A stretch of DNA of 64,000 nucleotides from Cymbomonas tetramitiformis (lineage: Eukaryota > Chlorophyta > Pyramimonadophyceae > Pyramimonadales > Pyramimonadaceae). The DNA is taken from positions 1 to 64,000 of the forward strand of contig LGRX02024820.1 in assembly GCA_001247695.2 (NCBI GenBank), read 5' to 3'. Position numbers and translations under genes: made by a program. The notes below the pieces were generated by a model. It saw only the letters and a list, made by a program, of their open reading frames with translations. It did not search any database and was not told the DNA's origin. Positions 1 through 64,000 of this stretch are shown in pieces (positions within the stretch are counted from its first letter, which is position 1; each line of letters opens with the position of its first letter).

Positions 1-423
1 CAAAGTACATAGATAACTTCATCAGTTTTTCACGACTTACGCACTCCAACCATTTGTTTGTACAAATAAATGGGCCAAATCACCATATTGTGACTTGGCC
101 GATCTAGATGTTGATTCATAGGGGATGGTATCGAGCCGTTAATCTTCCGTATTAATGCTCTTTCCGCATGATTTCGAGTATTCTATTCGTATGCTACCTT
201 TTGATGTTTGGCCACTACGATATGGTTCATCACATTATCGTCCCGTTGAAACACCTTTGAGTAATGTTGATAGATCGATAATGCCACATTTTTTATTATT
301 TGTATGACATGTTACGCCGTGAGAAGTCGATGACTATAATCATATCAAATTTTAATTTACCATCATATCACCGTCTTTATCGGAGCATAACACAATGACA
401 CAAGGAGCCGATGTCTCTTTATC
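1..423. other. AT-rich intergenic sequence
   Basis: Downstream flank of the RecQ gene, which is read from the minus strand. No coding segment, RNA gene or clear repeat was recognised. Confidence 0.5.
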
Positions 424-1824
424 TTAAGCAGGGGCGGATTTCCGCCTTCGACGAGCATCTGCCCGTGGAGGTGAGGAAGCAGCTCTCTTCCCAGCGATTC
501 CCGCGCTCGCTCGCCGTGACCTCGTTGATTTTTGGGGGGCCGAGGATCTTGATTCACAGCAAGCATCGCACATACCGTTACACAACTTTGTGTCACCTTC
601 CTCCGCGAAATGCTCCATAAGTAAGCGATGTCGGCATATTTGCTTCACATTTTGAGAAAACTGTTCTATTTCGACCAATTTGCGCCTCCGTGCCTCCTTC
701 GTGACCAAATCCTTTTGAAAGTTTTTCCTAATCACTTGAACAGTTTTTGTTGAGAACAACATCAGGCACTTGGCAATCGCCCCATCTCTGCCGGCCCTGC
801 CGACCTCTTGGACATACGCTTCCATAGATTGTGGCATGCTGTGATGCACGATCCAACGAACATCGCCCTTGTCCACCCCCATCCCAAATGCGGTGGTTGC
901 TACCACTATTCTAGTTTCTCCTCGCATCCAAGCATTGTACACTTGCGATCGTTGTGCCGTATTCAATTCTCCATGATAGTGAGCTACTTTAATACTGTCA
1001 CCGCCTTGCTTTTGTTGGCTCAACCAATTTGCTAACTTCTCAGTGTCTTTTTTTGTCATGCAATAAATGATTCCAGTAGAAGTCGCTGGCTGATCTAAAA
1101 CGAATGCTAATATCTGCTTCCAACATGAATCGACAACTATCTCATTCACTGTCTCTTCTCCCCAAAACTTCTCCTCCACATTCAAAATCAAGTTTGCTCT
1201 TCTACTAGTGCCGAAAAACTCAACAGGGTTCTTCATTCGCAAAATCTTTTTGATGTCCGTTTTTGTCCTTTCTGTCGCGGTTCCTATGGTTGCCGTGAAG
1301 AGAACACTGGGGAATGTATCGTTTAATTCACCTAAACGGCTATACGCTGGCCGAAAATCGTGTCCAAATTCACTACAGCAGTGAGCCTCGTCCACCACAA
1401 AGCGCCGCAATAAACTATTATGCCACAATTCGGCAAGTGCCTTCTGCAAGTGGCCTTCTCCCATCAATGCTTCAGGAGCGACGTACAATAACTGGATCCG
1501 TGATCTACGTATCACATCTATCGCACAAAATCTATCAGCATCCGACATATCACTCGTATATTGCAGAGCCGAAATGTTTTTGGCCTTTAGAGCCTGGACT
1601 TGATCATGCATCAGCGACACCAACGGTGAAATCACAACCGTGACTCCTTGGGATACGACGGCAGGAAGCTGGTATGTCAAACTCTTTCCAAACCCAGTGT
1701 GTTGCACAACAAATACTTCTTTATCATCTAAAACTGTCTGACAAATTCTCAGTTGATCTCCGCGGAATCTGTCATTGTTGAAGATGCGCCGGTTTCCTAA
1801 TGTTAACAAATCTGGCGCCTCCAT
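424..1824 (-). CDS. RecQ-type ATP-dependent DNA helicase
   Basis: Predicted 3'-5' superfamily 2 DNA helicase of 466 residues, acting in the nucleus in repair or recombination. Visible motifs counted from the ATG at 1824: Walker A TGFGKS (about 43-48), DEAH box (145-148), motif III FTAT (176-179), motif VI QEVGRAGRDG (339-348), and a RecQ zinc-binding cluster with Cys near 397, 415, 419 and 422. The C-terminus is short, basic and Ser/Ala/Arg-rich; no winged-helix or HRDC domain is obvious, so it resembles short RecQ helicases. The frame is open a few codons upstream of the ATG (from a GTG), but the methionine is the natural start and it lies just before the conserved FR..Q motif. No intron is needed. 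Upstream is a minisatellite and then another minus-strand gene. Recently duplicated RecQ copies near telomeres or in mobile DNA are known in other eukaryotes; whether this is one is open. Confidence 0.9.
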   Translation of the reverse strand: MEAPDLLTLGNRRIFNNDRFRGDQLRICQTVLDDKEVFVVQHTGFGKSLTYQLPAVVSQGVTVVISPLVSLMHDQVQALKAKNISALQYTSDMSDADRFCAIDVIRRSRIQLLYVAPEALMGEGHLQKALAELWHNSLLRRFVVDEAHCCSEFGHDFRPAYSRLGELNDTFPSVLFTATIGTATERTKTDIKKILRMKNPVEFFGTSRRANLILNVEEKFWGEETVNEIVVDSCWKQILAFVLDQPATSTGIIYCMTKKDTEKLANWLSQQKQGGDSIKVAHYHGELNTAQRSQVYNAWMRGETRIVVATTAFGMGVDKGDVRWIVHHSMPQSMEAYVQEVGRAGRDGAIAKCLMLFSTKTVQVIRKNFQKDLVTKEARRRKLVEIEQFSQNVKQICRHRLLMEHFAEEGDTKLCNGMCDACCESRSSAPQKSTRSRRASAGIAGKRAASSPPRADARRRRKSAPA

Positions 1825-1859
1825 TACAACTGCACGTGTCCACACCCGCCCCCCGCGAT

Positions 1860-2200
1860 CCCATCAATTTTGACCCCAACACATTAAAGTTGACCCTGAA
1901 ACACTCATTTTTGCTCCTGAAATACTAATTCTGACCGTAAAACACCCATTTGTGATCCCATGCAGCCGTTTTAGACCCTGAAACACTCATTTCTGACCCT
2001 AAAACACTATTTCTGACCCTGAAACACTATTTCTGACCCTGAAACACTGTTCCTGACCCTGAAACACTCATTTCTGACCCCACAACATTGTTTTTGACCC
2101 TGAAACACTCATTTCTGGCCCGAGTACACTCATTCCTGACCCTAAAACTCTATTTTTGACCCTCAAACACTCATTTATGACCCCAAAACAATTTCACCAT
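1860..2200. repeat. minisatellite, about 20-25 bp unit
   Basis: About 14 degenerate direct copies of a unit resembling TTTCTGACCCTGAAACACTCA. It fills the gap between the RecQ start and the end of the next minus-strand gene, so any RecQ promoter would lie within it. Confidence 0.9.
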
Positions 2201-2234
2201 AACCGTAGATGTATCAAATGGGACACCTACTTCA

Positions 2235-3002
2235 TCACACATTTTCGATTCTCCTTACCGCGAGTATTTCTTCATCACTATCATCTAGAGTTAATAACTC
2301 CTCAACGTCACGATCGTCTTCACTCTCAGGATCCACATCAGGAACACCAGTAGCCAATAATTCGCGAGCATTATCACGCAACTTCCACAAGTTGACACGC
2401 CGCACCCCTTCCACGATCATCTTGCAAACATATGTTTGCATGTCCGTATCTGTCAACTCAGCCAACTTGCCTACAGTCGCCAACCCAAGCTCAATCAGCT
2501 TGGGACCAGTCTTCTTCCCCACACCATTCAACTCGGTGATCGGGGTATCCATATCCGCTTGCTGATCCTCCCGAGTACCTCCAGCTGCCAGATGAATGAA
2601 TCTTGCGAACTTAGATCCACTCGGAAACGACATCTTCTGCACTTTACAGCTCCAGCAATCCACCACCGGCTCTGCATCTATGGGTACTAAGCGTTGCGCC
2701 AAGGACACTCCAGGAGCTTCAAGGGACACCGTGCCCGCCATCACTGCTTCCTGCAACTTGGACATTTCTTTGCGAACGTCCGCGCGGTTAAAGTTGCGAG
2801 CCCGCCAACGTGCCTCGCCATCCACCAAATCATCACACTCATGCCAACGCATTGATTGCTCCGCCTCCTTGATCGCCGCATCCAACCGAGCTTTGCATTC
2901 ACCTTCGTATCGCTCCAACTTTGCTTGCACCGCTAGTCGCGAGGCTTCACCATTAGTGCCATGCAACTCATACTGACACCGCGATTTGGATGGCCTCCTC
3001 AT
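2235..3002 (-). pseudogene. 3' part of a truncated gene with a helix-hairpin-helix segment
   Basis: About 255 codons without an assignable family. The first half is helical and charged. Then come a short Cys motif (CWSC near residue 118) and a helix-hairpin-helix-like stretch (LNGVGKKTGPKLIELGL, about 158-174), the kind of fold used for sequence-independent DNA binding. The C-terminal tail is rich in Asp and Glu. It overlaps the end of the upstream reading frame (2968-4008) by 35 bases in another frame. The simplest reading is one original protein split by a single frameshift near 2970-3000. It lies upstream of and in the same orientation as the RecQ gene, which would suit a DNA-processing role, but function is unknown. 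Confidence 0.5.
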
Positions 3003-4008
3003 CTATGATAGAGGCCTTCATCCCGCCGAGTACCAGATCGCTCCCCTTCAGCCGTCGCTCCACCAAGTCAGTAGGCAGCCAGTGTAAGTCATCACGTGTC
3101 ACTTGCCGAGTGTAACCATGTGAATTTGAGTGATTGTCTCGCATCCACACTTCATACTCCTCAACCGCGAGCAAATGCTGATCGGTGCCCGCCGTGTCGA
3201 CGTACTCCATCTCCACCGCATCCAAGCTATCCAAAGGAAGAAAGCCGGCTTCCATCAACTTTGCTAACTCAGGGTCTAGGGAAGTCCCTCTTCCACCCGC
3301 ATCGACACGCACCCCAACATTAAGATCTGCAGTCGATGAAACTCCCTCACCAACACCCGCCGCGTCACCATCACCAACACTAACACCGCTTCCGACATCA
3401 TCACCCACTCCCGCAACTGCGACCTGCGGGGCGGTATCTCCACCGTGTTCCCGCCACGAGTACACATGCGCTGGATTGCATCCAGTCAGCGTAGTCCTCA
3501 CGATCACCGCACTCGAGCCAATTTCATGCAGAAAGGCTCGTTTGGCTCCATTAGCGAGAACGGCGAGCTCAGCTTCTTGCTGCACCGCAAGCACCACAGC
3601 ACAAGACTTCTCCACCGACGCCCTCGCTTGCCCCTCCACATCGAGGTACTTGTCAGGCTGCTCAACCATGACTTCCGCAAAAGCACCAGAAGACCTCTCA
3701 CGAAAATGATCGGCGAGAGGCATGGGTGTGGCATCTCTCTTGAACATGCCTAAAGAGAGGCAGCGATCCTTGACCTTGCGAGTGTCCTTGGTCAAGTCAT
3801 GCTTATGCCCAGTGCGCCTGAAGAGCCCAGCCATGCGCATAAATACATTCGTCGTATTCCGCAGCAAGGTGACCAAAACTGACATCACCCCGATGGTGTG
3901 GTCATCCGCCCAAGAGCCCACACATAATTTCTGAAATGCGTTCATGTTCTCAATCCATATGTCAGGGGCCGCATTCCATATGTCTTGAACTGTCAAAAGC
4001 CGCCCCAA
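2968..4008 (-). pseudogene. 5'-truncated upstream part of the HhH gene
   Basis: About 346 codons of unrecognised protein. The first half is compact and mixed alpha/beta in appearance. The middle is a low-complexity Gly/Val/Asp stretch at roughly 200-245, followed by an acidic segment. The frame opens with a non-ATG codon exactly where satellite DNA begins (about 4015), so the true 5' end seems to have been lost. It runs into the 2235-3002 frame through an apparent frameshift. It could be the remnant of a transposon-encoded DNA-binding protein; no transposase motif was seen. Confidence 0.4.
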
Positions 4009-4039
4009 GTCCCCTCTACTTTAAACAACAGATACCCAA

Positions 4040-5185
4040 ACCTGTATGACAGCTGATGACACGCTACATGCAAATGCACCTAACCCTACACCCCTAGCCT
4101 AAATGGACCCCCCCGGGAGCTCACTAAGCCCCCTACACCCATCCTTATACCCACATGTTCACCACAGCCTGCACTTTAAGCTGGTGCCATGCATTATGTG
4201 CCAATTTCCCTGCCTCGGTCACCATACCCTAAAATGTATGACAGCTGAAGACACGCTACATGCAAATGCACCTAACCCTACACCCCTAGCCTAAATGGAC
4301 CCCCCCGGGAGCTCACTAAGCCCCCTACACCCATCCTTATACCCACATGTTCACCACAGCCTGCACTTTAAGCCGGTGCCATGCATTATGTGCCAATTTC
4401 CCTGCCTCGGTCACCATACCCTAAACTGTATGACAGCTGATGACACGCTACCCTGACCCTACACCCCTAGCCTAAATGGACCTCCCCCGGGAGCTCACTA
4501 AGCCCCCTACACCCATCCTTATACCCACATGTTCACCATGGCCTGCACCTTAAGCCGGTGCCATGCATTATGTGCCAATTTCCCTGCCTCGGTCACCATA
4601 CCCTAGACTGTATGACAGCTGATGACACGCTACATGCAAATGCACCTAACCCTACACCCCTAGCCTAAATGGACCTCCCCCGGGAGCTCACTAAGCCCCC
4701 TACACCCATCCTTATACCCACATGTTCACCACAGCCTGCACTTTAAGCTGGTGCCATGCATTATGTGCCAATTTCCCTGCCTCGGTCACCATACCCTAAA
4801 CCAAGGCTCTATATCGATATTTCCGATAACCGATACTATCGATATATCGTATTTATCGCCGATTATCGGATTGCAATATCAAACTATCGATTGTGCAGGT
4901 TTTGATGTTCCATATTTTATTTATAACAACTTACATATAAATGCCCAAATAATCGATTATTTATCGATTGTGCCGATTATCGATACCATTTTTCGGATAT
5001 CGGATAGTATCGATACCAAAAAACCAAACCGATATAGAGCCCTGCCCTAAACTATATGACAGCTGATGACACGCTACATGCAAATGCACCTAACCCTACA
5101 CCCCTAGCCTAAATGGACCCCCCCGGGAGCTCACTAAGCCCCCTACACCCATCCTTATACCCACATGTTCACCACAGCCTGTACC
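4040..5185. repeat. satellite with a unit of about 190 bp, five copies
   Basis: Near-identical direct repeats marked by TATGACAGCTGATGACACGC, starting at about 4042, 4234, 4427, 4609 and 5053. The fourth copy is interrupted by the MITE at 4802-5044; removing the insertion and one target copy restores the period. Small open frames inside are by-products of the repeat. Confidence 0.95.
4802..5044. mobile_element. hAT-like MITE (243 bp)
   Basis: Terminal inverted repeats CAAGGCTCTATATCG (left) and CAGGGCTCTATATCG (right, reverse complement) match at 14 of 15 positions and fit the CARGG-type ends of hAT elements. An exact 8-bp target duplication CCCTAAAC flanks it (4794-4801 and 5045-5052), also typical of hAT. 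The interior is AT-rich with many TATCGATA-type palindromes and has no coding capacity. The neighbouring satellite copies give the empty site. Confidence 0.9.
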
Positions 5186-5555
5186 ACAGGATGGAAAACG
5201 TCACCTAACTCATGTCCCAAATCTTTGTGCACAATACCAAACCCAAAAAGAGGCTGAGTGCACGCCTTATGCTTTCGCGCCAAACCCTACCCTTCCAAGC
5301 TAAACAAGCCGTTGCGTGAGCACCATAAGCCCCCCACACACACTCTCATATCGAGGCGATATTGGGGAAGCCCACACCTTTTATTTGCCGTTTGGTTTGC
5401 TGAAATCACTCAAAAATTCAACCCGGGGTGCTCATTCTCACTCCACGAGGGGATGCCCCACCCTGCAAACATATCCCATGAGCCATCAACATTGGGCAAG
5501 TGTGCATCAGTTTCATGACTAGTTCACGACTTAAAGCAGTTAGGGGAGAGCCTTA
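5186..5555. other. sequence between the two satellites
   Basis: Contains divergent pieces resembling the next satellite (for example the tract with ATACCC or ATATCCC followed by AGCC). No gene was recognised. Confidence 0.4.
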
Positions 5556-6860
5556 CCTTCAATATGCCGTTGAGCTTGCTCGATTTGACTAAGTTTTGAA
5601 CCTTGGGGACTCAATCTCGTTTGGGGTGGCCATGCTCCAATCTGCCAACATACCCTATCAGCCCTCAACGTTTGCGACCTCTACACAACTTTCATGACTA
5701 CTTGCAATAGAAAATATGATAGGTAGGACCTTTACCTTCAATATGCCGTTGAGCTTGCTCGATTTGACAACTTTAGAGCCTTGGGGACTCAATCTCGTTT
5801 GGGGTGGCCATGCTCCATTCTGCCAACATACCCTATCAGCCCTCAACGTTGGCGACCTCTACACAACTTTCATGACTACTTGCAATAGAAAATATGCTAG
5901 GTGGGACCCTTACCTTCAATATGCCGTTGAGCTTGCTCGATTCCGTTAACTATGGAGGTTGGAGTGCTCGTTCTCGCTCATTGGGGTTAATGCCGCATCT
6001 GCGAACATACCCTATCAGCCCTCAACGTTTGCGACCTCTACACAACTTTCATGACTACTTGCAATAGAAAATATGCTAGGTGGGACCCTTACCTTCAATA
6101 TGCCGTTGAGATTGCTCGATTCCGTTAACTATGGAGGTTGGGGTGCTCGTTCTCGCTCGTTGGGGTTAATGCCGCATCTGCGAACATACCCTATCAGCCC
6201 TCAACGTTGGCGACCTCTACACAACTTTCATGACTACTTGCAATAGAAAATATGCTAGGTGGGACCCTTACCTTCAATATGCCGTTGAGCTTGCTCGATT
6301 CCGTTAACTATGGAGGTTGAAGTGCTCGTTCTCGCTCGTTGGGGTTAATGCCGCATCTGCGGACATACCCTATCAGCCCTCTACGTTTGGACCCTCTACA
6401 CAACTTTCATGACTACTTGCAATAGAAAATATGCTAGGTGGGACCCTTACCTTCAATATGCCGTTGAGATTGCTCGATTCCGTTAACTATAGAGCGTTTA
6501 ATCAATCATCTCCGCCACGCTTAGCTTGCGCTATTCTGCGAAAGTACCCTATCAGCCATGCGTTTTAAAGGGCCCTAGAGGCCTCCCATTCGCAAGCAAG
6601 CAAGAAGAAATAAAATTTAGAGTTCACACCTGCAATATGCCGTCGAGATTGAGCGATTCCGTTAACTATAGAGCGTTTAATCCATCATCTCCGCCACGCT
6701 TAGCTTGCGCTAATCTGCGAAAGTACCCTATCAGCCATGCGTTTTAAAGGGCCCTAGAGGCCTCCCATTCGCAAGCGAGCAAGAAGAAATAATAGTTAGA
6801 GGTCATACCTTGAATATTCCGTCGAGTTTGCTCCATTACGTTAACTACACAGCTTGCAAT
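5556..6860. repeat. satellite with a unit of about 180 bp, seven to eight copies
   Basis: Direct repeats marked by TTCAATATGCCGTTGAGC, starting near 5561, 5738, 5912, 6092, 6271, 6451, 6634 and 6810. The last two copies are more diverged. Reading frames crossing the array are not credible genes. Confidence 0.95.
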
Positions 6861-6956
6861 AAATTATCGTATCCTCGTTTTCGGCTGTTGGTTTAACCTA
6901 TTTGCGGGGAAAAGAGATAGCGAAAACGGGCATTTGAGCGCTTTTGCCAAGTAATG

Positions 6957-7046
6957 CCAGAGTTTCTCCGAGCCTCTTCCATCAACTGTAACGTCGACCC
7001 TCGCGTGTCGCAGGCCGCGCAGCGGCCGCGCTCGGAGAAACTCTGG
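6957..7046. repeat. perfect 17-bp inverted repeat around a 56-bp loop
   Basis: CCAGAGTTTCTCCGAGC at 6957-6973 is matched by its exact reverse complement at 7030-7046. The GC-rich loop contains NotI-like GCGGCCGC. It could be a short foldback element or a transcript hairpin upstream of the receptor gene. Confidence 0.8.
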
Positions 7047-7475
7047 GAACAAGAGTACCAAAGCACTCATTTACCGACTATTCACTATATCGAAAAAACG
7101 CGGCCTATCGTATGGCCCAAATTCACTTCGGTCCTTGTGGGAGGACCGGACCTTCGGGCAGTAGCCATTTGTATTTACAGAGCTCTGTTTTTTAGGGTTT
7201 CTGCAAAAATAATGCTTGCTAAGTGCCACTATATTAGCTTTGGCTATCGCTTCCAACAAGTTTCTTGCTCGTATATGTGTATACTAAAGTGATATAGCCT
7301 CTCGCTATGATACATCATTCGTATATGTGCCCATATAGGTAATTTTGTCTCGAAACCCTAAAATATAGCCATTTTCCTGAATGGCCGCCTCTGGACCCTC
7401 GGTACCTGCAAAGGCCCTACTGGCTATCGTTCTCTTCACAGCTGCGTAGCTGCTTGAATTGCTATCGGAGTTTCC

Positions 7476-7821
7476 ATGGTTGCCGTCGCCTCATCTCCGA
7501 AACGGAAAATGCCAAATAGAGTCTTCAGAGAGCTGTCGACCTTGGGACTACTGTTTTGGAAACTACCGATTTTAACAAATGCCGGCTACATCACGATTCA
7601 TGAACATGCGGATGCAGGATGTGCAAGTCAGTCAGGTTCTTCCACTACGAGCTGCTCAAGCTTGAGTTCGTGTGCAAGCTGGGCACACAGCGCCTGTTCT
7701 TCCCAGATGTTTATGTATTCAAGTGGATATGCCACATCGTGGGGCACGAGGTGTTGCTCGTTGAATACTGATGCTGGTGGCTCTAGCAATTCAAATTGGG
7801 ATACTTATTCAGTCACAACAG
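7476..7821 (+). CDS. receptor exon 1: Cys/Ser-rich module (5' end uncertain)
   Basis: The frame is open from an ATG at 7476 to the donor GTAACT at 7822. An acceptor-like AG at 7616-7617 gives an alternative start for this exon. The reliable part, from about 7618, encodes a Ser- and Cys-rich module with about seven cysteines, Tyr and Trp, ending in Thr-Thr-Gly. The leading segment has a modest hydrophobic stretch (about residues 21-40) that is not a convincing signal peptide, so an upstream exon may be missing. It ends in phase 1, which fits the next exon exactly. Confidence 0.5.
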
Positions 7822-8326
7822 GTAACTTGCTTCTCTAGAAGGTTCCGATACAGCTCCGAGTTCATATGATAATGCGTATTCTTCAACGTACATGCGCATT
7901 TCTAAGTGCTCGACCGTCTTACAATTACTCTGTAAGCCATGGCGACCGCGGGGATGGTTTATCGTGTCTGTTGCTACTATGGTATTCTGATTTAATAAGT
8001 AATGTTCTCGATCACTACTAACGTGACGCGTGCAGTTGCTGCTAGGACCTTCCTCGATGTAACCCCCACTTACTCGCCAGCAACATTTTTGAACTGCCTA
8101 CGTGGCGTGGTAGTAGAACGAAAGTGGCACTCAGAGGAAGGTCCATCGCTCGTAATATTTCTTTTTACTTTTTGTTCAGTGTCTGCGGAACCATGGTGGA
8201 AATTCTGCGCGTGTTTGCCCTTCATAAAATCAGATGCTACGCGCGAGTTTTGAATATACAATGTTTTGTTTTCAGCGTGAAGGCTTCAGCGTGGTTGCTA
8301 TTTGAGTTGCGACGTTTCTGGCGCAG

Positions 8327-8518
8327 GTGCTTGCACGGCAGCTTATCCGTACGTTTACAGGCCCACAGAAAATTACGATTATTGTTGTTCTACTTGCGCC
8401 GATTTTAATGGAAACTCAAACATAAACTGCAACGCGGAATTGTCTGCGCGTGCAGCCTCTTGCAAAGACAACGACTATCAAGAATGTTCGAGCCCTCCGT
8501 GCTCAGACTGGGATGCAG
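8327..8518 (+). CDS. receptor exon 2: Cys-rich extracellular module
   Basis: A symmetrical phase 1-1 exon of 192 bases between an acceptor at 8325-8326 and donor GTAATC. The product has about nine cysteines, including CCSTC and a CSSPPC cluster, several Asn and Tyr, and no hydrophobic run, as expected of a small disulphide-bonded surface module. The family is not recognised. Confidence 0.6.
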
Positions 8519-8663
8519 GTAATCAAAGGCCGAAGTCTAATATTACTTTAAAAGTAGAAGTCGAGGAGTTTAAACTGGGTCAATGCAGTTACGGAGGGTC
8601 CAGAAACGTCACTTTTCGGCCAAAAACAAGTTAGGGTTTGGGTTTCCAACCTGGGTTCGTAGC

Positions 8664-8879
8664 ATGCGAACCGTCACAGGTATGAACGATCTGAAAAATA
8701 CGTATTTTTTTTCAGCTCAATTCCAGTTCACCGAAAGTGACGCTTTGGTGTCCGTTTTGCGATCGATGTCACGACTTCAAAATTTCGGTTCGAGTTTTAG
8801 GGATTGTTGCATCGAACTACAATTGAGCTGAAAAAAAATACGCACTTTTCAGAACGTGAATACCTGTAGCGGTTCGCAT
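8664..8879. repeat. foldback element with 59-bp arms
   Basis: The left arm 8664-8722 and right arm 8821-8879 are inverted copies matching at about 52 of 59 positions, around a 98-bp centre. Both arms include the run TATTTTTTTTCAGCTCAATT next to the centre. It lies in the intron after receptor exon 2 and is likely a MITE or foldback transposon. Confidence 0.85.
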
Positions 8880-9469
8880 TCTATGAACGCATACCTCAAG
8901 TGTTTTTTTGCAGTTTTCTATATATAATACAACTCTAACTTTCCAGGCCGTTTCTGGACCCTCCGTACCTGCAATGACCCAACTTCGGTGACTGGCACAT
9001 CACCAAACTATCACATATTTGAATGGAGGACACAAAATCACTTTGTTTCTTATCATCACTTTATTCATTTATATGCATATTCATTTTATATACATATACA
9101 TATACATATTTATTCATTTTACATTTCTGCGATCCTACTATCCACAATATCCAAACCGTGTAGAAGTGGGAACTCCTATATCAGGCTACGTTTTTAGTTA
9201 ATACCCGCCGGTCCTTTGAAACTTTACAAAGTCTGTTTGATGAGACTGTGGTACCTGTGTCACATTTCCACGAGTATTGACGGCGAAGCAGTTACTAAAC
9301 ATATTTATTTATTTCACATCAGGAACATAACGGTCCACTCATTAGCCAAATGGGCCGCAAGCATTTTAGTGGTTAAGTGTGCATATATATGTGCGAGCTT
9401 GGCGGCAATCACATGTGGCCTTAACTTTGCCTTGCCTGGTGTGGCTTGAAGCCGCCATCATATGCGGTT

Positions 9470-12400
9470 TTTGAGTAACCACTTGAAATATTTCCATAAG
9501 GTACGGCGCAGTGCAATGCTGGATCAGCTTCCACAGTCTATGATGCCCGGAGGGTGCCCTCTACTCCATCCTTCGTCTTTGAACTCTGGTGTGCATTTGT
9601 GCATACGTGTTTGCGCGTGACGGTCAGACGGTGGTTACAGTGCGGGCAACACCTGTGCAAACAAAGGTGGTGGAGTTTTCACCATTGCAGCTGGAGCTCC
9701 TTGTTTGGTTTGAAAACTTCAATGCTTTGCCTAGCTTTAAGCATCAACGTGGAATATCTCCATGACGGACCTGCAATGCAAAGCTGGACGAGCTCCGAGC
9801 TACCCCCTTTAATGTGTGTGTGGTAGGATCTGCTTGGTTCAGTGGAACTTGTCAAAATTGGTATCTTGCCACGGGCCCACCCTGTTCATGAATGCTTCTT
9901 TCATATACTGGGATAAATTTGGGCTACCTTTTGTTGGAGGATCCTGTGTCGTTCAGTATGCATAAGCGGTCTTGCCAGTAGAATTTGCTTACTTTGTTAC
10001 AGATACCCTAAGATGACTATATTAGCTTTGGAGTAGAGCCCTCTGCTGGTAACTGCCCCTGCTGCTTCTAAGAAGCGACATGCGCCTTCGGCTCCCAAAG
10101 CTATCGCAATTTTGGCTGTGATGTGTGTGTACTGCCTCTTTAGGAGCGTCGTGGATTCGTCTGTGACTTGCTCTTTCTTTGTTGTCCGGTGCCTCGAGGC
10201 TCGTTCACCTGCTGGGGGACTGGTGATCATCGGCTGGGCTATGGGGTACTGGCACCTCGCTGTCAACGGGGACGCCGATGGACGGATATGGTTGGTGGGA
10301 TGTGGCTGTCCCTGTGGCACCTTTCTGGCAAATACTGCCTCGGTGGCTTGGTCTGCATCGGCTGATCCAAGGAGGGGCAGAGAGTGGCTGAGTCCACGTT
10401 CTGTGTCTTCCCTCGAGTTTTGCGGGGAGCACTTGGGTGCCCGCTTGTAACCTTGTATTTTTGTTTTTTCTTATCAGATGCCCTTGCTTGCCGTGTGGTG
10501 GGTCTGCACTCATTGTATAATCATGGGCCAGCAAGTCCCATCCATCGATCGTGAGCCACTGGGGGGCATGTCAGCAGAGTCTGCTCATATCACCCCGTTA
10601 CCCAGAGACTAACAAATGTTTGGCGATTTGTTTGGTGATGCTCTGTCACATCGTATAATTTATCCATGCTGCTTTGCATCTGGGCTGGAGGTATTTCTGC
10701 ATTTATGGTATCTTGTCACGGCCTCGCCTTGCTCCTGAATTGCTTCTCACATACACTGAGATGATGATGGGCTGGCTTTTGTCGGCTGATCTCGTGCCAT
10801 TCAGCAGTGTGTGTGTATGCTTATCCTTGCGCGGAGAGGCAGAAGGTGGCGAAGTACACCTTCTGTGTTTTCCCTTGAATTTTGTGGGGAGCACTTAGGT
10901 GCCCGCATGTTTTCTTTTTTTGACATGGGGTGTCCATGCTGTGTGGCGTGACTGCGTTCATGACATAACCATGGACCAACAGGTCCCATCCATCGACCGG
11001 GAGCCACTGGGGGGCATGCCAGCAGGGTCCGCTTACTCCGTAACCCAGAGACCAACAGTTGTTTGGCGACGATCGGTCACATCGTATCATCTTTCCATGC
11101 TGCTTTGCATTTGGGTTGGGAATATGTATGCGTTTGTGGTATCTTGTCACGGCCCCGCCCTGCTCTTGATTTGCTTTTCACATCCACTGGGATGATGATG
11201 GGCTGGCTTTTGTTGGCCGATCTCATGCCGTTCAGTGTGTATGTGGAGGGCATGCCAGCAGGGTCCGCTTACTCCGTAACCCAGAGACCAACAATTGTTT
11301 GGCGACGATCGGTCACATCGTATCATCTTTCCATGCTGCTTTGCATTTGAGTTGGGAATATGTTTTCGTTTGTGGTATCTTGTCACGGCCCCGCCCTGCT
11401 CTTGATTTGCTTTTCACATCCACTGGGATGATGGTGGGCTGGCTTTTGTTGGCCGATCTCATGCCATTCAGTGTATGTGGAGGGCGTCGGGGATTCGTCT
11501 GCGGCTGGCTCTATTTATGTCCAGTGCCTTGGGGCTTTTTCACCTGCCGGGGGACTGGTGGTTGACAGCCACGTTATGGGGTGCTGACATCTCGTTGTTA
11601 ACGGGGACGGCCACTGGAATGATTTGGATGATGGGATTGTGGCTGTCCCTGTGGTACCCTTCTGACGGGTACTGCCTCTTTGAGGGCGTCGGGGATTCGT
11701 CTGCGGCTGGCTCTATTTATGTCCAGTGCCTTGGGGCTTTTTCACCTGCCGGGGGACTGGTGATCGACACCACGTTATGGGGTACTGGCATCTCGTTGTG
11801 AACGGGGACGGCCACTGGAATGATTTGGATGATGGGATTGTGGCTGTCCCTGTGGTACCCTTCTGACGGGTACTGCCTCTTTGAGGGCGTCGGGGATTCG
11901 TCTGCGGCTGGCTCTATTTATGTCCAGTGCCTTGGGGCTTTTTCACCTGCCGGGGGACTGGTGATCGACACCCACTTTATGGGGTACTGGCATCTCGTTG
12001 TTAACGGGGACGGCCACTGGAATGATTTGGATGATGGGATGTGGCTGTCCCTGTGGTACCCTTCTGACGGGTACTGCCTCTTTGAGTGCGTCGGGGATTC
12101 GTCTACGGCTCGCTTTTTGGGAGTGTCTTGGATTCGTCTGACGCTAGCTCCCTCTCCGTGTACAGTGCTCATGGTTATTACACATGCCGGGGGACTTGTG
12201 TTCTTTGACCTTGATATGAGTACTGGCGGATCGCTGTGAACGGGGACGGCCGCCGGGTGGAAGTGGGTTTTGGGAGGCGGTTATCCCTGTGGTGCCATTC
12301 TGGCGGGCACTGCCTCTTGGAGAGCTCGGTAGATTCGTCTGTCGTGCTGCGAGGAGAGGCAGAAGGTGGTGAAGTACACCTTCTGTGTTTTCCCTTGAAT

Positions 12401-12768
12401 TTTGTGGGGAGCACTTAGGTGCCCGCATGTTTCCTTTTTTTGACATGGGGTGTCCATGCTGTGTGGTGTGACTGCATTCTTGACATAACCATGGACCAAC
12501 AGGTCCCATCCATCGACCGGGAGCCACTGGGGGGCATGCCAGCAGGGTCCGCTTACTCCGTAACCCAGAGACCAACAGTTGTTTGGCGACGATCGGTCAC
12601 ATCGTATCATCTTTCCATGCTGCTTTGCATTTGGGTTGGGAATATGTATGCGTTTGTGGTATCTTGTCACGGCCCCGCCCTGCTCTTGATTTGCTTCTCA
12701 CATCCACTGGGATGATGATGGGCTGGCTTTTGTTGGCCGATCTCATGCCGTTCAGTGTGTATGTGGAG
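9470..12768. repeat. dispersed intronic repeat family, first block (with internal tandem units)
   Basis: This large intron is mostly repeats. A unit of about 340 bp beginning near CTTAGGTGCCCGCATGTT occurs at about 10,886-11,240 and 12,414-12,760 almost unchanged, with a partial copy at 11,247-11,475. A second unit of about 203 bp (GGCGTCGGGGATTCGTCTGC) is tandem three times from about 11,484 to 12,100. The same family recurs at 33.1-35.1 and 41.6-43.5 kb. The last copy stops immediately before the GON exon. Reading frames here repeat from copy to copy and show no protein-like motif. Confidence 0.9.
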
Positions 12769-12781
12769 GGGAGTGTTACAG

Positions 12782-13321
12782 CCAAGACTGGATGTGTTGG
12801 TGGGTACTACAAACTTCTGGATGGTGACAGTACATATTCAAAATTTAGCCCTCAAGGTGCAAATACAGGAAATTGCCAAAGCGATTATGCAGATGGAGTT
12901 TTTCATTCGGAGGTGAGGTGGAGCAGACTAAAGATTGATATTGAGAACCTTCGGCTTGACGCACGGGACTGGGTGTTTGCTCGTCAAGTCTCTGGGTCGT
13001 ATTTATGTAAACTCGGACATGCAAAAGACTGTTATGGGTCTTACAGTAAGAGGGGCAAAGCCGTGATTGACTTGCGAGGAACACCACTCGCCATCACTCA
13101 GCCAGCAAGTTGCGCGTGCCAAGGTGCCAATCCTTGCCAGTGTGGACAGTGGGCTGGTAAAGGGTGGAACAATGCAGTTTCCGTAACGTGCACTGACAAC
13201 AACCAATACTGCATCGCTTCATGCGGTGGATATACTGGATATTGCCATCTACCAGAGCAATACCTACAGGTGGAAGTGCGGAGTGGATATGAGAGCGCAT
13301 TCCGGGCCGAATGCCCAACAG
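12782..13321 (+). CDS. receptor exon 3: GON-like domain
   Basis: A symmetrical phase 1-1 exon of exactly 180 codons. The product strongly resembles the GON domain at the C-terminus of ADAMTS9/20 and nematode GON-1. Blocks in order: YY-LLDGD, a DYADGVFHSEVRW strand leading to LKIDIENLRLD, an aromatic DWVFA, GHAKDCYGSYSKRGKAVIDL, RGTPLAI, and a closing CGGYTGYCH plus LQVEVR. Cysteines are plentiful, as in the animal domain. In animals the domain sits on secreted metalloproteases and is linked to cell migration and ER-to-Golgi transport; here no protease precedes it. The acceptor (TTACAG, ending 12,781) lies at the very edge of an intronic repeat copy, and two leading bases complete the codon left by exon 2. 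Assignment is by motif pattern; a search with Pfam GON would decide. Confidence 0.7.
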
Positions 13322-13739
13322 GTCAGCCTTTGCCAAGATTGTGCTCCTCGCTCGCTCGCGCTGGTGGAACGCAACGCTGAAATTCAGTCCCACAAATAAC
13401 TATACATCATACGTTTCAGAGGCGTTGAAGAGATCAAACGTGTTAGCGCTTCCCTAAAATCTAATTTTACCTGAACACTATACTCCTGCAGATCTCCTGC
13501 ATCAGATCTATCAGATATTGTATGGCCACTGCGCATTATGTACTGCAGCTGATGCGTCATGGCAACATTTGACACTTGCGAAGAAACCCGTTTGCGAAAA
13601 TGCAACCAGCATTTTGACTTTTCAGCTGAGTAGGCCATGTGCTGTACTTTACTTACTGTAATGCCCGCTATCAGATGTATGTGCATGCTCACACTGTGCC
13701 TGTGTACACATGTGCGTATGCTCGCGGTTCGAATATCAG

Positions 13740-14373
13740 TGTCTCCCACTTCTTCCCCGACAACCACCTCACCAACGGTGCCTCCAACGACGGTGCATCC
13801 GACGACGGCGCCTACAACTAATTCTCCAACGATCCCGCCAACAACAGCGTCGCCATCCACACAGCACCCGACATCGGTGCACCCAACCAGTGTGCATCCC
13901 ACATCTGATGCTCCAACATTCTCCCCGACAGTATCACCCACAGGCTCGCCAACAACAGCCTCACCATCCACACATCACCCGACATCGGTGCACCCAACCA
14001 GTGTACATCCCACATCTGACGCTCCAACATTCCCTCCCCGACAGTATCACCCACAGGCTCACATCAACAACAGCGTCGCCATCCACACAGCACCCGACAT
14101 CGGTGCACCCAACCAGTGTGCATCCCACATCTGATGCTCCAACATTCTCCCCGACAGTATCACCCACAGGCTCGCCAACAACAGCCTCACCATCCACACA
14201 ACACCCGACATCGGTACATCCTACAACCTCACCCTCGACAACGCCACCCACCACTTCCCCAACGACTTTCTCACCAGCAACTTCCTCTCCAGTTACTACA
14301 CCTCCGACCACCCTCGTTCCAACCACAATCCTGCCTACTGTCTCCCCAAGTACAAACCATCCCTCAACAACAG
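13740..14373 (+). CDS. receptor exon 4: Thr/Ser/Pro-rich mucin-like stalk (frameshifted)
   Basis: Encodes a repetitive Thr-Ser-Pro-His stalk (units such as SPTTTSPTVPPTT and HPTSVHPTSDAPTFSPT), a likely O-glycosylated extended spacer. DNA units of about 120 bases repeat three times. Acceptor (ATATCAG) and donor (CAG/GTAGCA) are both phase 1, so the exon should be divisible by three, but it is 634 bases. The third unit carries two 2-base insertions (about 14,033 and 14,068), moving the frame by one in total. The upstream half reads correctly in one frame and the downstream half in another. This is either a sequence error, an allele, or a true break. The closing part is very Thr/Pro-rich and ends STTG at the donor. 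Confidence 0.6.
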
Positions 14374-15665
14374 GTAGCACCCCAACCTCAGCTGCTTGGA
14401 AAGCTACAGTCATTGTGTGTACAGAAGCTCTGACACCAATAGATTGCACCCAGGCTACCCCTTCCCTTGTGTTTTTGCCAAACTGATGTCTTGCCTACTG
14501 TCTTTCTAACGACTATCGCATAAATCCCAAGCGAAGGACGCAACGCGATGCGCCTCAATAATGACGCTACGACAGCTTCCGCAGAGCACTGCCGCCAGGT
14601 GGTCATTGGGCATGCACGTGCGCGCACGCGTTTTCTGCAGGGCTGGCACGCGTTTGCTGCAGGGCTGGCAAGGGCACCACGCGGACTCTCAGATGTATAA
14701 GAGAGCCTCGACAAGCTGGAACCTGGCAGGCGGACTTCGGGGGCTCATGTGTAGTACTCCCGGCAGTGGTGGTTGGTGAATGTCGGTCATGCATTCAAAA
14801 TATGCTAGACCGATTGATTCTTTAAGCAGGGTACGATGGCAGCTTCATTGGATGTAGACTGCTGGAAATGGTCGGAGCTGATTCGCCCAACTGATTTTGA
14901 TCTGTGCTGCTTAGGAAATCTAACCTTCGTCTAGCACGCGCATGTGCACATTGAGTACAGTATCCGCTCCACATATCCGCGAAAGGCCACCTTGCTAAGG
15001 TTCATCTAGCCGCAGCTAAGAAAGTCTTGTTGACAGCTTCTCAGCTGTGGCTAAATGAGCTTTAGCAAGGGGGTGTCTACAGAGGAGCGTAGAGGTGGTC
15101 ATCGCGCATGGCGCCCCAGCTGCGGGCTTGTGGCAGTCGGTCCATGAACCGCCATGCTACTGTACTCTGAACGTGTTAGCAGCAGTCTCGCGTCGCGCGC
15201 ACCGGATTATGGTCAACGCATTAGAATCAGTGTTCTGTACCGGCCTACAGCTAGCCGCTTTTTTCGCGCTCCAGACATCCCAGTGCCCCAACAGTTCGCT
15301 TTTTCTCAACATTTGGATATTTCTTTGACTGGCTTTGTTCTGATGATCTGATTGCTCGATCGACCTCTGAGCTGCCTTTTCACAACCAAGCTTTTCTAAA
15401 CGTTCTGCCCTTTCCATAAGCTGCTGCCACTGCTGTGTCAGGCGCTGCTGCCTGGCAAGCTGCTGCGCGGCAAAATGTTTTTGGGGGCTCTTGTCTCACT
15501 CGGAGCTTGGGCTTCTACTGCTCATTCTAACGTATGTCAGGACTTGCGTATTTCCATCATGCATGTCATCCCGTTCATTTTTGCCCACGTCACAACCGCG
15601 TTCATGTAAAGACGGGTGATATGTTCACACCACTCATTTCCACCTGTGGCGTGTCCACAACACAG
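14374..15665. other. intron with no recognised gene
   Basis: Holds a short direct duplication at about 14,624-14,670 (CTGCAGGGCTGGCA twice). No coding exon or RNA gene was recognised. Confidence 0.4.
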
Positions 15666-15888
15666 GTCCAACAATCAGCCCGAGCACCGTTTACCCAACC
15701 ACATCCCCGGCAACAGTCAACCCAACACCTAGCCCCTCCGCCGTGCCAACAACGACTCCCCCTCCCCTCCTTCCCCTCCGCCGCCTCCTCCGCCTGCATC
15801 CCCTCCACCACCACATTCCCCTCCCCCTATTGTGTACGTCACTGCTAACAGTGGCAACAATGAGCAGTCCGTCGTCATCTACGACCAG
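15666..15888 (+). CDS. receptor exon 5: Pro-rich spacer and beta-strand segment (frameshifted)
   Basis: Starts in phase 1 after ACACAG with a Thr/Pro stalk (PTISPSTVYPTTSPATV) and ends in phase 0 at CAG/GTGAGC after an extended PPPASPPPPHSPPP tract and a strand-like tail (IVYVTANSGNNEQSVVIYDQ). Both ends look coding and match their neighbours in phase, but they sit in different frames. One indel in the C-rich run at about 15,745-15,785 is therefore needed. Such tracts are error-prone, so a sequencing slip is the simplest explanation. Confidence 0.5.
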
Positions 15889-16139
15889 GTGAGCACCAGC
15901 ACGAGCCATGATAATGCCTGGGTTTAGCATACTCCGGCATTTTTTGCGGGAGCCTACAAGATATATCAGCTCTGTGTGGAGGGTTCTGGTAGACAAGCAA
16001 ATCATCCCTGGCTTCCAGGAGAGGCCCCAAAGAAAGCAGCGGCTTTTTTCTGCACACCGCGAAGCTGAATGGCGCCGCCACATCTGATTTCCTGGATCGA
16101 CGCCACCAAACGCAGATGGCTGGCAGAACAAACGCTGAA

Positions 16140-16560
16140 TCCCAGCTGCACCTTCAAATCGCAGCGTCACCTTCAAATCACAGCGTCACCTTCAAATCAC
16201 AGCGTCACCTTCAAATCACAGCGTCACCTTCAAATCGCAGCTCCACCTTGAATCGCAGGGTCACCTTCAAATCACAGCGTCACCTTCAAATCGCAGCATC
16301 ACCTGCAAATCACAGCGTCACCTTCAAATCACAGTGTCACCTTCAAATCACAGCGTCACCTTCAAATCACAGTGTCACTTTCAAATCACAGCTCACCTTC
16401 AAATCGCAGCATCACCTTCAAATCACAGCGTCACCTTCAAATCACCAGCCACCTTCAAATCACAGCTACCTTCAAATCACAGCGCCACCTGCAAATCACA
16501 GCGTCACCTTCAAATCACAGCGCCACCTTCAAATTACAGCGTCACCTTCAAATCACAGCT
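16140..16560. repeat. 19-bp minisatellite (about 21 copies)
   Basis: Tandem copies of CAGCGTCACCTTCAAATCA with few changes, inside an intron of the receptor. The period is not divisible by three, so all three frames are open and repeat the same peptides in rotation; it is not coding. Confidence 0.97.
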
Positions 16561-17368
16561 GCATCACGCGGAATGATGCGGACGCATCAATATATCACCA
16601 GTGCCTGTCCTGCGTTCATTATTTAACGCCCGGGGGGTGACGTGCAATGCGATTTGTGCAGAAGTCTCTAACCACTTCCTCAGGGTTCAATCTGTCCAGG
16701 ACAAATCCCGTGCCTCTGAGACACCCACCGTCTTGAAATTCGTTTATTTCATTTGTGTGCGTTTGCGTCGTTGTGTGCCATTCGGTGTGTGCGTTGGCAA
16801 CCACACTGGGCGCGTTATGAGGTGCTGGCGCTTCGTTTTGAACGAGGACGGCCACTCGAGGGATGTGGTTGATGGGATGTGGCTGTCCCTGAGGTGCCTT
16901 TCGGGCGTGCGATGCCTCTTTGGGAGTGTCGTGGATGTGTCTGGCGCTGGCTGCCTTTCTTATCCGATGCTTTATGGTTGGTACAGTTGCTGGGGGACTC
17001 GTGTTCAAGAACCCAAATATGAGATGCTGGCTCCTCGTTGTGAACAGGGATGGCCGCCAGTTGGCAGTGGGTGTTGCGATGCGGTTGTCTTCGTGCTGCC
17101 TTTCTGGCGGGCACTGCCTCTTGGGGAACATGGCAGGTTCGTCTGCCTTTGCTGCAAGGGGTGGCAGAGGGTGATGGGGTCCACGTTCCGTGTGTTCCCT
17201 TGATTTCTGCGGGAAGAACTTGTGCCACTGATTTGCCAAGTTGAGTGCTTCATTACCCTGATCGACAGGTGTCGCGCTGAGATTTGACTGCGCTGCACAC
17301 TGGCATTACGGCCGCCCTGCATGCAACCGCACCGTAATAACCGTCTTCCTCCTCTCATCTGCGTACAG
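16561..17368. other. remainder of the intron before exon 6
   Basis: At about 16,790-17,190 it is diverged from the dispersed repeat family of 10-12 kb (for example GGGATGTGGCTGTCCCTG and GGGGGACTCGTGTTC). The last 25 bases form a good pyrimidine-rich acceptor for exon 6. No gene was seen. Confidence 0.5.
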
Positions 17369-18147
17369 GGAAGTGAGAATTCGACTTGCCTGCGCACAAT
17401 GTTTGATACGGTGATGAAGAACATGAATGTGCGCACAACCTCTGGGCCGACCTTCCTCTCGTGGATGGTGCGCTCCGAGGAGGTATGCACCAGCAGCGTG
17501 TGCTCGCTCGATCTCTGTGGCTTTACCGTTGGCACCTACGTCCTCAGCGGCGAGGTTTATTTCCAGGAATCGACGGGGATCCCGGCGAGCACGGTGTCTG
17601 GAGGCGTGATTGTCTATCACGGTCCGCCGCCACCCTCTCCGCCTCCGCCATCACCTCCTCCGCCGCCGCCGCCACCACCTCCAAGCCCACCACCTCCATC
17701 CCTCCGCCGCCTCCGCCGCCTCCGCCACCTCCGCCTCCACCCCTCCCCTCCACCTCCCCTAGTCCTCCCCCCACCGTCCCCACCACCTCCACCTCCTTCC
17801 CCACCCCCGGGAATGGTGAACGTGGAGGGTGTCAGCCTGACCCTCTCCTTCTCCACTCTGGATATTTCCTCGTTCAGCTCTCCGTCTTTCAACGCATCCT
17901 TTCGTGCAGAGTTCACGGAAAATATTGCAGCCGCAGCAGGCGTCCCCTTGGACGACGTCGATATCACAAGCATCGCCAGCGGAAGCGTCGAAGTCTCATC
18001 AACGGTCTCCTTTCCCTCCACCGCAACCTCAACGGCAGCCGAATTTCAGCTTGGCTTGGAGACGTCGCCCAACACGCTGCTCAACTTTTCCTCCGTTTAT
18101 GGTGATTTCAACGCCAGCTCCGTTTCTACTTCCAGATATGACAAAAT
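17369..18147 (+). CDS. receptor exon 6: unknown Cys module, Pro-rich spacer, SEA-like segment
   Basis: Begins in phase 0 after CGTACAG. Residues about 1-88 form a small Cys-containing module ending in the strand-like VSGGVIVYHG. Residues about 89-150 are an extended SPPPP spacer of the pherophorin/extensin kind. Residues about 152-255 (from GMVNVEGVSLTL) have alternating strands and helices, including TENIAAAAGVPLDDVDIT and VEVSSTVSF, similar to SEA or ferredoxin-like repeats found before EGF modules in algal and animal surface proteins. A proposed donor GTACTC at 18,148 in phase 2 joins exon 7 in frame. The alternative is that the following C/T tract is also coding, but the frame is then wrong for the EGF exon. 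Confidence 0.55.
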
Positions 18148-18473
18148 GTACTCCCCACCTCCTTCACCGCCTCCACCCCCGCCCCACCTCCGCCCTCCCC
18201 CCTCCCCTCCCCTCCCCTCCTCCTCCCTCCTCCCCCCTTCACCCCCACCTCCACCCCCGTCACCTCCACCCCCTCCTCCTTCCCTCCACCCTCCTCCGTC
18301 CCCCCGCCTCCCCCCCACCCCCTCCTCCCTCCTCCTCCCCCCCCTCCTCCACCTTCTCCTCCACCCACCTCCCCCCTCCCCCTTCCCCCTCCCCCACCTT
18401 CTCCCCCTCCCCCACCACATCCTCCTCCCCCCGCCTCCCTCCCCCCTCCCCATCTACCACCCTCGTTGCCAAG
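18148..18473 (+). other. almost pure pyrimidine tract, probable intron
   Basis: More than 300 bases of C/T-rich sequence (runs of CCCTCC and CCTCCACC) bounded by GTACTC and TTGCCAAG. As an intron it restores phase 2 between exons 6 and 7. Read as protein it gives another SPPPP spacer but needs a frameshift. The complementary strand is G-rich and could form G-quadruplexes. Confidence 0.5.
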
Positions 18474-19109
18474 ACCACAATCATCCTCACTGTATACGCC
18501 ACCATCCCCTCATGTATTCACATATACACTGACACCTGCTTCACCCCAAACTTTGCCCCGCCCTGCTGTGACCCTTTCCCCGCCGAGAAGCCCCATCCCA
18601 AGCGTTCCATCCCAGAGCCCCACACTCTTAATCTCTTCACTAGGTTCTCAGCTACCCTCAGGCGCCGCCCTGCCCGAGCTGGCTGAGGGCTTCGACGACC
18701 TGGCGAGTACCTGGCATACTGTGGGGCGCCTAAATGCTCCCAATGCGTCCAGCTGCCCGCCCGGTTACAGGGGATCTGTCATATCAGGACAAGGGGAATA
18801 TGCTTGTGTGGACATCGACGAGTGTGCGGCAGGTGGCAATGGCGGTTGCAACTTCCTCCGTCAGTGTCGCAACACGCCAGGTGGCATGGAGTGTGGCCCC
18901 TGCCCTGCTGGATACGTCGGGACAGGCTTCCACGGATGCAGGGATATTGATGAGTGTGCCACCGCGGACCGTGGCGGCTGCGCTACACAAGCTAGGTGCA
19001 TCAACCTTGCAGGGGGGGTTACGTGCGGGCCGTGCGAGCCGTCGGAGCTATACCTGGGGGACGGCCGCGAGTGTCGGCGGTCGACAACATGTGGTGAGGA
19101 GAATGGCGG
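18474..19109 (+). CDS. receptor exon 7: Pro-rich leader and first EGF modules
   Basis: After a Ser/Pro-rich leader (about 70 residues) and a short helical patch (ALPELAEGFDDLASTW) come two calcium-binding EGF modules starting DIDEC (at about 18,815 and 18,946) and the first half of a third (STTCGEENGG). Their form is C..GPCP.GY.G.G..C, the thrombospondin/CRELD style. The donor GTGAGC is in phase 2 within the third module, and the next exon supplies the missing base and its first Cys. Confidence 0.8.
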
Positions 19110-19313
19110 GTGAGCGGCCATCGCCCAAGTCCCTTCTCACCTGTCCATGGCTTCCCCTCACCCTACCCTATGGCCATGCTAGAGACGCACCTCTCAGCGG
19201 ACTCAGCGAAAGATTGCATAGCGCAGACGGCGCATCTGACAGAGATCGAGTGCGCTTAACACCTCCTGCGCCCAGACCCTGTGAATGACGGGGAAGGGGT
19301 TGGGGTGCGGCAG

Positions 19314-21066
19314 ATGCGACCCACTCTCAGAGTGCCTGCCCACCGCGGGCCAGCAGGTGCGATGCGGCGGATGCCCGCACGGCATGAGCGGCACCGGCGC
19401 AACGAAATGCGTGGAGATCGACGGCTGCGCCAGCTCGCCCTGCTTCGAAGGCGTGGAATGTGCGGACGTCCCTGCCCCGGGCCTCGGCGCCGGGTGTGGG
19501 CGCTGCCCGGATGGATACGCTGGCGATGGCCGCACCTGCGAGCCTGAGCGCTGTCTACTGGAGCCCTACCCATGCAGCATGGACCCGCCTGTCGCCTGCT
19601 CGACGATCCAGGGGGGCGGTTACACTTGTGGGAGCTGCCCGGAGGGGTACCTTGGTGATGGCGTGTCCTGCAGGGATGTGGATGAGTGCACTGTGCAAAA
19701 TGGAGGCTGTGATTCGCTGAGCCAATGCATCAATCAACCTGGGGGCCGCTCCTGCGGGAGCTGCCCGGAGGGGTACCTTGGCAGTGGTGACTCCAAGTGC
19801 CGGCAGCGAACACCATCCTGCGTGCTTGCCAATGGCGGCTGCGACCTGCTGGCCACCTGCACCGATACAGAGGCCGGAGCCGAGTGCGGTGCCTGCCCAG
19901 AGGGTTATGACGGGGACGGTGTGACGTCATGCACAACCGCCTCCGAGGACGAAAGTAGGTGTGGACCCTCCGCATGTTATCCTGGGGTGCGCTGCGAGGC
20001 TGCCCTTGCACCAGCGGTCGGTGAGGAAAGAAGTGTGGGCGCCCTTTCCCCCGAGCCGTATCGATGTGGCGCCTGCCCGGTCGGCTTCGTGGGTGACGGC
20101 ATCAGCTGCACTGTCGACCGCTGCTTCTGGAGAAACGGCGGGTGCGACCCTGCTGTGAGCTGCTTCAACGACGCCGCCTCTCCCTCGGGCCGGGTATGTG
20201 GAGCCTGCCCCATTGGGTTCGTGGACACATCCACGGAGCTTGACGTCACGCGCTGTGAGGACGCAGATGGCTGCCTCGCTGCCCCCTGCCTGCCTGAGAG
20301 GGAGTGCGTGGACGTGGCGGCGGCAGAGGAGGCGGCGCTAGGGGTTGCATTCTCATGCGGGCCTTGCCCTGATGGTTATGCGTTGGTTGGAGACCGCTGC
20401 CAGGACCTAGACGAATGTGCTCAGGCACCAAACGGCTTATGCTGGGAGGCACCAGACGGCTCCGCACGGTCAGAGTGTGTGAACCTCCCTGGAGGATATG
20501 CATGTGGGAGTTGCCCCTCCGACATGCGTGGTTCCGGAGCGGCTGGCTGCGTCCCCGTCACAAACTGCTCCGTTGACAACGGTGGTTGTTGGGCGGACGC
20601 CCCCTGCACAGAGACTGCGAGTGGCTCTGAATGCGGGGCGTGCCCATTGCACTTCGAGGGAGATGGGCACATCGGGTGCACCGAGGGTGATGGATGCGTG
20701 CCAGGGTCTTGCTTTCCTGGGGTGGAGTGCATGGATGTGCGTGCCCCGGGGGTGGGATACACCTGCGGTGCGTGCCCGGAGGGTTACTGGGGAGATGGAA
20801 GGGAGTGCACCTTGTGCCGGATGCGCGTTGGCATCGAGTACACCACCGCGGTGGACGGCGCGGTGAAGCGCGCCGGGTGGCACCGTGCGGAGTACGAGGT
20901 CATAGGAGGACTTAACGAGGGGCTCGATAGCAGCGAGTGTGTGAACCATCTTGGGACACGGTTCTGGTGGAGCGGGGCAAGATCGGACGGGTCGGTGCTG
21001 GTGCTGGACGCGGACAAGAACAAGGCGGACACACTAACGCTCAATTTGCCGAAGGCAGATCTGACG
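19314..21066 (+). CDS. receptor exon 8: ten further EGF modules and start of REJ
   Basis: A long exon (phase 2 to 0) completing EGF module 3 and adding modules 4 to 13. Nearly all follow C.{5-9}C.{4-7}C.+CG.CP.GY.GDG..C; modules starting DVDEC and DLDEC should bind calcium. Several (CFPGVECMDV, CYPGVRCEAA) closely recall the second EGF module of thrombospondins. One module near 19,960-20,110 has a longer insert. After the last Cys pair at about 20,810-20,818 the chain becomes non-EGF (MRVGIEYTTAVDGAVKRAGW) and leads into the REJ region. High GC and strong codon bias set it apart from its introns. Role inferred: extracellular rod binding ligands or neighbouring cells. Confidence 0.88.
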
Positions 21067-21388
21067 GTGAGTCTCACTGGCGCACGTCCTCATCTGCCCA
21101 ACGACAATTCGAGTGCCGGCGGAACACGCCCGATCGGTTGCCACATGCCTCCCTAAAGCGTATCCGTGGCGCACCGTCGCCCACTTTTTCCCCGATGCGT
21201 TGCGCTGTGTGTTCAAACTTTGTGGCCGACTATTCATCGGCCCGTAGCGGAGCGTGGCCAGAAGCTTAGAGGCGCCAAGGCCTTGTAGAGCATTCACAGT
21301 ACTTCCGGGCAACTCGTGACGCGCTGATGCTCCCAAGTGGCTCTCCAACCTGGCTGACTCAAGCTTGACTCCCTGGATGGTGGGACAG

Positions 21389-22009
21389 GTGGGAATCAGC
21401 TACACGTTCCGCCTCTCCGCCTCGCTGTGGGGGAACCGTGAGGTGACCGCCACCGCCACCACCACGTTCTTTGTGAAGTCGATGCCTCTGGTGTTGACCG
21501 TGCGGGGAGGCGACTTGACCACCGGGGAGGCTTCCCCCATCACGCTAGACGCATCGGACAGCGTGGACCCGGACGGCGCGCCAGGTGCCATCGTCTTTAC
21601 ATGGCGCTGTTCTTCGGAGGCGCCCGCTGCTGGGGGATGCCGCTACCCCAACGGCACCGCGCTGCCGGCGCTGATGCATGGTGCGGAGGTGACGCTGAGG
21701 CTCGCGGGCCCTGATGGGGACACCGGCGAGCGCAACTACCGCTTTGCGCTCAGCGGCACCAAGGGAGGCCGTCGCACGGACCTCCAGACATGGGTGAGCA
21801 TCATATCTGGGGGGCCTCCGGTGCCGAGCATCACCCCGATTCTGGACAGCGTCAACCCCCAGGAGCTGCTGCGTCTGCGGGGCTCGGCCTCTGCAATCGA
21901 TCCTGCGTCGCTGGAGTATGAGGTGCGCCCGATCTCTTCAGCTTTGGGGATGCCAGGGGCCCACCTTCTCACTGCAAGTGGAGCAGGCGCGCGCGTCAGC
22001 ATCCAGGGG
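21389..22009 (+). CDS. receptor exon 9: REJ domain, first part
   Basis: A phase 0-0 exon of 207 codons. Reads VGISYTFRLSASLWG, then PLVLTVRGGD, an SGSS-like DASDSVDPDG, and FTWRCSS with a Cys pair, the layout of the receptor-for-egg-jelly (REJ) module of polycystin-1 relatives: Ig-like strands followed by a Cys-containing tryptophan strand. It closes with LEYEVRPIS. The donor is taken at GGG/GTGTCT; the exact end is uncertain by a few codons. Confidence 0.75.
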
Positions 22010-22463
22010 GTGTCTTGCCGCCGGGCCTCGCTGAGATGAACACCAGCGGTCATGCGCCGCCAATGAATGTTGGATGCCGTCTTCAAGCAAGGACGCCTGA
22101 GGCTAGCAGGCGTGTGAGGTACCCTGAGCTGTGCACCTTGCCTCTGGGATGCCGCATCAGCATGGGCCCAGCTCTTGCACAACGGGGTATGAGCATCGAA
22201 CTCAGGCTGCAAGTAGACTTCGCTGTATCAATGCTCGGTCGCTCCTGTGCTGGGTGCCTTCCTCAGAATTGGCTTTGTCAAATCGCGCCGTCCACACACA
22301 CCGCATTTGACGAATGGTACGCTCCTGGGGCCCTCGTTGCGCAAGGCACTTTCCGCTGAGGGGTCGCAGATTCGGTGGGCGTCCGTTGAGCAAACACTTC
22401 GGAATGGGCTGAGCCGGGCGGGAGTTGAGGGGATGGCGAGGTGCGCAGTGGACGGCGATTGAG

Positions 22464-22778
22464 GAGCGCAGCACTCAGGCTCTTGAGCTCACCACTGGCG
22501 CGGGCGGTACCCTGTCGAGCGCAAGCCGGTTTACGTCAAGCCTGACAGTGCGGAGGCGGGTGCTGGAAGGGGGCGGAGAGTACACCTTGCAGCTGGCAGC
22601 GCGCGACAGCACTGGGACCGGGGCTGCGCGGATCACCGTGCGGATCAACACTCCGCCTGTTGGGGGCTGGGCCGCAGCAAGTCCGGGCACCGGGAGAGCA
22701 TACTCCGACCCCTTTGTGCTGTCAGCGCCTGGGTGGACGGACGAGGATGTTCCCCTGTGGTACCAGTTTGCGTGCCAG
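22464..22778 (+). CDS. receptor exon 10: REJ domain, second part
   Basis: Encodes SLTVRRRVLEGGGEYTLQLA, AARITVRINTPPVGG, and the very typical REJ block SAPGWTDEDVPLWYQFACQ. The donor GTAAGA at 22,779 is strong and in phase 0. The acceptor may be the AG at 22,462-22,463 or that at 22,477-22,478; both are in phase 0. Confidence 0.8.
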
Positions 22779-22952
22779 GTAAGAATTGCCGGTGTGCCCG
22801 GTCAATTGCGGAGTGTGGCAGACCTGCAGCCAGCATGGGCATCGTCACTTTCTGATACATGTTCCGCTCCCAGCAACTCAATCTCTACCCCCCTCAGATG
22901 ACTCTCTGGCATCACGTTTCATTTTCTGAACCCTTCTGTTGTGGGGTGCCAG

Positions 22953-23249
22953 GTAGCCGGACCGACGGCAGCACCGGTGGTGCTACAGGACTTCGTTCCG
23001 CGGCCCGGCCCGGTGACGACTCTGATGCCAGTGGAAGGCCTAGAGCTGCATGACCACAAAGTAGTTGTGCTGATCACAATCCGGGACAGCCTGGGCGCTA
23101 CCGCCACCGCTTTTGTAGACATTGCCGCCCCACCTCCGGATGGTGGTGCAAATGTGAGTGGCGTCAATGTGAGTGCGCGTGTCGCAAGGCTCACTGAAAG
23201 CGCTGCAGAGGATTTGCGGAACGGGAAAACAGAAGCCGCGTTAGTGCAG
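22953..23249 (+). CDS. receptor exon 11: REJ domain, third part
   Basis: Phase 0-0, 99 codons. Continues the REJ fold with LMPVEGLELHDHKVVVLITI and RDSLGATATAFVDI, then an amphipathic helix (RLTESAAEDLRNGKTEAAL) that starts the all-helical region before the GAIN domain. Confidence 0.75.
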
Positions 23250-23879
23250 GTGATATTCGTGCTCGCCCCAAATCGGCCGAAATCGCTCACCCTACACTGC
23301 AATGTGCACTGCCCTTACGTGACTTGGGGGCGAGCATTTGACAACACACGAGAGGGCGGTCTTGTTTTGATCCCTGTCGGCATGTTGTGCTCGGGGCCTT
23401 ATAAGGGCTGGGACGCTGCCTTGCACTGCTCCCCTTCTGTCAATGGGTCCTGTCGTCCTTGAAGAAACATGGACGGCGGAATGCGATGGTTCCTACCCAG
23501 GAGGTCAATCTCCCAAAATCCTTTTGGAAAGCTGCAGTGCGCCTCGCCAAATGCTGTAGAGGCCTTTATAGGGCAGCGGAACAGAGCTGTAGAGCCGCTG
23601 TGTGTCACACGGCCTCCACCACCTCTAGATCATAGATTCGGAGCCAGGCGCCCCTCAGATCTCCAATTGGCCTTAACAAATACACACCCAATAATGTACG
23701 ACCACAACCGACTCGCTTGCAGAGAATTGCTGGATACTACCCTCCCAAACCCACTGATATTGTTTGTGTCATTGTTGTTTACCGGCATTGTTGTAAAGCA
23801 GATAAAGGGGCACTGTGCGTCACGGACCACCCGCGGCCAGCCCAGTAGATCGGAGACATTATAGAGAAAAACGATGATC

Positions 23880-23945
23880 TGCAGTAGTGTACTCACAAGA
23901 TAGTACCGAAACGATGATGATGATGATGATGATGATTGTGTTTGG
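23880..23945. repeat. ATG/GAT trinucleotide microsatellite
   Basis: About eight to nine tandem GAT triplets at 23,912-23,935, in the intron between exons 11 and 12. The rest of this intron (23,250-24,046) shows no gene. Confidence 0.8.
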
Positions 23946-24046
23946 CATAGTAGAATACAATATCGCAGTATGCACCCCAGTCCTGCCATTTGCTCGGAGG
24001 ATGCTGAGGCTGGCGATCAATTCTTCATTTCGGTGGGCTGGAATAG

Positions 24047-24484
24047 GTTGAAGCAGCGACGAGCAACCTCCTGGGCGCAAGTGAGGCAACGACCCAGCCC
24101 AGTCAGTACCAGGAGCTGCTACGGCTCGTTGCAGGGGTGAAGGCGGCCACTGCGTCCACGTACTCTGCTGTGGAACGACTGGCAGGCACGCTGCGTCGGG
24201 TCACGCTGCGCCCTGAGGCGCTTGGCGCAGCGGCTGAGGCGCAAGCCATGACACTGCTGAGGGGCCTAGTGGAGGACACAACTGCGACCCCGCTCGAAGC
24301 ACCGCTCTCGGCAGGCGCCGCGCAAGCGATCTGTGATGGGCTGGCGGCCTTGAGCCACAAGCGGGAACGTACACGAGCGGAGGAGGTTGCAGAAGTGATG
24401 GCGCAGATGGCCCGCTCCATGGTGTACGAGGCCACCACTGGCGAAGAGGGCGCTGAAGTGATGGGGAAAGGGTTGGCGATGAAG
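24047..24484 (+). CDS. receptor exon 12: helical region before GAIN
   Basis: Phase 0-0, 146 codons, from VEAATSNLLG to MGKGLAMK. Almost wholly amphipathic Ala/Leu/Glu helices (LLRLVAGVKAATASTYSAVERLAG, then VAEVMAQMARSMVYEA). In polycystin-1 and adhesion receptors a helical subdomain begins the GAIN fold, so this is probably GAIN subdomain A. Confidence 0.65.
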
Positions 24485-24796
24485 GTGAGGCTAGCGGCCG
24501 TGTAAACAACTCGCTGATTGTGTGCTGCCACCTCAGCGCACCTTGAAATGATGCACCTGTATGGTGACTTGATGACACCACCTCAGCACCCGCCTGCAGG
24601 GATGCCTACGAATGTATTGGCGCCCGCGCCACATCAGCACCCGCTGGAATGACGCCGCAGAATGCAGAGGCGCGCGTGTCATCACCAACCGCACGCCGTG
24701 GATTAGAGTTCCACCTTGCCGCCGACTCTGCCCAAAAGACGGCGTGAGCTTTCAGGGCTCTGAGATCAAGGTGGTGGGCGCTTGGTGTCTAATTAG

Positions 24797-25172
24797 GTGA
24801 TGCGGGGCATGGCGTCGGATGTGCGGTCGACGCTTTATACAGCTCCGATGATCACTGCAGGCGCCGCAGTGAGCTTTCCAGAAACGCTCGCCTCGCTGGC
24901 AATGGCGCTGGCTGCCACTGACACTAGTCCACCTTGCAGTCGGAGCGCCAGCCAGGAGGACTGCGGGGGGAGGCACACTGATGCAGTGCAGATGGAGGTG
25001 GATGCAAGGGTTATGGCGAGCGAGGCAGATCCTCACAGCGTCTCTCCGGACCCACACGCCTCAGCGGTCATCACCATCACGCTCAGCGACCCGGAGACGG
25101 GAGCGGAAGTGACAGTTCGGGAGTTGAGCGAAGCTATCACATTTACTCTCGAGCTACAGGCCTCCAGCACCG
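24797..25172 (+). CDS. receptor exon 13: GAIN region
   Basis: Phase 0 to 1. Starts VMRGMASDVRSTLY after TAATTAG, with helices and a disordered Cys-containing insert, then strands such as SAVITITLSD and EAITFTLEL. These strands belong to the beta-rich half of a GAIN domain. The donor is CACCG/GTGAGG; two bases of exon 14 complete the Gly codon. Confidence 0.7.
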
Positions 25173-25248
25173 GTGAGGCGCCTGCTTTTGCTGTGATCCT
25201 CTCTGATTGGCCTTGCGAGCATCTGACACATGTGTTGCAATGCTGCAG

Positions 25249-25661
25249 GTCCTACAGCTATGCCGTGGAATTCTGTGCGCTGCACTTTCTGGAATGTTAC
25301 CGATGAGAAATACTCAACCACTGGCTGTACGCAGTTCCCCAATCCAGCCCCCGCTGGTGCAGTGCTGCGCTGGCGGAGTCGGGAATTGGCCGCGCTACCC
25401 GCCGGGCTTGAGAGCGCCTGGGTGCTTGGGGACGATAATCTCACGCATCTGACTGAGGGCTGCATCGAGAGCTTTGACGCCACGTGGCCGGAGTATGCCA
25501 GCATGGATGCGGGGCTACGGAAGTACCTTCCCGTCAATCCTGCCCCAGCAGGAGGGGGCGCCCAGCCCGTAGACGCCAGCGGAGAGCCGGCTGTGGAAGG
25601 TGGTTGCGAGCTCGCGCGGCGCGGTAACCGGTTTGGCTGCTGGTGGAATTGGACGCATCAG
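25249..25661 (+). CDS. receptor exon 14: GAIN domain leading to GPS
   Basis: Phase 1 to 0. Contains the conserved pre-GPS pattern VRCTFWNVTDEKYSTTGC and, after a Pro/Gly/Ala-rich insert, GCWWNWTHQ. Cys and Trp positions match the first part of a GPS motif (C..W......W...GC). The second half is supplied by the following short exon. Confidence 0.8.
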
Positions 25662-25867
25662 GTAGCATGCCCCGCCCCAGGCATCTGTGTATCACAATGC
25701 GAGCACTTCAGCCACACACGGCATCTATGGGTCTCCAGTATCGAAGCAACCATCGTAGGCGTGCTCAATAGGCGACTGCGGCTCATTCTCAAGACTTTAC
25801 GAGTGAGAGCAATGCTGCTTCTTGATATCATTTTTTAGCTGTTCCTTGTGCGAGAGCTCAGCGTTCC

Positions 25868-25960
25868 TAGATGGACGGTCGGAGCGCATCCTTGCTCATT
25901 CTCAGGAGCTGAATGGACGGTCGGAGCGCATCCTTGCTCATTCTCAGGAGCTGAATGCGG
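25868..25960. repeat. 42-bp tandem duplication in an intron
   Basis: ATGGACGGTCGGAGCGCATC and the following 22 bases occur twice in a row, between the two GPS exons. The copies are identical, suggesting a recent event. Confidence 0.9.
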
Positions 25961-26087
25961 CCGGCTCAACTCCTGTGCTTGCCATCCTTGAAACCTTTGA
26001 TGGATGGGTGAGGAGGTGGGAAGGTGCCTGGGGACGGCCTTGGTGTAGATATTCACCGGCCCCGCATGCCTGCGCGCAAACCAGCAG

Positions 26088-26168
26088 CAGTGCTACTGCA
26101 CGCACTTGACCGACTTCCAGGCGAAGGAAGCTGAGGTGGGGTCTTTGGAGCCGCCGAAAATCAAGTCG
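26088..26168 (+). CDS. receptor exon 15: GPS autoproteolysis motif
   Basis: A short phase 0-0 exon of 27 codons beginning QCYCTHLTDF. This is the core of the GPS motif: two Cys, then His-Leu-Thr, where autocleavage between Leu and Thr is known in polycystin-1 and adhesion GPCRs. The catalytic triad residues His, Leu and Thr are all present, so cleavage is expected. The acceptor lies in a run of CAG triplets, so the exact start could be 26,085, 26,088 or 26,091 without changing phase. The donor is TCG/GTGAGC. Confidence 0.8.
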
Positions 26169-26691
26169 GTGAGCACGAAGCAACTGGGATCGGTTTCAGT
26201 TCAGGTCCGCCCTTCAACCACAGGGAGAGCTCAGCTGCACTCTGCCACCTCAGCCATATGACTCGCGCTTCAATCCCAGTCATAGACTAGCGCCGGCGTC
26301 ATCCACTTGCAACATACTCAGTTGGAGGCGACCCGCCAGACTTTGATCGCAGATGATTTGTCACCGAACCTCGGGCGATTGATTCAAGGCAGGCACCCAT
26401 CCTACTGCAATACGCGCCATGAAACGTCCAAAGTATACTGTAGTGAAAACCTTTTGGATTCGGATCACCGACATGCCGCAGTGATGAGCTGCGCCGAACG
26501 CTGACGGTGGATTTGAATTTAGGCTCTCGGCTGACTTCCCTCGATTATCTCTGTGCCAACCGAACAACGGGATTACCATACCACGGTGCCGGAGGACTGA
26601 TTTGTCCCCCACGCCTCCGGAGATTTGTTCTTCCTTTGGGGTGTTCCCTGCTGTGACATCCAGGGGGGCTGCGGGCGGAGTGGAGTGGCAG

Positions 26692-26961
26692 GACGTGCGG
26701 GAGAGCACCGAGCTGCTAATGCTGGTGTGGGGCATCATGGGCACTGCCGCCTACCTGGCATGGCTGTCCGCCTTCTATCACAACGAAGAGCGCCGCGCGT
26801 TGCTCAACGCAATGGCCCTGCGGCGCGGAACCGGCCGCCTCTCGTTTCGAGCCGTGAGCAGAGTGTGGAGCTGGAGTCTGCTGGAGGAGGACCGCACGGG
26901 CCATGTGCATCGCTCCTCCATGAAGCAAATGAGGGTGCAGCGCCAGCAGGCCATCGAGCAG
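26692..26961 (+). CDS. receptor exon 16: first transmembrane helix after GPS
   Basis: Phase 0-0. Reads DVREST, then a clear membrane helix (LLMLVWGIMGTAAYLAWLSAFY), then a basic, Arg-rich cytosolic segment with many Ser and Gln, ending RQQAIEQ at CAG/GTACCC. Placement just after the GPS equals the first helix of polycystin-1. A PLAT domain would normally follow within the next exons but was not recognised. Confidence 0.8.
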
Positions 26962-27419
26962 GTACCCCATCTAAGCACCCATTCACCGCCCGCATCTCAA
27001 GCCCCTTCCCAATGTGAGTGGGTCTCGTGCCCAGTCGCGTCTTGTATTGAGATCAGGCGTGCATGGACACTTGCGGCATAGGTACAAGTCCGTTCCATGG
27101 GGATGGATTTCGGCGCTGTGTCTGCTTCGCATAGCACCCACCGCCTCTGCCCTAAAAGGCTCCAAGTGGGCCCTTTGCACTGCACTGATCCGAGGGTCCT
27201 CCTGATCTTCGATTCTCGGATCTTGCCCTGTGGAGGAGCGTTCAAAGCCCCAGCTCCGGGAACCCACAGCACTTTCCAAGGTCTCCAAGACGCAAGCAGG
27301 CATGTCCCCCAAAGTCTTACCCTCAGAACATGGGCGGTCGTGCCGTGTGGTGCACTCTCCTGCGCTGAGCTTCTAAGGCTGCTCTGAGGGCGCTGCAACA
27401 CAGCCCGTGGTTTCTTCAG

Positions 27420-28544
27420 GAAGAGGAAATTCATCGCTACCGAATGCAAAGGAGGCTGAAGCTACAGAGGGGCGGTAATTGTCTACTGCAGAACATGAGG
27501 CTCCTGACAAAGGCGAATAAGCTGTATGACGTCGGCAAGCTCCAGCTCACCGCCACGGATGCAAGCGCAATGGATGGTGAAGGGTTGGTGGTTGGTGCGG
27601 ATGTGGGGATGGATGCGGGTGATTTCCCCAAAGAGACACGCCCGGAGCACAGGTGGGGTCTGATGCAGGGCGTCCTCGATGGCTCTCTCCGGGCATGGAC
27701 CGGAAGGCGGGTACTGCTGCGCCACCCGCAGGGCGCTGGGCTCTCCCCAACACGCCGCTTGCTCCCTGTTCCCACTGCAGCAGCACGCCTTTCGTGGGCG
27801 GCGGGAGCGGCTCTCCCCAAAAGGGTACTGGGCAGCGCTGAGCAACCAGGCGCCGCACAGTCTCCGCGATGTACTACTCAGGCGCCACAGGAGGCCGATG
27901 CGGGAGAGAGCAGCCGCACCGACGCTGCTAGCGGCGACTCGCAGGAGGTCACCCCTGAGGAGACCGCCCGAGAGCGCCTGGGTCTAGGAAGCCTCACAGG
28001 GAGCCCGGTGGTGGAGGGGCAGGGCCTGGGGGTGGTCGGAGCAACTGCTGGGATGACGCCAAGCTTGAGAGAACGGCATGCGCTCCTGGCCACCGGCTCG
28101 GCGTCACACAGAATGGTTGCGACCCAGGTGGATCAGGCTGCCGCCTGCAATCCCAAGTTGGCATCCCCGCTGGTGACCGCCGGCTGCGTGCTGGAGAACT
28201 TCCAACCAAAGGAGGATCAGGGGCCGGCACTGCCCACGGAGTCATCCCGCAGGCCGCCGCAGCAGTCAGCCCTGGGGCTGCCGCCTGGTGCGGGCGAGGA
28301 GCTGGAGGCGCAGGACAGCATTCAGGACATCCCACAGGCCACGGCGCACCTGCCAGCGTCGTCTGCGGTGGTCCACTTCGCTGCCTCAAATAGGGAGGAG
28401 AGCCAGCCCGGCTTCGAGGAGCCCGAAATAAGCATACGGATCATGCCACCCACTGCTGCCACGTCAGCACCCATCCGACATCCCAGGCGGAAGAAGAAGG
28501 CCCCCTCGAAGAAAGCCTCCCATCCGTCCGATCCTGCTCGACGG
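27420..28544 (+). CDS. receptor exon 17: long cytoplasmic linker
   Basis: Phase 0 start after TTTCTTCAG with EEEIHRYRMQRRLKLQRGGN. About 375 codons, mostly low-complexity Pro/Ala/Gly/Ser with acidic patches and a basic cluster near the end (RKKKAPSKK). Few hydrophobic stretches are present, so it is likely disordered and cytosolic. The donor is ambiguous: GTGATG at 28,545 or GTATTG at 28,593, both in phase 0. Antisense frames across it reflect GC bias only. Confidence 0.6.
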
Positions 28545-29015
28545 GTGATGGAGCCCGGCGCCAGCCTCGCACTTGGCCTGGGGTCCATCTGGGTATTGTG
28601 CTCACCTCCCCCGCCCCCCTTGCACCTCTCTGCTCCTGCTCCTCGGCTCCAGCTGCCTCGGCATGCGCCCCTGGGAGTCAGCAATGGCAGCCCTCTGCCA
28701 AAATGATGAGCCATTTATCGGACATGTGAAAAGCGGAACACCGACCAATCATAGCCCCCAGGGCCCCACGCGGACCTTCACCCAAGGTTCCGCCCCACGC
28801 CACTCCATGTGAGTATGAGCAGCCAATCGCAAGACATCTGCCCCAAATTGTGCAGAGCGGCCAGTTGATGTGCCTGCAGCGTAGAACCAATGGGGCATCT
28901 GAGCTTCCCTCTCTCCGGCCTCCTTCGTTTTGTTGGTGTTGCCTGCTGATCCCTTCACCTCCCGCTCCCCGCAACGCCCTTCCCATCTCCAATATCTGGT
29001 TTTATTTTGACACAG

Positions 29016-29357
29016 GCACCAAGCGGACCTCATCAGGGGCGCCGAGGCGCAGGCAGCGACCCGATGGTGATGACTAGTGCCTACATTCCGACTGATGGCA
29101 AAAAGATCCCCGCGCTGCCCTTCCAGCAGCTCCTCACCGACATGGCATTGTGGGAGCGGTCTGCGGATGCTCAAGTAGATAGTCCGCAAAATCCAACGGT
29201 GCAACTTGGAGGTCCATCCGACAGCAAATGGGACTCGAGGGGCGCAACGTCCCCGGGACGGCCTAATCTCCCTGGCGCGTCCCCCGACGCGAGGCCGCTG
29301 CTGCGATCATTGAGCATGCATCCGGATCGGCGAAAGCGGCTGTGCGTCCGCTTGAAG
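29016..29357 (+). CDS. receptor exon 18: linker continuation
   Basis: Phase 0-0, 114 codons after GACACAG. Contains SAYIPTDGKKIPALPFQQLL and LTDMALWERS, then a disordered Ser/Pro stretch and a basic end (RRKRLCVRLK) at AAG/GTCCGT. No known domain. Confidence 0.6.
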
Positions 29358-29766
29358 GTCCGTTCCAAGTCATTGCGCTCTGCTCTCCCATAGGTAGAGG
29401 CGATCAGTGCCGTTAACGCAGGGTGAGGTACCGCTACGCTTATAGAGGGTTGGACGTGTCCATTGAGGGGGGCAGGCAACCATGCGGAGGCTTTCCTGGA
29501 TAGCCCGCGGCTCCCCGTGGTGCGTCTAGGTGATCCGGAGTCCATCAAGAGCGAAATGTGCCAACGTGGCATGTAGCTCATGCCGCAAGGCTGCCGCGTG
29601 CTCAGTGGCTGCCGCGCCTTCTCCCCGGGGGCACTGCTGGGGACGGGGTAGTCGCACGCACGGGAAGAGGGGCAGGGGGTATGGGGAAACGTTCATCGGA
29701 TGCCCCCATCGTGATGGCTGCTTTAGGCGTGAGCGGGGCGCTGTGGGTTGGGGGATGTGGCACAAG

Positions 29767-29898
29767 GTGGCGTGCCTCATGGTGCGGATCCTGCAGGAGA
29801 CACAGGATCTAAGCACGTCGCGCTACATGTGCCGCTTGATGAATGTGGACCTGCACGCCATGCAGTTGCGCATCCCGGCCACGGCATTACGCCTGATG
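29767..29898 (+). CDS. receptor exon 19: short helical exon
   Basis: Helical sequence YMCRLMNVDLHAMQLRIP followed by ATALRLM, ending at ATG/GTGCCT in phase 0. It resembles the cytosolic loop preceding later helices in algal polycystin-1-like proteins. The acceptor is either at 29,766 or the stronger CTGCAG ending 29,796. Confidence 0.5.
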
Positions 29899-30914
29899 GT
29901 GCCTGCTCCCTCGCCCACCATTCGACCCAAATGTCTGCCATGATCAGCCAGCAGAAAGCCCCATGAGCAATCCGCACGCATCTACCCGCATCCAAGCAGG
30001 TGCACTGGAAAGGAGCAGAACTTGAGTAAGCTCTCTCCGAGCAATTAGAGCAGATAGCGCCCTGCACGATGGGATTGGGAGGGCGCAGATTGTGATGCAA
30101 CATCAGCAGACGGCGCTTGTGAGGCCGTGTGGCGGTCCGTGGCGCTCCGTGTTGTGCCGCCGACACTTGGCGGCACACTTAAAGCCTCCCACGGCGCTCA
30201 TGTGCTGGCAATGTACGTTTGTGGCGGTGGCGTAGCACCCTCTGCCAGATGTTTGGGTCCCCTTAGCAGATCCTTGCAGCAGGCACAGCATTCGCTGATT
30301 GCTTTGTTCACCCCCGCCCTGCGTACCTTGCCCTGTCCTGCGCAGACTGACGAGGCTCTCGGCGCTCAAGTACCTGAGCTCACTGGCGAAGCGAATCAGC
30401 GAACCTCTGCGCTGTCGCGACTCGCACAGTGCGCCCCCTATATCTGACCCTCTTCACCCTCAAGACCTCGGCTTCTTCCGGCATGATGCTTGACACCCGT
30501 TGCCGGGGGGAAGCATGCAGTGACCTCCTCTGGCTAACGCGTATGCAGACGCATGCTCTGCGCAGCATACGCCAGGTTGCGGCGCGCGGGGTGTGCTACG
30601 ACCCCCCCCCCGCGCGCAGGAGGGACGGTGTGTCCGGTCCGCATTGGATGCCATAGCGCCATTGGCAGCATGCGGGGCTAACCATTGCGGTGTCCCTGCT
30701 AGGTTCCGAGGGCTGAAGGAGCATATTCACGGCTCAAAGGGGGTGGAGGCGGCCGAGTCTGGTGCAAGCGGGTTGAAAGAGCATTTCCCGGAGTTGTGGG
30801 AAAGGCGCTTTTTTGGGGGCGTAAGCAACAGGTGCACCGCTCGGGGGCTACCTTCCTCAGGGCTCTATTCCAGCAGCCCCTGTGGTATATGCACATTGAG
30901 CATACAAGTTGCAG
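29899..30914. other. intron region that may hide small exons
   Basis: Candidate pieces are TDEALGAQ after TGCGCAG at about 30,346, and a frame at about 30,830-30,900 with ATFLRALFQQPLWYMHIEH. Neither has both splice sites in a phase that fits, so neither is called. Confidence 0.3.
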
Positions 30915-31070
30915 AGCCAATGCGAGGTGATGAGGCGTTCGGGCGAGGCCTCTGCTGTGCACAGGAGCAGCTTCAGAAACAGCACGAGGCGCGAGGTCCT
31001 CGGAGAGCATCCGCGGTCTGCGTCCCACATTACGCACCGCGGAATGTCGAAGCGGATCAAGCGTCTGCAG
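30915..31070 (+). CDS. receptor exon 20: basic cytosolic segment
   Basis: Phase 0-0 between TTGCAG and CAG/GTATCG, 52 codons. Strongly basic and Ser-rich (VMRRSGEASAVHRSSFRNS, then GMSKRIKRLQ), as expected of a juxtamembrane or phosphorylated loop. Confidence 0.5.
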
Positions 31071-31821
31071 GTATCGCATAGCAGCGCCTGTCGACTTTTA
31101 AAGCGCGGAGCTTCGCCCCTGCCTCCCTAATCTCTCCGCAAAGGCAGTGCATTCCGAGGCCGGTTGAGCAATGCATTCGCGTGAGCTGTCATTTATGGCC
31201 ATATACGCCGCTCGATCCGCGTTCCTCTCGGAGAGTTCAAGGGAGGCTCTCGCAGGCAAGTGAAGCTTATGCCGCGGAGTCCTGCGCAAGGCCCGCACAC
31301 CTCCAACCGGCAGGCATCTCTGGGCCACCCATGCCTAGGTTGATCAGACTGCTACCTTCGGCCGTAGGATTCGTCCTACTGGCTTGGACGCTCTTGGGTA
31401 GCAACTCGTACGGTGACCACTCGGTTTGCTCTCTAAATGATGAAACAAACAAGATCTGCCTGCCTGCGGTGGTCTGATGTGAGATATCATATCCGTGCAG
31501 CCCATGGGTATCAGCCGCTTCTCCAGAGAGATGAGCATCTAGGGTTCGCCCCACACAGTCGCCAGTCTCCTACGTGGCAAGATATTGGGCTCCGTGACAT
31601 CGACCAGAACCCCCTAGCCGCATTATCATGACAAGGCTCGATTGGGGCCATCCCTACTTTGTCATCCCTACTGGTCATCGGGGAGGGCCTTTCGCTCATG
31701 CATGCTTGCTTCGAGCTCTGTGGCAGTTGCAACGGTTAAACTTCTGGCACCTGGCCACTGCCCCCTCCTGTCGCCGCATACCTCCAGGGCCGCATCCCAA
31801 GATACCGCAGATGGCATGGAG

Positions 31822-31974
31822 GCGGCAGATGCTACAACACCTCACATCTGGATGCTTCGTGGCCGGGGTGAGGAGGGTGTGCAGAATGCCCAGCCCGAGA
31901 ATCTTGAGCGCATGATTGGCACGGCCGCCGTCCTGGCTTATCTGCAGATCACACACACGGTGAAAGAAGAGCAG
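31822..31974 (+). CDS. receptor exon 21: helical segment
   Basis: Ends at GAGCAG/GTGATG in phase 0; the acceptor is weak. Encodes NLERMIGTAAVLAYLQITH and TVKEEQ, a helix typical of the cytosolic part in this receptor type. Upstream coding sequence to about 31,789 is possible. Confidence 0.5.
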
Positions 31975-32399
31975 GTGATGCCCAACAGACCTCCCGGCCG
32001 GTCTCCCTTCCGATGCTGCAATCTTCTCCTCGATGCGCGCTTGCTGACATCGTTCGTGAGCAGCTTTATCTAGACACGTTATGCTGTGAAGTCCTTGTGC
32101 ACGCAAGCTGCCACCAGTGCATGCTGCGCCAGGTGCCTGCACCGAGATGAAATCAGGCATTGCTGCAAAAGACCGAAGAACACACGCACAGTCCGCAATC
32201 GGGCGTGTGCAAAACTGCAGCGCCCCCAGGAGCTGTGGCATTTCCCTCATGCATATTAGGTACGCATGAGTAAAATGGTGTGTGTGTGTGAATGGGTTTG
32301 CACATTTTATTGGTGACAGTACTCATGAAAACAGTACGCACCGAAAAAGCTGCCGTCGTGCCCTGCTCGGAGGATCAAACCATTGCACACACTGTTAGT

Positions 32400-33130
32400 G
32401 GTTGGCCGACGTGCACCAACCACCTCCGCTGGAAGTACTAGCCACGGCCCCCCTAAGTTTGCCCGTGGGGTTCCAGCTAGCTCGCCCAGAATCCTTCATA
32501 CATGCCAGAGTCCGGGAGGTGCCCCTGCCAGGCTCGCAGGGGACCCCTGAGGGAGGGGCATCCCCAACCCCGCCAACTCCCGCCGTGCCCCCCCCAAGAT
32601 GAGTTGCAGCCATGTCCGCCGGGTGGCGCACGCCACCACCCCCCAACTCCTGAACACGCCTAGAAGCCGAGCCACTGCCAAGCCATCCCTCCACCCCCCC
32701 TTCCATTCCCGATTGCACCCAGGTCGCCAGCCCAGTCCGGCTCTGCACATTCACTCCCTCCTGCGCCTCCGCCACCTCCGCCACTCGGCCGCCCCGATCA
32801 TTGGCTCCTCTCTCCTGCGTGAGAAACTCCCGCTCCGAGCCTGGCGACAACAGGTCGTCCCCCAGGATGTCGTCCACGCTGAGAGTGTGGGACAAAGCCC
32901 CCTGGCTGGCCACACTTCCACCTACTGAATCCCCATCGCCTTGGGACCCTATTGTGCCCGTGTCCTGGGTTACGACCTCCGAGGCCACCCCCGTCTGCCC
33001 CTCTTGCCCACCACCTTACTCCTCATCCAACCGCTGGCGCCTAGAAGGTCGCTCGCCTCGCAAGATGTCTTGGATACTGTCCAAGAGGTTGGTTGCCATC
33101 CTTTCAGCCTTGCTGCTGCCCCTAGAATTT
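32400..33130 (-). pseudogene. minus-strand coding remnant of unknown family
   Basis: From an ATG near 33,093 the minus strand reads MATNLLDSIQDILRGERPS, meets a stop, then continues in frame as a low-complexity Gly/Ser/Glu-rich chain of about 190 codons. Composition suggests the N-terminal part of a gag-like or regulatory protein. It lies inside a receptor intron and next to repeat family copies, so it is probably a dead insertion. Confidence 0.35.
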
Positions 33131-35060
33131 TCCCCCGTGTGTGTGTATGCTTATCCTTGCGACTCCTTTGGCACCCCGTAGCCACAGGAGACTGCACTAT
33201 GTACCCACGCCGGGGATCAACGGATGCGTGTATGTGTGTATGCAACGTTTCCTTTTTTTGACATGGGGTGTCCATGCTGTGTGGTGTGACTGCATTCATG
33301 ACATAACCATGGACCAACAGGTCCCATCCATCGACCGGGAGCCACTGGGGGGCATGCCAGCAGGGTCCGCTTACTCCGTAACCCAGAGACCAACAGTTGT
33401 TTGGCAACGATCGGTCACATCGTGTCATCTTTCCATGCTGCTTTGCATTTGGGTTGGGACTATGTATGCGTTTGTGGTATCTTGTCACGGCCCCGCCCTG
33501 CTCTTGATTTGCTTCTCACATCCACTGGGATGATGGTGGGCTGGCTTTTGTTGGCCGATCTCATGCCATTCAGTGTGTATGCAACGGGACGGCCGCCGGG
33601 TGGAAGTGGGTTTTGGGAGGCGGTTATCCCTGTGGTGCCATTCTGGCAGGCACTGCCTCTTGGAGAGCTCGGTAGATTCGTCTGTCGTGCTGCGAGGAGA
33701 GGCAGAAGGTGGTGATGTACACCTTCTGTGTTTTCCCTTGAATTTTGTGGGGAGCACTTAGGTGCCCGCATGTTTCCTTTTTTTGACATGGGGTGTCCAT
33801 GCTGTGTGGTGTGACTGCATTCATGACATAACCATGGACCAACAGGTCCCATCCATCGACCGGGAGCCACTGGGGGGCATGCCAGCAGGGTCCGCTTACT
33901 CCGTAACCCAGAGACCAACAGTTGTTTGGCGACGATCGGTCACATCGTATCATCTTTCCATGCTGCTTTGCATTTGGGTTGGGACTATGTATGCGTTTGT
34001 GGTATCTTGTCACGGCCCCGCCCTGCTCTTGATTTGCTTCTCACAACCACTGGGATGATGGTGGGCTGGCTTTTGTTGGCCGATCTCATGCCGGTCAGTG
34101 TGTATGCGACTTAGGTGCCCGCATGTTCTCATTTTTTGACATGGGGTGTCAATGCTGTGTGGTGTGACTGCATTCATGGCATAACCATGGACCAACGGGT
34201 CCCATCCATCGACCGTGAGCCACTGGGGGGCATGCCAGCAGGGTCCGCTTACGCCGTTACCCAGAGACCAACAAATGTTTGGCGATGATGAGTCACATCG
34301 TATCATCTATCCATGCCGCTTTGCATATGGGCTGGGGGTGTTTCTGCATGTATGGTATCTTGTCACGGCCTCGCCCTGTTCCCGAATTGCTTCTCGCATC
34401 CACTGGGATGATGGTGAGAAGACTCACGGCCAGCCCTGCTCCTGAGTGCCCCAACGCTTCTCGCAATCTTACCCCTCTGCACTGATCCCAGCTCGAGACC
34501 AGTGCATATCCCTCTTCTCACCCATAGCCCGAACAAGTGCTGTCCCTGAGCCCCTCCCCTAAAAGCAGAGTCGAGTCCGCACTCAAGGTATCAGGAACAG
34601 GTGCATTCGGTCTTCAGTCGGATGGGTCCACGTCACACCGTCTATTGGGTGCTTGGAGGCGGGCGGGCTCCGAGACCTGATGAAACCATGAGGCGTGCGG
34701 GTAAAGTATATTGGGGAGAGCCCGCATCAGCCTAAATGGTTGGGTCCGGAATCACGGTCCAGGTATCTTAAGTACGGTAGCTCTCCTTTGCTCCCTCCCT
34801 TTCTCCCTGCTCTCACCCTCTTCCCTCCCACCAGTCTCTCCCCTCGGCACTCTCTCCTCCTGACCTGAAGCATGCATCACGATTATACCTCCCCATGCGG
34901 CCCGTGCGGGTGAGGCCCAAAACGTCCCCCGGATCGGGCGATTCCATCTGTATACAAGTGCAGCTGTAAAGTTTCTGAATTGCTCCTCACATCCACTGGG
35001 ATGATGGTGGGCTGGATTTTGTCGGCGGATCTCGTGCCATTCAGTGTGTGCGACTGAAGC
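33131..35060. repeat. dispersed intronic repeat family, second block
   Basis: Copies at about 33,246-33,580, 33,755-34,108, and diverged copies at 34,110-34,430 and 34,980-35,060 match those at 10.9-12.8 kb over most of their length. The tail 34,400-34,560 (ACTCACGGCCAGCCCTGCTC) matches 42,311-42,460. Confidence 0.9.
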
Positions 35061-35586
35061 GTCGATGCAAGGGGGGCAAGCGTGGTTCTGCGAATCCCCC
35101 AGCACAGATTAATAGTGGGGCAGTCGATGATCAACGGTGGACTGTTGCAGGACACTTAGCCACGTATAACACATTTCGCCCCTTCAATGGCACGAGCGTA
35201 CCTGGATAGTGTTCTTAGAATGCATCTTGGCTGAAAATGTGCCGCGGGACTTTTTGCGTGGGTGCTCGAATGGGTACGGTTGGATGTGCAAAGGCCCTTG
35301 CTCCAAAAGTTGACATCCGAAATCGATAGAAATGATGTTTCTCGTGATCCGTGTCGACAGATTGGTGTGCAGCGAATCAGCACATTGCTGCTCATCGACT
35401 CATCGGCAAGTTCCTACATGTGTGTCAATTCATGGAACAACCCTAAGCTTCGCCACAGCAACGGCTGCAGTGGGACGCAGAGTCTGTGCTATGGATCAAT
35501 CGAGATGGTGAAAGACTTCGTGACTTTTGATGAAGCGCCCTGCAATACGGGGATGTTGTGATTGCTGGGCAACGCCGCTGTTGCAG
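35061..35586. other. sequence before exon 22
   Basis: An open frame at about 35,262-35,560 with scattered Cys is possible but has no convincing splice sites. Nothing is called. Confidence 0.3.
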
Positions 35587-35905
35587 GCAGAGCGGGTGAA
35601 GGCAGGGCGGCTGGGGCGGGGGTACGTGGGGCGCGCTCAGATTCAGAACCAGATCACTCTGCAGCGGCTGGCCTCGTGGGAGATGAAGCACCAGGACTTT
35701 GAGTGGTATCTGCGGGCATTCCGCATCCTGCTGAGCCCCGATCACCAGCGACGTGGCTGGTACTTAAAATGCAGCATGTGGAACCTCTTGTTTCTGCAGC
35801 GGCGCGACGGCTCCTTCGGCCTCACCGCCGCCCTGGCCACCACGCTCTGCGCTGGGGACTGCACCTCGCTCCTCACCACAAACCCCACTGGTCCTGGCCC
35901 CCACT
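35587..35905 (+). CDS. receptor exon 22: cytosolic helical domain
   Basis: Starts in phase 0 after GTTGCAG. Encodes AERVKAGRLGRGYVGRAQI, SWEMKHQDFEWYLRAFRILL, then WNLLFLQRRDGSFGLTAALA and TTLCAGD. The pattern W..L..LQ..DGSF.LT..LA with a following helix is shared by large algal and protist receptors and recalls the C-terminal region of vault PARP/VIT-type proteins. The 3' end is uncertain; a phase 0 donor GTCACC at about 35,911 is one option. Confidence 0.6.
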
Positions 35906-36199
35906 TCGCAGTCACCCCTCCACCCTGATCGATGTTGGCTAATCGGGCGCACAGTCTGAACTGAGTGCGTGTATGGAAGGTGCCACACCTGCCTGCTGGA
36001 TGACCAGACCTTGCATTGATTGCCACTTCAGGTGGTCTCGGCAGAGGCTTGCAGCAAGGTGCGCAGTTATCAGCTGTAGATGCATCGGCTCAAGCCAGCG
36101 CTCCAGCTGAGAGGGGGGACCTTCGAGTCAACTGACGGATAAAGTAATTTGCGGGGAGGTGGGGAGGGGAGGGGACTGGGCGGATGTCACGCAGCCCAG

Positions 36200-36454
36200 T
36201 TAGACCCGGCTGTGTTTAAGGCCTCCATGCCGCATTCCCTTCTTGCCCACTTTGCAGGGGAGCGGCAGGAGGAGGATTGGGAGGACGCAGAGGATAGGGA
36301 GGAGGAGGCATGCGCCGTGTGGGCAACTCTGTGCGTCATAGAGCGGTGCCGCTCGCTACCATTCCAGTGGGTTGTCAACCCCGAAAGCCCCCCTGAGGCC
36401 CGGCACAGTATCAGCAGCCTCGCTGCAGCATTCATTTCACGGGCTGCTGAGCAG
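36200..36454 (+). CDS. receptor exon 23: cytosolic helical domain, continued
   Basis: Phase 0-0, 85 codons between GCCCAG and CAG/GTGCGA. Reads LDPAVFKASMPHSLLAHFA, an acidic run, then VWATLCVIERCRSLPFQWVV and a closing helix. It looks like the second half of the domain begun in exon 22 (DGSF...WATL..L). Confidence 0.65.
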
Positions 36455-36907
36455 GTGCGAATCCTGCTCGAATAGATCTGCCCAAGCACCCTCTGTTCGC
36501 CGTTCCCAATCTCTCCTCTTGCCATCCGCCCCCACCCTCTTCGTGCCTATCTGAGTCGAAGGTGCGCTCGCCTGAAGTCTGGACAGCCGCAACAATCTCG
36601 GCAGGCATTTGGATTGTAACCATCCAATCAGCACCGCGCATTCGTGCATGTGCGCATACTGTGTCGGCCATCGAATATTGGTGATCCGGTCTGATTCTCT
36701 GAGAATGATGCGGCGGTGGATAAGCACACGCATGGGTTTTTATGGATTGAATTTCGGAGGGGTCGCCATCTGTTAGTTTTAGGTTTGTGTACCCAGCTGT
36801 AATCCCTGTATGCGTCACCCTGATTGATGAAGGCCTGCTGCAGGGTCACCCCTTGCAGAGGGCCTTTAGTGAGCCGCCTTGTAAGATGTGCGGCACGATC
36901 CACACAG

Positions 36908-37120
36908 GCGGGCCTGACGGAGGACGACCTGGAAGCATGGAGGCGCCAAGCAGCGGACCAGGTGCAGCAGTGGATCCACGGGCGTTTGGAGGTTATTCGA
37001 GCGCTTCAATGGGCGGCAACGTCCGAACAGGTCGCCATGCAAGATCTGAACGGGAGCACGTTCTCAGAGCCAAGCATCTCGGTCCGTGAGCGCCGCATCC
37101 AGTCCTTCCAGAAGCTTCAG
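36908..37120 (+). CDS. receptor exon 24: amphipathic helices before membrane region
   Basis: Phase 0-0, 71 codons. LTEDDLEAWRRQAADQVQQW and EVIRALQWAATSEQ form helices, closing with VRERRIQSFQKLQ. It leads directly into the HPW motif of the next exon. Confidence 0.65.
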
Positions 37121-37364
37121 GTGCGTTTCGTGACGCAAGCAGAGGCCCTCAGCATGCCGCACACTCCTCGCAGCGCTTGTCCTGTACTTGCAACTCGCCG
37201 GCATAATGGGAGCCAGGCTCTGCATGGGGAAGGACGAGGCTGCACGCAAGCTTGGCGAGGCGGGATTAGCTCGCATATACCGCAGCACAAGCACGATAAT
37301 GTGTGCAAGATGTGATAGGTTCAGGCGCTGTTGACGCTGACGAGGGCCCACGTGGCATGCGCAG

Positions 37365-37517
37365 GAGGTGGGCAAGACAATCTTAAACAGCCACCCCTGG
37401 ATGATGATTTTTGTGGTGAAGAAGGAGGAACCATACACACGCTCGCAACGTATTATGCTCCAGGGCACCAGTATTCTGCTCATGCTTTTCGTATGCTTGG
37501 CCATCTTCTACTCTAAG
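37365..37517 (+). CDS. receptor exon 25: polycystin-1-like HPW / EPYTRSQR signature and membrane helix
   Basis: Phase 0-0, 51 codons: EVGKTILNSHPWMMIFVV, then KKEEPYTRSQRIMLQGTS, then a membrane helix ILLMLFVCLAIFYSK. The string H.W..IF....  ..(F/Y)TR.QR followed by a helix is the best sign of polycystin-1 relationship in the window; animal polycystin-1 proteins carry H.W.S.F... S.FTR.QR at the same place, just after PLAT. Confidence 0.8.
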
Positions 37518-37534
37518 GTGACCCCGCTTCAATA

Positions 37535-37559
37535 AACCCTAAACCCTAAAACCCCTAAA
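37535..37559. repeat. interstitial telomere-like repeat (CCCTAAA)
   Basis: Three imperfect CCCTAAA units in a receptor intron, of the plant/green-algal TTTAGGG type. Too short to mark a real telomere. Confidence 0.7.
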
Positions 37560-37768
37560 TTTAGTATTAATGAATAATGAAGTGAATACTCCCACTGTTT
37601 GGAGATGAGAAGAGAGAAGGTACATAAGGAAGGGATTGGCAATAGGGTTTGGAGGGAGGTCGGGAATCGCGAGGACCGCATTGCTGTGGGAGGAGGAATC
37701 AGAAATGAAGGGAAGATGGAGGCAGCTGATTGACTGTTGGGGAGGGGGGGGGAGATCATTGCATGCAG

Positions 37769-37951
37769 GCGTCCACCTGCTGCGCGGAGTTCCGTGAGGC
37801 AGTTGGCTGCAGCGCGGACGAGGAGAGTTGCCTAGATCATGACAAATGCGCCAGCCTGATGGAGTCGGACCAGTTCCAATGTGATGACTTCACTTGCGAG
37901 CCCTCTGAGCCGCTCCTGCCACACGGCTATATCTGCACAGCTTTTCCCCAA
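37769..37951 (+). CDS. receptor exon 26: extracellular Cys-rich loop
   Basis: Phase 0-0, 61 codons after GCATGCAG. Begins ASTCCAEFREAVGCSADEES and holds eight cysteines with many Asp/Glu. Between two membrane helices it is probably the first extracellular loop (the polycystin/TOP domain position), here small and disulphide-rich. Confidence 0.65.
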
Positions 37952-38102
37952 GTACATCTCCCGCCCCTCGTCCCCTGCGCGTTGCTATGTAGTTTGATGG
38001 GAATTTCCCCTTTTCCTTGGGCACCGACGAGAGCTCGTGTTCTTGCATGTTAACCGAAGGTCCAATTATATTTAATCATTATTTTGGGTTTTACATGCGA
38101 CG

Positions 38103-38706
38103 ACTATCACTCTACTGTCTATGGGGTGAAAAGTGGTACACTCCTCTCATCACTCTGCTGTCTATGGGGTGAAAAGTACTACACTCCTCTCATCACTCTA
38201 CTGTCTATTGGGTGAAAAGTACTACACTCCTCTCATCACTCTACTGTCCATGGGGTGAAAAGTACTACACTCCTCTCATCACTCTACTGTCCATGGGGTG
38301 AAAAGTACTACACTCCTCTCATCACTCTACTGTCTATGGGGTGAAAAGTACTACACTCCTCTCATCACTCTACTGTCCATGGGGTGAAAAAGTACTACAC
38401 TCTCATCACTCACTGTCTATGGGGTGAAAAGTACTACACTCCTCTCATCACTCTACTGTCTATGGGGTGAAAAGTACTACACTCCTCTCATCACTCTACT
38501 GTCTATGGGGTGAAAAGTACTACACTCTTCTCTCATCATTCTACTGTCTATGGGGTGAAAAGTACTACACCTTCTCATCACTCTACTGTCTATGGGGTGA
38601 AAAGTACTACACTCCTCTCATCACTCTGCTGTCTATGGGGTGAAAAGTGCTACACTCCTCTCATCACTCTACTGTCTATTGGGTGAAAAGTACTACACTC
38701 CTCTCA
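38103..38706. repeat. 43-bp minisatellite (about 14 copies)
   Basis: Tandem copies of CTCTACTGTCTATGGGGTG followed by AAAAGTACTACACTCCTCTCAT with minor variants, in the intron between exons 26 and 27. Confidence 0.97.
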
Positions 38707-38916
38707 TGGAAGTGAATTGCCTGTGTTCCCCGCCGCCAATCTGGACTGCTCAGTTTTACACTCAGCCCTATAAGCGGAGCCTTGTTTCCGAGCAGAATGA
38801 TGCACCGTGGTGAAAATGGCCGCATAGTAAAGACTCATCCTTTTCTCTGTCTAGCATTTTTGGAACAGTAACCCACATCGCGTGACATTGATTAGAGACA
38901 TGGCCATTTCGTGCAG

Positions 38917-39021
38917 TCAACCTTGGCTCACCGCTGCTGGACGGCACTTTTGGTGGTAGTTGCTGTACTTCCATTGAACGTGGTGTTGTCCTCGGTGTTC
39001 ATCGCTGGAGGCACCTACCAA
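38917..39021 (+). CDS. receptor exon 27: membrane helix
   Basis: Phase 0-0, 35 codons: RCWTALLVVVAVLPLNVVLS then SVFIAGGTYQ. A clear membrane-spanning helix ending in PLN, as seen in later helices of polycystin-1-like proteins. The donor is CAA/GTGGGT. Confidence 0.7.
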
Positions 39022-41272
39022 GTGGGTCCCACCCCCCACCCCAAGTTGCTTCTCCATCTTTCAATTCGTGTTGCTGAAAAGTTTCCCCACTCTACGCGCC
39101 ATTCCGCTTCTCCTTGCAGTGGCACAAACTCATGGCCTCCACTAAAGCTTGTTCCGCATGCGCCCACGCCGTTGCTCTCTTCTGCGCAATGAGGCCGCCT
39201 TCCCTTCAAGACGCTGTGCATGCATAGTTAGTGCCCCATGCCTGGCGACCGGGCATGCAATTGGAGACAATCGAAGTGACAAAGCAGTACGGACCTCGGC
39301 AGCTCAGATCTACATGGTTGAGCAGATTTCCTCCGACACCTCCCCTGAGCGCTTCCTCGGCAGCTCCTCCAGAGCAGCGACAGCAAGGTTGATGTACTGC
39401 CTGGAGAGACGTGCTGCGCAGTGTCAAATGGTTACTGCGCACTAACAGAAGCACTACGGATAGGCCAAGGCGGATGGGTGGGGTGGAGGGTTTATGGAAT
39501 CTGTGAATGTTCCCGTGTTTGTACTGCTTACTCCATTTGTCTGTATACTGTTTGATGACATTTTCGATATTAAAGAGAGCATTTCGGATGCGGAAAACAC
39601 GAGCGTATTTTCGGCTTGACACTTGGTGGGCTCCATCTATTGCAGTGGGATCAAGGGAGGAGGGACAAGATGCATACATCCCTGCGGGCCACAGACAGGA
39701 TGGCCATTCAGTCTCGCTTCATTGATAGCGGCCCTTTAATGCGCAAGCTCGGAAAATTGGACATCCTTTTCCAATCAAATATGAGGCAGACGATGACGTC
39801 GGAGGCAAGGCGCACAGCTCGCACTTCAAGACTAGGGCGATAGGTCGAGCGAGAGACTCCCGGAAACGTCCACCAATCAACAGAGGGGTAATGTTGTTCA
39901 TGCGGACAGGTGTCAAAACACTGGGTCTCCGGAGGGGCGCGCAAAGCCAGAAAGGTGGGCCTCTTCTGGCATGATCAGCTCCTAATCCACTGCCCCCTTG
40001 AGAATTGCAAATCACAATTCTAGTGGTCCCCGGCCTTCTCCTGCCTGCCTGGCATACCCCTCCGGCAAAGCTGCCTCGTCGTCATCCGACAGTGCTTGGG
40101 TTGGGCTACATGCGGATTTCTCCCGTGGGGGCATCAAGCAGCTGCCTCCAGCTGTGGGCTCAAACCTCGGACCCTAGGTCTTAAGCTCCGAGGTCCCTAG
40201 GGACCATATGCCAGGCAACCCAAGGTCCGTGGGGTATCACACCTATCCAACGGGAGTTGCCCGGCCTGAGAGACGCCGCTGGCCGATTTTGGGTTCATCC
40301 GGCGGCATCTAAGGGTCGTAGGCTCAACGCTGATATTACTGTTACATTATATAAATGCTAGGCCACAGCTGAGACACTCTTGTAGTGGGCCGCCTTGAGA
40401 CACTCTTGTAGTGGGCCGCCTTGAGGCACTCATCTGTAGTTGTTGCCACTGTTGGGATGTACTATATTGATATTGTGGGTCACATTTCTTATTTGATGTG
40501 ATGTGTTGATATTGTGGGGCAATTTTGTGATGCTGTATATTGATATTGTGGGCCACATTTCTTCTGTAAAGTGATGTATTGATATTATGGGCCACATTTC
40601 TTATTTGAATTCATGAATTGATATTGCAGGCCATTTTTGTGATGTGGTGTATTGATATTTCGGGCCACATTTCTTCTGTAAAGTGATGTATTGATATTGT
40701 GGGCCAATTTTCTTATGTGATGTGATTCATTGATATTATGGCCCACTTTTCTTATTTGATGTGATGTATTGATGGTGTGGGCCACTTTTCTTATGTGATG
40801 CGATGTATAGATGTTGTGGGCCACTTTTCTTATGGGATGTTATATACAGATGTTATGGGCCACTAATGTGATTATATATTATATATATACATAAATAGCG
40901 GGCCACTTATGTAATATTATATATATATATACAACGTATATAAATATAGTGGGCCACTGTTGTGATGTGATATATTGATATTGCGGGCCACTTTTGATTT
41001 GCGTTGTATTGATAATTTGGGCCACTTGTTTTATGTGATGTCTATGATTGATTGATGTTGTCGGCCACTTTTCTTATGTGATGTCATGTATTGATATTGT
41101 GGGCCACTGTTGTTCTGGCACCCTATCAGAGGATGTAGTGATCAGATGGGGTCACAGTGTAGTGCACTAGGGGGGGGTTCAATTGAACCACGGTGGCTAC
41201 CATCCATCTTGAATGCGATTTGATTGCTCAGAAGGAAGGGCAATGAGTGACACATTGGGGCATGTGCGGCAG
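39022..41272. other. intronic region with a possible small membrane exon
   Basis: A frame from 39,494 to about 39,619 reads VPVFVLLTPFVCILFDDIFD and looks like a membrane helix, but lacks convincing splice sites. Another frame at about 39,300-39,430 (LMYCLERRAAQ) is weaker. From 40,370 the region is repeat. Confidence 0.3.
40370..41115. repeat. degenerate minisatellite with GTGGGCCAC core
   Basis: More than twelve irregular copies of TTGATATTGTGGGCCACTTT with spacers TTCTTATGTGATGTGATGTA, and an AT dinucleotide patch at 40,870-40,940. It starts with two copies of a TAGTGGGCCGCCTTGAGACA unit. Confidence 0.9.
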
Positions 41273-41493
41273 TTGCTAGGCGTCAGCCCCACAGTCGCCC
41301 TGGAGAACATCGTCTTTATTATTTACACATTCCTCTTTGATCAACGTCGCCTAAGCCGCTCTCTTGCACGTCTTTTCCACGTGGTGCTCTACATCATGGA
41401 TGGTTCCCTCCTGCTGTTGCGCCGCCTGGGCACCAAGCTTTATGTCCTTCAGCGCCGCGCCCGCCTCGGCTTGCGCTTTGTGATTGCCACTAG
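41273..41493 (+). CDS. receptor exon 28: membrane helix and basic loop
   Basis: VSPTVALENIVFIIYTFLFD is a membrane or re-entrant segment, followed by a helical Leu/Arg-rich chain (LARLFHVVLYIMDGSLLLL, then RRLGTKLYVLQRRARLGLRF). The end AG/GTGCGT is in phase 2, which fits the next small exon. The frame is open upstream to about 41,217, so the start could be earlier. Confidence 0.6.
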
Positions 41494-41589
41494 GTGCGTT
41501 CTTCGTGTGGCACTAAGCTGCGTGAAAATGACCTGTCTCGTCAAAACGTATGGTCTCACATGGAGAAAGTGCCCTGGAACCTGGAAATG

Positions 41590-43555
41590 TTAAGTGCGCA
41601 GTCTAGATTACATCTGACAATAAGAGCCGCACGAACGAGTGTATACCATCATGTTGGGCCAAATTTGACCAAAAGTCTGAGAATCGCACAGCAACTCCAC
41701 GTGGGAGAGTTTCTCGGGGCATCTCAAAGCTTTCATAGGGTGTCTCATGGAGATAGCAGTGTGGTGCAAGGACTGATACCAAGAAGTGCGTACCTGCATG
41801 GGCACTTCTGGAAGTGCCCGGTCCTTGGAGGTGGGTGGAATGTCCTGTTGGTGTTGCTGCCAGCCTCAAAGCGGTACCAATCACTGTCCACAGGGGAGGA
41901 CGGGGAGAGTGCACACCAAGCTACTGCATACCTTGTTGCAAAATCCACGCCGTGGGTTGCATGGTTTGGGGGAGGAGGGGGAGGGGGTGCTGGTGACAAT
42001 TGCCATGTTTTGGGGGCGCCCAGCACAAGTAGGGGAGACCTGGCTGGAACGTGCACTGCAGTTGGGGAACCCCTCTTTGGTTTGGAAAATTTTGATTTGC
42101 CTAGGCTTGAGCACCAACATGGAATATTTCCATGAAGGACCTGCAGTGCGAAGCTGGATGAGTTCCTAGCTACCCCACAGTTCTCAGCTGTAGTTTCGTG
42201 AAGTGCGGTGGGTCCCCTGTGCGCTTGGTGTGGGATGTGTCGAAGTGGTTGGTATCTTGCCACGGCCCCGCCCCGTTCCCGAATTGTCTCACATCCACTG
42301 GGATGATGGTGAGAAGACTCACGGCCGGCCCTGCACCTGAGTTCCCCAACGCTTCTCTCTCAATCTTACCCCTATGCGCTAATCCCAGCTTGAGACCAGT
42401 GCATATCCCTCTTCCCACCCATAGCCCGAGCAACTTCTGTCCCCAAGCTCTTTCCCACGAGCAAAGTCAAGTCCTCGCCCAAGGTATCAAGCACAGGATA
42501 AAAGTCTGACTGCTGCAACCAAACTCCGCCTGAAGAGGTCCTTTGGCAAGGGACGAAAGGTAGTGGAAGCCAATCTGCTGGGTCTGACGAGTCTGCATCC
42601 AGATATCTTGTGCGAGTAATGGCTCAGCTTTGCTCTCCCCCGTTCTCTTCGCACTCACCCCCTCCTCTCTCCCCCTGGCCTGAGTGATGCTCACGATTAT
42701 AGACTCCCCAAGCGGCCCGTGCGAGTGAGCACAAAAAGTCCCCCGGGTGGGTTAGATTCCATCTGTCCACGAGTGCAGCTGTAAGGTTCCTAAATGCTTC
42801 TCACTGTACTGGGATGATGCTGAGCTAACTTTTGTCGGCGGATCTCAGTGTGTGTTTTGCCCGGTACCTTATGATTTTTACCTGCCTGGGGACTGGTGAC
42901 CATCGACCAAGGCGTGAGATACTGACGCTTTGTGAACGGGGACGGCCACTGGAAGAATGTGGGTGATGGGATGTGGCTGTCCCTGTGGTACCTTTCTGGC
43001 GGGCACTGCCTCTTAGGGAACGTCATGGTTTCGCCTGCAACTCGCTTTTGCTGTCTTGTCTGACATCTTATGTTCGTTTTTTAACTGCTGGGGGACGGGT
43101 GACCTCTAGCCACAATATGGGGCACTGGCACCTAGTTGTGAACGGGGAGGCCACTGGAGGGATGTGGATGATGGGATGTGGCTGTCTCTGTGGTCCCTTT
43201 GTGGAGGTGACTGCTCCTGAGGGTGCGGCATGGATGTGTCTGGCGCTGGCTCCCTTTCTTGTCCGGTGCTTCATGGTTATTTCACGTGCTGGGGGACTCG
43301 TTCATAGACCCAAATGTGAGGTACTAGCACCTGGTTGTGAACGGGGACAGCCGTCAGTTGCTGGATCAGCTCCAAGCTACCCCGCAATTTGTGGTTGTGA
43401 TTCAGTGTCTGATGGGTCTGCTTTGCACTTAGTTTGGGCTGTGTTGAAGTGGATGGAATCTTGCCACAGCCCCGCCCTGCTCCTGCATGCTTCCCTTCCA
43501 TCAGGGTGATGGTGGGATGGCTTTTGTCAGCAGACCGTATGCCATTCAGTGTGTG
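41590..43555. repeat. dispersed intronic repeat family, third block
   Basis: 42,057-42,175 matches 9,690-9,815; 42,245-42,460 matches 34,345-34,560; 42,850-43,500 is a diverged form of the 203-bp and 340-bp units (GATGGGATGTGGCTGTCCCTG). Frames across it are not genes. Confidence 0.8.
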
Positions 43556-43685
43556 TTAGTGAAGCGGTTTGGACTTGCCTTGCTTCTGCATGCTTGTCTC
43601 AGGCACTGGAGTGGTCCTCAGCTGGTGTCAGTTGGTGTACCTCGTACCTTTTTTGCTGAGAGATGCTTGTAGTTGTCGATAACAG

Positions 43686-43767
43686 GGTGCACAGGCAATC
43701 AGCTAAAGATGTACGATTTGCCTTTGAAGTAGAGCGGAAGGTAGAGCATATGCGAAGGCTTGAAAAG
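43686..43767 (+). CDS. receptor exon 29: small basic exon
   Basis: An 82-base exon between GATAACAG and AAAAG/GTTCTG. Its single leading base completes the phase 2 Arg codon of exon 28, and 27 codons follow to a phase 0 end: VHRQSAKDVRFAFEVERKV then EHMRRLEK. The charged helix fits a cytosolic loop between membrane segments. Too short to stand out by length alone; the exact phase fit on both sides supports it. Confidence 0.6.
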
Positions 43768-43976
43768 GTTCTGACTATCTGACGGCCCAGATGCCTCCTG
43801 GATCCAGCTGCTTGTGCCGAATACCCTCAATCATGAAGTGCATGTTGCCATCCGTGATGCGAGAGCTCATATGCACAGATCCCCCCACGTATCCGTTCAC
43901 CTATTCGTGCATGCTGTTTTCTCCTTACCCACGTACCATCCTAACTGATTAGCACAAGGTTTTTTTCTTTATGCAG

Positions 43977-44219
43977 ATGGACTTGCCATGGTACAAGTGG
44001 AGATCACTGATAGCAGTGGGGAAGGGGGTTTGCATGCCCAATCAGAGCATGGCGGATGCTATCTTCGACCAGGCGCGAACTGAGATGGACAGTTCCCTAG
44101 TCCAGGGCTGCTACATTATGCTGGTGCTCTTCTGGGGGGCATTGTCATATCTCCTGATCGCTTACGGAGCGCTGATCCGAAACTCCATGGGATCGAACAC
44201 TGAAAGGACGGTGCTTCAG
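43977..44219 (+). CDS. receptor exon 30: cytosolic loop and membrane helix
   Basis: A very good acceptor (pyrimidine run then TATGCAG) and donor CAG/GTACCT, phase 0-0, 81 codons. MDLPWYKWRSLIAVGKGVC and an acidic helix lead to a strong membrane helix (CYIMLVLFWGALSYLLIAYG) and RNSMGSNTER. Resembles a later helix of the polycystin-1-like region. Confidence 0.8.
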
Positions 44220-44396
44220 GTACCTACTTCCATAAGCATGTCACTATAGAATTCAACAACCTAGTTTCCTTTCATGGCTCTCCAATTGTACTAGAACAGA
44301 AGCCTGGGTAGCATACAAATTGGAATGCATATATTTTACCGCGGCCGTCCATTAGTTGCGCAAGTGGTTGAGCAGCAAGGATGTGTTGTTGCGCAG

Positions 44397-44657
44397 GCGT
44401 GGATTGTGACACTCCTCGTCGACAATGTGATCCTGCAAGTAGTGAGAAATTTAACTATTAAGGTGTGGGTCAAGTCCCTGGTCCAGAACTTGCGACAGCA
44501 GCTAAGACTATCAGAGGAAGAGCATCTGACATTGTGGTATGAGGATTACATGCGCACCAAGCTATCTTCCATATATACATTATCAGGCCTTGGAGAAGAT
44601 GATGATGACCAGAATCGTGCTATCGAATATGATGTGGCTGGAATGGCGTTTATTTGA
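44397..44657 (+). CDS. receptor exon 31: last membrane helix and C-terminus
   Basis: Starts in phase 0 after TTGCGCAG. AWIVTLLVDNVILQVVRNL is a membrane segment; KVWVKSLVQNLRQQLRLS follows, then an acidic tail (GLGEDDDDQNRAIEYDVAG) and a TGA at 44,655. In related algal proteins the last helix is followed by a similar short basic then acidic tail. A further 3' exon is possible if a donor precedes the stop. Confidence 0.65.
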   Translation, partial: AWIVTLLVDNVILQVVRNLTIKVWVKSLVQNLRQQLRLSEEEHLTLWYEDYMRTKLSSIYTLSGLGEDDDDQNRAIEYDVAGMAFI

Positions 44658-46218
44658 TAAGCATTCCGTGGAACCGGTGTTCCATATTGAATTTTTGGGG
44701 GCATTCTATTTGAAATATCGCTGGTAGTCCTCAGGAGTTGGCCGCCTAGAGTTGATCGTCCCAAAAGTAGAATCGTATGAAGATTTGTATTAGGATGAAA
44801 TTCGCAAGATTAGCCCGTGATCTCGCTTTGAATACTTATTGCATGCCTGAGTGCAATGAGTATTTCCCAAAGTGATTACATGGATCGACAGTGGCATATC
44901 CTAGCGAAGTTACGTGTATGTTGACGCCTATGGCACCTCAGATATGCTATGTGGCATGATATGTTTTTATATAACCTTGTTTTAATGATATTGTTATTGG
45001 CAAGATGACGGCTACCCCTGGTAAATAATCACAGACTACAATCATTAGGCTCCCCAAAGAAAGGTCAGAAGAAAACATCTAGCCCTACAGATCTTATTTA
45101 AATGAGCTAATGCGGCGCGGGTTGCCATGTGTTAATAGTGCAACGTTGAGCGTAGCACAAAGCAGGCAATACATGGCAGAGCTTAGCATATCAATGCACA
45201 TGGCAACGGTAGGGAGCTTTCAATCACACATCTGCCGTAAAGACATAAGAACTCGTCCATAGCGAATGATTTTGAAAAATATTCGGCAAGAGCTATCAAT
45301 ATGATCGTGAGCGGTTAAGGGATAGCCAAACTTTGGAATTGTGCGTTGGGAAAAGGATTCGGAAATATGGATAGCATGTTATTGATCTGACTTCGGATTT
45401 GATATCACTTTGATTTATACAAAAACGAAACTAAAAAGTAAAATTTAAAATGTACGCTTGTCATGCAAATTATTTGGGTATGGGCGGGTTTTCATGAAAT
45501 AGTCGATGCTCCTGTTTGAGCATGGCTCCAGTAACCTTTGCACGGAATGTTGGCATAAATTCTGCAGGGATAGAACTTCATAATGGTTGAAAACCATCAT
45601 TTCTGCACACCCACACGCATAAAGTCAGATGTCGGTGTGACTTCCGAGCGCGCGTATTGCAAAGGCGATGAAACTTCATATCATATATGTTCATATTGTA
45701 TAGGGCCACGCCTTGGACACGCTATGTGACACCGTCGCTGTCAGAGTCGGAATCATCGGGCGGTGCGTCTGAGTGTTGTTCATAGCCGAAACCGGTCACA
45801 AAGTTGTGGTCGTCACCATCGCTTTCACCTATCTGGCAAGCACCACCCGCACCCTGCCCATGAAGATGGTGTGAAAAGTGACTCGTGGGGGCGCCGCAGT
45901 CGAGAGCGGCTATAGCTCGCACGAATGCGTATCTAAACGTACGGCGGATAGCGCCCATTAGTTAGTTTTGGGCAAGGATGGTCAGCCGATTCTCTTGCTG
46001 CTTATAATACAAATAATGGCATCATTACGTACATTTTTCGTCCCAGAAGCCAAACAAGAATATTTCATATATCTCAATTGCAGCATTGCACCCATGCACT
46101 TATTCGGTAATGGGTGTCTTGATGTCCGGGGACCAAGCGCTATTACACCCACGCACTTATTCTATTCATGCTGAAACGCAACTAATACTTTTTCTCTTAA
46201 TTTCCACCTTGTTTGTAG
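44658..46218. other. AT-rich intergenic region
   Basis: No gene is clear. A 78-codon minus-strand frame (45,722-45,958) with an acidic Asp/Ser tail starts at an ATG but has no recognisable domain; it is listed here only as a possibility. Confidence 0.35.
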
Positions 46219-46319
46219 CAAGCCCGTAGCTTTTTTGTATGAAATGGATGGAGTGATCACTCACCGGCTCCTGGGATGGCAAGCCCAGCAGCCTGTACAG
46301 CATTACATTGCGTTCCAAG
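46219..46319 (+). CDS. orphan exon with strong splice sites
   Basis: A long pyrimidine tract ends TTTGTAG, then 101 bases read KPVAFLYEMDGVITHRLLG then WQAQQPVQHYIAFQ, then CAAG/GTAGGA. Both splice signals are excellent and the frame (phase 2 to 1) is open. Its gene is unknown; it may be a 3' exon of the receptor or of a separate gene interrupted by the transposon to the right. Confidence 0.4.
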
Positions 46320-46756
46320 GTAGGACCCAAGCGTGGCATTCCCACAACACTGCATTCTTAATGGGGGTCCAGAAGTCTGTTAAATAAGGGCGGAACTAAG
46401 CGGCGAAATTGGTCGCGATGGCATGGGCCGCTGGATACATTTTTTTCAACGGTCGATTATAGGGCGGAACTTAGCGGCGAAATGTTTTATAGCCTCCGAT
46501 TGGTAGCGATGATATGAATTGCATCGATGATAGTAATGAATCGTCCCCGAAGATCCCCGAAGTAGACGAAGGCAAGCTGCAGCATTGTCGCGACTGGACA
46601 GCGTGATTCCGATTTACGAAATGTGATCACAAATCATCCATTTTGAAAAGTGAAGATACCGATCTTCTCGTACAAAGAGGCTGACCTCAAGCAATCGCGC
46701 TTAATTCCCTGCTTGCCTGCTGGATAGCGCCCCGTAAGTTACTGTTCAGTGGTGTT

Positions 46757-46786
46757 GTGTTCGGTATACTACCGTATACCAAACAC
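46757..46786. repeat. 30-bp hairpin
   Basis: GTGTTCGGTATAC and GTATACCAAACAC pair over 13 positions with one mismatch around a 4-base loop. It resembles a small palindromic transposon end or transcript hairpin. Confidence 0.7.
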
Positions 46787-47150
46787 GACATACGTTTGCA
46801 TATACATTATAGATAGTGTTAGGAACAACATACTTTTGCGCGCGTAAGACCCGTCCAGAAATTAAGATGCTGGATGGTTATTGTGAGGGGGGGGGGCATG
46901 GGCGTGATTCGAGCCAGCCGTCTCGACTCACGTCCTGCAAAGACGAATATTGCACAGTTTGCACATATCACGCATATCATATACACATAAGCGCCGAGCG
47001 CCGAGCGGCGCTTGAGCGCCGAATTAGGGAGTTTAAGCCCCCCTCCCCCCACCTCGATATGGAAGCCGGGCCACGGAGCAATGGGTGGGCAGCCAAATGT
47101 CACTAACATGGACGGCACAAAGGGCTTAATGTTCCCTACTGGGAAAATCA

Positions 47151-47545
47151 GAAGACGTCTAGAAGACGTCTTCTGAACGTCTTATAGACGTCTTCGTAGA
47201 AATGACGTCTTCTGGTTTCCCGAAGACGTCTTCTGATGGGAACGTCTTCTGGAAACCAGAAGACACTCTTCGGGGAAGACGTGCCGAAGATGTGCGGAAT
47301 GTCTTCCGGATTTCGGAAGACATCTTCCCGGAAGACATGCAAAGGGCAGTCTTCCCGGAAGATGCCCCGGAAGATGTTCCGAATGTCTTCTGGGCCAGAA
47401 TACAATCTGACATGTGTTATCGACACATATGTGATGATTATGCAATTTGGCCACATAGCCACTTCATACCACACGTACACTAGTCGCGTAATCACAGAAG
47501 ACATTTAGAAGGCGCACGGAAGACATGCGGAAGACATTCCAGGTA
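47151..47545. repeat. left subterminal GAAGAC/GTCTTC array
   Basis: More than 20 copies of GAAGAC or its complement GTCTTC within about 390 bases, many as AGAAGACGTCTTCT palindromes. Subterminal motif clusters of this kind are the transposase-binding sites of CACTA elements. Confidence 0.8.
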
Positions 47546-47696
47546 TCTTCCTAACAGCTTCAGGGTTGTCATCATGCTCTGTTGCTATGATACATAATAT
47601 ACGGCTAAGTTAATTGATAGGTCTATCTACACATACATGTACGATTGCATCTATTCAACATACAGACCACTAAGTACGATGCCCGGCGTATTATCA

Positions 47697-48108
47697 TGAT
47701 CGCCTCTTGCGTCTTGCACCTTTCGGTCGTGAACCATCATCGTCGATGCACTCGAACAAGGCAGCCTTTAAATCAAATATCACCGCCGTCTTCATCACAG
47801 GATGTTTCTTGATTACAACTTGGTGCTCAATTTGAGCCGCTAGGATGAATGGATCAGTAGTGTCCCAAGGTGTCTCGGGATCATCCGGGTCGTATGTGTA
47901 CACCACCTTTGCGGTATTGTCCGGCCCGTACTTCGAGTTTAGCTTGGCAAACCGTTTTGTCGTCGCTTGGTTGAATTCAGGGAACCACTTTCCCTTCACA
48001 AGAATGTACTCTTTCGCGGCCAAGTCGACCTTGTAGATGCTATCTACCATGGAGTTGGAGCCACAATACTCGATAGTAAGAATCCCCGAAGACGTCGAGA
48101 AGACACAC
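47697..48108 (-). pseudogene. CACTA transposase, C-terminal (DUF4216-like) exon
   Basis: Reads ILTIEYCGSNSMVDSIYKVD, LAAKEYILVKGKWFPEF, a variable part, DTTDPFILAAQIEHQVVI and a basic C-terminus. The order 'IL.IEY.G .. V.L.. W...' followed by 'DPFILA.Q..QV' matches the DUF4216 region of plant and algal CACTA transposases. The stop is at 47,697. The exon's 5' end merges with GAAGAC repeats around 48,090-48,120. Confidence 0.65.
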
Positions 48109-48119
48109 AGAAGACATTC

Positions 48120-48470
48120 GGTACATATTCTGCGCACATTCACCAAAACGTAATGCACGGACGCACCGGTCAGTCTCGATTTCCTCGCCTTTGATGTTTT
48201 CTCCAGAGAAAAAGGCTCGGAAGTAACGTTGACAAGTTTTCTTCGTCTTGTCCTGAGCTGCCGTGCGATAGCAAACTCCTCGAACCACGACCGAGCCGAA
48301 AGATTGACACACGCGAGGAGGCCCTTCGACGAGTGCCGCTTCATTCTCCGTGAATGGTCTCCCCAACCAGACCTTGGGGTCGCTACCGTGCATATGCAGC
48401 GGCACATCCATCAGGCGAGACGCTCCGGCTCGTGCGCCAATACGTCTCCGAACCATATGGTTTTCCCTGC
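48120..48470 (-). pseudogene. CACTA transposase exon (VWxG / cysteine region)
   Basis: After an acceptor-like ATTCGCAG on the minus strand it reads ENHMVRRRIGARAGASRL, PKVWLGRPFTENEAALVEG, then GSVVVRGVCYRTAAQDKTKK. The last block matches the 'V..G..Y.T...D...KTQ' stretch just before DUF4216 in CACTA proteins. It is separated from neighbouring exons by short introns rich in GAAGAC motifs. Confidence 0.55.
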
Positions 48471-48584
48471 GAATGTATACGTGCACAGTGTCAGGACATG
48501 TATTTACCGAAGACGTGTGGAAGATGCCTAGAAGATATATGAAACGTCTTCCAGGCACCTTATGGGTTTCATTTTCTTACTTAC

Positions 48585-49094
48585 CTCTTGCAGTAGGTGA
48601 CGTAGTCGTCGAATTTTGCCTTCAACTTGCGGTATTGGGGCACGTTGCCATGCATCCACAGCTCCAGCGCTTTCGTTTCAGCGCGGGAGAGTACATGGCG
48701 CTTGCCTTGTGTTCCCAAAACCACGGTGTTCGGCGCCCTCAACGGTGCGGTGGCCAAGAACGGGAGCACGGGTGGCCGGGTGGGATTGGTGGTTGCCTCC
48801 CGCCGGCGACGAAGTACCAAGATTAACCCGCGCACCACATGTACCATCCGGTACCGCCCGAAGCCTTGCATAACACTCTGAACCGGATATGCATTGTTCT
48901 TCACCCACCCTTCGAATTTTCCCGTTGAATGATTCGAACACGTACATCCATGTCCCCCGTATTGGACCATACATGAGGAGTTGGTCGGGGAAGTGGGAAA
49001 GCAAATGCGTGTTGATGACCAGCCAGTCAGGTGAGCCATCGCGCTCGAGTGACTTGAAGAACTCATCCACCAGATTTTGAAGCTTATGAACATC
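48585..49094 (-). pseudogene. CACTA transposase exon (DUF4218-like), frameshifted
   Basis: Minus-strand exon between TTTTGCAG and GAG/GTAAGT. DVHKLQNLVDEFFKSLER and WLVINTHLLSHFPDQLLMYG then GTWMYVFESFNGKIRR; the continuation WVKNNAYPVQSVMQGFG is in another frame because of one extra G in the run at about 48,905-48,910. Block order matches DUF4218: 'H...H....L...GP...W.+.FE..NG.....V.N...P..S'. The second copy at 62.6-63.0 kb has the same block without this shift. Confidence 0.65.
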
Positions 49095-49189
49095 CTGCAA
49101 AATCACCAAATAAAAGGTAATTAAGGAAGACGTTTGGAATGTACTCGGAACGTATTCGGGATGTCTTCCAGATGTCTTCCGTACCTTAC

Positions 49190-49446
49190 AGTCCACAAGC
49201 TCCGAAGTGGGCGTCTCTCGTTATGACCGTCAACTGCCCGATCAAGTCTTCAAGCATGTTTTTCGAGTAGCCCTCGTCTCTATCCCAAGACGCTAGCACG
49301 CTCATGATGCCCGCTTGTAGCATTTTCAACGCCTCGTGACACTTGAGCGTCTTCGGTCCGGTGTTCGTGCCGTTCGGACGCAACATCTTCTTATGGCCTT
49401 GCCCCCATTTGACCATTTGTGATGACCATTTGTAATTAATTAGCAA
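49190..49446 (-). pseudogene. CACTA transposase exon upstream of DUF4218
   Basis: Reads KTLKCHEALKMLQAGIMSVL, ASWDRDEGYSKNMLEDLIG, QLTVITRD, ending at a strong donor (ACT/GTAAGG). The equivalent block is present at 63.2-63.5 kb. The Tnp2 catalytic part is not found further upstream, where repeats begin. Confidence 0.5.
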
Positions 49447-49499
49447 TAATCAAGATTGTTGCATTTGTTGAAATTGAAGGGAAAATGCGAAAGTGCAAT

Positions 49500-50130
49500 T
49501 TTACATATGTCATTTTGCTCTACGTTAGATTTCCAAATTTTCAATCCGCAACTAATTTTGATCTACGTTAGTTTTCTGATTTCAGTTTTTGGAATGCTTG
49601 ATTTCAGATTTTTCACATTTGTCATTTTGCTCTACGTTAGATTTCCGATTTTCAATTTTGGCTAATTTGGCTCTATGTTGGATGTCAGTTTTCAGTTTTT
49701 GGAATGCTCCATTTCAGACTTTTGCATTTGTCATTTTGCTCTATGTTAGATTTTCCAAATTTCAATTTTGGCTGATTTTGCTCTACGTTAGATTTCAGGT
49801 TTCAGTTTTTTGAATGCTTGATTTCAGATTTTACAAACCAATTTCAGATTTTTGTATTTGTCATTTTGCTCCACATTAGATTTCCGATTTTCAGTTTTGG
49901 CTGATTTTGCTCTACGGTGAATTTCAGATTTCAGTTTTGGAATGCTTGATTTCAGATTCTGCTATTGTCATTTTGCTCTACGTTAGATTTCCAAATTGTA
50001 TCGGTCGATATGCAGCCGATATATCAGCCGATATGCACCCTATATATCAGCCGATATGCATCCCATACATCAGCGCCCATATATCAACCGATATGCACCC
50101 TATATACCAGCCGATATATCAGCCGTTGCG
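49500..50130. repeat. AT-rich tandem repeats in the transposon interior
   Basis: 49,510-49,990: about five irregular copies (about 115 bp) marked by CATTTTGCTCTACGTTAGAT. 50,000-50,130: copies of CCGATATGCACCCTATATAT. Confidence 0.85.
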
Positions 50131-50179
50131 GGTTGGAGCCACAATACTCTTTCGTAAGAATCCCCGAAGACGTCGAGAA

Positions 50180-50925
50180 GACACACAGAAGACATTCGGT
50201 ACATATTCGATACACTTCAAGACGGTACACTTCAAGACCTCCGGCTTGGATTGACGGAAGACCTCCGCCGCGGATTCGGGGGGGGTTAGTGAGCATCGCT
50301 CGTTTGAAGGACGACATTTTGGTCTTTGGGGGCGCTTCCCCCTTTTGGAGATGCGCGGCACGTTTACTTCCCATTCTATCTCCTATACAAAGGACACTTG
50401 GCCAAGGTAGTGCGGAGGGCATCCTGAAGACAAACACTCAGAAGACGTTCAGAAGTCACTCAGAAGACACGCGGAAGACATCTCCCGACATCTTCCGGAC
50501 GTCTTCTTGACTGTGCTTGCGGAAGATACCCCAGATACCTTCTGTACATCTTCCAGACGCCTTCGGGAAATATATGTCTTCCTGAACCCAGAAGAGGTGC
50601 GGAAGACACGCGGAAGACACACAGAAGACACGCGGAAGACATTTTTTGACATCTTCCGGACGTCTTCTTGACTGTGCTTGCGGAAGATACCCCAGATATC
50701 TTCTGTACATCTTCCGGTTGTCTTAGCCTAGGTAGACATTAGAAGACGCGTAGAAGATCGTCAAAAAAATGAGGAAGACGCCCCGAAGAGGGGTGTTAAG
50801 ACGTTCATGGGAACTTCTACAAGTTGCAGATTTCCGGAAGACATGTCTTCCTCAAAGACATGTCTGGAGGGTAACAAGATGCACAGAAGATATCTGGGGT
50901 ATCTTCCGAATGTTTTTTGGGGTTT
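50180..50925. repeat. internal GAAGAC/GTCTTC array with direct duplications
   Basis: Dense GAAGAC and GTCTTC motifs. About 90 bases around 50,460-50,550 recur near 50,622-50,712 (shared GACGTCTTCTTGACTGTGCT). The segment 50,132-50,209 repeats transposon sequence 48,054-48,131. An A/T-rich homopolymer stretch follows at 50,920-51,030. Confidence 0.8.
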
Positions 50926-51029
50926 TTTTTTTGTATTTTTTGAAAAAAACCATAAAAATCGCGAAAAACAAAAAAACATATAAGGTGCGCAATATTGGGC
51001 AAAACCGTACTGTGAAGGTAGAATTGCAA

Positions 51030-53920
51030 AAAAAATAAGTGGTTTGTTCGGGAGAGGGTCAAACGTACCAAGTTACTAAGTTAAAACGGCCGCCTAATTT
51101 GGTAGAAGAAACTGCTCTTGTTTTAGAGCACCATCGCTCCTAGCAACGGTCGAAGAGTCGATCACGCGCGCAGTGAGTCGCGTGAGACGTGATGACTGCA
51201 CGATACCGCGGATAGCAAACCCGGAAAATCTGCCAGCGCGCTGCGCTGCGCTGGTGTGGCGCAGGCGTGTGGTCGCGGTCGTGGTCAGGCGTCATCGTCA
51301 TACTCATCGTCAGCTAGCATTAGCATCGCATCGCATCGCATCGCATCGCATCGCATCGTCAGGCCCAGCGCAGGGGAGTGAGCACGAGCACCGCACCGCA
51401 CATCGACATGACCGTTCGAGTTTTAATCTATATTATTAAGTCGCCTAATATGCTCTTTTTGAGCCTTCCGATTCAGAAATGCCGATCTGCCGCATCGTGT
51501 CGGCTGTCCTACTGCAGACGTCGGCTGTCCTACTCCAGATTTTGCGAGGAGCTCACAGACGCTGCTCATCTGACCAATCATATTCACAGTACTTCATTAA
51601 ATTCGTAACTTTTTCATACCCGATCTTCCATTCAGGTCAGGTATTGGTTCGAAAAATTCGAACCAATGATGTTTTAGATTCCAACCTAAAATCAGGTTAT
51701 CGTCCGATTGAATCTTAGATGGTTACGGGCGTCAGATCCGGATATTTCCTGGACTCTCATCCTTAATTTTTCCTACTATCCATGAAGCAGGTTCATGGAA
51801 CCTAATCCTGAATCGAGAATGCCGCGGACCCGCGTATGTAGACGGTATGAGTGTTTGACCGAGCACCCGTTCCAAATACGTTCCGCGCCTGCCAACGTTA
51901 CATTCATTATTCACCAGGAGCGCCCACCCTGCACTACTACACTGCACGCAGACCTGAACTGCCTGCAACTCCAGCTTTATACTTTTCACTATTTTTCACT
52001 TTTCACTATTTTTCATTGTTTATGTGTAAACTGAAAGCGCGGTTTGTGGGCGTGTCGGAGATTGTGCAGGTTGCCCGTGAGATTCAAAGCTCCAATTTAC
52101 GGTACGTTGGTTCCTAGCTCTCTGTTTTCCCGTTTCTCCTTTTCTGTTTGTACGGCTGCTTCACAAGTGGTCCCGACCGTATTTGTGAGCAATGAATGTT
52201 CTTTTGGAAGTTTTCAATTTTGCACGTTTTCTGCGGCAATTTCCGCGACTGACTCGATTTTGCAAATATGGTGTATGCCGAAACAGTTCACCGCAGTGCG
52301 CCCGCCCATACAGCCCCACTCTTTATTGGTTTGTGCCTACTTACTTTGTGCCTGTTTTTCCCACTGACCTGGGTGTAAAAGTTTGTTATTGTATTTGAAT
52401 TGCGTGCTAACCCTTTCGTCAGGTTTCGCTTTCGTTGGGGTAGGTGGCGCGTGGCAGTTCACCTCTGCGACCAACCATCCTCTACCGCCATGGTTTCCTT
52501 CGAGCCCTTGAGCTCCTTGAGCTCCCTTCGTTTTTCTCATCACTGTTTTTTATATTTGGCACGCATAGTCAACTTGAAATATTTCACGCGACTTTTTTAT
52601 GCTGTGTTCAATAGTCATGTAATATAGCATGCATGGTGTCCGGGATGTAAGCTGAATACATCCCGGATTGGGTTCGAGTCCCAACATGCCAACTGTATCG
52701 CAATGAATATGTCAGTGGTCGTTTTCTGAGATGTGACGAAGTATAGATGTTGTCGCAACCACGGGAGCATGGGGATCACTACACTAAACATAGTGTCAAG
52801 ACATTCTTGACAACGTGCATACCCGCGCGAACTCACACTCCCGAGCGCTCATTATATCCCCCATGGTTCAAGAGAATTGCTTACTTGATCCGAAGAATGT
52901 TGGTACCCGTGGGTTACTAACAGTCCAGGGAATAGGATACGAACCATATGCGTTCTCAATATCACGCAGATAGTTCATATCCATCAAGTCAAATAAGGGC
53001 TGCCTGCCCTTTCCGCTCAGCGACGGAAAGCCAAAATGAATGTTGCGATATCATGTCTCAACACTCGACGGTCTCAACGTCTCAACCGCACGAGGAAATG
53101 TGTGTTCGCGTCTGACCGCTCCGAATCGCTGAATTGCAAATCATGATTGTTGATTCTGTCATGTTCGGCGGTTCTGGGCCGTCATCGTCATCGACATCGA
53201 CATCGCGATGTACATGTCATGGCCATGGGATGGCCCATTGCAATTTGCAAAGCTTTAGTATGTGGCACGCCGGGGTTTCCCCCCCAAAGGTTCCTACGGG
53301 TAGTGACACCTGACACGTCTCAGTAGCGATTCGCCACGATGCGTGAATTCTGAATGTGAATAGGTGGAGGGAATCCATGAAGTGACACCGCTGGCGCTGC
53401 CATCTATATTTATAAAGCCGACTGGATACAATTTTACAAAAGACGTGTGTCACGGTAAAGATTGTTAGATTCAAGATAGAATATTACGAGAGGAATAGAT
53501 GCACCTTCGGTGCGACAATTTTTAATTATTTTAAACATAGAATAGTCGATAGTGTCAAGTGTCTACTCCGGTATAAATCCAAAACGCGAAAGAGAGAGAG
53601 TGTTCAGTGTATGGAAAGGGGGGGGGGATCTATATTTAATTATTCCAAACCGTGACGCGAACACCCTCATACCGAATGCGGGCCCTACGGGTAGTAGCTA
53701 GTTTTATTTAGCGTTGAAGTGAAATTTGCATCTACCACTTTTACACCTGCATCCAACTCACCGCAGCCTCGTTTTCCGCGGACTGCTGCTGGGTGAAGTG
53801 GTCCTTTTAAAATAGTTCGTCTAACAGAAAAACGTTGCACAACGCAATACTTCAATAGTGATTGCGGGTGCTTTTCGTGCCTTGGTTTTTTTACGCGCAC
53901 TTCGGCGTGCTTAGCGTCTA
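51030..53920. other. transposon interior with no recognised gene
   Basis: Contains a CATCG pentanucleotide microsatellite at 51,325-51,357 and a tRNA-like hairpin at 52,625-52,691 that I do not call. Small frames here show no domain. Confidence 0.4.
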
Positions 53921-53925
53921 TTTGA

Positions 53926-53996
53926 GGTGTGAACGAGACATGTGTTCTCGCTCGTCCTTTGGACGAGATGATGTTGGTTCGATTCCAACTCACACC
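53926..53996 (+). tRNA. tRNA-like cloverleaf, anticodon position UUU
   Basis: Folds into canonical arm sizes: acceptor stem GGTGTGA/TCACACC (7 perfect pairs), 2-base spacer, D-arm of 4 pairs with a 7-base loop, anticodon arm of 5 pairs with loop CCTTTGG, 5-base variable region, T-arm GTTGG/CCAAC with loop TTCGATT, and discriminator A at 53,997. Total 71 bases. Odd features: no GG in the D-loop, C rather than U at position 33, and no U8. It may be a degenerate, organelle-derived or transposon-borne tRNA rather than a working nuclear tRNA-Lys. Confidence 0.45.
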
Positions 53997-54029
53997 ACTA
54001 GGCCTTTTTGTTTTCCTTCGGTAATCTTG

Positions 54030-54480
54030 TATTTCGTCTCGTACTATTCTTGCGCTTTACTAACCTTTGGTTTTGCGTTGCGCTTTGTTTTTCAGATCGG
54101 CTGAAAATGACCTAGTCCAAAAGGTAAATTTTCAGCCCAACCTCAACACCACAAGTAAAGGTATTTGCTCTATCATCCCCTAGTGTCACACCTAGAAAAT
54201 ACTGCCTTTATGCGTTGTGTTTTTCCGCTTTACTAACCTTTGGTTTTGAGTTGCGCTTTGTTTTTCAGATCGGCTGAAAATGAGCAAGTGGGAAAAGCGC
54301 ATTTTCAGCCCATCGCCCACAACTAGAAGAGTAAAGGTACTTACCTTACCCTTCCTAGGAATTTGTGCTTGTATTCATTGTGTGTTTTCACTCTACTAAG
54401 TGTTGGTATTTTGGTGTGCGTTGTTTTTCAGATCGGTTAAAAACGAGCGAGTGGAAAACCCATGTTTTTGCGTGGTCCAA
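54030..54480. repeat. three tandem exon-like units with hairpins
   Basis: A unit of about 165-173 bp repeats three times, each with TTTGTTTTTCAGATCGG. In the first two the following bases form perfect 10-bp hairpins (GGCTGAAAAT/ATTTTCAGCC at 54,099-54,137 and 54,272-54,310). Each resembles a pyrimidine tract plus splice acceptor before a short exon. Confidence 0.7.
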
Positions 54481-54839
54481 GACCTATGCCATGTGTGCAT
54501 GTTAGTTGAACATCGTTTCTAGGTAATTAGAATAGTTGTTTAGAACATGAATGTGAAGTAGTTCTAGACACTTAGCTAGTTAGGATAATAATATGCGTGG
54601 CCCTCCTTATGATTAGATTCTTGATTGAAAAGCAAAATTGTTAAAGCAATTTTAGTCTCCAAAGCATCTTAGCCTTCCACACAAACAAATCATCTCTTGT
54701 CGTGTATCAAACATTGAGAATATGTTTGTTAAGGATGGCGAGAAGTGTATTATGCCATACATCTTGTTTGCACTCATCCTTCTTGCAAACTTATTTCAGC
54801 CTAAAAATATTCCTCGCGAATGCGTATACGAATGTTGAA

Positions 54840-55308
54840 ATTTATTAGACATGCAGAAGGCATTCAGAAGATATCTTCTGAACGTCTTCTGCATGACTTC
54901 TGTACATCTTTTGAATTCCGGAAGATGTCTTCTAGACGTCTTCTGGGTTACAGAAGATATCTAGAAGACGTCTTCTACGCGACTTCTAATGTCTACCATC
55001 TTCTGAGTTCTGGAAGACGTCCAGAAGATCTTCCGGGAAGATGTACATAAGACACCTAAAAGATATCAAGAAGACATCTTCCGGAATTCAGAAGATGTAC
55101 AGAAGTTATGCAGAAGACGTCCATAAGATAACTTCTGGATGTCTTCCAGGAAGATCTTCTGCACGTCTTCTGGAAACCAGAAGATGGTAGACATTAGAAT
55201 GCGCGCCGAAGACGTCTTCTGGACGTCTTTTGGGTGTCTTCTGGACCCAGAAGACGTCTCACAAGACATTCAGAAGACGTTCAGAAGACGCGTCTTTTGG
55301 TTTTCCCA
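54840..55308. repeat. right subterminal GAAGAC/GTCTTC array
   Basis: About 30 copies of GAAGAC/GTCTTC in both orientations, mirroring the left array of the transposon, ending at the right inverted repeat. Confidence 0.85.
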
Positions 55309-55399
55309 GAATGTAGGGGTTCCCACCAATTATGACAAAGTCGTCTGCAACCCTTTCAAGTAGCTTCTGCATAATTGCCTCTCCCGTGTCAGGCCGCCC

Positions 55400-56111
55400 G
55401 AATGAGAGGCCGCCCACATCGCTGGTTTTACCTGAGCTTTGCCTTGAGGATCTTCAGTCGCTCCCGTACTGTTGCTGCCTTCACCAAACACTTCACGTAG
55501 TTTTGCCTAGAGGGCACAATGCGAAGCTTAGCACCCGATACCCACGGTATGTATAGCGCAAATAACATGGCGTAGGAAAATGTCTGGCATGAGTCAAAGT
55601 GCCCCCAATCATTCCACTATGACCAGAGGATGATGCACATCAACGACGATGGCATCACGGCCAGGTTTATTCACCAAAAAAAGGGAGACATTTGCGTCTG
55701 AAGCCAGAAGAAGAAGAAGACGACGAAGACGAAGAAGAAGAAAAAAAGAATATGATCGTGCAGATTGCGCCTGCCGCCAAACCGTCGTTCATCTGAGAAG
55801 TGCTCTTGTAGCCATCCATCGTGCCCACGCCATGATAACGCGAGACAGGCGAGCGTAAACTCCATAATGGGTGGGATGAGAGCCAGTGGGCGCCAAATGA
55901 GCTGGAGCTCTTCCTCTCTTTTCTTCCGCTCAAGCTCTTTGAATGTAGAGCCATTTCCCCCGCGCACGCTAAGCTGCCAAAGGCGGTACTTGAGCTGGAT
56001 GAAAGATGCTGCTGCATGGCGCTTATCACCCTCGAAACTGGGGACGTCCGGTTTGATCTTCTCGACGAGCCGCTGCTGGATGCTGGAGTTCGCTTTCCGT
56101 TGTTCTGCCAT
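55400..56111 (-). CDS. possible small helical protein (two exons)
   Basis: From an ATG at 56,111 the minus strand reads MAEQRKANSSIQQRLVEKI, KPDVPSFEGDKRHAAASF, a charged helix (FKELERKKREEELQLIW) and LACLALSWRGHDGWLQEHF. A (GAA)n microsatellite then begins, probably in an intron. Downstream, at about 55,420-55,500, another frame reads NYVKCLVKAATVRERLKIL then KAKLR and a stop. Together they would make a small, helical, charged protein of unknown function. The transposon end lies about 100 bp beyond its 3' end. Confidence 0.35.
55706..55750. repeat. GAA/GAC microsatellite
   Basis: A purine-rich run of AGAAGAAGAAGAAGACGACG type, inside the possible minus-strand gene. Confidence 0.9.
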
Positions 56112-56702
56112 GAACGATCACGTGTAAGCTCGGTCGTGGTGGAGGTGTTGTCTCTGTGGGTTTCGGAGTTGATATCTGCATGAGCTGGAGATATATGCTC
56201 TTCGTAAGTGATAGCATCCGGACAACCCCTGTGCTTGTGCCAATAGCTACGATATGGCGGAAGGTTGAGTATTTACTGATATCATTACCGTAAGGACCCA
56301 CTCGGGCGCGCTCAACCGGATTTGGATCGCCCGGATTCGAATGTCATGCATTTTCATCGTAAAAATCCGGATTTCCTTTTCGACATTACGCACTTAACCC
56401 CTTAGCTGCGACACGTTGAGAATTCTCAACAAGGCCTCGAACATGAGAGCGTGGCTTACCATGAAACTGCATATGCGCGGTTTGCGCATCGAATATTGTA
56501 AGGTTTGTGGGTGCACTCATGATATATGGCTACAGGTTAACCAATAGTATAGCACATATACCAGTGCGATATATCTCTCACGTGTTAGTATTTCCAAACC
56601 CAAATTTGTCTATTTGTGTCATTTTGCGCTTAAATTTGGCTTTGAAAAGTAGCTAACCAAGCCATAAACATCCCGTATTGGTAAGCATATATGTGGCCAA
56701 AG
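56112..56702. other. flank between the small gene and the retrotransposon
   Basis: No gene, RNA or repeat recognised beyond short minus-strand frames. Confidence 0.4.
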
Positions 56703-56784
56703 AAAAAAGAAAAAAGAAAAAGGGACACCCTTGGTCAGGGTGTGGGGCTTTGTGAGTCCCCTTGACTCTTACTTCTTTTTTCCC

Positions 56785-57864
56785 TTAGTCTGGTTCTTTA
56801 TCTACTTTTTTCCTGTATAGTCTGTTAAGGCTTACTGCATATCCAGTAGCTAATTCATGTACTTTCCTGAGTAGGTGTAGAGCTTCCTGTTTGTCAAATC
56901 CTAAATGTTTGGTCAGTATTTTCTCTGTGTGCTCATATATCGTTCCCGTGTTGCCGAATACCATTACATGTAGCGTCACTTTGTACCCATGTAGTTCAAG
57001 TAGCTTTACCAGCGGTGTGTATTTTGTGTACTTTGTCTTTAGTGCTTCCTCCCAGCTCATTTCGTCTGTGTACGTTATCTCTATCAGGTGTATGTGGCCC
57101 GCTTCCGCCATTGCCTTTTGGTGTGTGTACCCAGGCTGCTCGTTCCCCTTCTCAGTTCCCTCAAGCATTACTATGTCTACATAGTGCGGTATGGTGTCCT
57201 TTCCGTGCTCTGGTGCCGGTGTGTTTCGTCCGTCCAGTCTGCATTGCCCCCTTGTGAGCAGGAAGTCTTCTATTGGTCTCCCATTGTTCATTCCCTTCCC
57301 TTTTTTCCCCGCATGTGTTCTTATTACACATCCTCCTTTCCTTCCTCTGCTAATTGCTTTTGCTATCATTTTGGTGGTCTCATCCGACCTGCTTATTACC
57401 ATGTTCTTTATTTCCCTTTCCGTGCATCCTCCTAGCACATGAGCTGTGCGTATGAAGCCTCCCGCGTTCACTTGTCTGGGCATCCCGCAGCATTTGCATT
57501 TTTGCGCCCTTCCCCCTCCTTGCTGCTTCTTGTACGGTCCTGCCGGTAGCTTGTTTGCCCGGCATCTTAGCAGGACTGTCACATCATGCTCGTTTAGGTA
57601 TTCTGTTCCTTTCTTCCAGTATCCATTAGAGAGCTTATGCATGGTTTTGTCGCCTTTCAGGTGCTGCATGTACTTTTCTGGTTTTTCTCTTGTTGCTGTC
57701 AGTATTTTTTCTATCGAGGTCCTCCTCCAATCCCTTGCTTGTACTTCCTGTTGCGCTGCTTCCTGTTGCTGTGCCATTTCTTGGAGTCTCCATTCTTCAT
57801 GTGCTTCATCCTGTTGTTGGGCCATTTCGCTGAGCTCGGCTGCAGTGTCCTCTTGTGTTGTCAC
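56785..57864 (-). pseudogene. retrotransposon C-terminal restriction-like endonuclease
   Basis: About 359 codons. A Gln/Glu-rich coiled coil (1-45), then from about 100: a zinc knuckle CKCC near 123-126 with H142 and C147 (the C.C...H....C pattern before R2-type nucleases), SRSDETTKMI at about 158-167, then YVDIVM (228-233) and HLIEITYTDE (259-268) with Lys/Tyr residues downstream. These equal the R-D, PD..D and (E)xK-like features of PD-(D/E)XK endonucleases of R2-type elements, which nick the target for priming. The frame is offset from the upstream RNase H frame, implying another frameshift. Confidence 0.65.
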
Positions 57865-57918
57865 TTCTTTGTTCTGTGCCTCCGGCAGCCTTGGTGCCTG
57901 CGTTAGCCCTCTTGCGAC

Positions 57919-59625
57919 TTATCCTTGAGCTTTTCTTTGCCCTTCAGCTTCCCTTAGGGCTGGTTGGTCGGGTTCTGTCTGGTTTCGGGTTCTTCTTCGC
58001 TTTTGTCTTCTTTCTTGTCCTATTGCCTCCTCCTTCCGTATTGTTCTTGTTTCCCCTGCCTCCTCCTTACTCAGTTCTGTTTCTTGTGTGTTCTCTTGCC
58101 TGTAACCCCTCTTTTGTTTAGCTTGTTGTGCTGTTTGTACTTGCTGCTCCTGTCTTAGTAGTTCCTCCTCCTGTCGTTCCATCCTCTGGAGTTCCAGTGC
58201 CTCCTCCCGCTCCTGTTTTGGTTCGTCTGGCCAGGTGTCTGCCCAGGCTTCCACTATTTCTATTCCTGTAAGCTTCCGACTTTTCTGTGCATACTCTGCC
58301 TCCACCCTCTCAATTCGTTGTCTTTTGGTCTCCCATTCTTCGGGCCCGGTTTCTAGTTTCCTTTTTAGTCTTTGTATTATGTTTGTTTCCCCCGTCATTT
58401 TCACTTCCCTTACCTTTTTTGTTACATGGTTGAGTACTGCTTGGTGCCCTTCCAGTTGTCTACCTGTTTCCTCACTTATTGCCAGTAGCATTACTGTATC
58501 CGTGTTGTCGTGGTTGAGGCCGTATTCCCCTTCTTCACAGGCCGTTTTCGCCACCTCGTCCGCCATTTCATTCCCATGTATTCCCACATGCGCTTTAACC
58601 TTATATAGGGCCACCTTTGTTCCTTCCCTATTCAGCATTTGTATTTGTTTCATTATTTTCCACAGTATGTCCCTGTGTACATGCCTTTCCAGCGTGTGCG
58701 GCCTTCTTTTCATGTTTTGTATTTGGTAGAGGGAGGTTAGACTGTCCGTGCATATGCTGACTTTGTCTTCTCCCGAGTTTGAGTCTAGTGTTAGTGCCAT
58801 ATATATGGCAGTGAGCTCCGCCCTGTTGACTGTTTGGCAGCGTCCAATCCATCTTTGCATATGGTTCATTGCTCTTTCCCCTCTTGGGTCCCAGACTCCT
58901 GCCGCCGTTACTTCCTCGACTTCCCCGTTTTCCTTTTTGACTTTTCTTTGGCTGCCATCTGTGTAGACCATATCATTTTTGTTATGCCTCCTATGAGGCT
59001 CTGGGTATCCTTTTTTGTGGTTGTCCCACTGGCTTTCTGGTGGTAGTTCGACTTTCTCTACTTCACCCCTTTCCCATTGCAGCCATTGGTCCCCGTTTAT
59101 GTCTTCTTCTGTTGTGTCTGGGCACGCAAACTGTAGTGCCCATCTTCTTAGTGCGTCCCTGTTTATTTCCTCTCTGCTCCACGTAGTGTTGGCTCTTAGT
59201 ACTTCCGTAGTTGTTGGCCTCGGTCCCCTGTTCTCTCCTCTGTACTCCCCTTCTTTTTTCCTGTCTTCCATCCAGCGGTCAATTACTTCCTCTGTGTAGT
59301 TTTCCAGGTGGCCGCTTGGCAATGCTTGCATAACCGGTAGTTCATGGTTTGTCCATAGCGCTGGGTCTATGACGCAATCCTTCTCCCATTCAGTAATTGA
59401 CCTAGGTTGCCTGTCTGCATATCTAAGGGTAAGAGGCCTGTGCATGTAGCATGCTCTGCCTATCGTCCTAACTTTGCTTTGCGGGCATTTGAGAAGGGCC
59501 TTGCTGAATATGTCATGGGTTTTAAGTGGGTCCGGGCAGTATTTCCTCCATCCTGCCGCATTCGCTACTATCAGTATTCTCATGTTCCAGTTACATTGTT
59601 TGGGTTTTTGTAGGTTCCCTTGCAT
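57919..59625 (-). pseudogene. retrotransposon RNase H frame
   Basis: About 568 codons. The start continues the methyltransferase-like fold (NMRILIVANAAGWRKY). RNase H follows at about 218-362 with catalytic residues in place: D223 in YTDGS, E270 in NRAELTAIYMAL, D294 in CTDSLTSL, and D356 in HGNEMADEVAKTA. A long Glu/Gln/Arg-rich coiled coil closes the frame. RNase H would remove the RNA strand after reverse transcription. The core looks intact although neighbouring frames are shifted. Confidence 0.85.
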
Positions 59626-59632
59626 CCAGTGG

Positions 59633-59878
59633 TCAGGTGGCAGGAAGGTGCCACTGCCCTTCCTTTATCTCAAGCAGCTCATGTACTCTGTATCCCATGT
59701 GCTTGTTTAGTAGTTTTCTATACGGGCTTTTAGCATATGTGGGGTATATCCCTACCCCTAGGACGGGTTCTGCTGTTTTTGTGGAGTTAATTGCCTTTTT
59801 CAGTGCCTTGTAGAGGTCCCCTGCTGTATACTCCGGGTTGAATTGGTATGACCCCAGTTTTCTCATTGCTCTTCCCAT
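59633..59878 (-). pseudogene. retrotransposon methyltransferase-like core, frameshifted
   Basis: 81 codons between two frame breaks. GSYQFNPEYTAGDLYKAL, then a strand PVLGVGIYPTY, SPYRKLLNKH, and VHELLEIKEG; in the shifted frame just downstream comes GTFLPPDHWMQ. The order of a glycine/NPxY-type motif, helix, strand with Pro, and later strands matches PCIF1-like and other N6-adenine methyltransferases, in which NPPF (here NPEY, bases 59,828-59,839) is catalytic. The frame breaks on both sides suggest a dead copy or sequence errors. Confidence 0.55.
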
Positions 59879-62217
59879 GCTGAGCCTACAGCCCCAAATA
59901 CCGAGTCTCTTGGGTATTGTGAGTAGTATGTTTTAGTGTTTTTGTGTACATTGAGTGGCGAGGCGAACACCTCTGTTTGGACTCCCATGGCTGTGTGCAC
60001 CGCCTCCATCATTTCCGGGGGGAGGGTCCAGTGGTTTTGAAGGTTCCGTTTTCTGTGTTTCAATTCTGCTTTACTAGAGTATCTTATCAGTAATTGTGCA
60101 ATTTCCTCCTCGAAGGTGTTGACTTGTATTTTGTGTTCTACATTTAGTTTCAGTCTTTTGGCCAGTTGTTTTTCTGTTGGTCGTTGTGCCGTGCTGTCCC
60201 CCACCGCCTCGGCATATCTGTCGTATAATTCTCTAACCTTTACTGTGCTCAGTGTGCCTATAAGGCCCCCATCCGGCTCGTAGCAGTAGGTGGTGTCACC
60301 TTCCGTGCGTAGTTGCCTGTCTTTTGTTCCTGGAATGTGCCTAATGTCTTGGTCCGGGTTCGTTTCCCTTGTGCATATTTCCAGGTGTGTTACATGTTTC
60401 CAGTATCTCTGTTCACCGTTTGGTTGTCCTGCCAGTATTTCTTCAACGGGTTCACGTTTGGTCTGTTTGTTTCTTTTATCGTTCTCCCATTCCTCCACAA
60501 GGTTCTGCCATTCTTGGTCTGAGGAGGGGTTGTGTTTGAGCAGGTGTGCTCTCACTGTTTCTTCTGTGCTCCACGTCGTTTGTTCCCTTCCTTTGTTGTT
60601 GGTCCACCGTATTTCGTATTGTGTTACTTTCGAAGACACATCAGTGTAGTTTTGTAGGTACTGTCTACTTGCCAGTATCCTGGCTGGTGTATAAGTTCCC
60701 TCTTGTTCTAGCGTGTCCATTTGGTCCTCTTGTGCTGACCACTGGCCCCTGTCTTGTTGCTCTGTCTTCCTCTTTGTTCTTCCCCGTGGGTTTCTTGTAG
60801 TCATTACATCATCTTCCTCCTCCTCCTGGTTAGTTTCTATGCCCAGAGTTTCCTTCTCCTGTTCCGTCCATTCCACATCTGTCTGTTCGAAGTGTTTTGT
60901 TTGGTTAGCTAGCGGGTACATGGACAGTAGTTGTAATATGTCCTTCATGCTATTTCCAGCCTCATGTAGTGCCTTTATTTGCGCCGGCCAGTCGCTTATG
61001 TTTTCCATGCTTACCGTACTTTTGGTGTACCTCTCTAGCTCTCCTGTTTTCCTTTCCTGTGTGTATTCTGGTTTTAACCTTCTGTTCCACACATGGTCCC
61101 AGTGGTCCCCTGGTTTCTTAATGTCGTTGGGCTGTGCCTCGCAAATGTATGGGTATAAGTGCATCATGCCTTGTGCTATTTTGGTTGCCGTCTTGTTGTG
61201 TTTTCTTCCACCTGTTGCCTTTAGTGTTTTTATTGGTATAGCACTTTTCCCATCTGCTGTGGTTAGGTTTTTGAGGTCCGGGTAATTTCTGAATAGTGTG
61301 AGCATTTTGGTGAAATTTATTTGCTTAGTAGCTTGCTGAGTTTTCGTTTCCTGTATTACATTTACTGTCCCCATTTTTTCAGAGCCTGTCGTCGCAGGCT
61401 GCAACTGTGGGTCTCTGTATTCTGTGTCCATTCTCCTGAGGTGCTTGGTTGTTCTGGTGGTGCCCTCCATCTCCGCGTTTGTGTATACCCTTTTGGCCTT
61501 TCCCAGCTGTCTCATTATAGGTAGTGTTTCTTTAGCCAGTTCCTGCATATGGGTCCCTACCCCTTTTACGTGTATCCCATATTCATTCAGAGCGGTCATT
61601 TTTCTCAGTGTGTTTGTTTGTGTTTGTAGTCCCATTTTTAGCTTGCTCCTTGTGCTGCTGTGTCCTCTTTCTTCGAAGTGTTTTTCCAGTAGTCCGGCTG
61701 TGGACCTGCTGACTTGCGACATTCTTTGTCTGGTTAGAAGGTTTCTCTCCCTTTTGCCATATCCCATTTGGACTCCCTTGTCTTCCTCACTTTGAACAGC
61801 CCCTGCCAATCCCGTGTAGACCTCCTGTGCATATATTGCCTGTAGGGACTGGAGTCCCAGTCCATATTCCTCTTTTTCCTCCGTGTTTAGTTCATTAGGT
61901 GTGCCATTCGCCGGAAGCCCATATATTCTTTTCATCGCGGCCCCCAGCTGGTTTTCAGCCTGCTGTATTTCACCCTGTGTGTATATCCCGAGGTGGAGCC
62001 CGTATTTGAATTTTCCTAGTATGACCGACTTCAGGGAGTACTCTTTTTGTCTTTGTGTGAGGGGTGTGGCCAGTAGTGCGTCTATTCTTCGCTTGAGCTC
62101 CTGTAGTGACTTTCTTTTTTCCTCTTTCCATGTCCCCAACATATTGAGCAGGACCCCTAGGTATTTGTAGGTGTCTCCAGCTTTGAGGACTTTTAATGTT
62201 CGACTTCCGCATTTCAC
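59863..62217 (-). pseudogene. retrotransposon RT thumb and start of methyltransferase-like region
   Basis: About 784 codons. It begins inside the RT with the thumb motif DTYKYLGVLLNM and the usual downstream helices (VILGKFKYGLHLGIYTQGEI, then AAMKRIYGLPANGTPNEL); the palm with the YADD box is missing. A long spacer with an acidic segment near 61.0-60.8 kb follows. A chromo-like stretch is possible at about 60,640-60,520 (KVTQYEIRWTNNKGREQTTW). The end, HWTLPPEMMEAV then EVFASPLNVHKNTKTYYSQY and DSVFGAVGSAW, is the N-terminal part of the methyltransferase-like domain. PCIF1 likewise has a ..F.SPLN....YCS.. segment before its NPPF motif. Confidence 0.75.
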
Positions 62218-62224
62218 CCCTCGC

Positions 62225-62645
62225 AGAATGGGCGTTCAAGACAATAGCATATTCGCCTGACCCGCACGCATATCGCCAGTACAAACGGATAGCATGTGAG
62301 CAAGCGGCTAGCGGAGGGCATCTGGAGGTGTTGCAATGGGCGCGAGAGCATAGCTTCTTGTAGAGCGCTACTACATGTCGCGAGGCGGCGAGAGGCGGGC
62401 ATCAGCACGGCGTTGCCATAATACGCAAATTAGTGTTTGCTGGCAATGCAGTGCTGCCGTGGTCGAAGCAATACGTGCCTGCAGCGAGGTGCCGTGAGCA
62501 GGGCATGCGTGATGTCACGGCAGTGCGGCGCGGTTGTGGTATAGCGATGTGTGTGGGTCACCAGCTAGTTGACGCATGCACGCCATATGAGTGGCGGGAG
62601 CGTGGTGTTGCTGTGATTAAGAAATTGTCGTGTCGCAGCGATCGG
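62225..62645 (+). pseudogene. decayed ankyrin-like repeat fragment
   Basis: One frame reads YRQYKRIACEQAASGGHLEV, LQWAREHSFL, a stop, then CREAARGGHQHGVAIIRKLV and further diverged units (RGVAVIKKLSCRS). The motif C.EAA.GGHLEVLQW is typical of algal and protist ankyrin-type repeats. Stops and indels show decay. It starts a few bases from the retrotransposon 5' break, so the element may have inserted into it. Confidence 0.6.
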
Positions 62646-63000
62646 CTTTGAGTAGGGCATTTCATATTGCATGCAGATTAGAGCGGGGACGACAAGTGGC
62701 CGTGGAACTTCGTTGCGAAGTGCCATAAGTAACCCTCGTACATACTGAATGGTCTTCTGCCGCCCGATTCCGTTCATGATGCTCTGCACCGGGAAGGCAT
62801 TATTCTTCACCCACCTCCCGATTTTGCCATTTAAGGACTCGAATACGAACATCCAATACTCGCGAACCGGTCCGAGGTCTCGAAGTTGGTCTACCACAAT
62901 AGATGACACAATAGATGTGTGTTGAGGACCCACCAGTGAGGGCTCGTCCCATGTCGCGAGCTCTCCATGGTGACGAGCCACTCTCTAATGTACTTGTCAA
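62646..63000 (-). pseudogene. second CACTA transposase, DUF4218-like exon
   Basis: Minus strand: LGPVREYWMFVFESLNGKIG, RWVKNNAFPVQSIMNGIG and QKTIQYVRGLLMAL match the 48.6-49.1 kb exon. The upstream part (TSPHWWVLNTHLLCHL) is in a different frame with a stop, so it is decayed. Confidence 0.65.
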
Positions 63001-63255
63001 GTGTCGGCAGCTCCTGAATCCCCATGTTCACCATCAACAATAGGTAGGTAGGGCCATGTCCAACCATGTTCCTAGAAGATCATATGGTCAAGTATGGCCA
63101 TGTCTAACCATGTTCCTAAGGGATAATGGTCAAGTATGGCCATGTTCACTCTGTGAACTAGGTGGGCATCGCCATGTGCATTCAGCCTTCACACAAGATG
63201 TAAGTTCATGGTGACGCGACAGGGAACATGAGAGCAAGGTACCAGGGAACCGCAC
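63001..63255. repeat. intron with GGCCATGTCCAACCATGTTC-type repeats
   Basis: Several short copies of GGTCAAGTATGGCCATGTYY between transposase exons, with another at 63,676-63,720. Their spacing suggests an internal transposon repeat. Confidence 0.6.
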
Positions 63256-63580
63256 CTTCAGATCGATCTCGTGGGCCGTGATTTCCCGGACTATCGTTGA
63301 AAGTTGCCCCACCAAACGTGCGAGTGCATTGGGTGAGTCATCGTCCCTTGGCCATGCCGCGAGGATGGCGAAAAGTCCATTTCTGAACATCACCAAATAT
63401 TTGTGGGCTTTTAGCTTCTTTGCGTTTCCGTCTGAAGACAGTTTCAACAATTTCCATTGACCCGCTCCCCATTCCCGTGGAAAGCCGACTTCCTCTCTCG
63501 CGAATTCCTCGGCCCTCTTCAAGCACCTTCCCGTAGCGGTGCGCACGTCGACAATCTGCCAAGGGGATGTCCTTTTGGTG
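63256..63580 (-). pseudogene. second CACTA transposase, middle exon
   Basis: Minus strand: WGAGQWKLLKLSSDGNAKKL, KAHKYLVMFRNGLFAILAAW and NALARLVGQLSTIVREI match the 49.2-49.4 kb exon of the first element. Helical, with no catalytic motif in this part. Confidence 0.6.
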
Positions 63581-63765
63581 TTGTAGGTGCCATTCGCATC
63601 TGCTCAAGTGTCGGACCCGACCATAATTCACGTATGGATGCTAAACTTTTGAACAAACCGGACAGAACTGTCTGGGTATGGCCATGTTCAAGCATGTTCA
63701 TAAGCCAAAACGGCCACAGCCATGTTTACATAGGTTTCACTGGATAGGTTCACGTCGGGTCAGGC

Positions 63766-63993
63766 CTATGGAAAGGGGGAAATACCAGTTGCCCACCATG
63801 TGGGTTTAATGCCTTGAGATTTCGCCCACGTTCGCGTTTTCTTGTCAAAGTCAGTTCCCATCACGGCGTCAAGGACGTGCTCTCCAAGATTCTTGATCAA
63901 GTGCATCAAGTCCATGAGGTAGTCCTTGGCCTCATCCCAATACGGCAAGCGTGAGAATTCCGAAGGAAATTTTATACCGGTAGCTTTCATCAT
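63766..63993 (-). pseudogene. second CACTA transposase, MHxxKN exon (Tnp2-like), runs toward window end
   Basis: Minus strand: SEFSRLPYWDEAKDYLMDLM, HLIKNLGEHVLDAVMGTDFD. The block 'LPYWD....Y..D.MH.IKN...H.LD' is highly characteristic of Tnp2-type CACTA transposases. The remainder of the element lies beyond 64,000. Confidence 0.75.
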
Positions 63994-64000
63994 CGTCTCG

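Follow-up and report, generated by a model that had tools for sequence, protein, structure and literature searches.

The window, a 64,000-nucleotide stretch of DNA from Cymbomonas tetramitiformis, carries a single modular-receptor gene region on its + strand (approximately 7.6–44.66 kb). C. tetramitiformis is a phagotrophic prasinophyte, that is, a green alga that eats bacteria. We read the region, with a probability of about 0.7, as one large multi-exon nuclear gene encoding a modular cell-surface receptor. Its extracellular modules run in the order: two Cys-rich modules, GON, a mucin/proline-rich stalk, LCGF (a name coined here for a Cys-containing stalk domain), a SEA-like domain, 13 EGF modules and finally REJ. 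Next come a GAIN-like region bearing a probable GPS and a first transmembrane segment (TM1) and, after a long loop, about five more hydrophobic segments. Pfam matches and collinear tblastn alignments of paralogs confirm the single order on a single strand proposed in an earlier reading made from the sequence only. The modules, their order, their collinearity with long paralogs and the conservation of this order at three loci are direct observations, from which we infer that GON to TM5 lie on a single transcript. The same reading had guessed a green alga as host, and the closest protein to the window gene is indeed one of C. tetramitiformis (CYMTET_40248, hereafter P0001).

The gene belongs to a large family. 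At least 93 contigs of the Cymbomonas genome bear REJ (haplotypes counted separately), so the window locus is no single oddity. Six paralogs (CYMTET_8794, P0002; CYMTET_10221, P0004; CYMTET_42451, P0005; CYMTET_16864, P0007; CYMTET_14134, P0008; CYMTET_19689, P0009) share with the window gene the EGF and REJ modules and an insert in the GPS. The likeness extends to TM1, the loop and the part from TM2 onwards in P0002, P0004, P0005 and P0008. In contrast to the window gene, none of the six models has a GON match (precomputed Pfam; five rescanned); the models of P0004, P0005 and P0008 begin inside the mucin stalk. We found no published description of the REJ family or of this architecture in the open-licence literature, in line with the earlier suspicion that the architecture is undescribed. 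The words EGF and polycystin are absent from the main texts of two Cymbomonas papers (PMC10675990, PMC5741210), and papers on the GON domain deal, by their titles, largely with animal tissues or with proteases of the ADAMTS group.

Exons and extracellular modules

All exons described here are on the + strand, and the introns between them are full of repeats. A home-made splice scorer recovered most exons from EGF to TM1 and gave doubtful extra exons beyond 29 kb, where exons were taken from paralog alignments instead. Twelve relatives place exons collinearly from 17.4 to 44.2 kb (tblastn). The gene begins upstream of exon A (7618–7821, 204 bp), which encodes a Cys-rich module without a Pfam match and is identified by its splice sites, its phase and relatives on contig C25663 (50–52% identity). 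Exon B (8327–8518, 192 bp) encodes a second Cys-rich module and is identical in the sister haplotype. These two and the GON exon (12782–13321, 540 bp) are all symmetric, phase 1-1.

The GON-like domain proposed earlier is real: Pfam PF08685 matches at 12853–13278 (E-value 1.9e-13; 51.2 bits against a gathering cut-off of 22.6). The match covers positions 73–199 of the 199-position profile, i.e., its C-terminal part and not its full length (1–199), and becomes no longer when exons A and B are joined to it. The exon is also open in the sister haplotype (546 bp); a random 540-bp stretch of the local base composition would be stop-free in one frame with a chance of 0.0011. A sequence search of GON against solved structures returned nothing but one antibody chain (E 0.38). 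A protein-database search with GON gave no match at E ≤ 0.1 among 1,922 candidates of approximately 292–928 residues and 378 of 889–2,830 residues, and the database searches (proteins of approximately 292–2,830 residues) contained no protein with GON joined to REJ.

Diversifying selection on GON was considered and set aside. The two haplotypes differ in this exon by six nonsynonymous and no synonymous codon changes over 180 codons, compared with 23 and 12 over 2,457 codons in 16 other exon pieces (rate p = 0.012; ratio p = 0.16). One loop exon alone contributes 13 nonsynonymous and four synonymous changes. Because of this exon and the ratio p-value we make no claim of selection.

The stalk begins with a mucin-like, S/T/P-rich exon (13740–14373) and a second mucin/proline-rich exon (15666–15888). 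The LCGF module and a PPSPPPP linker follow (17369–17605; tblastn to P0004 and P0009, splice sites), and then the SEA-like stalk domain of the paralogs, a resemblance seen by eye (17816–18101; tblastn to P0005, P0007 and P0009). EGF exon 1 (18652–19109; Pfam cEGF 7e-8, EGF_CA 1.9e-7) has 75 residues identical to P0001. EGF exon 2 (19314–21066; EGF_3 1.3e-14; 98.6% identity to P0001) extends into the start of REJ. Counting by eye in the translations, we arrive at the same 13 EGF modules as the sequence-only reading. The REJ domain (PF02010) is equally genuine, with matches on exon a (21389–21922; 1.5e-13) and exon b (22449–22778; 1.9e-16) and over the spliced sister protein P0001 (4.9e-42). REJ exon c (22953–23249) is placed by tblastn to P0001, its own Pfam match having an E-value of just 0.19.

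The GPS and the membrane part

The GAIN-like region has a helical part (24047–24484; 100% identity to P0001) and a strand-rich part (24797–25172; tblastn). The former is aligned by hhalign with a Pythium REJ-GPS protein (family GAIN region, E 2.1e-9). The latter has a weak profile match to adhesion-GPCR chains; the best of these matches has an E-value of 0.23, and an unrelated secretion protein heads the list. AlphaFold models are poor both here (P0001, mean pLDDT 46.7) and in the TM region (P0005, 45.3), and the GAIN and TM folds are therefore putative. The hits of Foldseek and VIA-align with the poor GAIN model were largely helical proteins of designed or repeat type and were rejected as evidence for the fold; the GAIN structure 4dlo, at Foldseek rank 37 (E 0.14), was not used.

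Upstream of TM1 lie both halves of a putative GPS, which had been described as intact-looking. The first half, CTFWN...YSTTGC, together with a family-specific insert whose last residues are GCWWNWTHQ, occupies 25249–25661; the second, CYCTHLTDF, with a canonical HL/T site, occupies 26049–26204 (motif; tblastn to P0001). The description thus holds for the motifs and the HL/T site. It needs qualification in that the distance between the halves exceeds the usual one by about 110 residues and the GPS stays below the Pfam cut-off wherever it was scanned: P0001 and the window ORFs and pieces scanned have no GPS match, and six relatives (P0002–P0006, P0008) have sub-threshold matches only. The insert (approximately 90–110 residues) is present in 9/9 relatives that carry both motifs. 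HLTDF is found in nine of the ten Cymbomonas-type proteins P0001–P0010, the model of P0003 being without that stretch. A self-cleaving GPS is probable in the window gene. Cleavage is not general to GON-bearing members, since the corresponding site on contig C25663, in an open frame, reads CLCVNLP without HL/T.

TM1 and the start of the cytoplasmic loop (26692–26961) are assigned by homology. The TM1–TM2 loop continues through a main exon (27464–28590, borders approximate; 91% identity to P0001), an exon at 29016–29378 (95%) and two exons placed by tblastn (29764–29901, 30346–30432), where both P0001 and contig C17757 terminate. Beyond these are a short loop exon (31888–31977; tblastn to P0002, E 0.003, and P0003, E 1.7e-4), exons at 35626–35890 and 36258–36454 (tblastn to P0002, P0003 and P0004), and one at 36908–37120 identified solely from its splice sites and open frame. 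TM2, with the motif YTRSQRI (37365–37517; tblastn to P0002, P0004, P0005 and P0008), is followed by a Cys-rich segment (37769–37951; tblastn to P0002) and by TM3 (38917–39021), assigned by position and motif only. A further membrane segment lies at 41255–41506 (tblastn to P0002, E 7e-5), TM4 at 43977–44219 (tblastn to P0002, P0005 and P0006), and TM5 with an acidic tail in the last exon (44366–44657; hydropathy, open frame and position only), which ends in the stop codon at 44655–44657. Hydropathy flags four of these stretches (TM2, TM3, TM4 and the last exon), while TM1 and the 41.3-kb segment peak at just 1.66 and 1.70 on the same scale and are assigned by homology. Hydropathy and homology together give about six segments.

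The membrane part had been called polycystin-1-like. This label reaches no further than REJ, the region of GAIN and GPS, and a weak motif at TM2; a PLAT domain or polycystin channel in the C-terminal part was rejected for lack of Pfam matches. For PLAT, the assembled part from TM1 to the end, P0005 and P0008 give no match at E-values up to 10, and P0002 and P0004 none up to 0.1; none of these five sequences matches PKD_channel. Of the profiles by which the sequence-only reading proposed to check the gene, GON, EGF and REJ score over their cut-offs, and GPS, PLAT and PKD_channel have no match. Pfam recognises no 7TM domain in the membrane part, and a sequence search of the TM alignment against solved structures found none. 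A likeness of the TM part to the Pythium protein P0011 was rejected: hhalign covers a 32-residue TM2 motif only (probability 1.8%, E 0.028), which is not significant.

One gene, two genes or a pseudogene

Is the GON-bearing part joined to the REJ receptor? In the 851.7-Mb assembly there are eight GON matches over the Pfam cut-off, on contigs C16084, C17757, C2913 and C25663 (all 11 first-look candidates were scored; 0/14 control genomes gave a signal). All eight lie upstream of a REJ gene of the same family on the same strand, representing three independent loci and the sister haplotype of the window locus. On C2913 the GON domain is 45% identical to that of the window (42.2 bits) and lies on a symmetric 1-1 exon of 516 bp; GON, FG-GAP, mucin, LCGF, SEA-like, EGF, REJ, GAIN/GPS and TM follow one another on the + strand, and HLTDF and the GPS insert are both present. 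C25663 has five GON copies, with REJ-gene modules downstream on the same strand (LCGF modules, one EGF, REJ, GAIN, the GPS insert and TM), the nearest after some 57 kb. These two diverged paralogous loci support the GON-to-REJ link.

The region might instead hold two genes side by side, the first for a secreted A-B-GON-mucin protein that ends at approximately 15.9 kb and the second for an EGF-REJ-GPS-TM receptor that starts at LCGF or beyond it. The frame of the mucin exons, read past the slip at approximately 15.7 kb, reaches a stop at approximately 15.89 kb in both haplotypes; the public NCBI model P0001, labelled partial, begins in the EGF array; and GC3 is unequal between the upstream part (0.42–0.46 in exons A, B and GON) and the downstream part (0.54–0.86 from LCGF to TM4; 0.49 in the last exon). 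However, the recurrence of GON, stalk modules and REJ on one strand of C2913 and C25663, with every GON match in the assembly placed ahead of a REJ gene, argues for a single gene, as does the one open frame on C2913 that holds mucin-like, proline-rich and LCGF sequence. We consider two genes improbable. The frame breaks in the stalk, if real, would point to a decaying gene or pseudogene, which we regard as very unlikely. The matching exon phases noted earlier hold for A, B and GON. The window mucin exon has a net +1 slip; a second slip, met at approximately 15.7 kb when reading on from the GON and mucin exons, is common to both haplotypes. On the other hand, the sister counterpart of the mucin exon is open (408 bp, 1-1), and the other translated exons are all stop-free in the right frame. 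Both slips sit within S/T/P repeats or C runs, the kind of sequence on which hybrid Nanopore assemblies do worst. The Cymbomonas assembly was made by this hybrid method (PMC10675990).

Possible function and comparison with known systems

A single receptor gene of this kind would have a function in adhesion or force sensing, perhaps in prey recognition. It is tempting to sketch a mechanism, tentatively and a little short of an even chance, in which ligand, cleavage, force sensing and signalling are all conjectural. The ligand of the tip modules would sit on a particle, a prey cell or a partner cell, and the pull would pass along the stalk and EGF array as far as REJ and GAIN. Cleavage at HL/T would take place during folding, with the two halves of the protein remaining associated; force or binding might then move or expose the new N-terminus (TDFQAKEAE...) and alter the membrane part, with an inward signal passing through the loop of several hundred residues or through a separate partner. 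The same architecture could serve in mating or in recognising gametes, the role proposed for sea urchin REJ and Ectocarpus REJ-GPS proteins, and not in feeding. We think this rather unlikely: a broad repertoire for recognition would account no less well for a family on at least 93 contigs, and the 2015 Cymbomonas genome paper treats feeding, the words gamete and meiosis being absent from its main text (PMC5741210).

Shuffled phase-1 exons and self-cleaving GPS receptors are usually told as an animal story. A more speculative reading, clearly short of even odds as a whole, is that, through exon shuffling, a phagotrophic green alga arrived independently at an animal-like set of modular receptors with a GPS, for prey or partner recognition. 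GON, FG-GAP, LRR, laminin-G-like, mucin, EGF and other modules, at least some of them on symmetric phase-1 exons, would have been placed before one conserved REJ-GAIN-TM core now spread over those contigs, and the GPS insert would tune cleavage or the response to force. A large family of this kind, some members GON-tipped, in a bacteria-eating green alga would uncouple the toolkit of modules from animal multicellularity. It would also offer concrete candidates for the lineage-specific parts of phagocytosis, a question left by the 2015 genome paper (PMC5741210), and the GPS with its insert is a natural variant for the study of cleavage.

In ADAMTS9/20 and C. elegans GON-1, the GON domain stands at the end of a secreted metalloprotease. 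The window gene has in common with them the C-terminal two thirds of GON; in contrast, no protease was found in the window ORFs searched, and its GON lies near the N-terminus of a membrane protein. Among human proteins, GON is described as exclusive to extracellular-matrix proteins (PMC4224354). A REJ-GPS protein with six to seven predicted TM segments is known from another alga, Ectocarpus (Esi0130_0068). Unlike the window gene it is 1,427 amino acids long; its reported features are GPS and a REJ domain that contains a channel match, and neither EGF nor GON is mentioned in its description (PMC4700764). The sea urchin SpREJ/PKD1 family resembles the window gene in having REJ, a large extracellular part and a GPS (in the window gene a putative one) before TM1, and SpREJ1 also has one EGF domain (PMC1934368). 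PLAT/LH2 follows TM1 in 5/5 human and 5/10 sea urchin members of that family, and some members have a polycystin cation channel with 11 TM segments (PMC1934368). Against these, as described there, no PLAT, channel or C-type lectin was found in the window gene, which adds GON, a mucin stalk and 13 EGF modules and whose GPS has the family-wide insert. Set beside adhesion GPCRs, the window gene gives no Pfam 7TM match in its membrane part; the likenesses are a putative GPS with an HL/T site and a weak, non-significant GAIN profile match. One review counts polycystin-1 itself as an atypical member of the adhesion GPCRs (PMC13197933).

Order and identity of the modules

Among ten single open reading frames (ORFs) of the window, a Pfam search finds a GON match (E = 1.9e-13), EGF families, and REJ on two exons; ten further window ORFs have no Pfam match up to E = 1. 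The GON match stays at profile positions 73-199 after splicing of the Cys-rich exons A and B to the GON exon, and since this adds nothing beyond that span, the window copy is the C-terminal two thirds of the domain.

When the assembled EGF-to-TM5 product was used as a homology query and the best 7,985 candidates were scored, 12 proteins reached E ≤ 0.001. The product is 95% identical to P0001 (CYMTET_40248) of Cymbomonas tetramitiformis, a pyramimonadalean green alga, which also contributes P0002, P0004, P0005, P0007, P0008 and P0009; P0003 and P0006 are EukProt models, P0010 and P0012 are JGI proteins, and P0011 is a Pythium protein. By tblastn with these relatives, the exons from LCGF to TM4 lie in a single order on the plus strand (LCGF and SEA-like are our own labels for two stalk modules): LCGF (17.37 kb), SEA-like (17.8 kb), EGF (18.65-21.07 kb), REJ (21.35-23.25 kb), GAIN (24.05-25.17 kb), GPS (25.25-26.2 kb), TM1 (26.7 kb; moderate hydrophobicity, 1.66), a loop (27.4-36.5 kb), TM2 (37.4 kb), a Cys-rich segment (37.8 kb), a membrane segment (41.3 kb; moderate hydrophobicity, 1.70) and TM4 (44.1 kb). 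TM3 (38.9 kb) and the last exon (44.4-44.66 kb), on the same strand, were placed by hydropathy, splice sites and position. The sequence-only reading had counted 13 EGF modules, and all 13 are present in the translations when counted by eye.

A 179-bp satellite (5640-6847) lies upstream of exon A and a 43-bp minisatellite (38106-38707) between exons TM2 and TM3. An interspersed repeat family occupies introns at 10.9-12.7 and 33.2-34.4 kb, with one copy stopping just 5' of the GON exon. Elsewhere in the window, the minus strand carries a RecQ-type helicase ORF (427-1863; DEAD, Helicase_C, RecQ_Zn_bind) and, by eye, a retroelement-like ORF (59866-62235) with a C-terminal PCIF1_WW match (E = 3.5e-12), an odd combination; an RNase H ORF (57922-59664) adjoins the latter.

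GON and REJ: one gene or two

Do the GON and REJ exons belong to one gene? Exons A, B and GON (204, 192 and 540 bp) are all symmetric 1-1, which is weak evidence alone because the splice sites were picked by eye with phase in view. A second contig of the assembly, C17757, aligns in pieces to window 7417-30433 at about 97-99% and stops within the loop after TM1; it is either the sister haplotype of the locus or a duplicate of very recent origin. It carries approximately 5.7 and 14.5 kb of extra intron sequence absent from the window (window 9100-10457). Its GON exon (546 bp) is open, as is its mucin exon (408 bp, 1-1); the window mucin exon (634 bp) exceeds the latter by two 111-bp units and 4 bases, a net shift of +1. 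The two GON exons differ in six codons, each change being nonsynonymous, and by an in-frame 6-bp indel, which is not enough for a claim of selection.

We searched the whole assembly (851.7 Mb, 25,745 contigs; the window is C16084:1-64000) for GON, and all eight matches lie upstream of such a REJ gene (11 of 11 candidates scored). On contig C2913, a GON exon (516 bp, 1-1; 45% identical to the window GON) is followed on the same strand by FG-GAP, mucin, LCGF, SEA-like, a second LCGF, EGFs and REJ, and then by GAIN/GPS, TM1, loop, TM2 and TM3 onwards. The FG-GAP repeats, between GON and the mucin stalk (contig piece L015:2664-3446), match Pfam at 3.8e-53. On the minus strand of C25663, five GON copies and four A modules stand amid LRR and laminin-G-like ORFs; 38 weak LCGF matches follow from 99 to 52 kb (E ≤ 0.05), and then one EGF, REJ, GAIN, the GPS insert, TM1, loop, TM2 and TM3. 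Within the stretch read (40-150 kb), about 57 kb separate REJ from the closest GON upstream. This stretch (C25663:40001-150000; pieces L019-L029) resembles a giant minus-strand locus of approximately 100 kb, also with many Cys-rich and mucin modules.

In principle, the recurring order could also come from two adjacent, conserved genes, an explanation that we regard as unlikely. In its favor, both haplotypes show a frame slip near 15.7 kb, in a C-rich tract, so that the conceptual product from GON ends at about 15.89 kb; C2913 also changes frame within its mucin tract. Against it, the mucin-like, proline-rich and LCGF sequences of C2913 have one frame in common. The stalk frame slips may be faults of assembly in low-complexity sequence, or else splicing that escaped detection, which is how we read them. 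GC3 is 0.45, 0.46 and 0.42 in A, B and GON, 0.54-0.86 from LCGF to TM4 (SEA-like left out) and 0.49 in the last exon; the low-GC3 exons could be a late gain or part of another gene. We favor a single gene, given the arrangement of the paralogous loci.

An insert in the GPS region

The first Cys of C-x-F/Y-W lies 123-145 residues from the HLT site in all nine relatives with both motifs (P0001, P0002, P0004-P0010; P0005 and P0006 are near copies), compared with 33 in both outsiders, Pythium P0011 and JGI P0012. The insert is conserved across the family (W..Y.G.DAG.RKY...C.L...CWW.W), and at its end a second C-x-x-W-like motif, together with C-x-C-THL/TDF, would itself yield near-normal GPS spacing. 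Of the GON-bearing paralogs, that of C2913 has both insert and HLTDF, and that of C25663 has the insert but CLCVNLP at the expected HLT position. The helical part of the GAIN-like region aligns with P0011 (hhalign, E = 2.1e-9). With a GAIN/GPS region profile, five of six PDB rows up to E = 10 are adhesion-GPCR chains, none significant (best 0.23); the top row is a secretion protein (0.068).

Family size and possible role

We count at least 114 REJ matches, spread over at least 93 contigs (93 of 282 candidates were scored, and haplotypes were kept separate). Because C16084, C2913 and C25663 are missing from the list, this is a minimum number of contigs rather than a number of genes; none of 14 control genomes gave a signal. 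PMC1934368 counts five human and ten sea urchin PKD1 proteins. Several REJ matches come from open frames that are very long (maximum 7,153 residues).

By appearance, the mucin and EGF parts would form a stalk. Since the membrane part has neither channel nor PLAT, it probably acts via the long loop or a partner, e.g., a separate polycystin-2-like channel. C. tetramitiformis is reported to eat bacteria (PMC5741210), and it is tempting to guess from the cell's biology that the receptor serves in feeding; the chief alternative is a role in mating. Polycystin-1 and SpREJ3 are, according to PMC1934368, cut at the GPS with both halves remaining together; by analogy, the HL/T site would be cut during folding.
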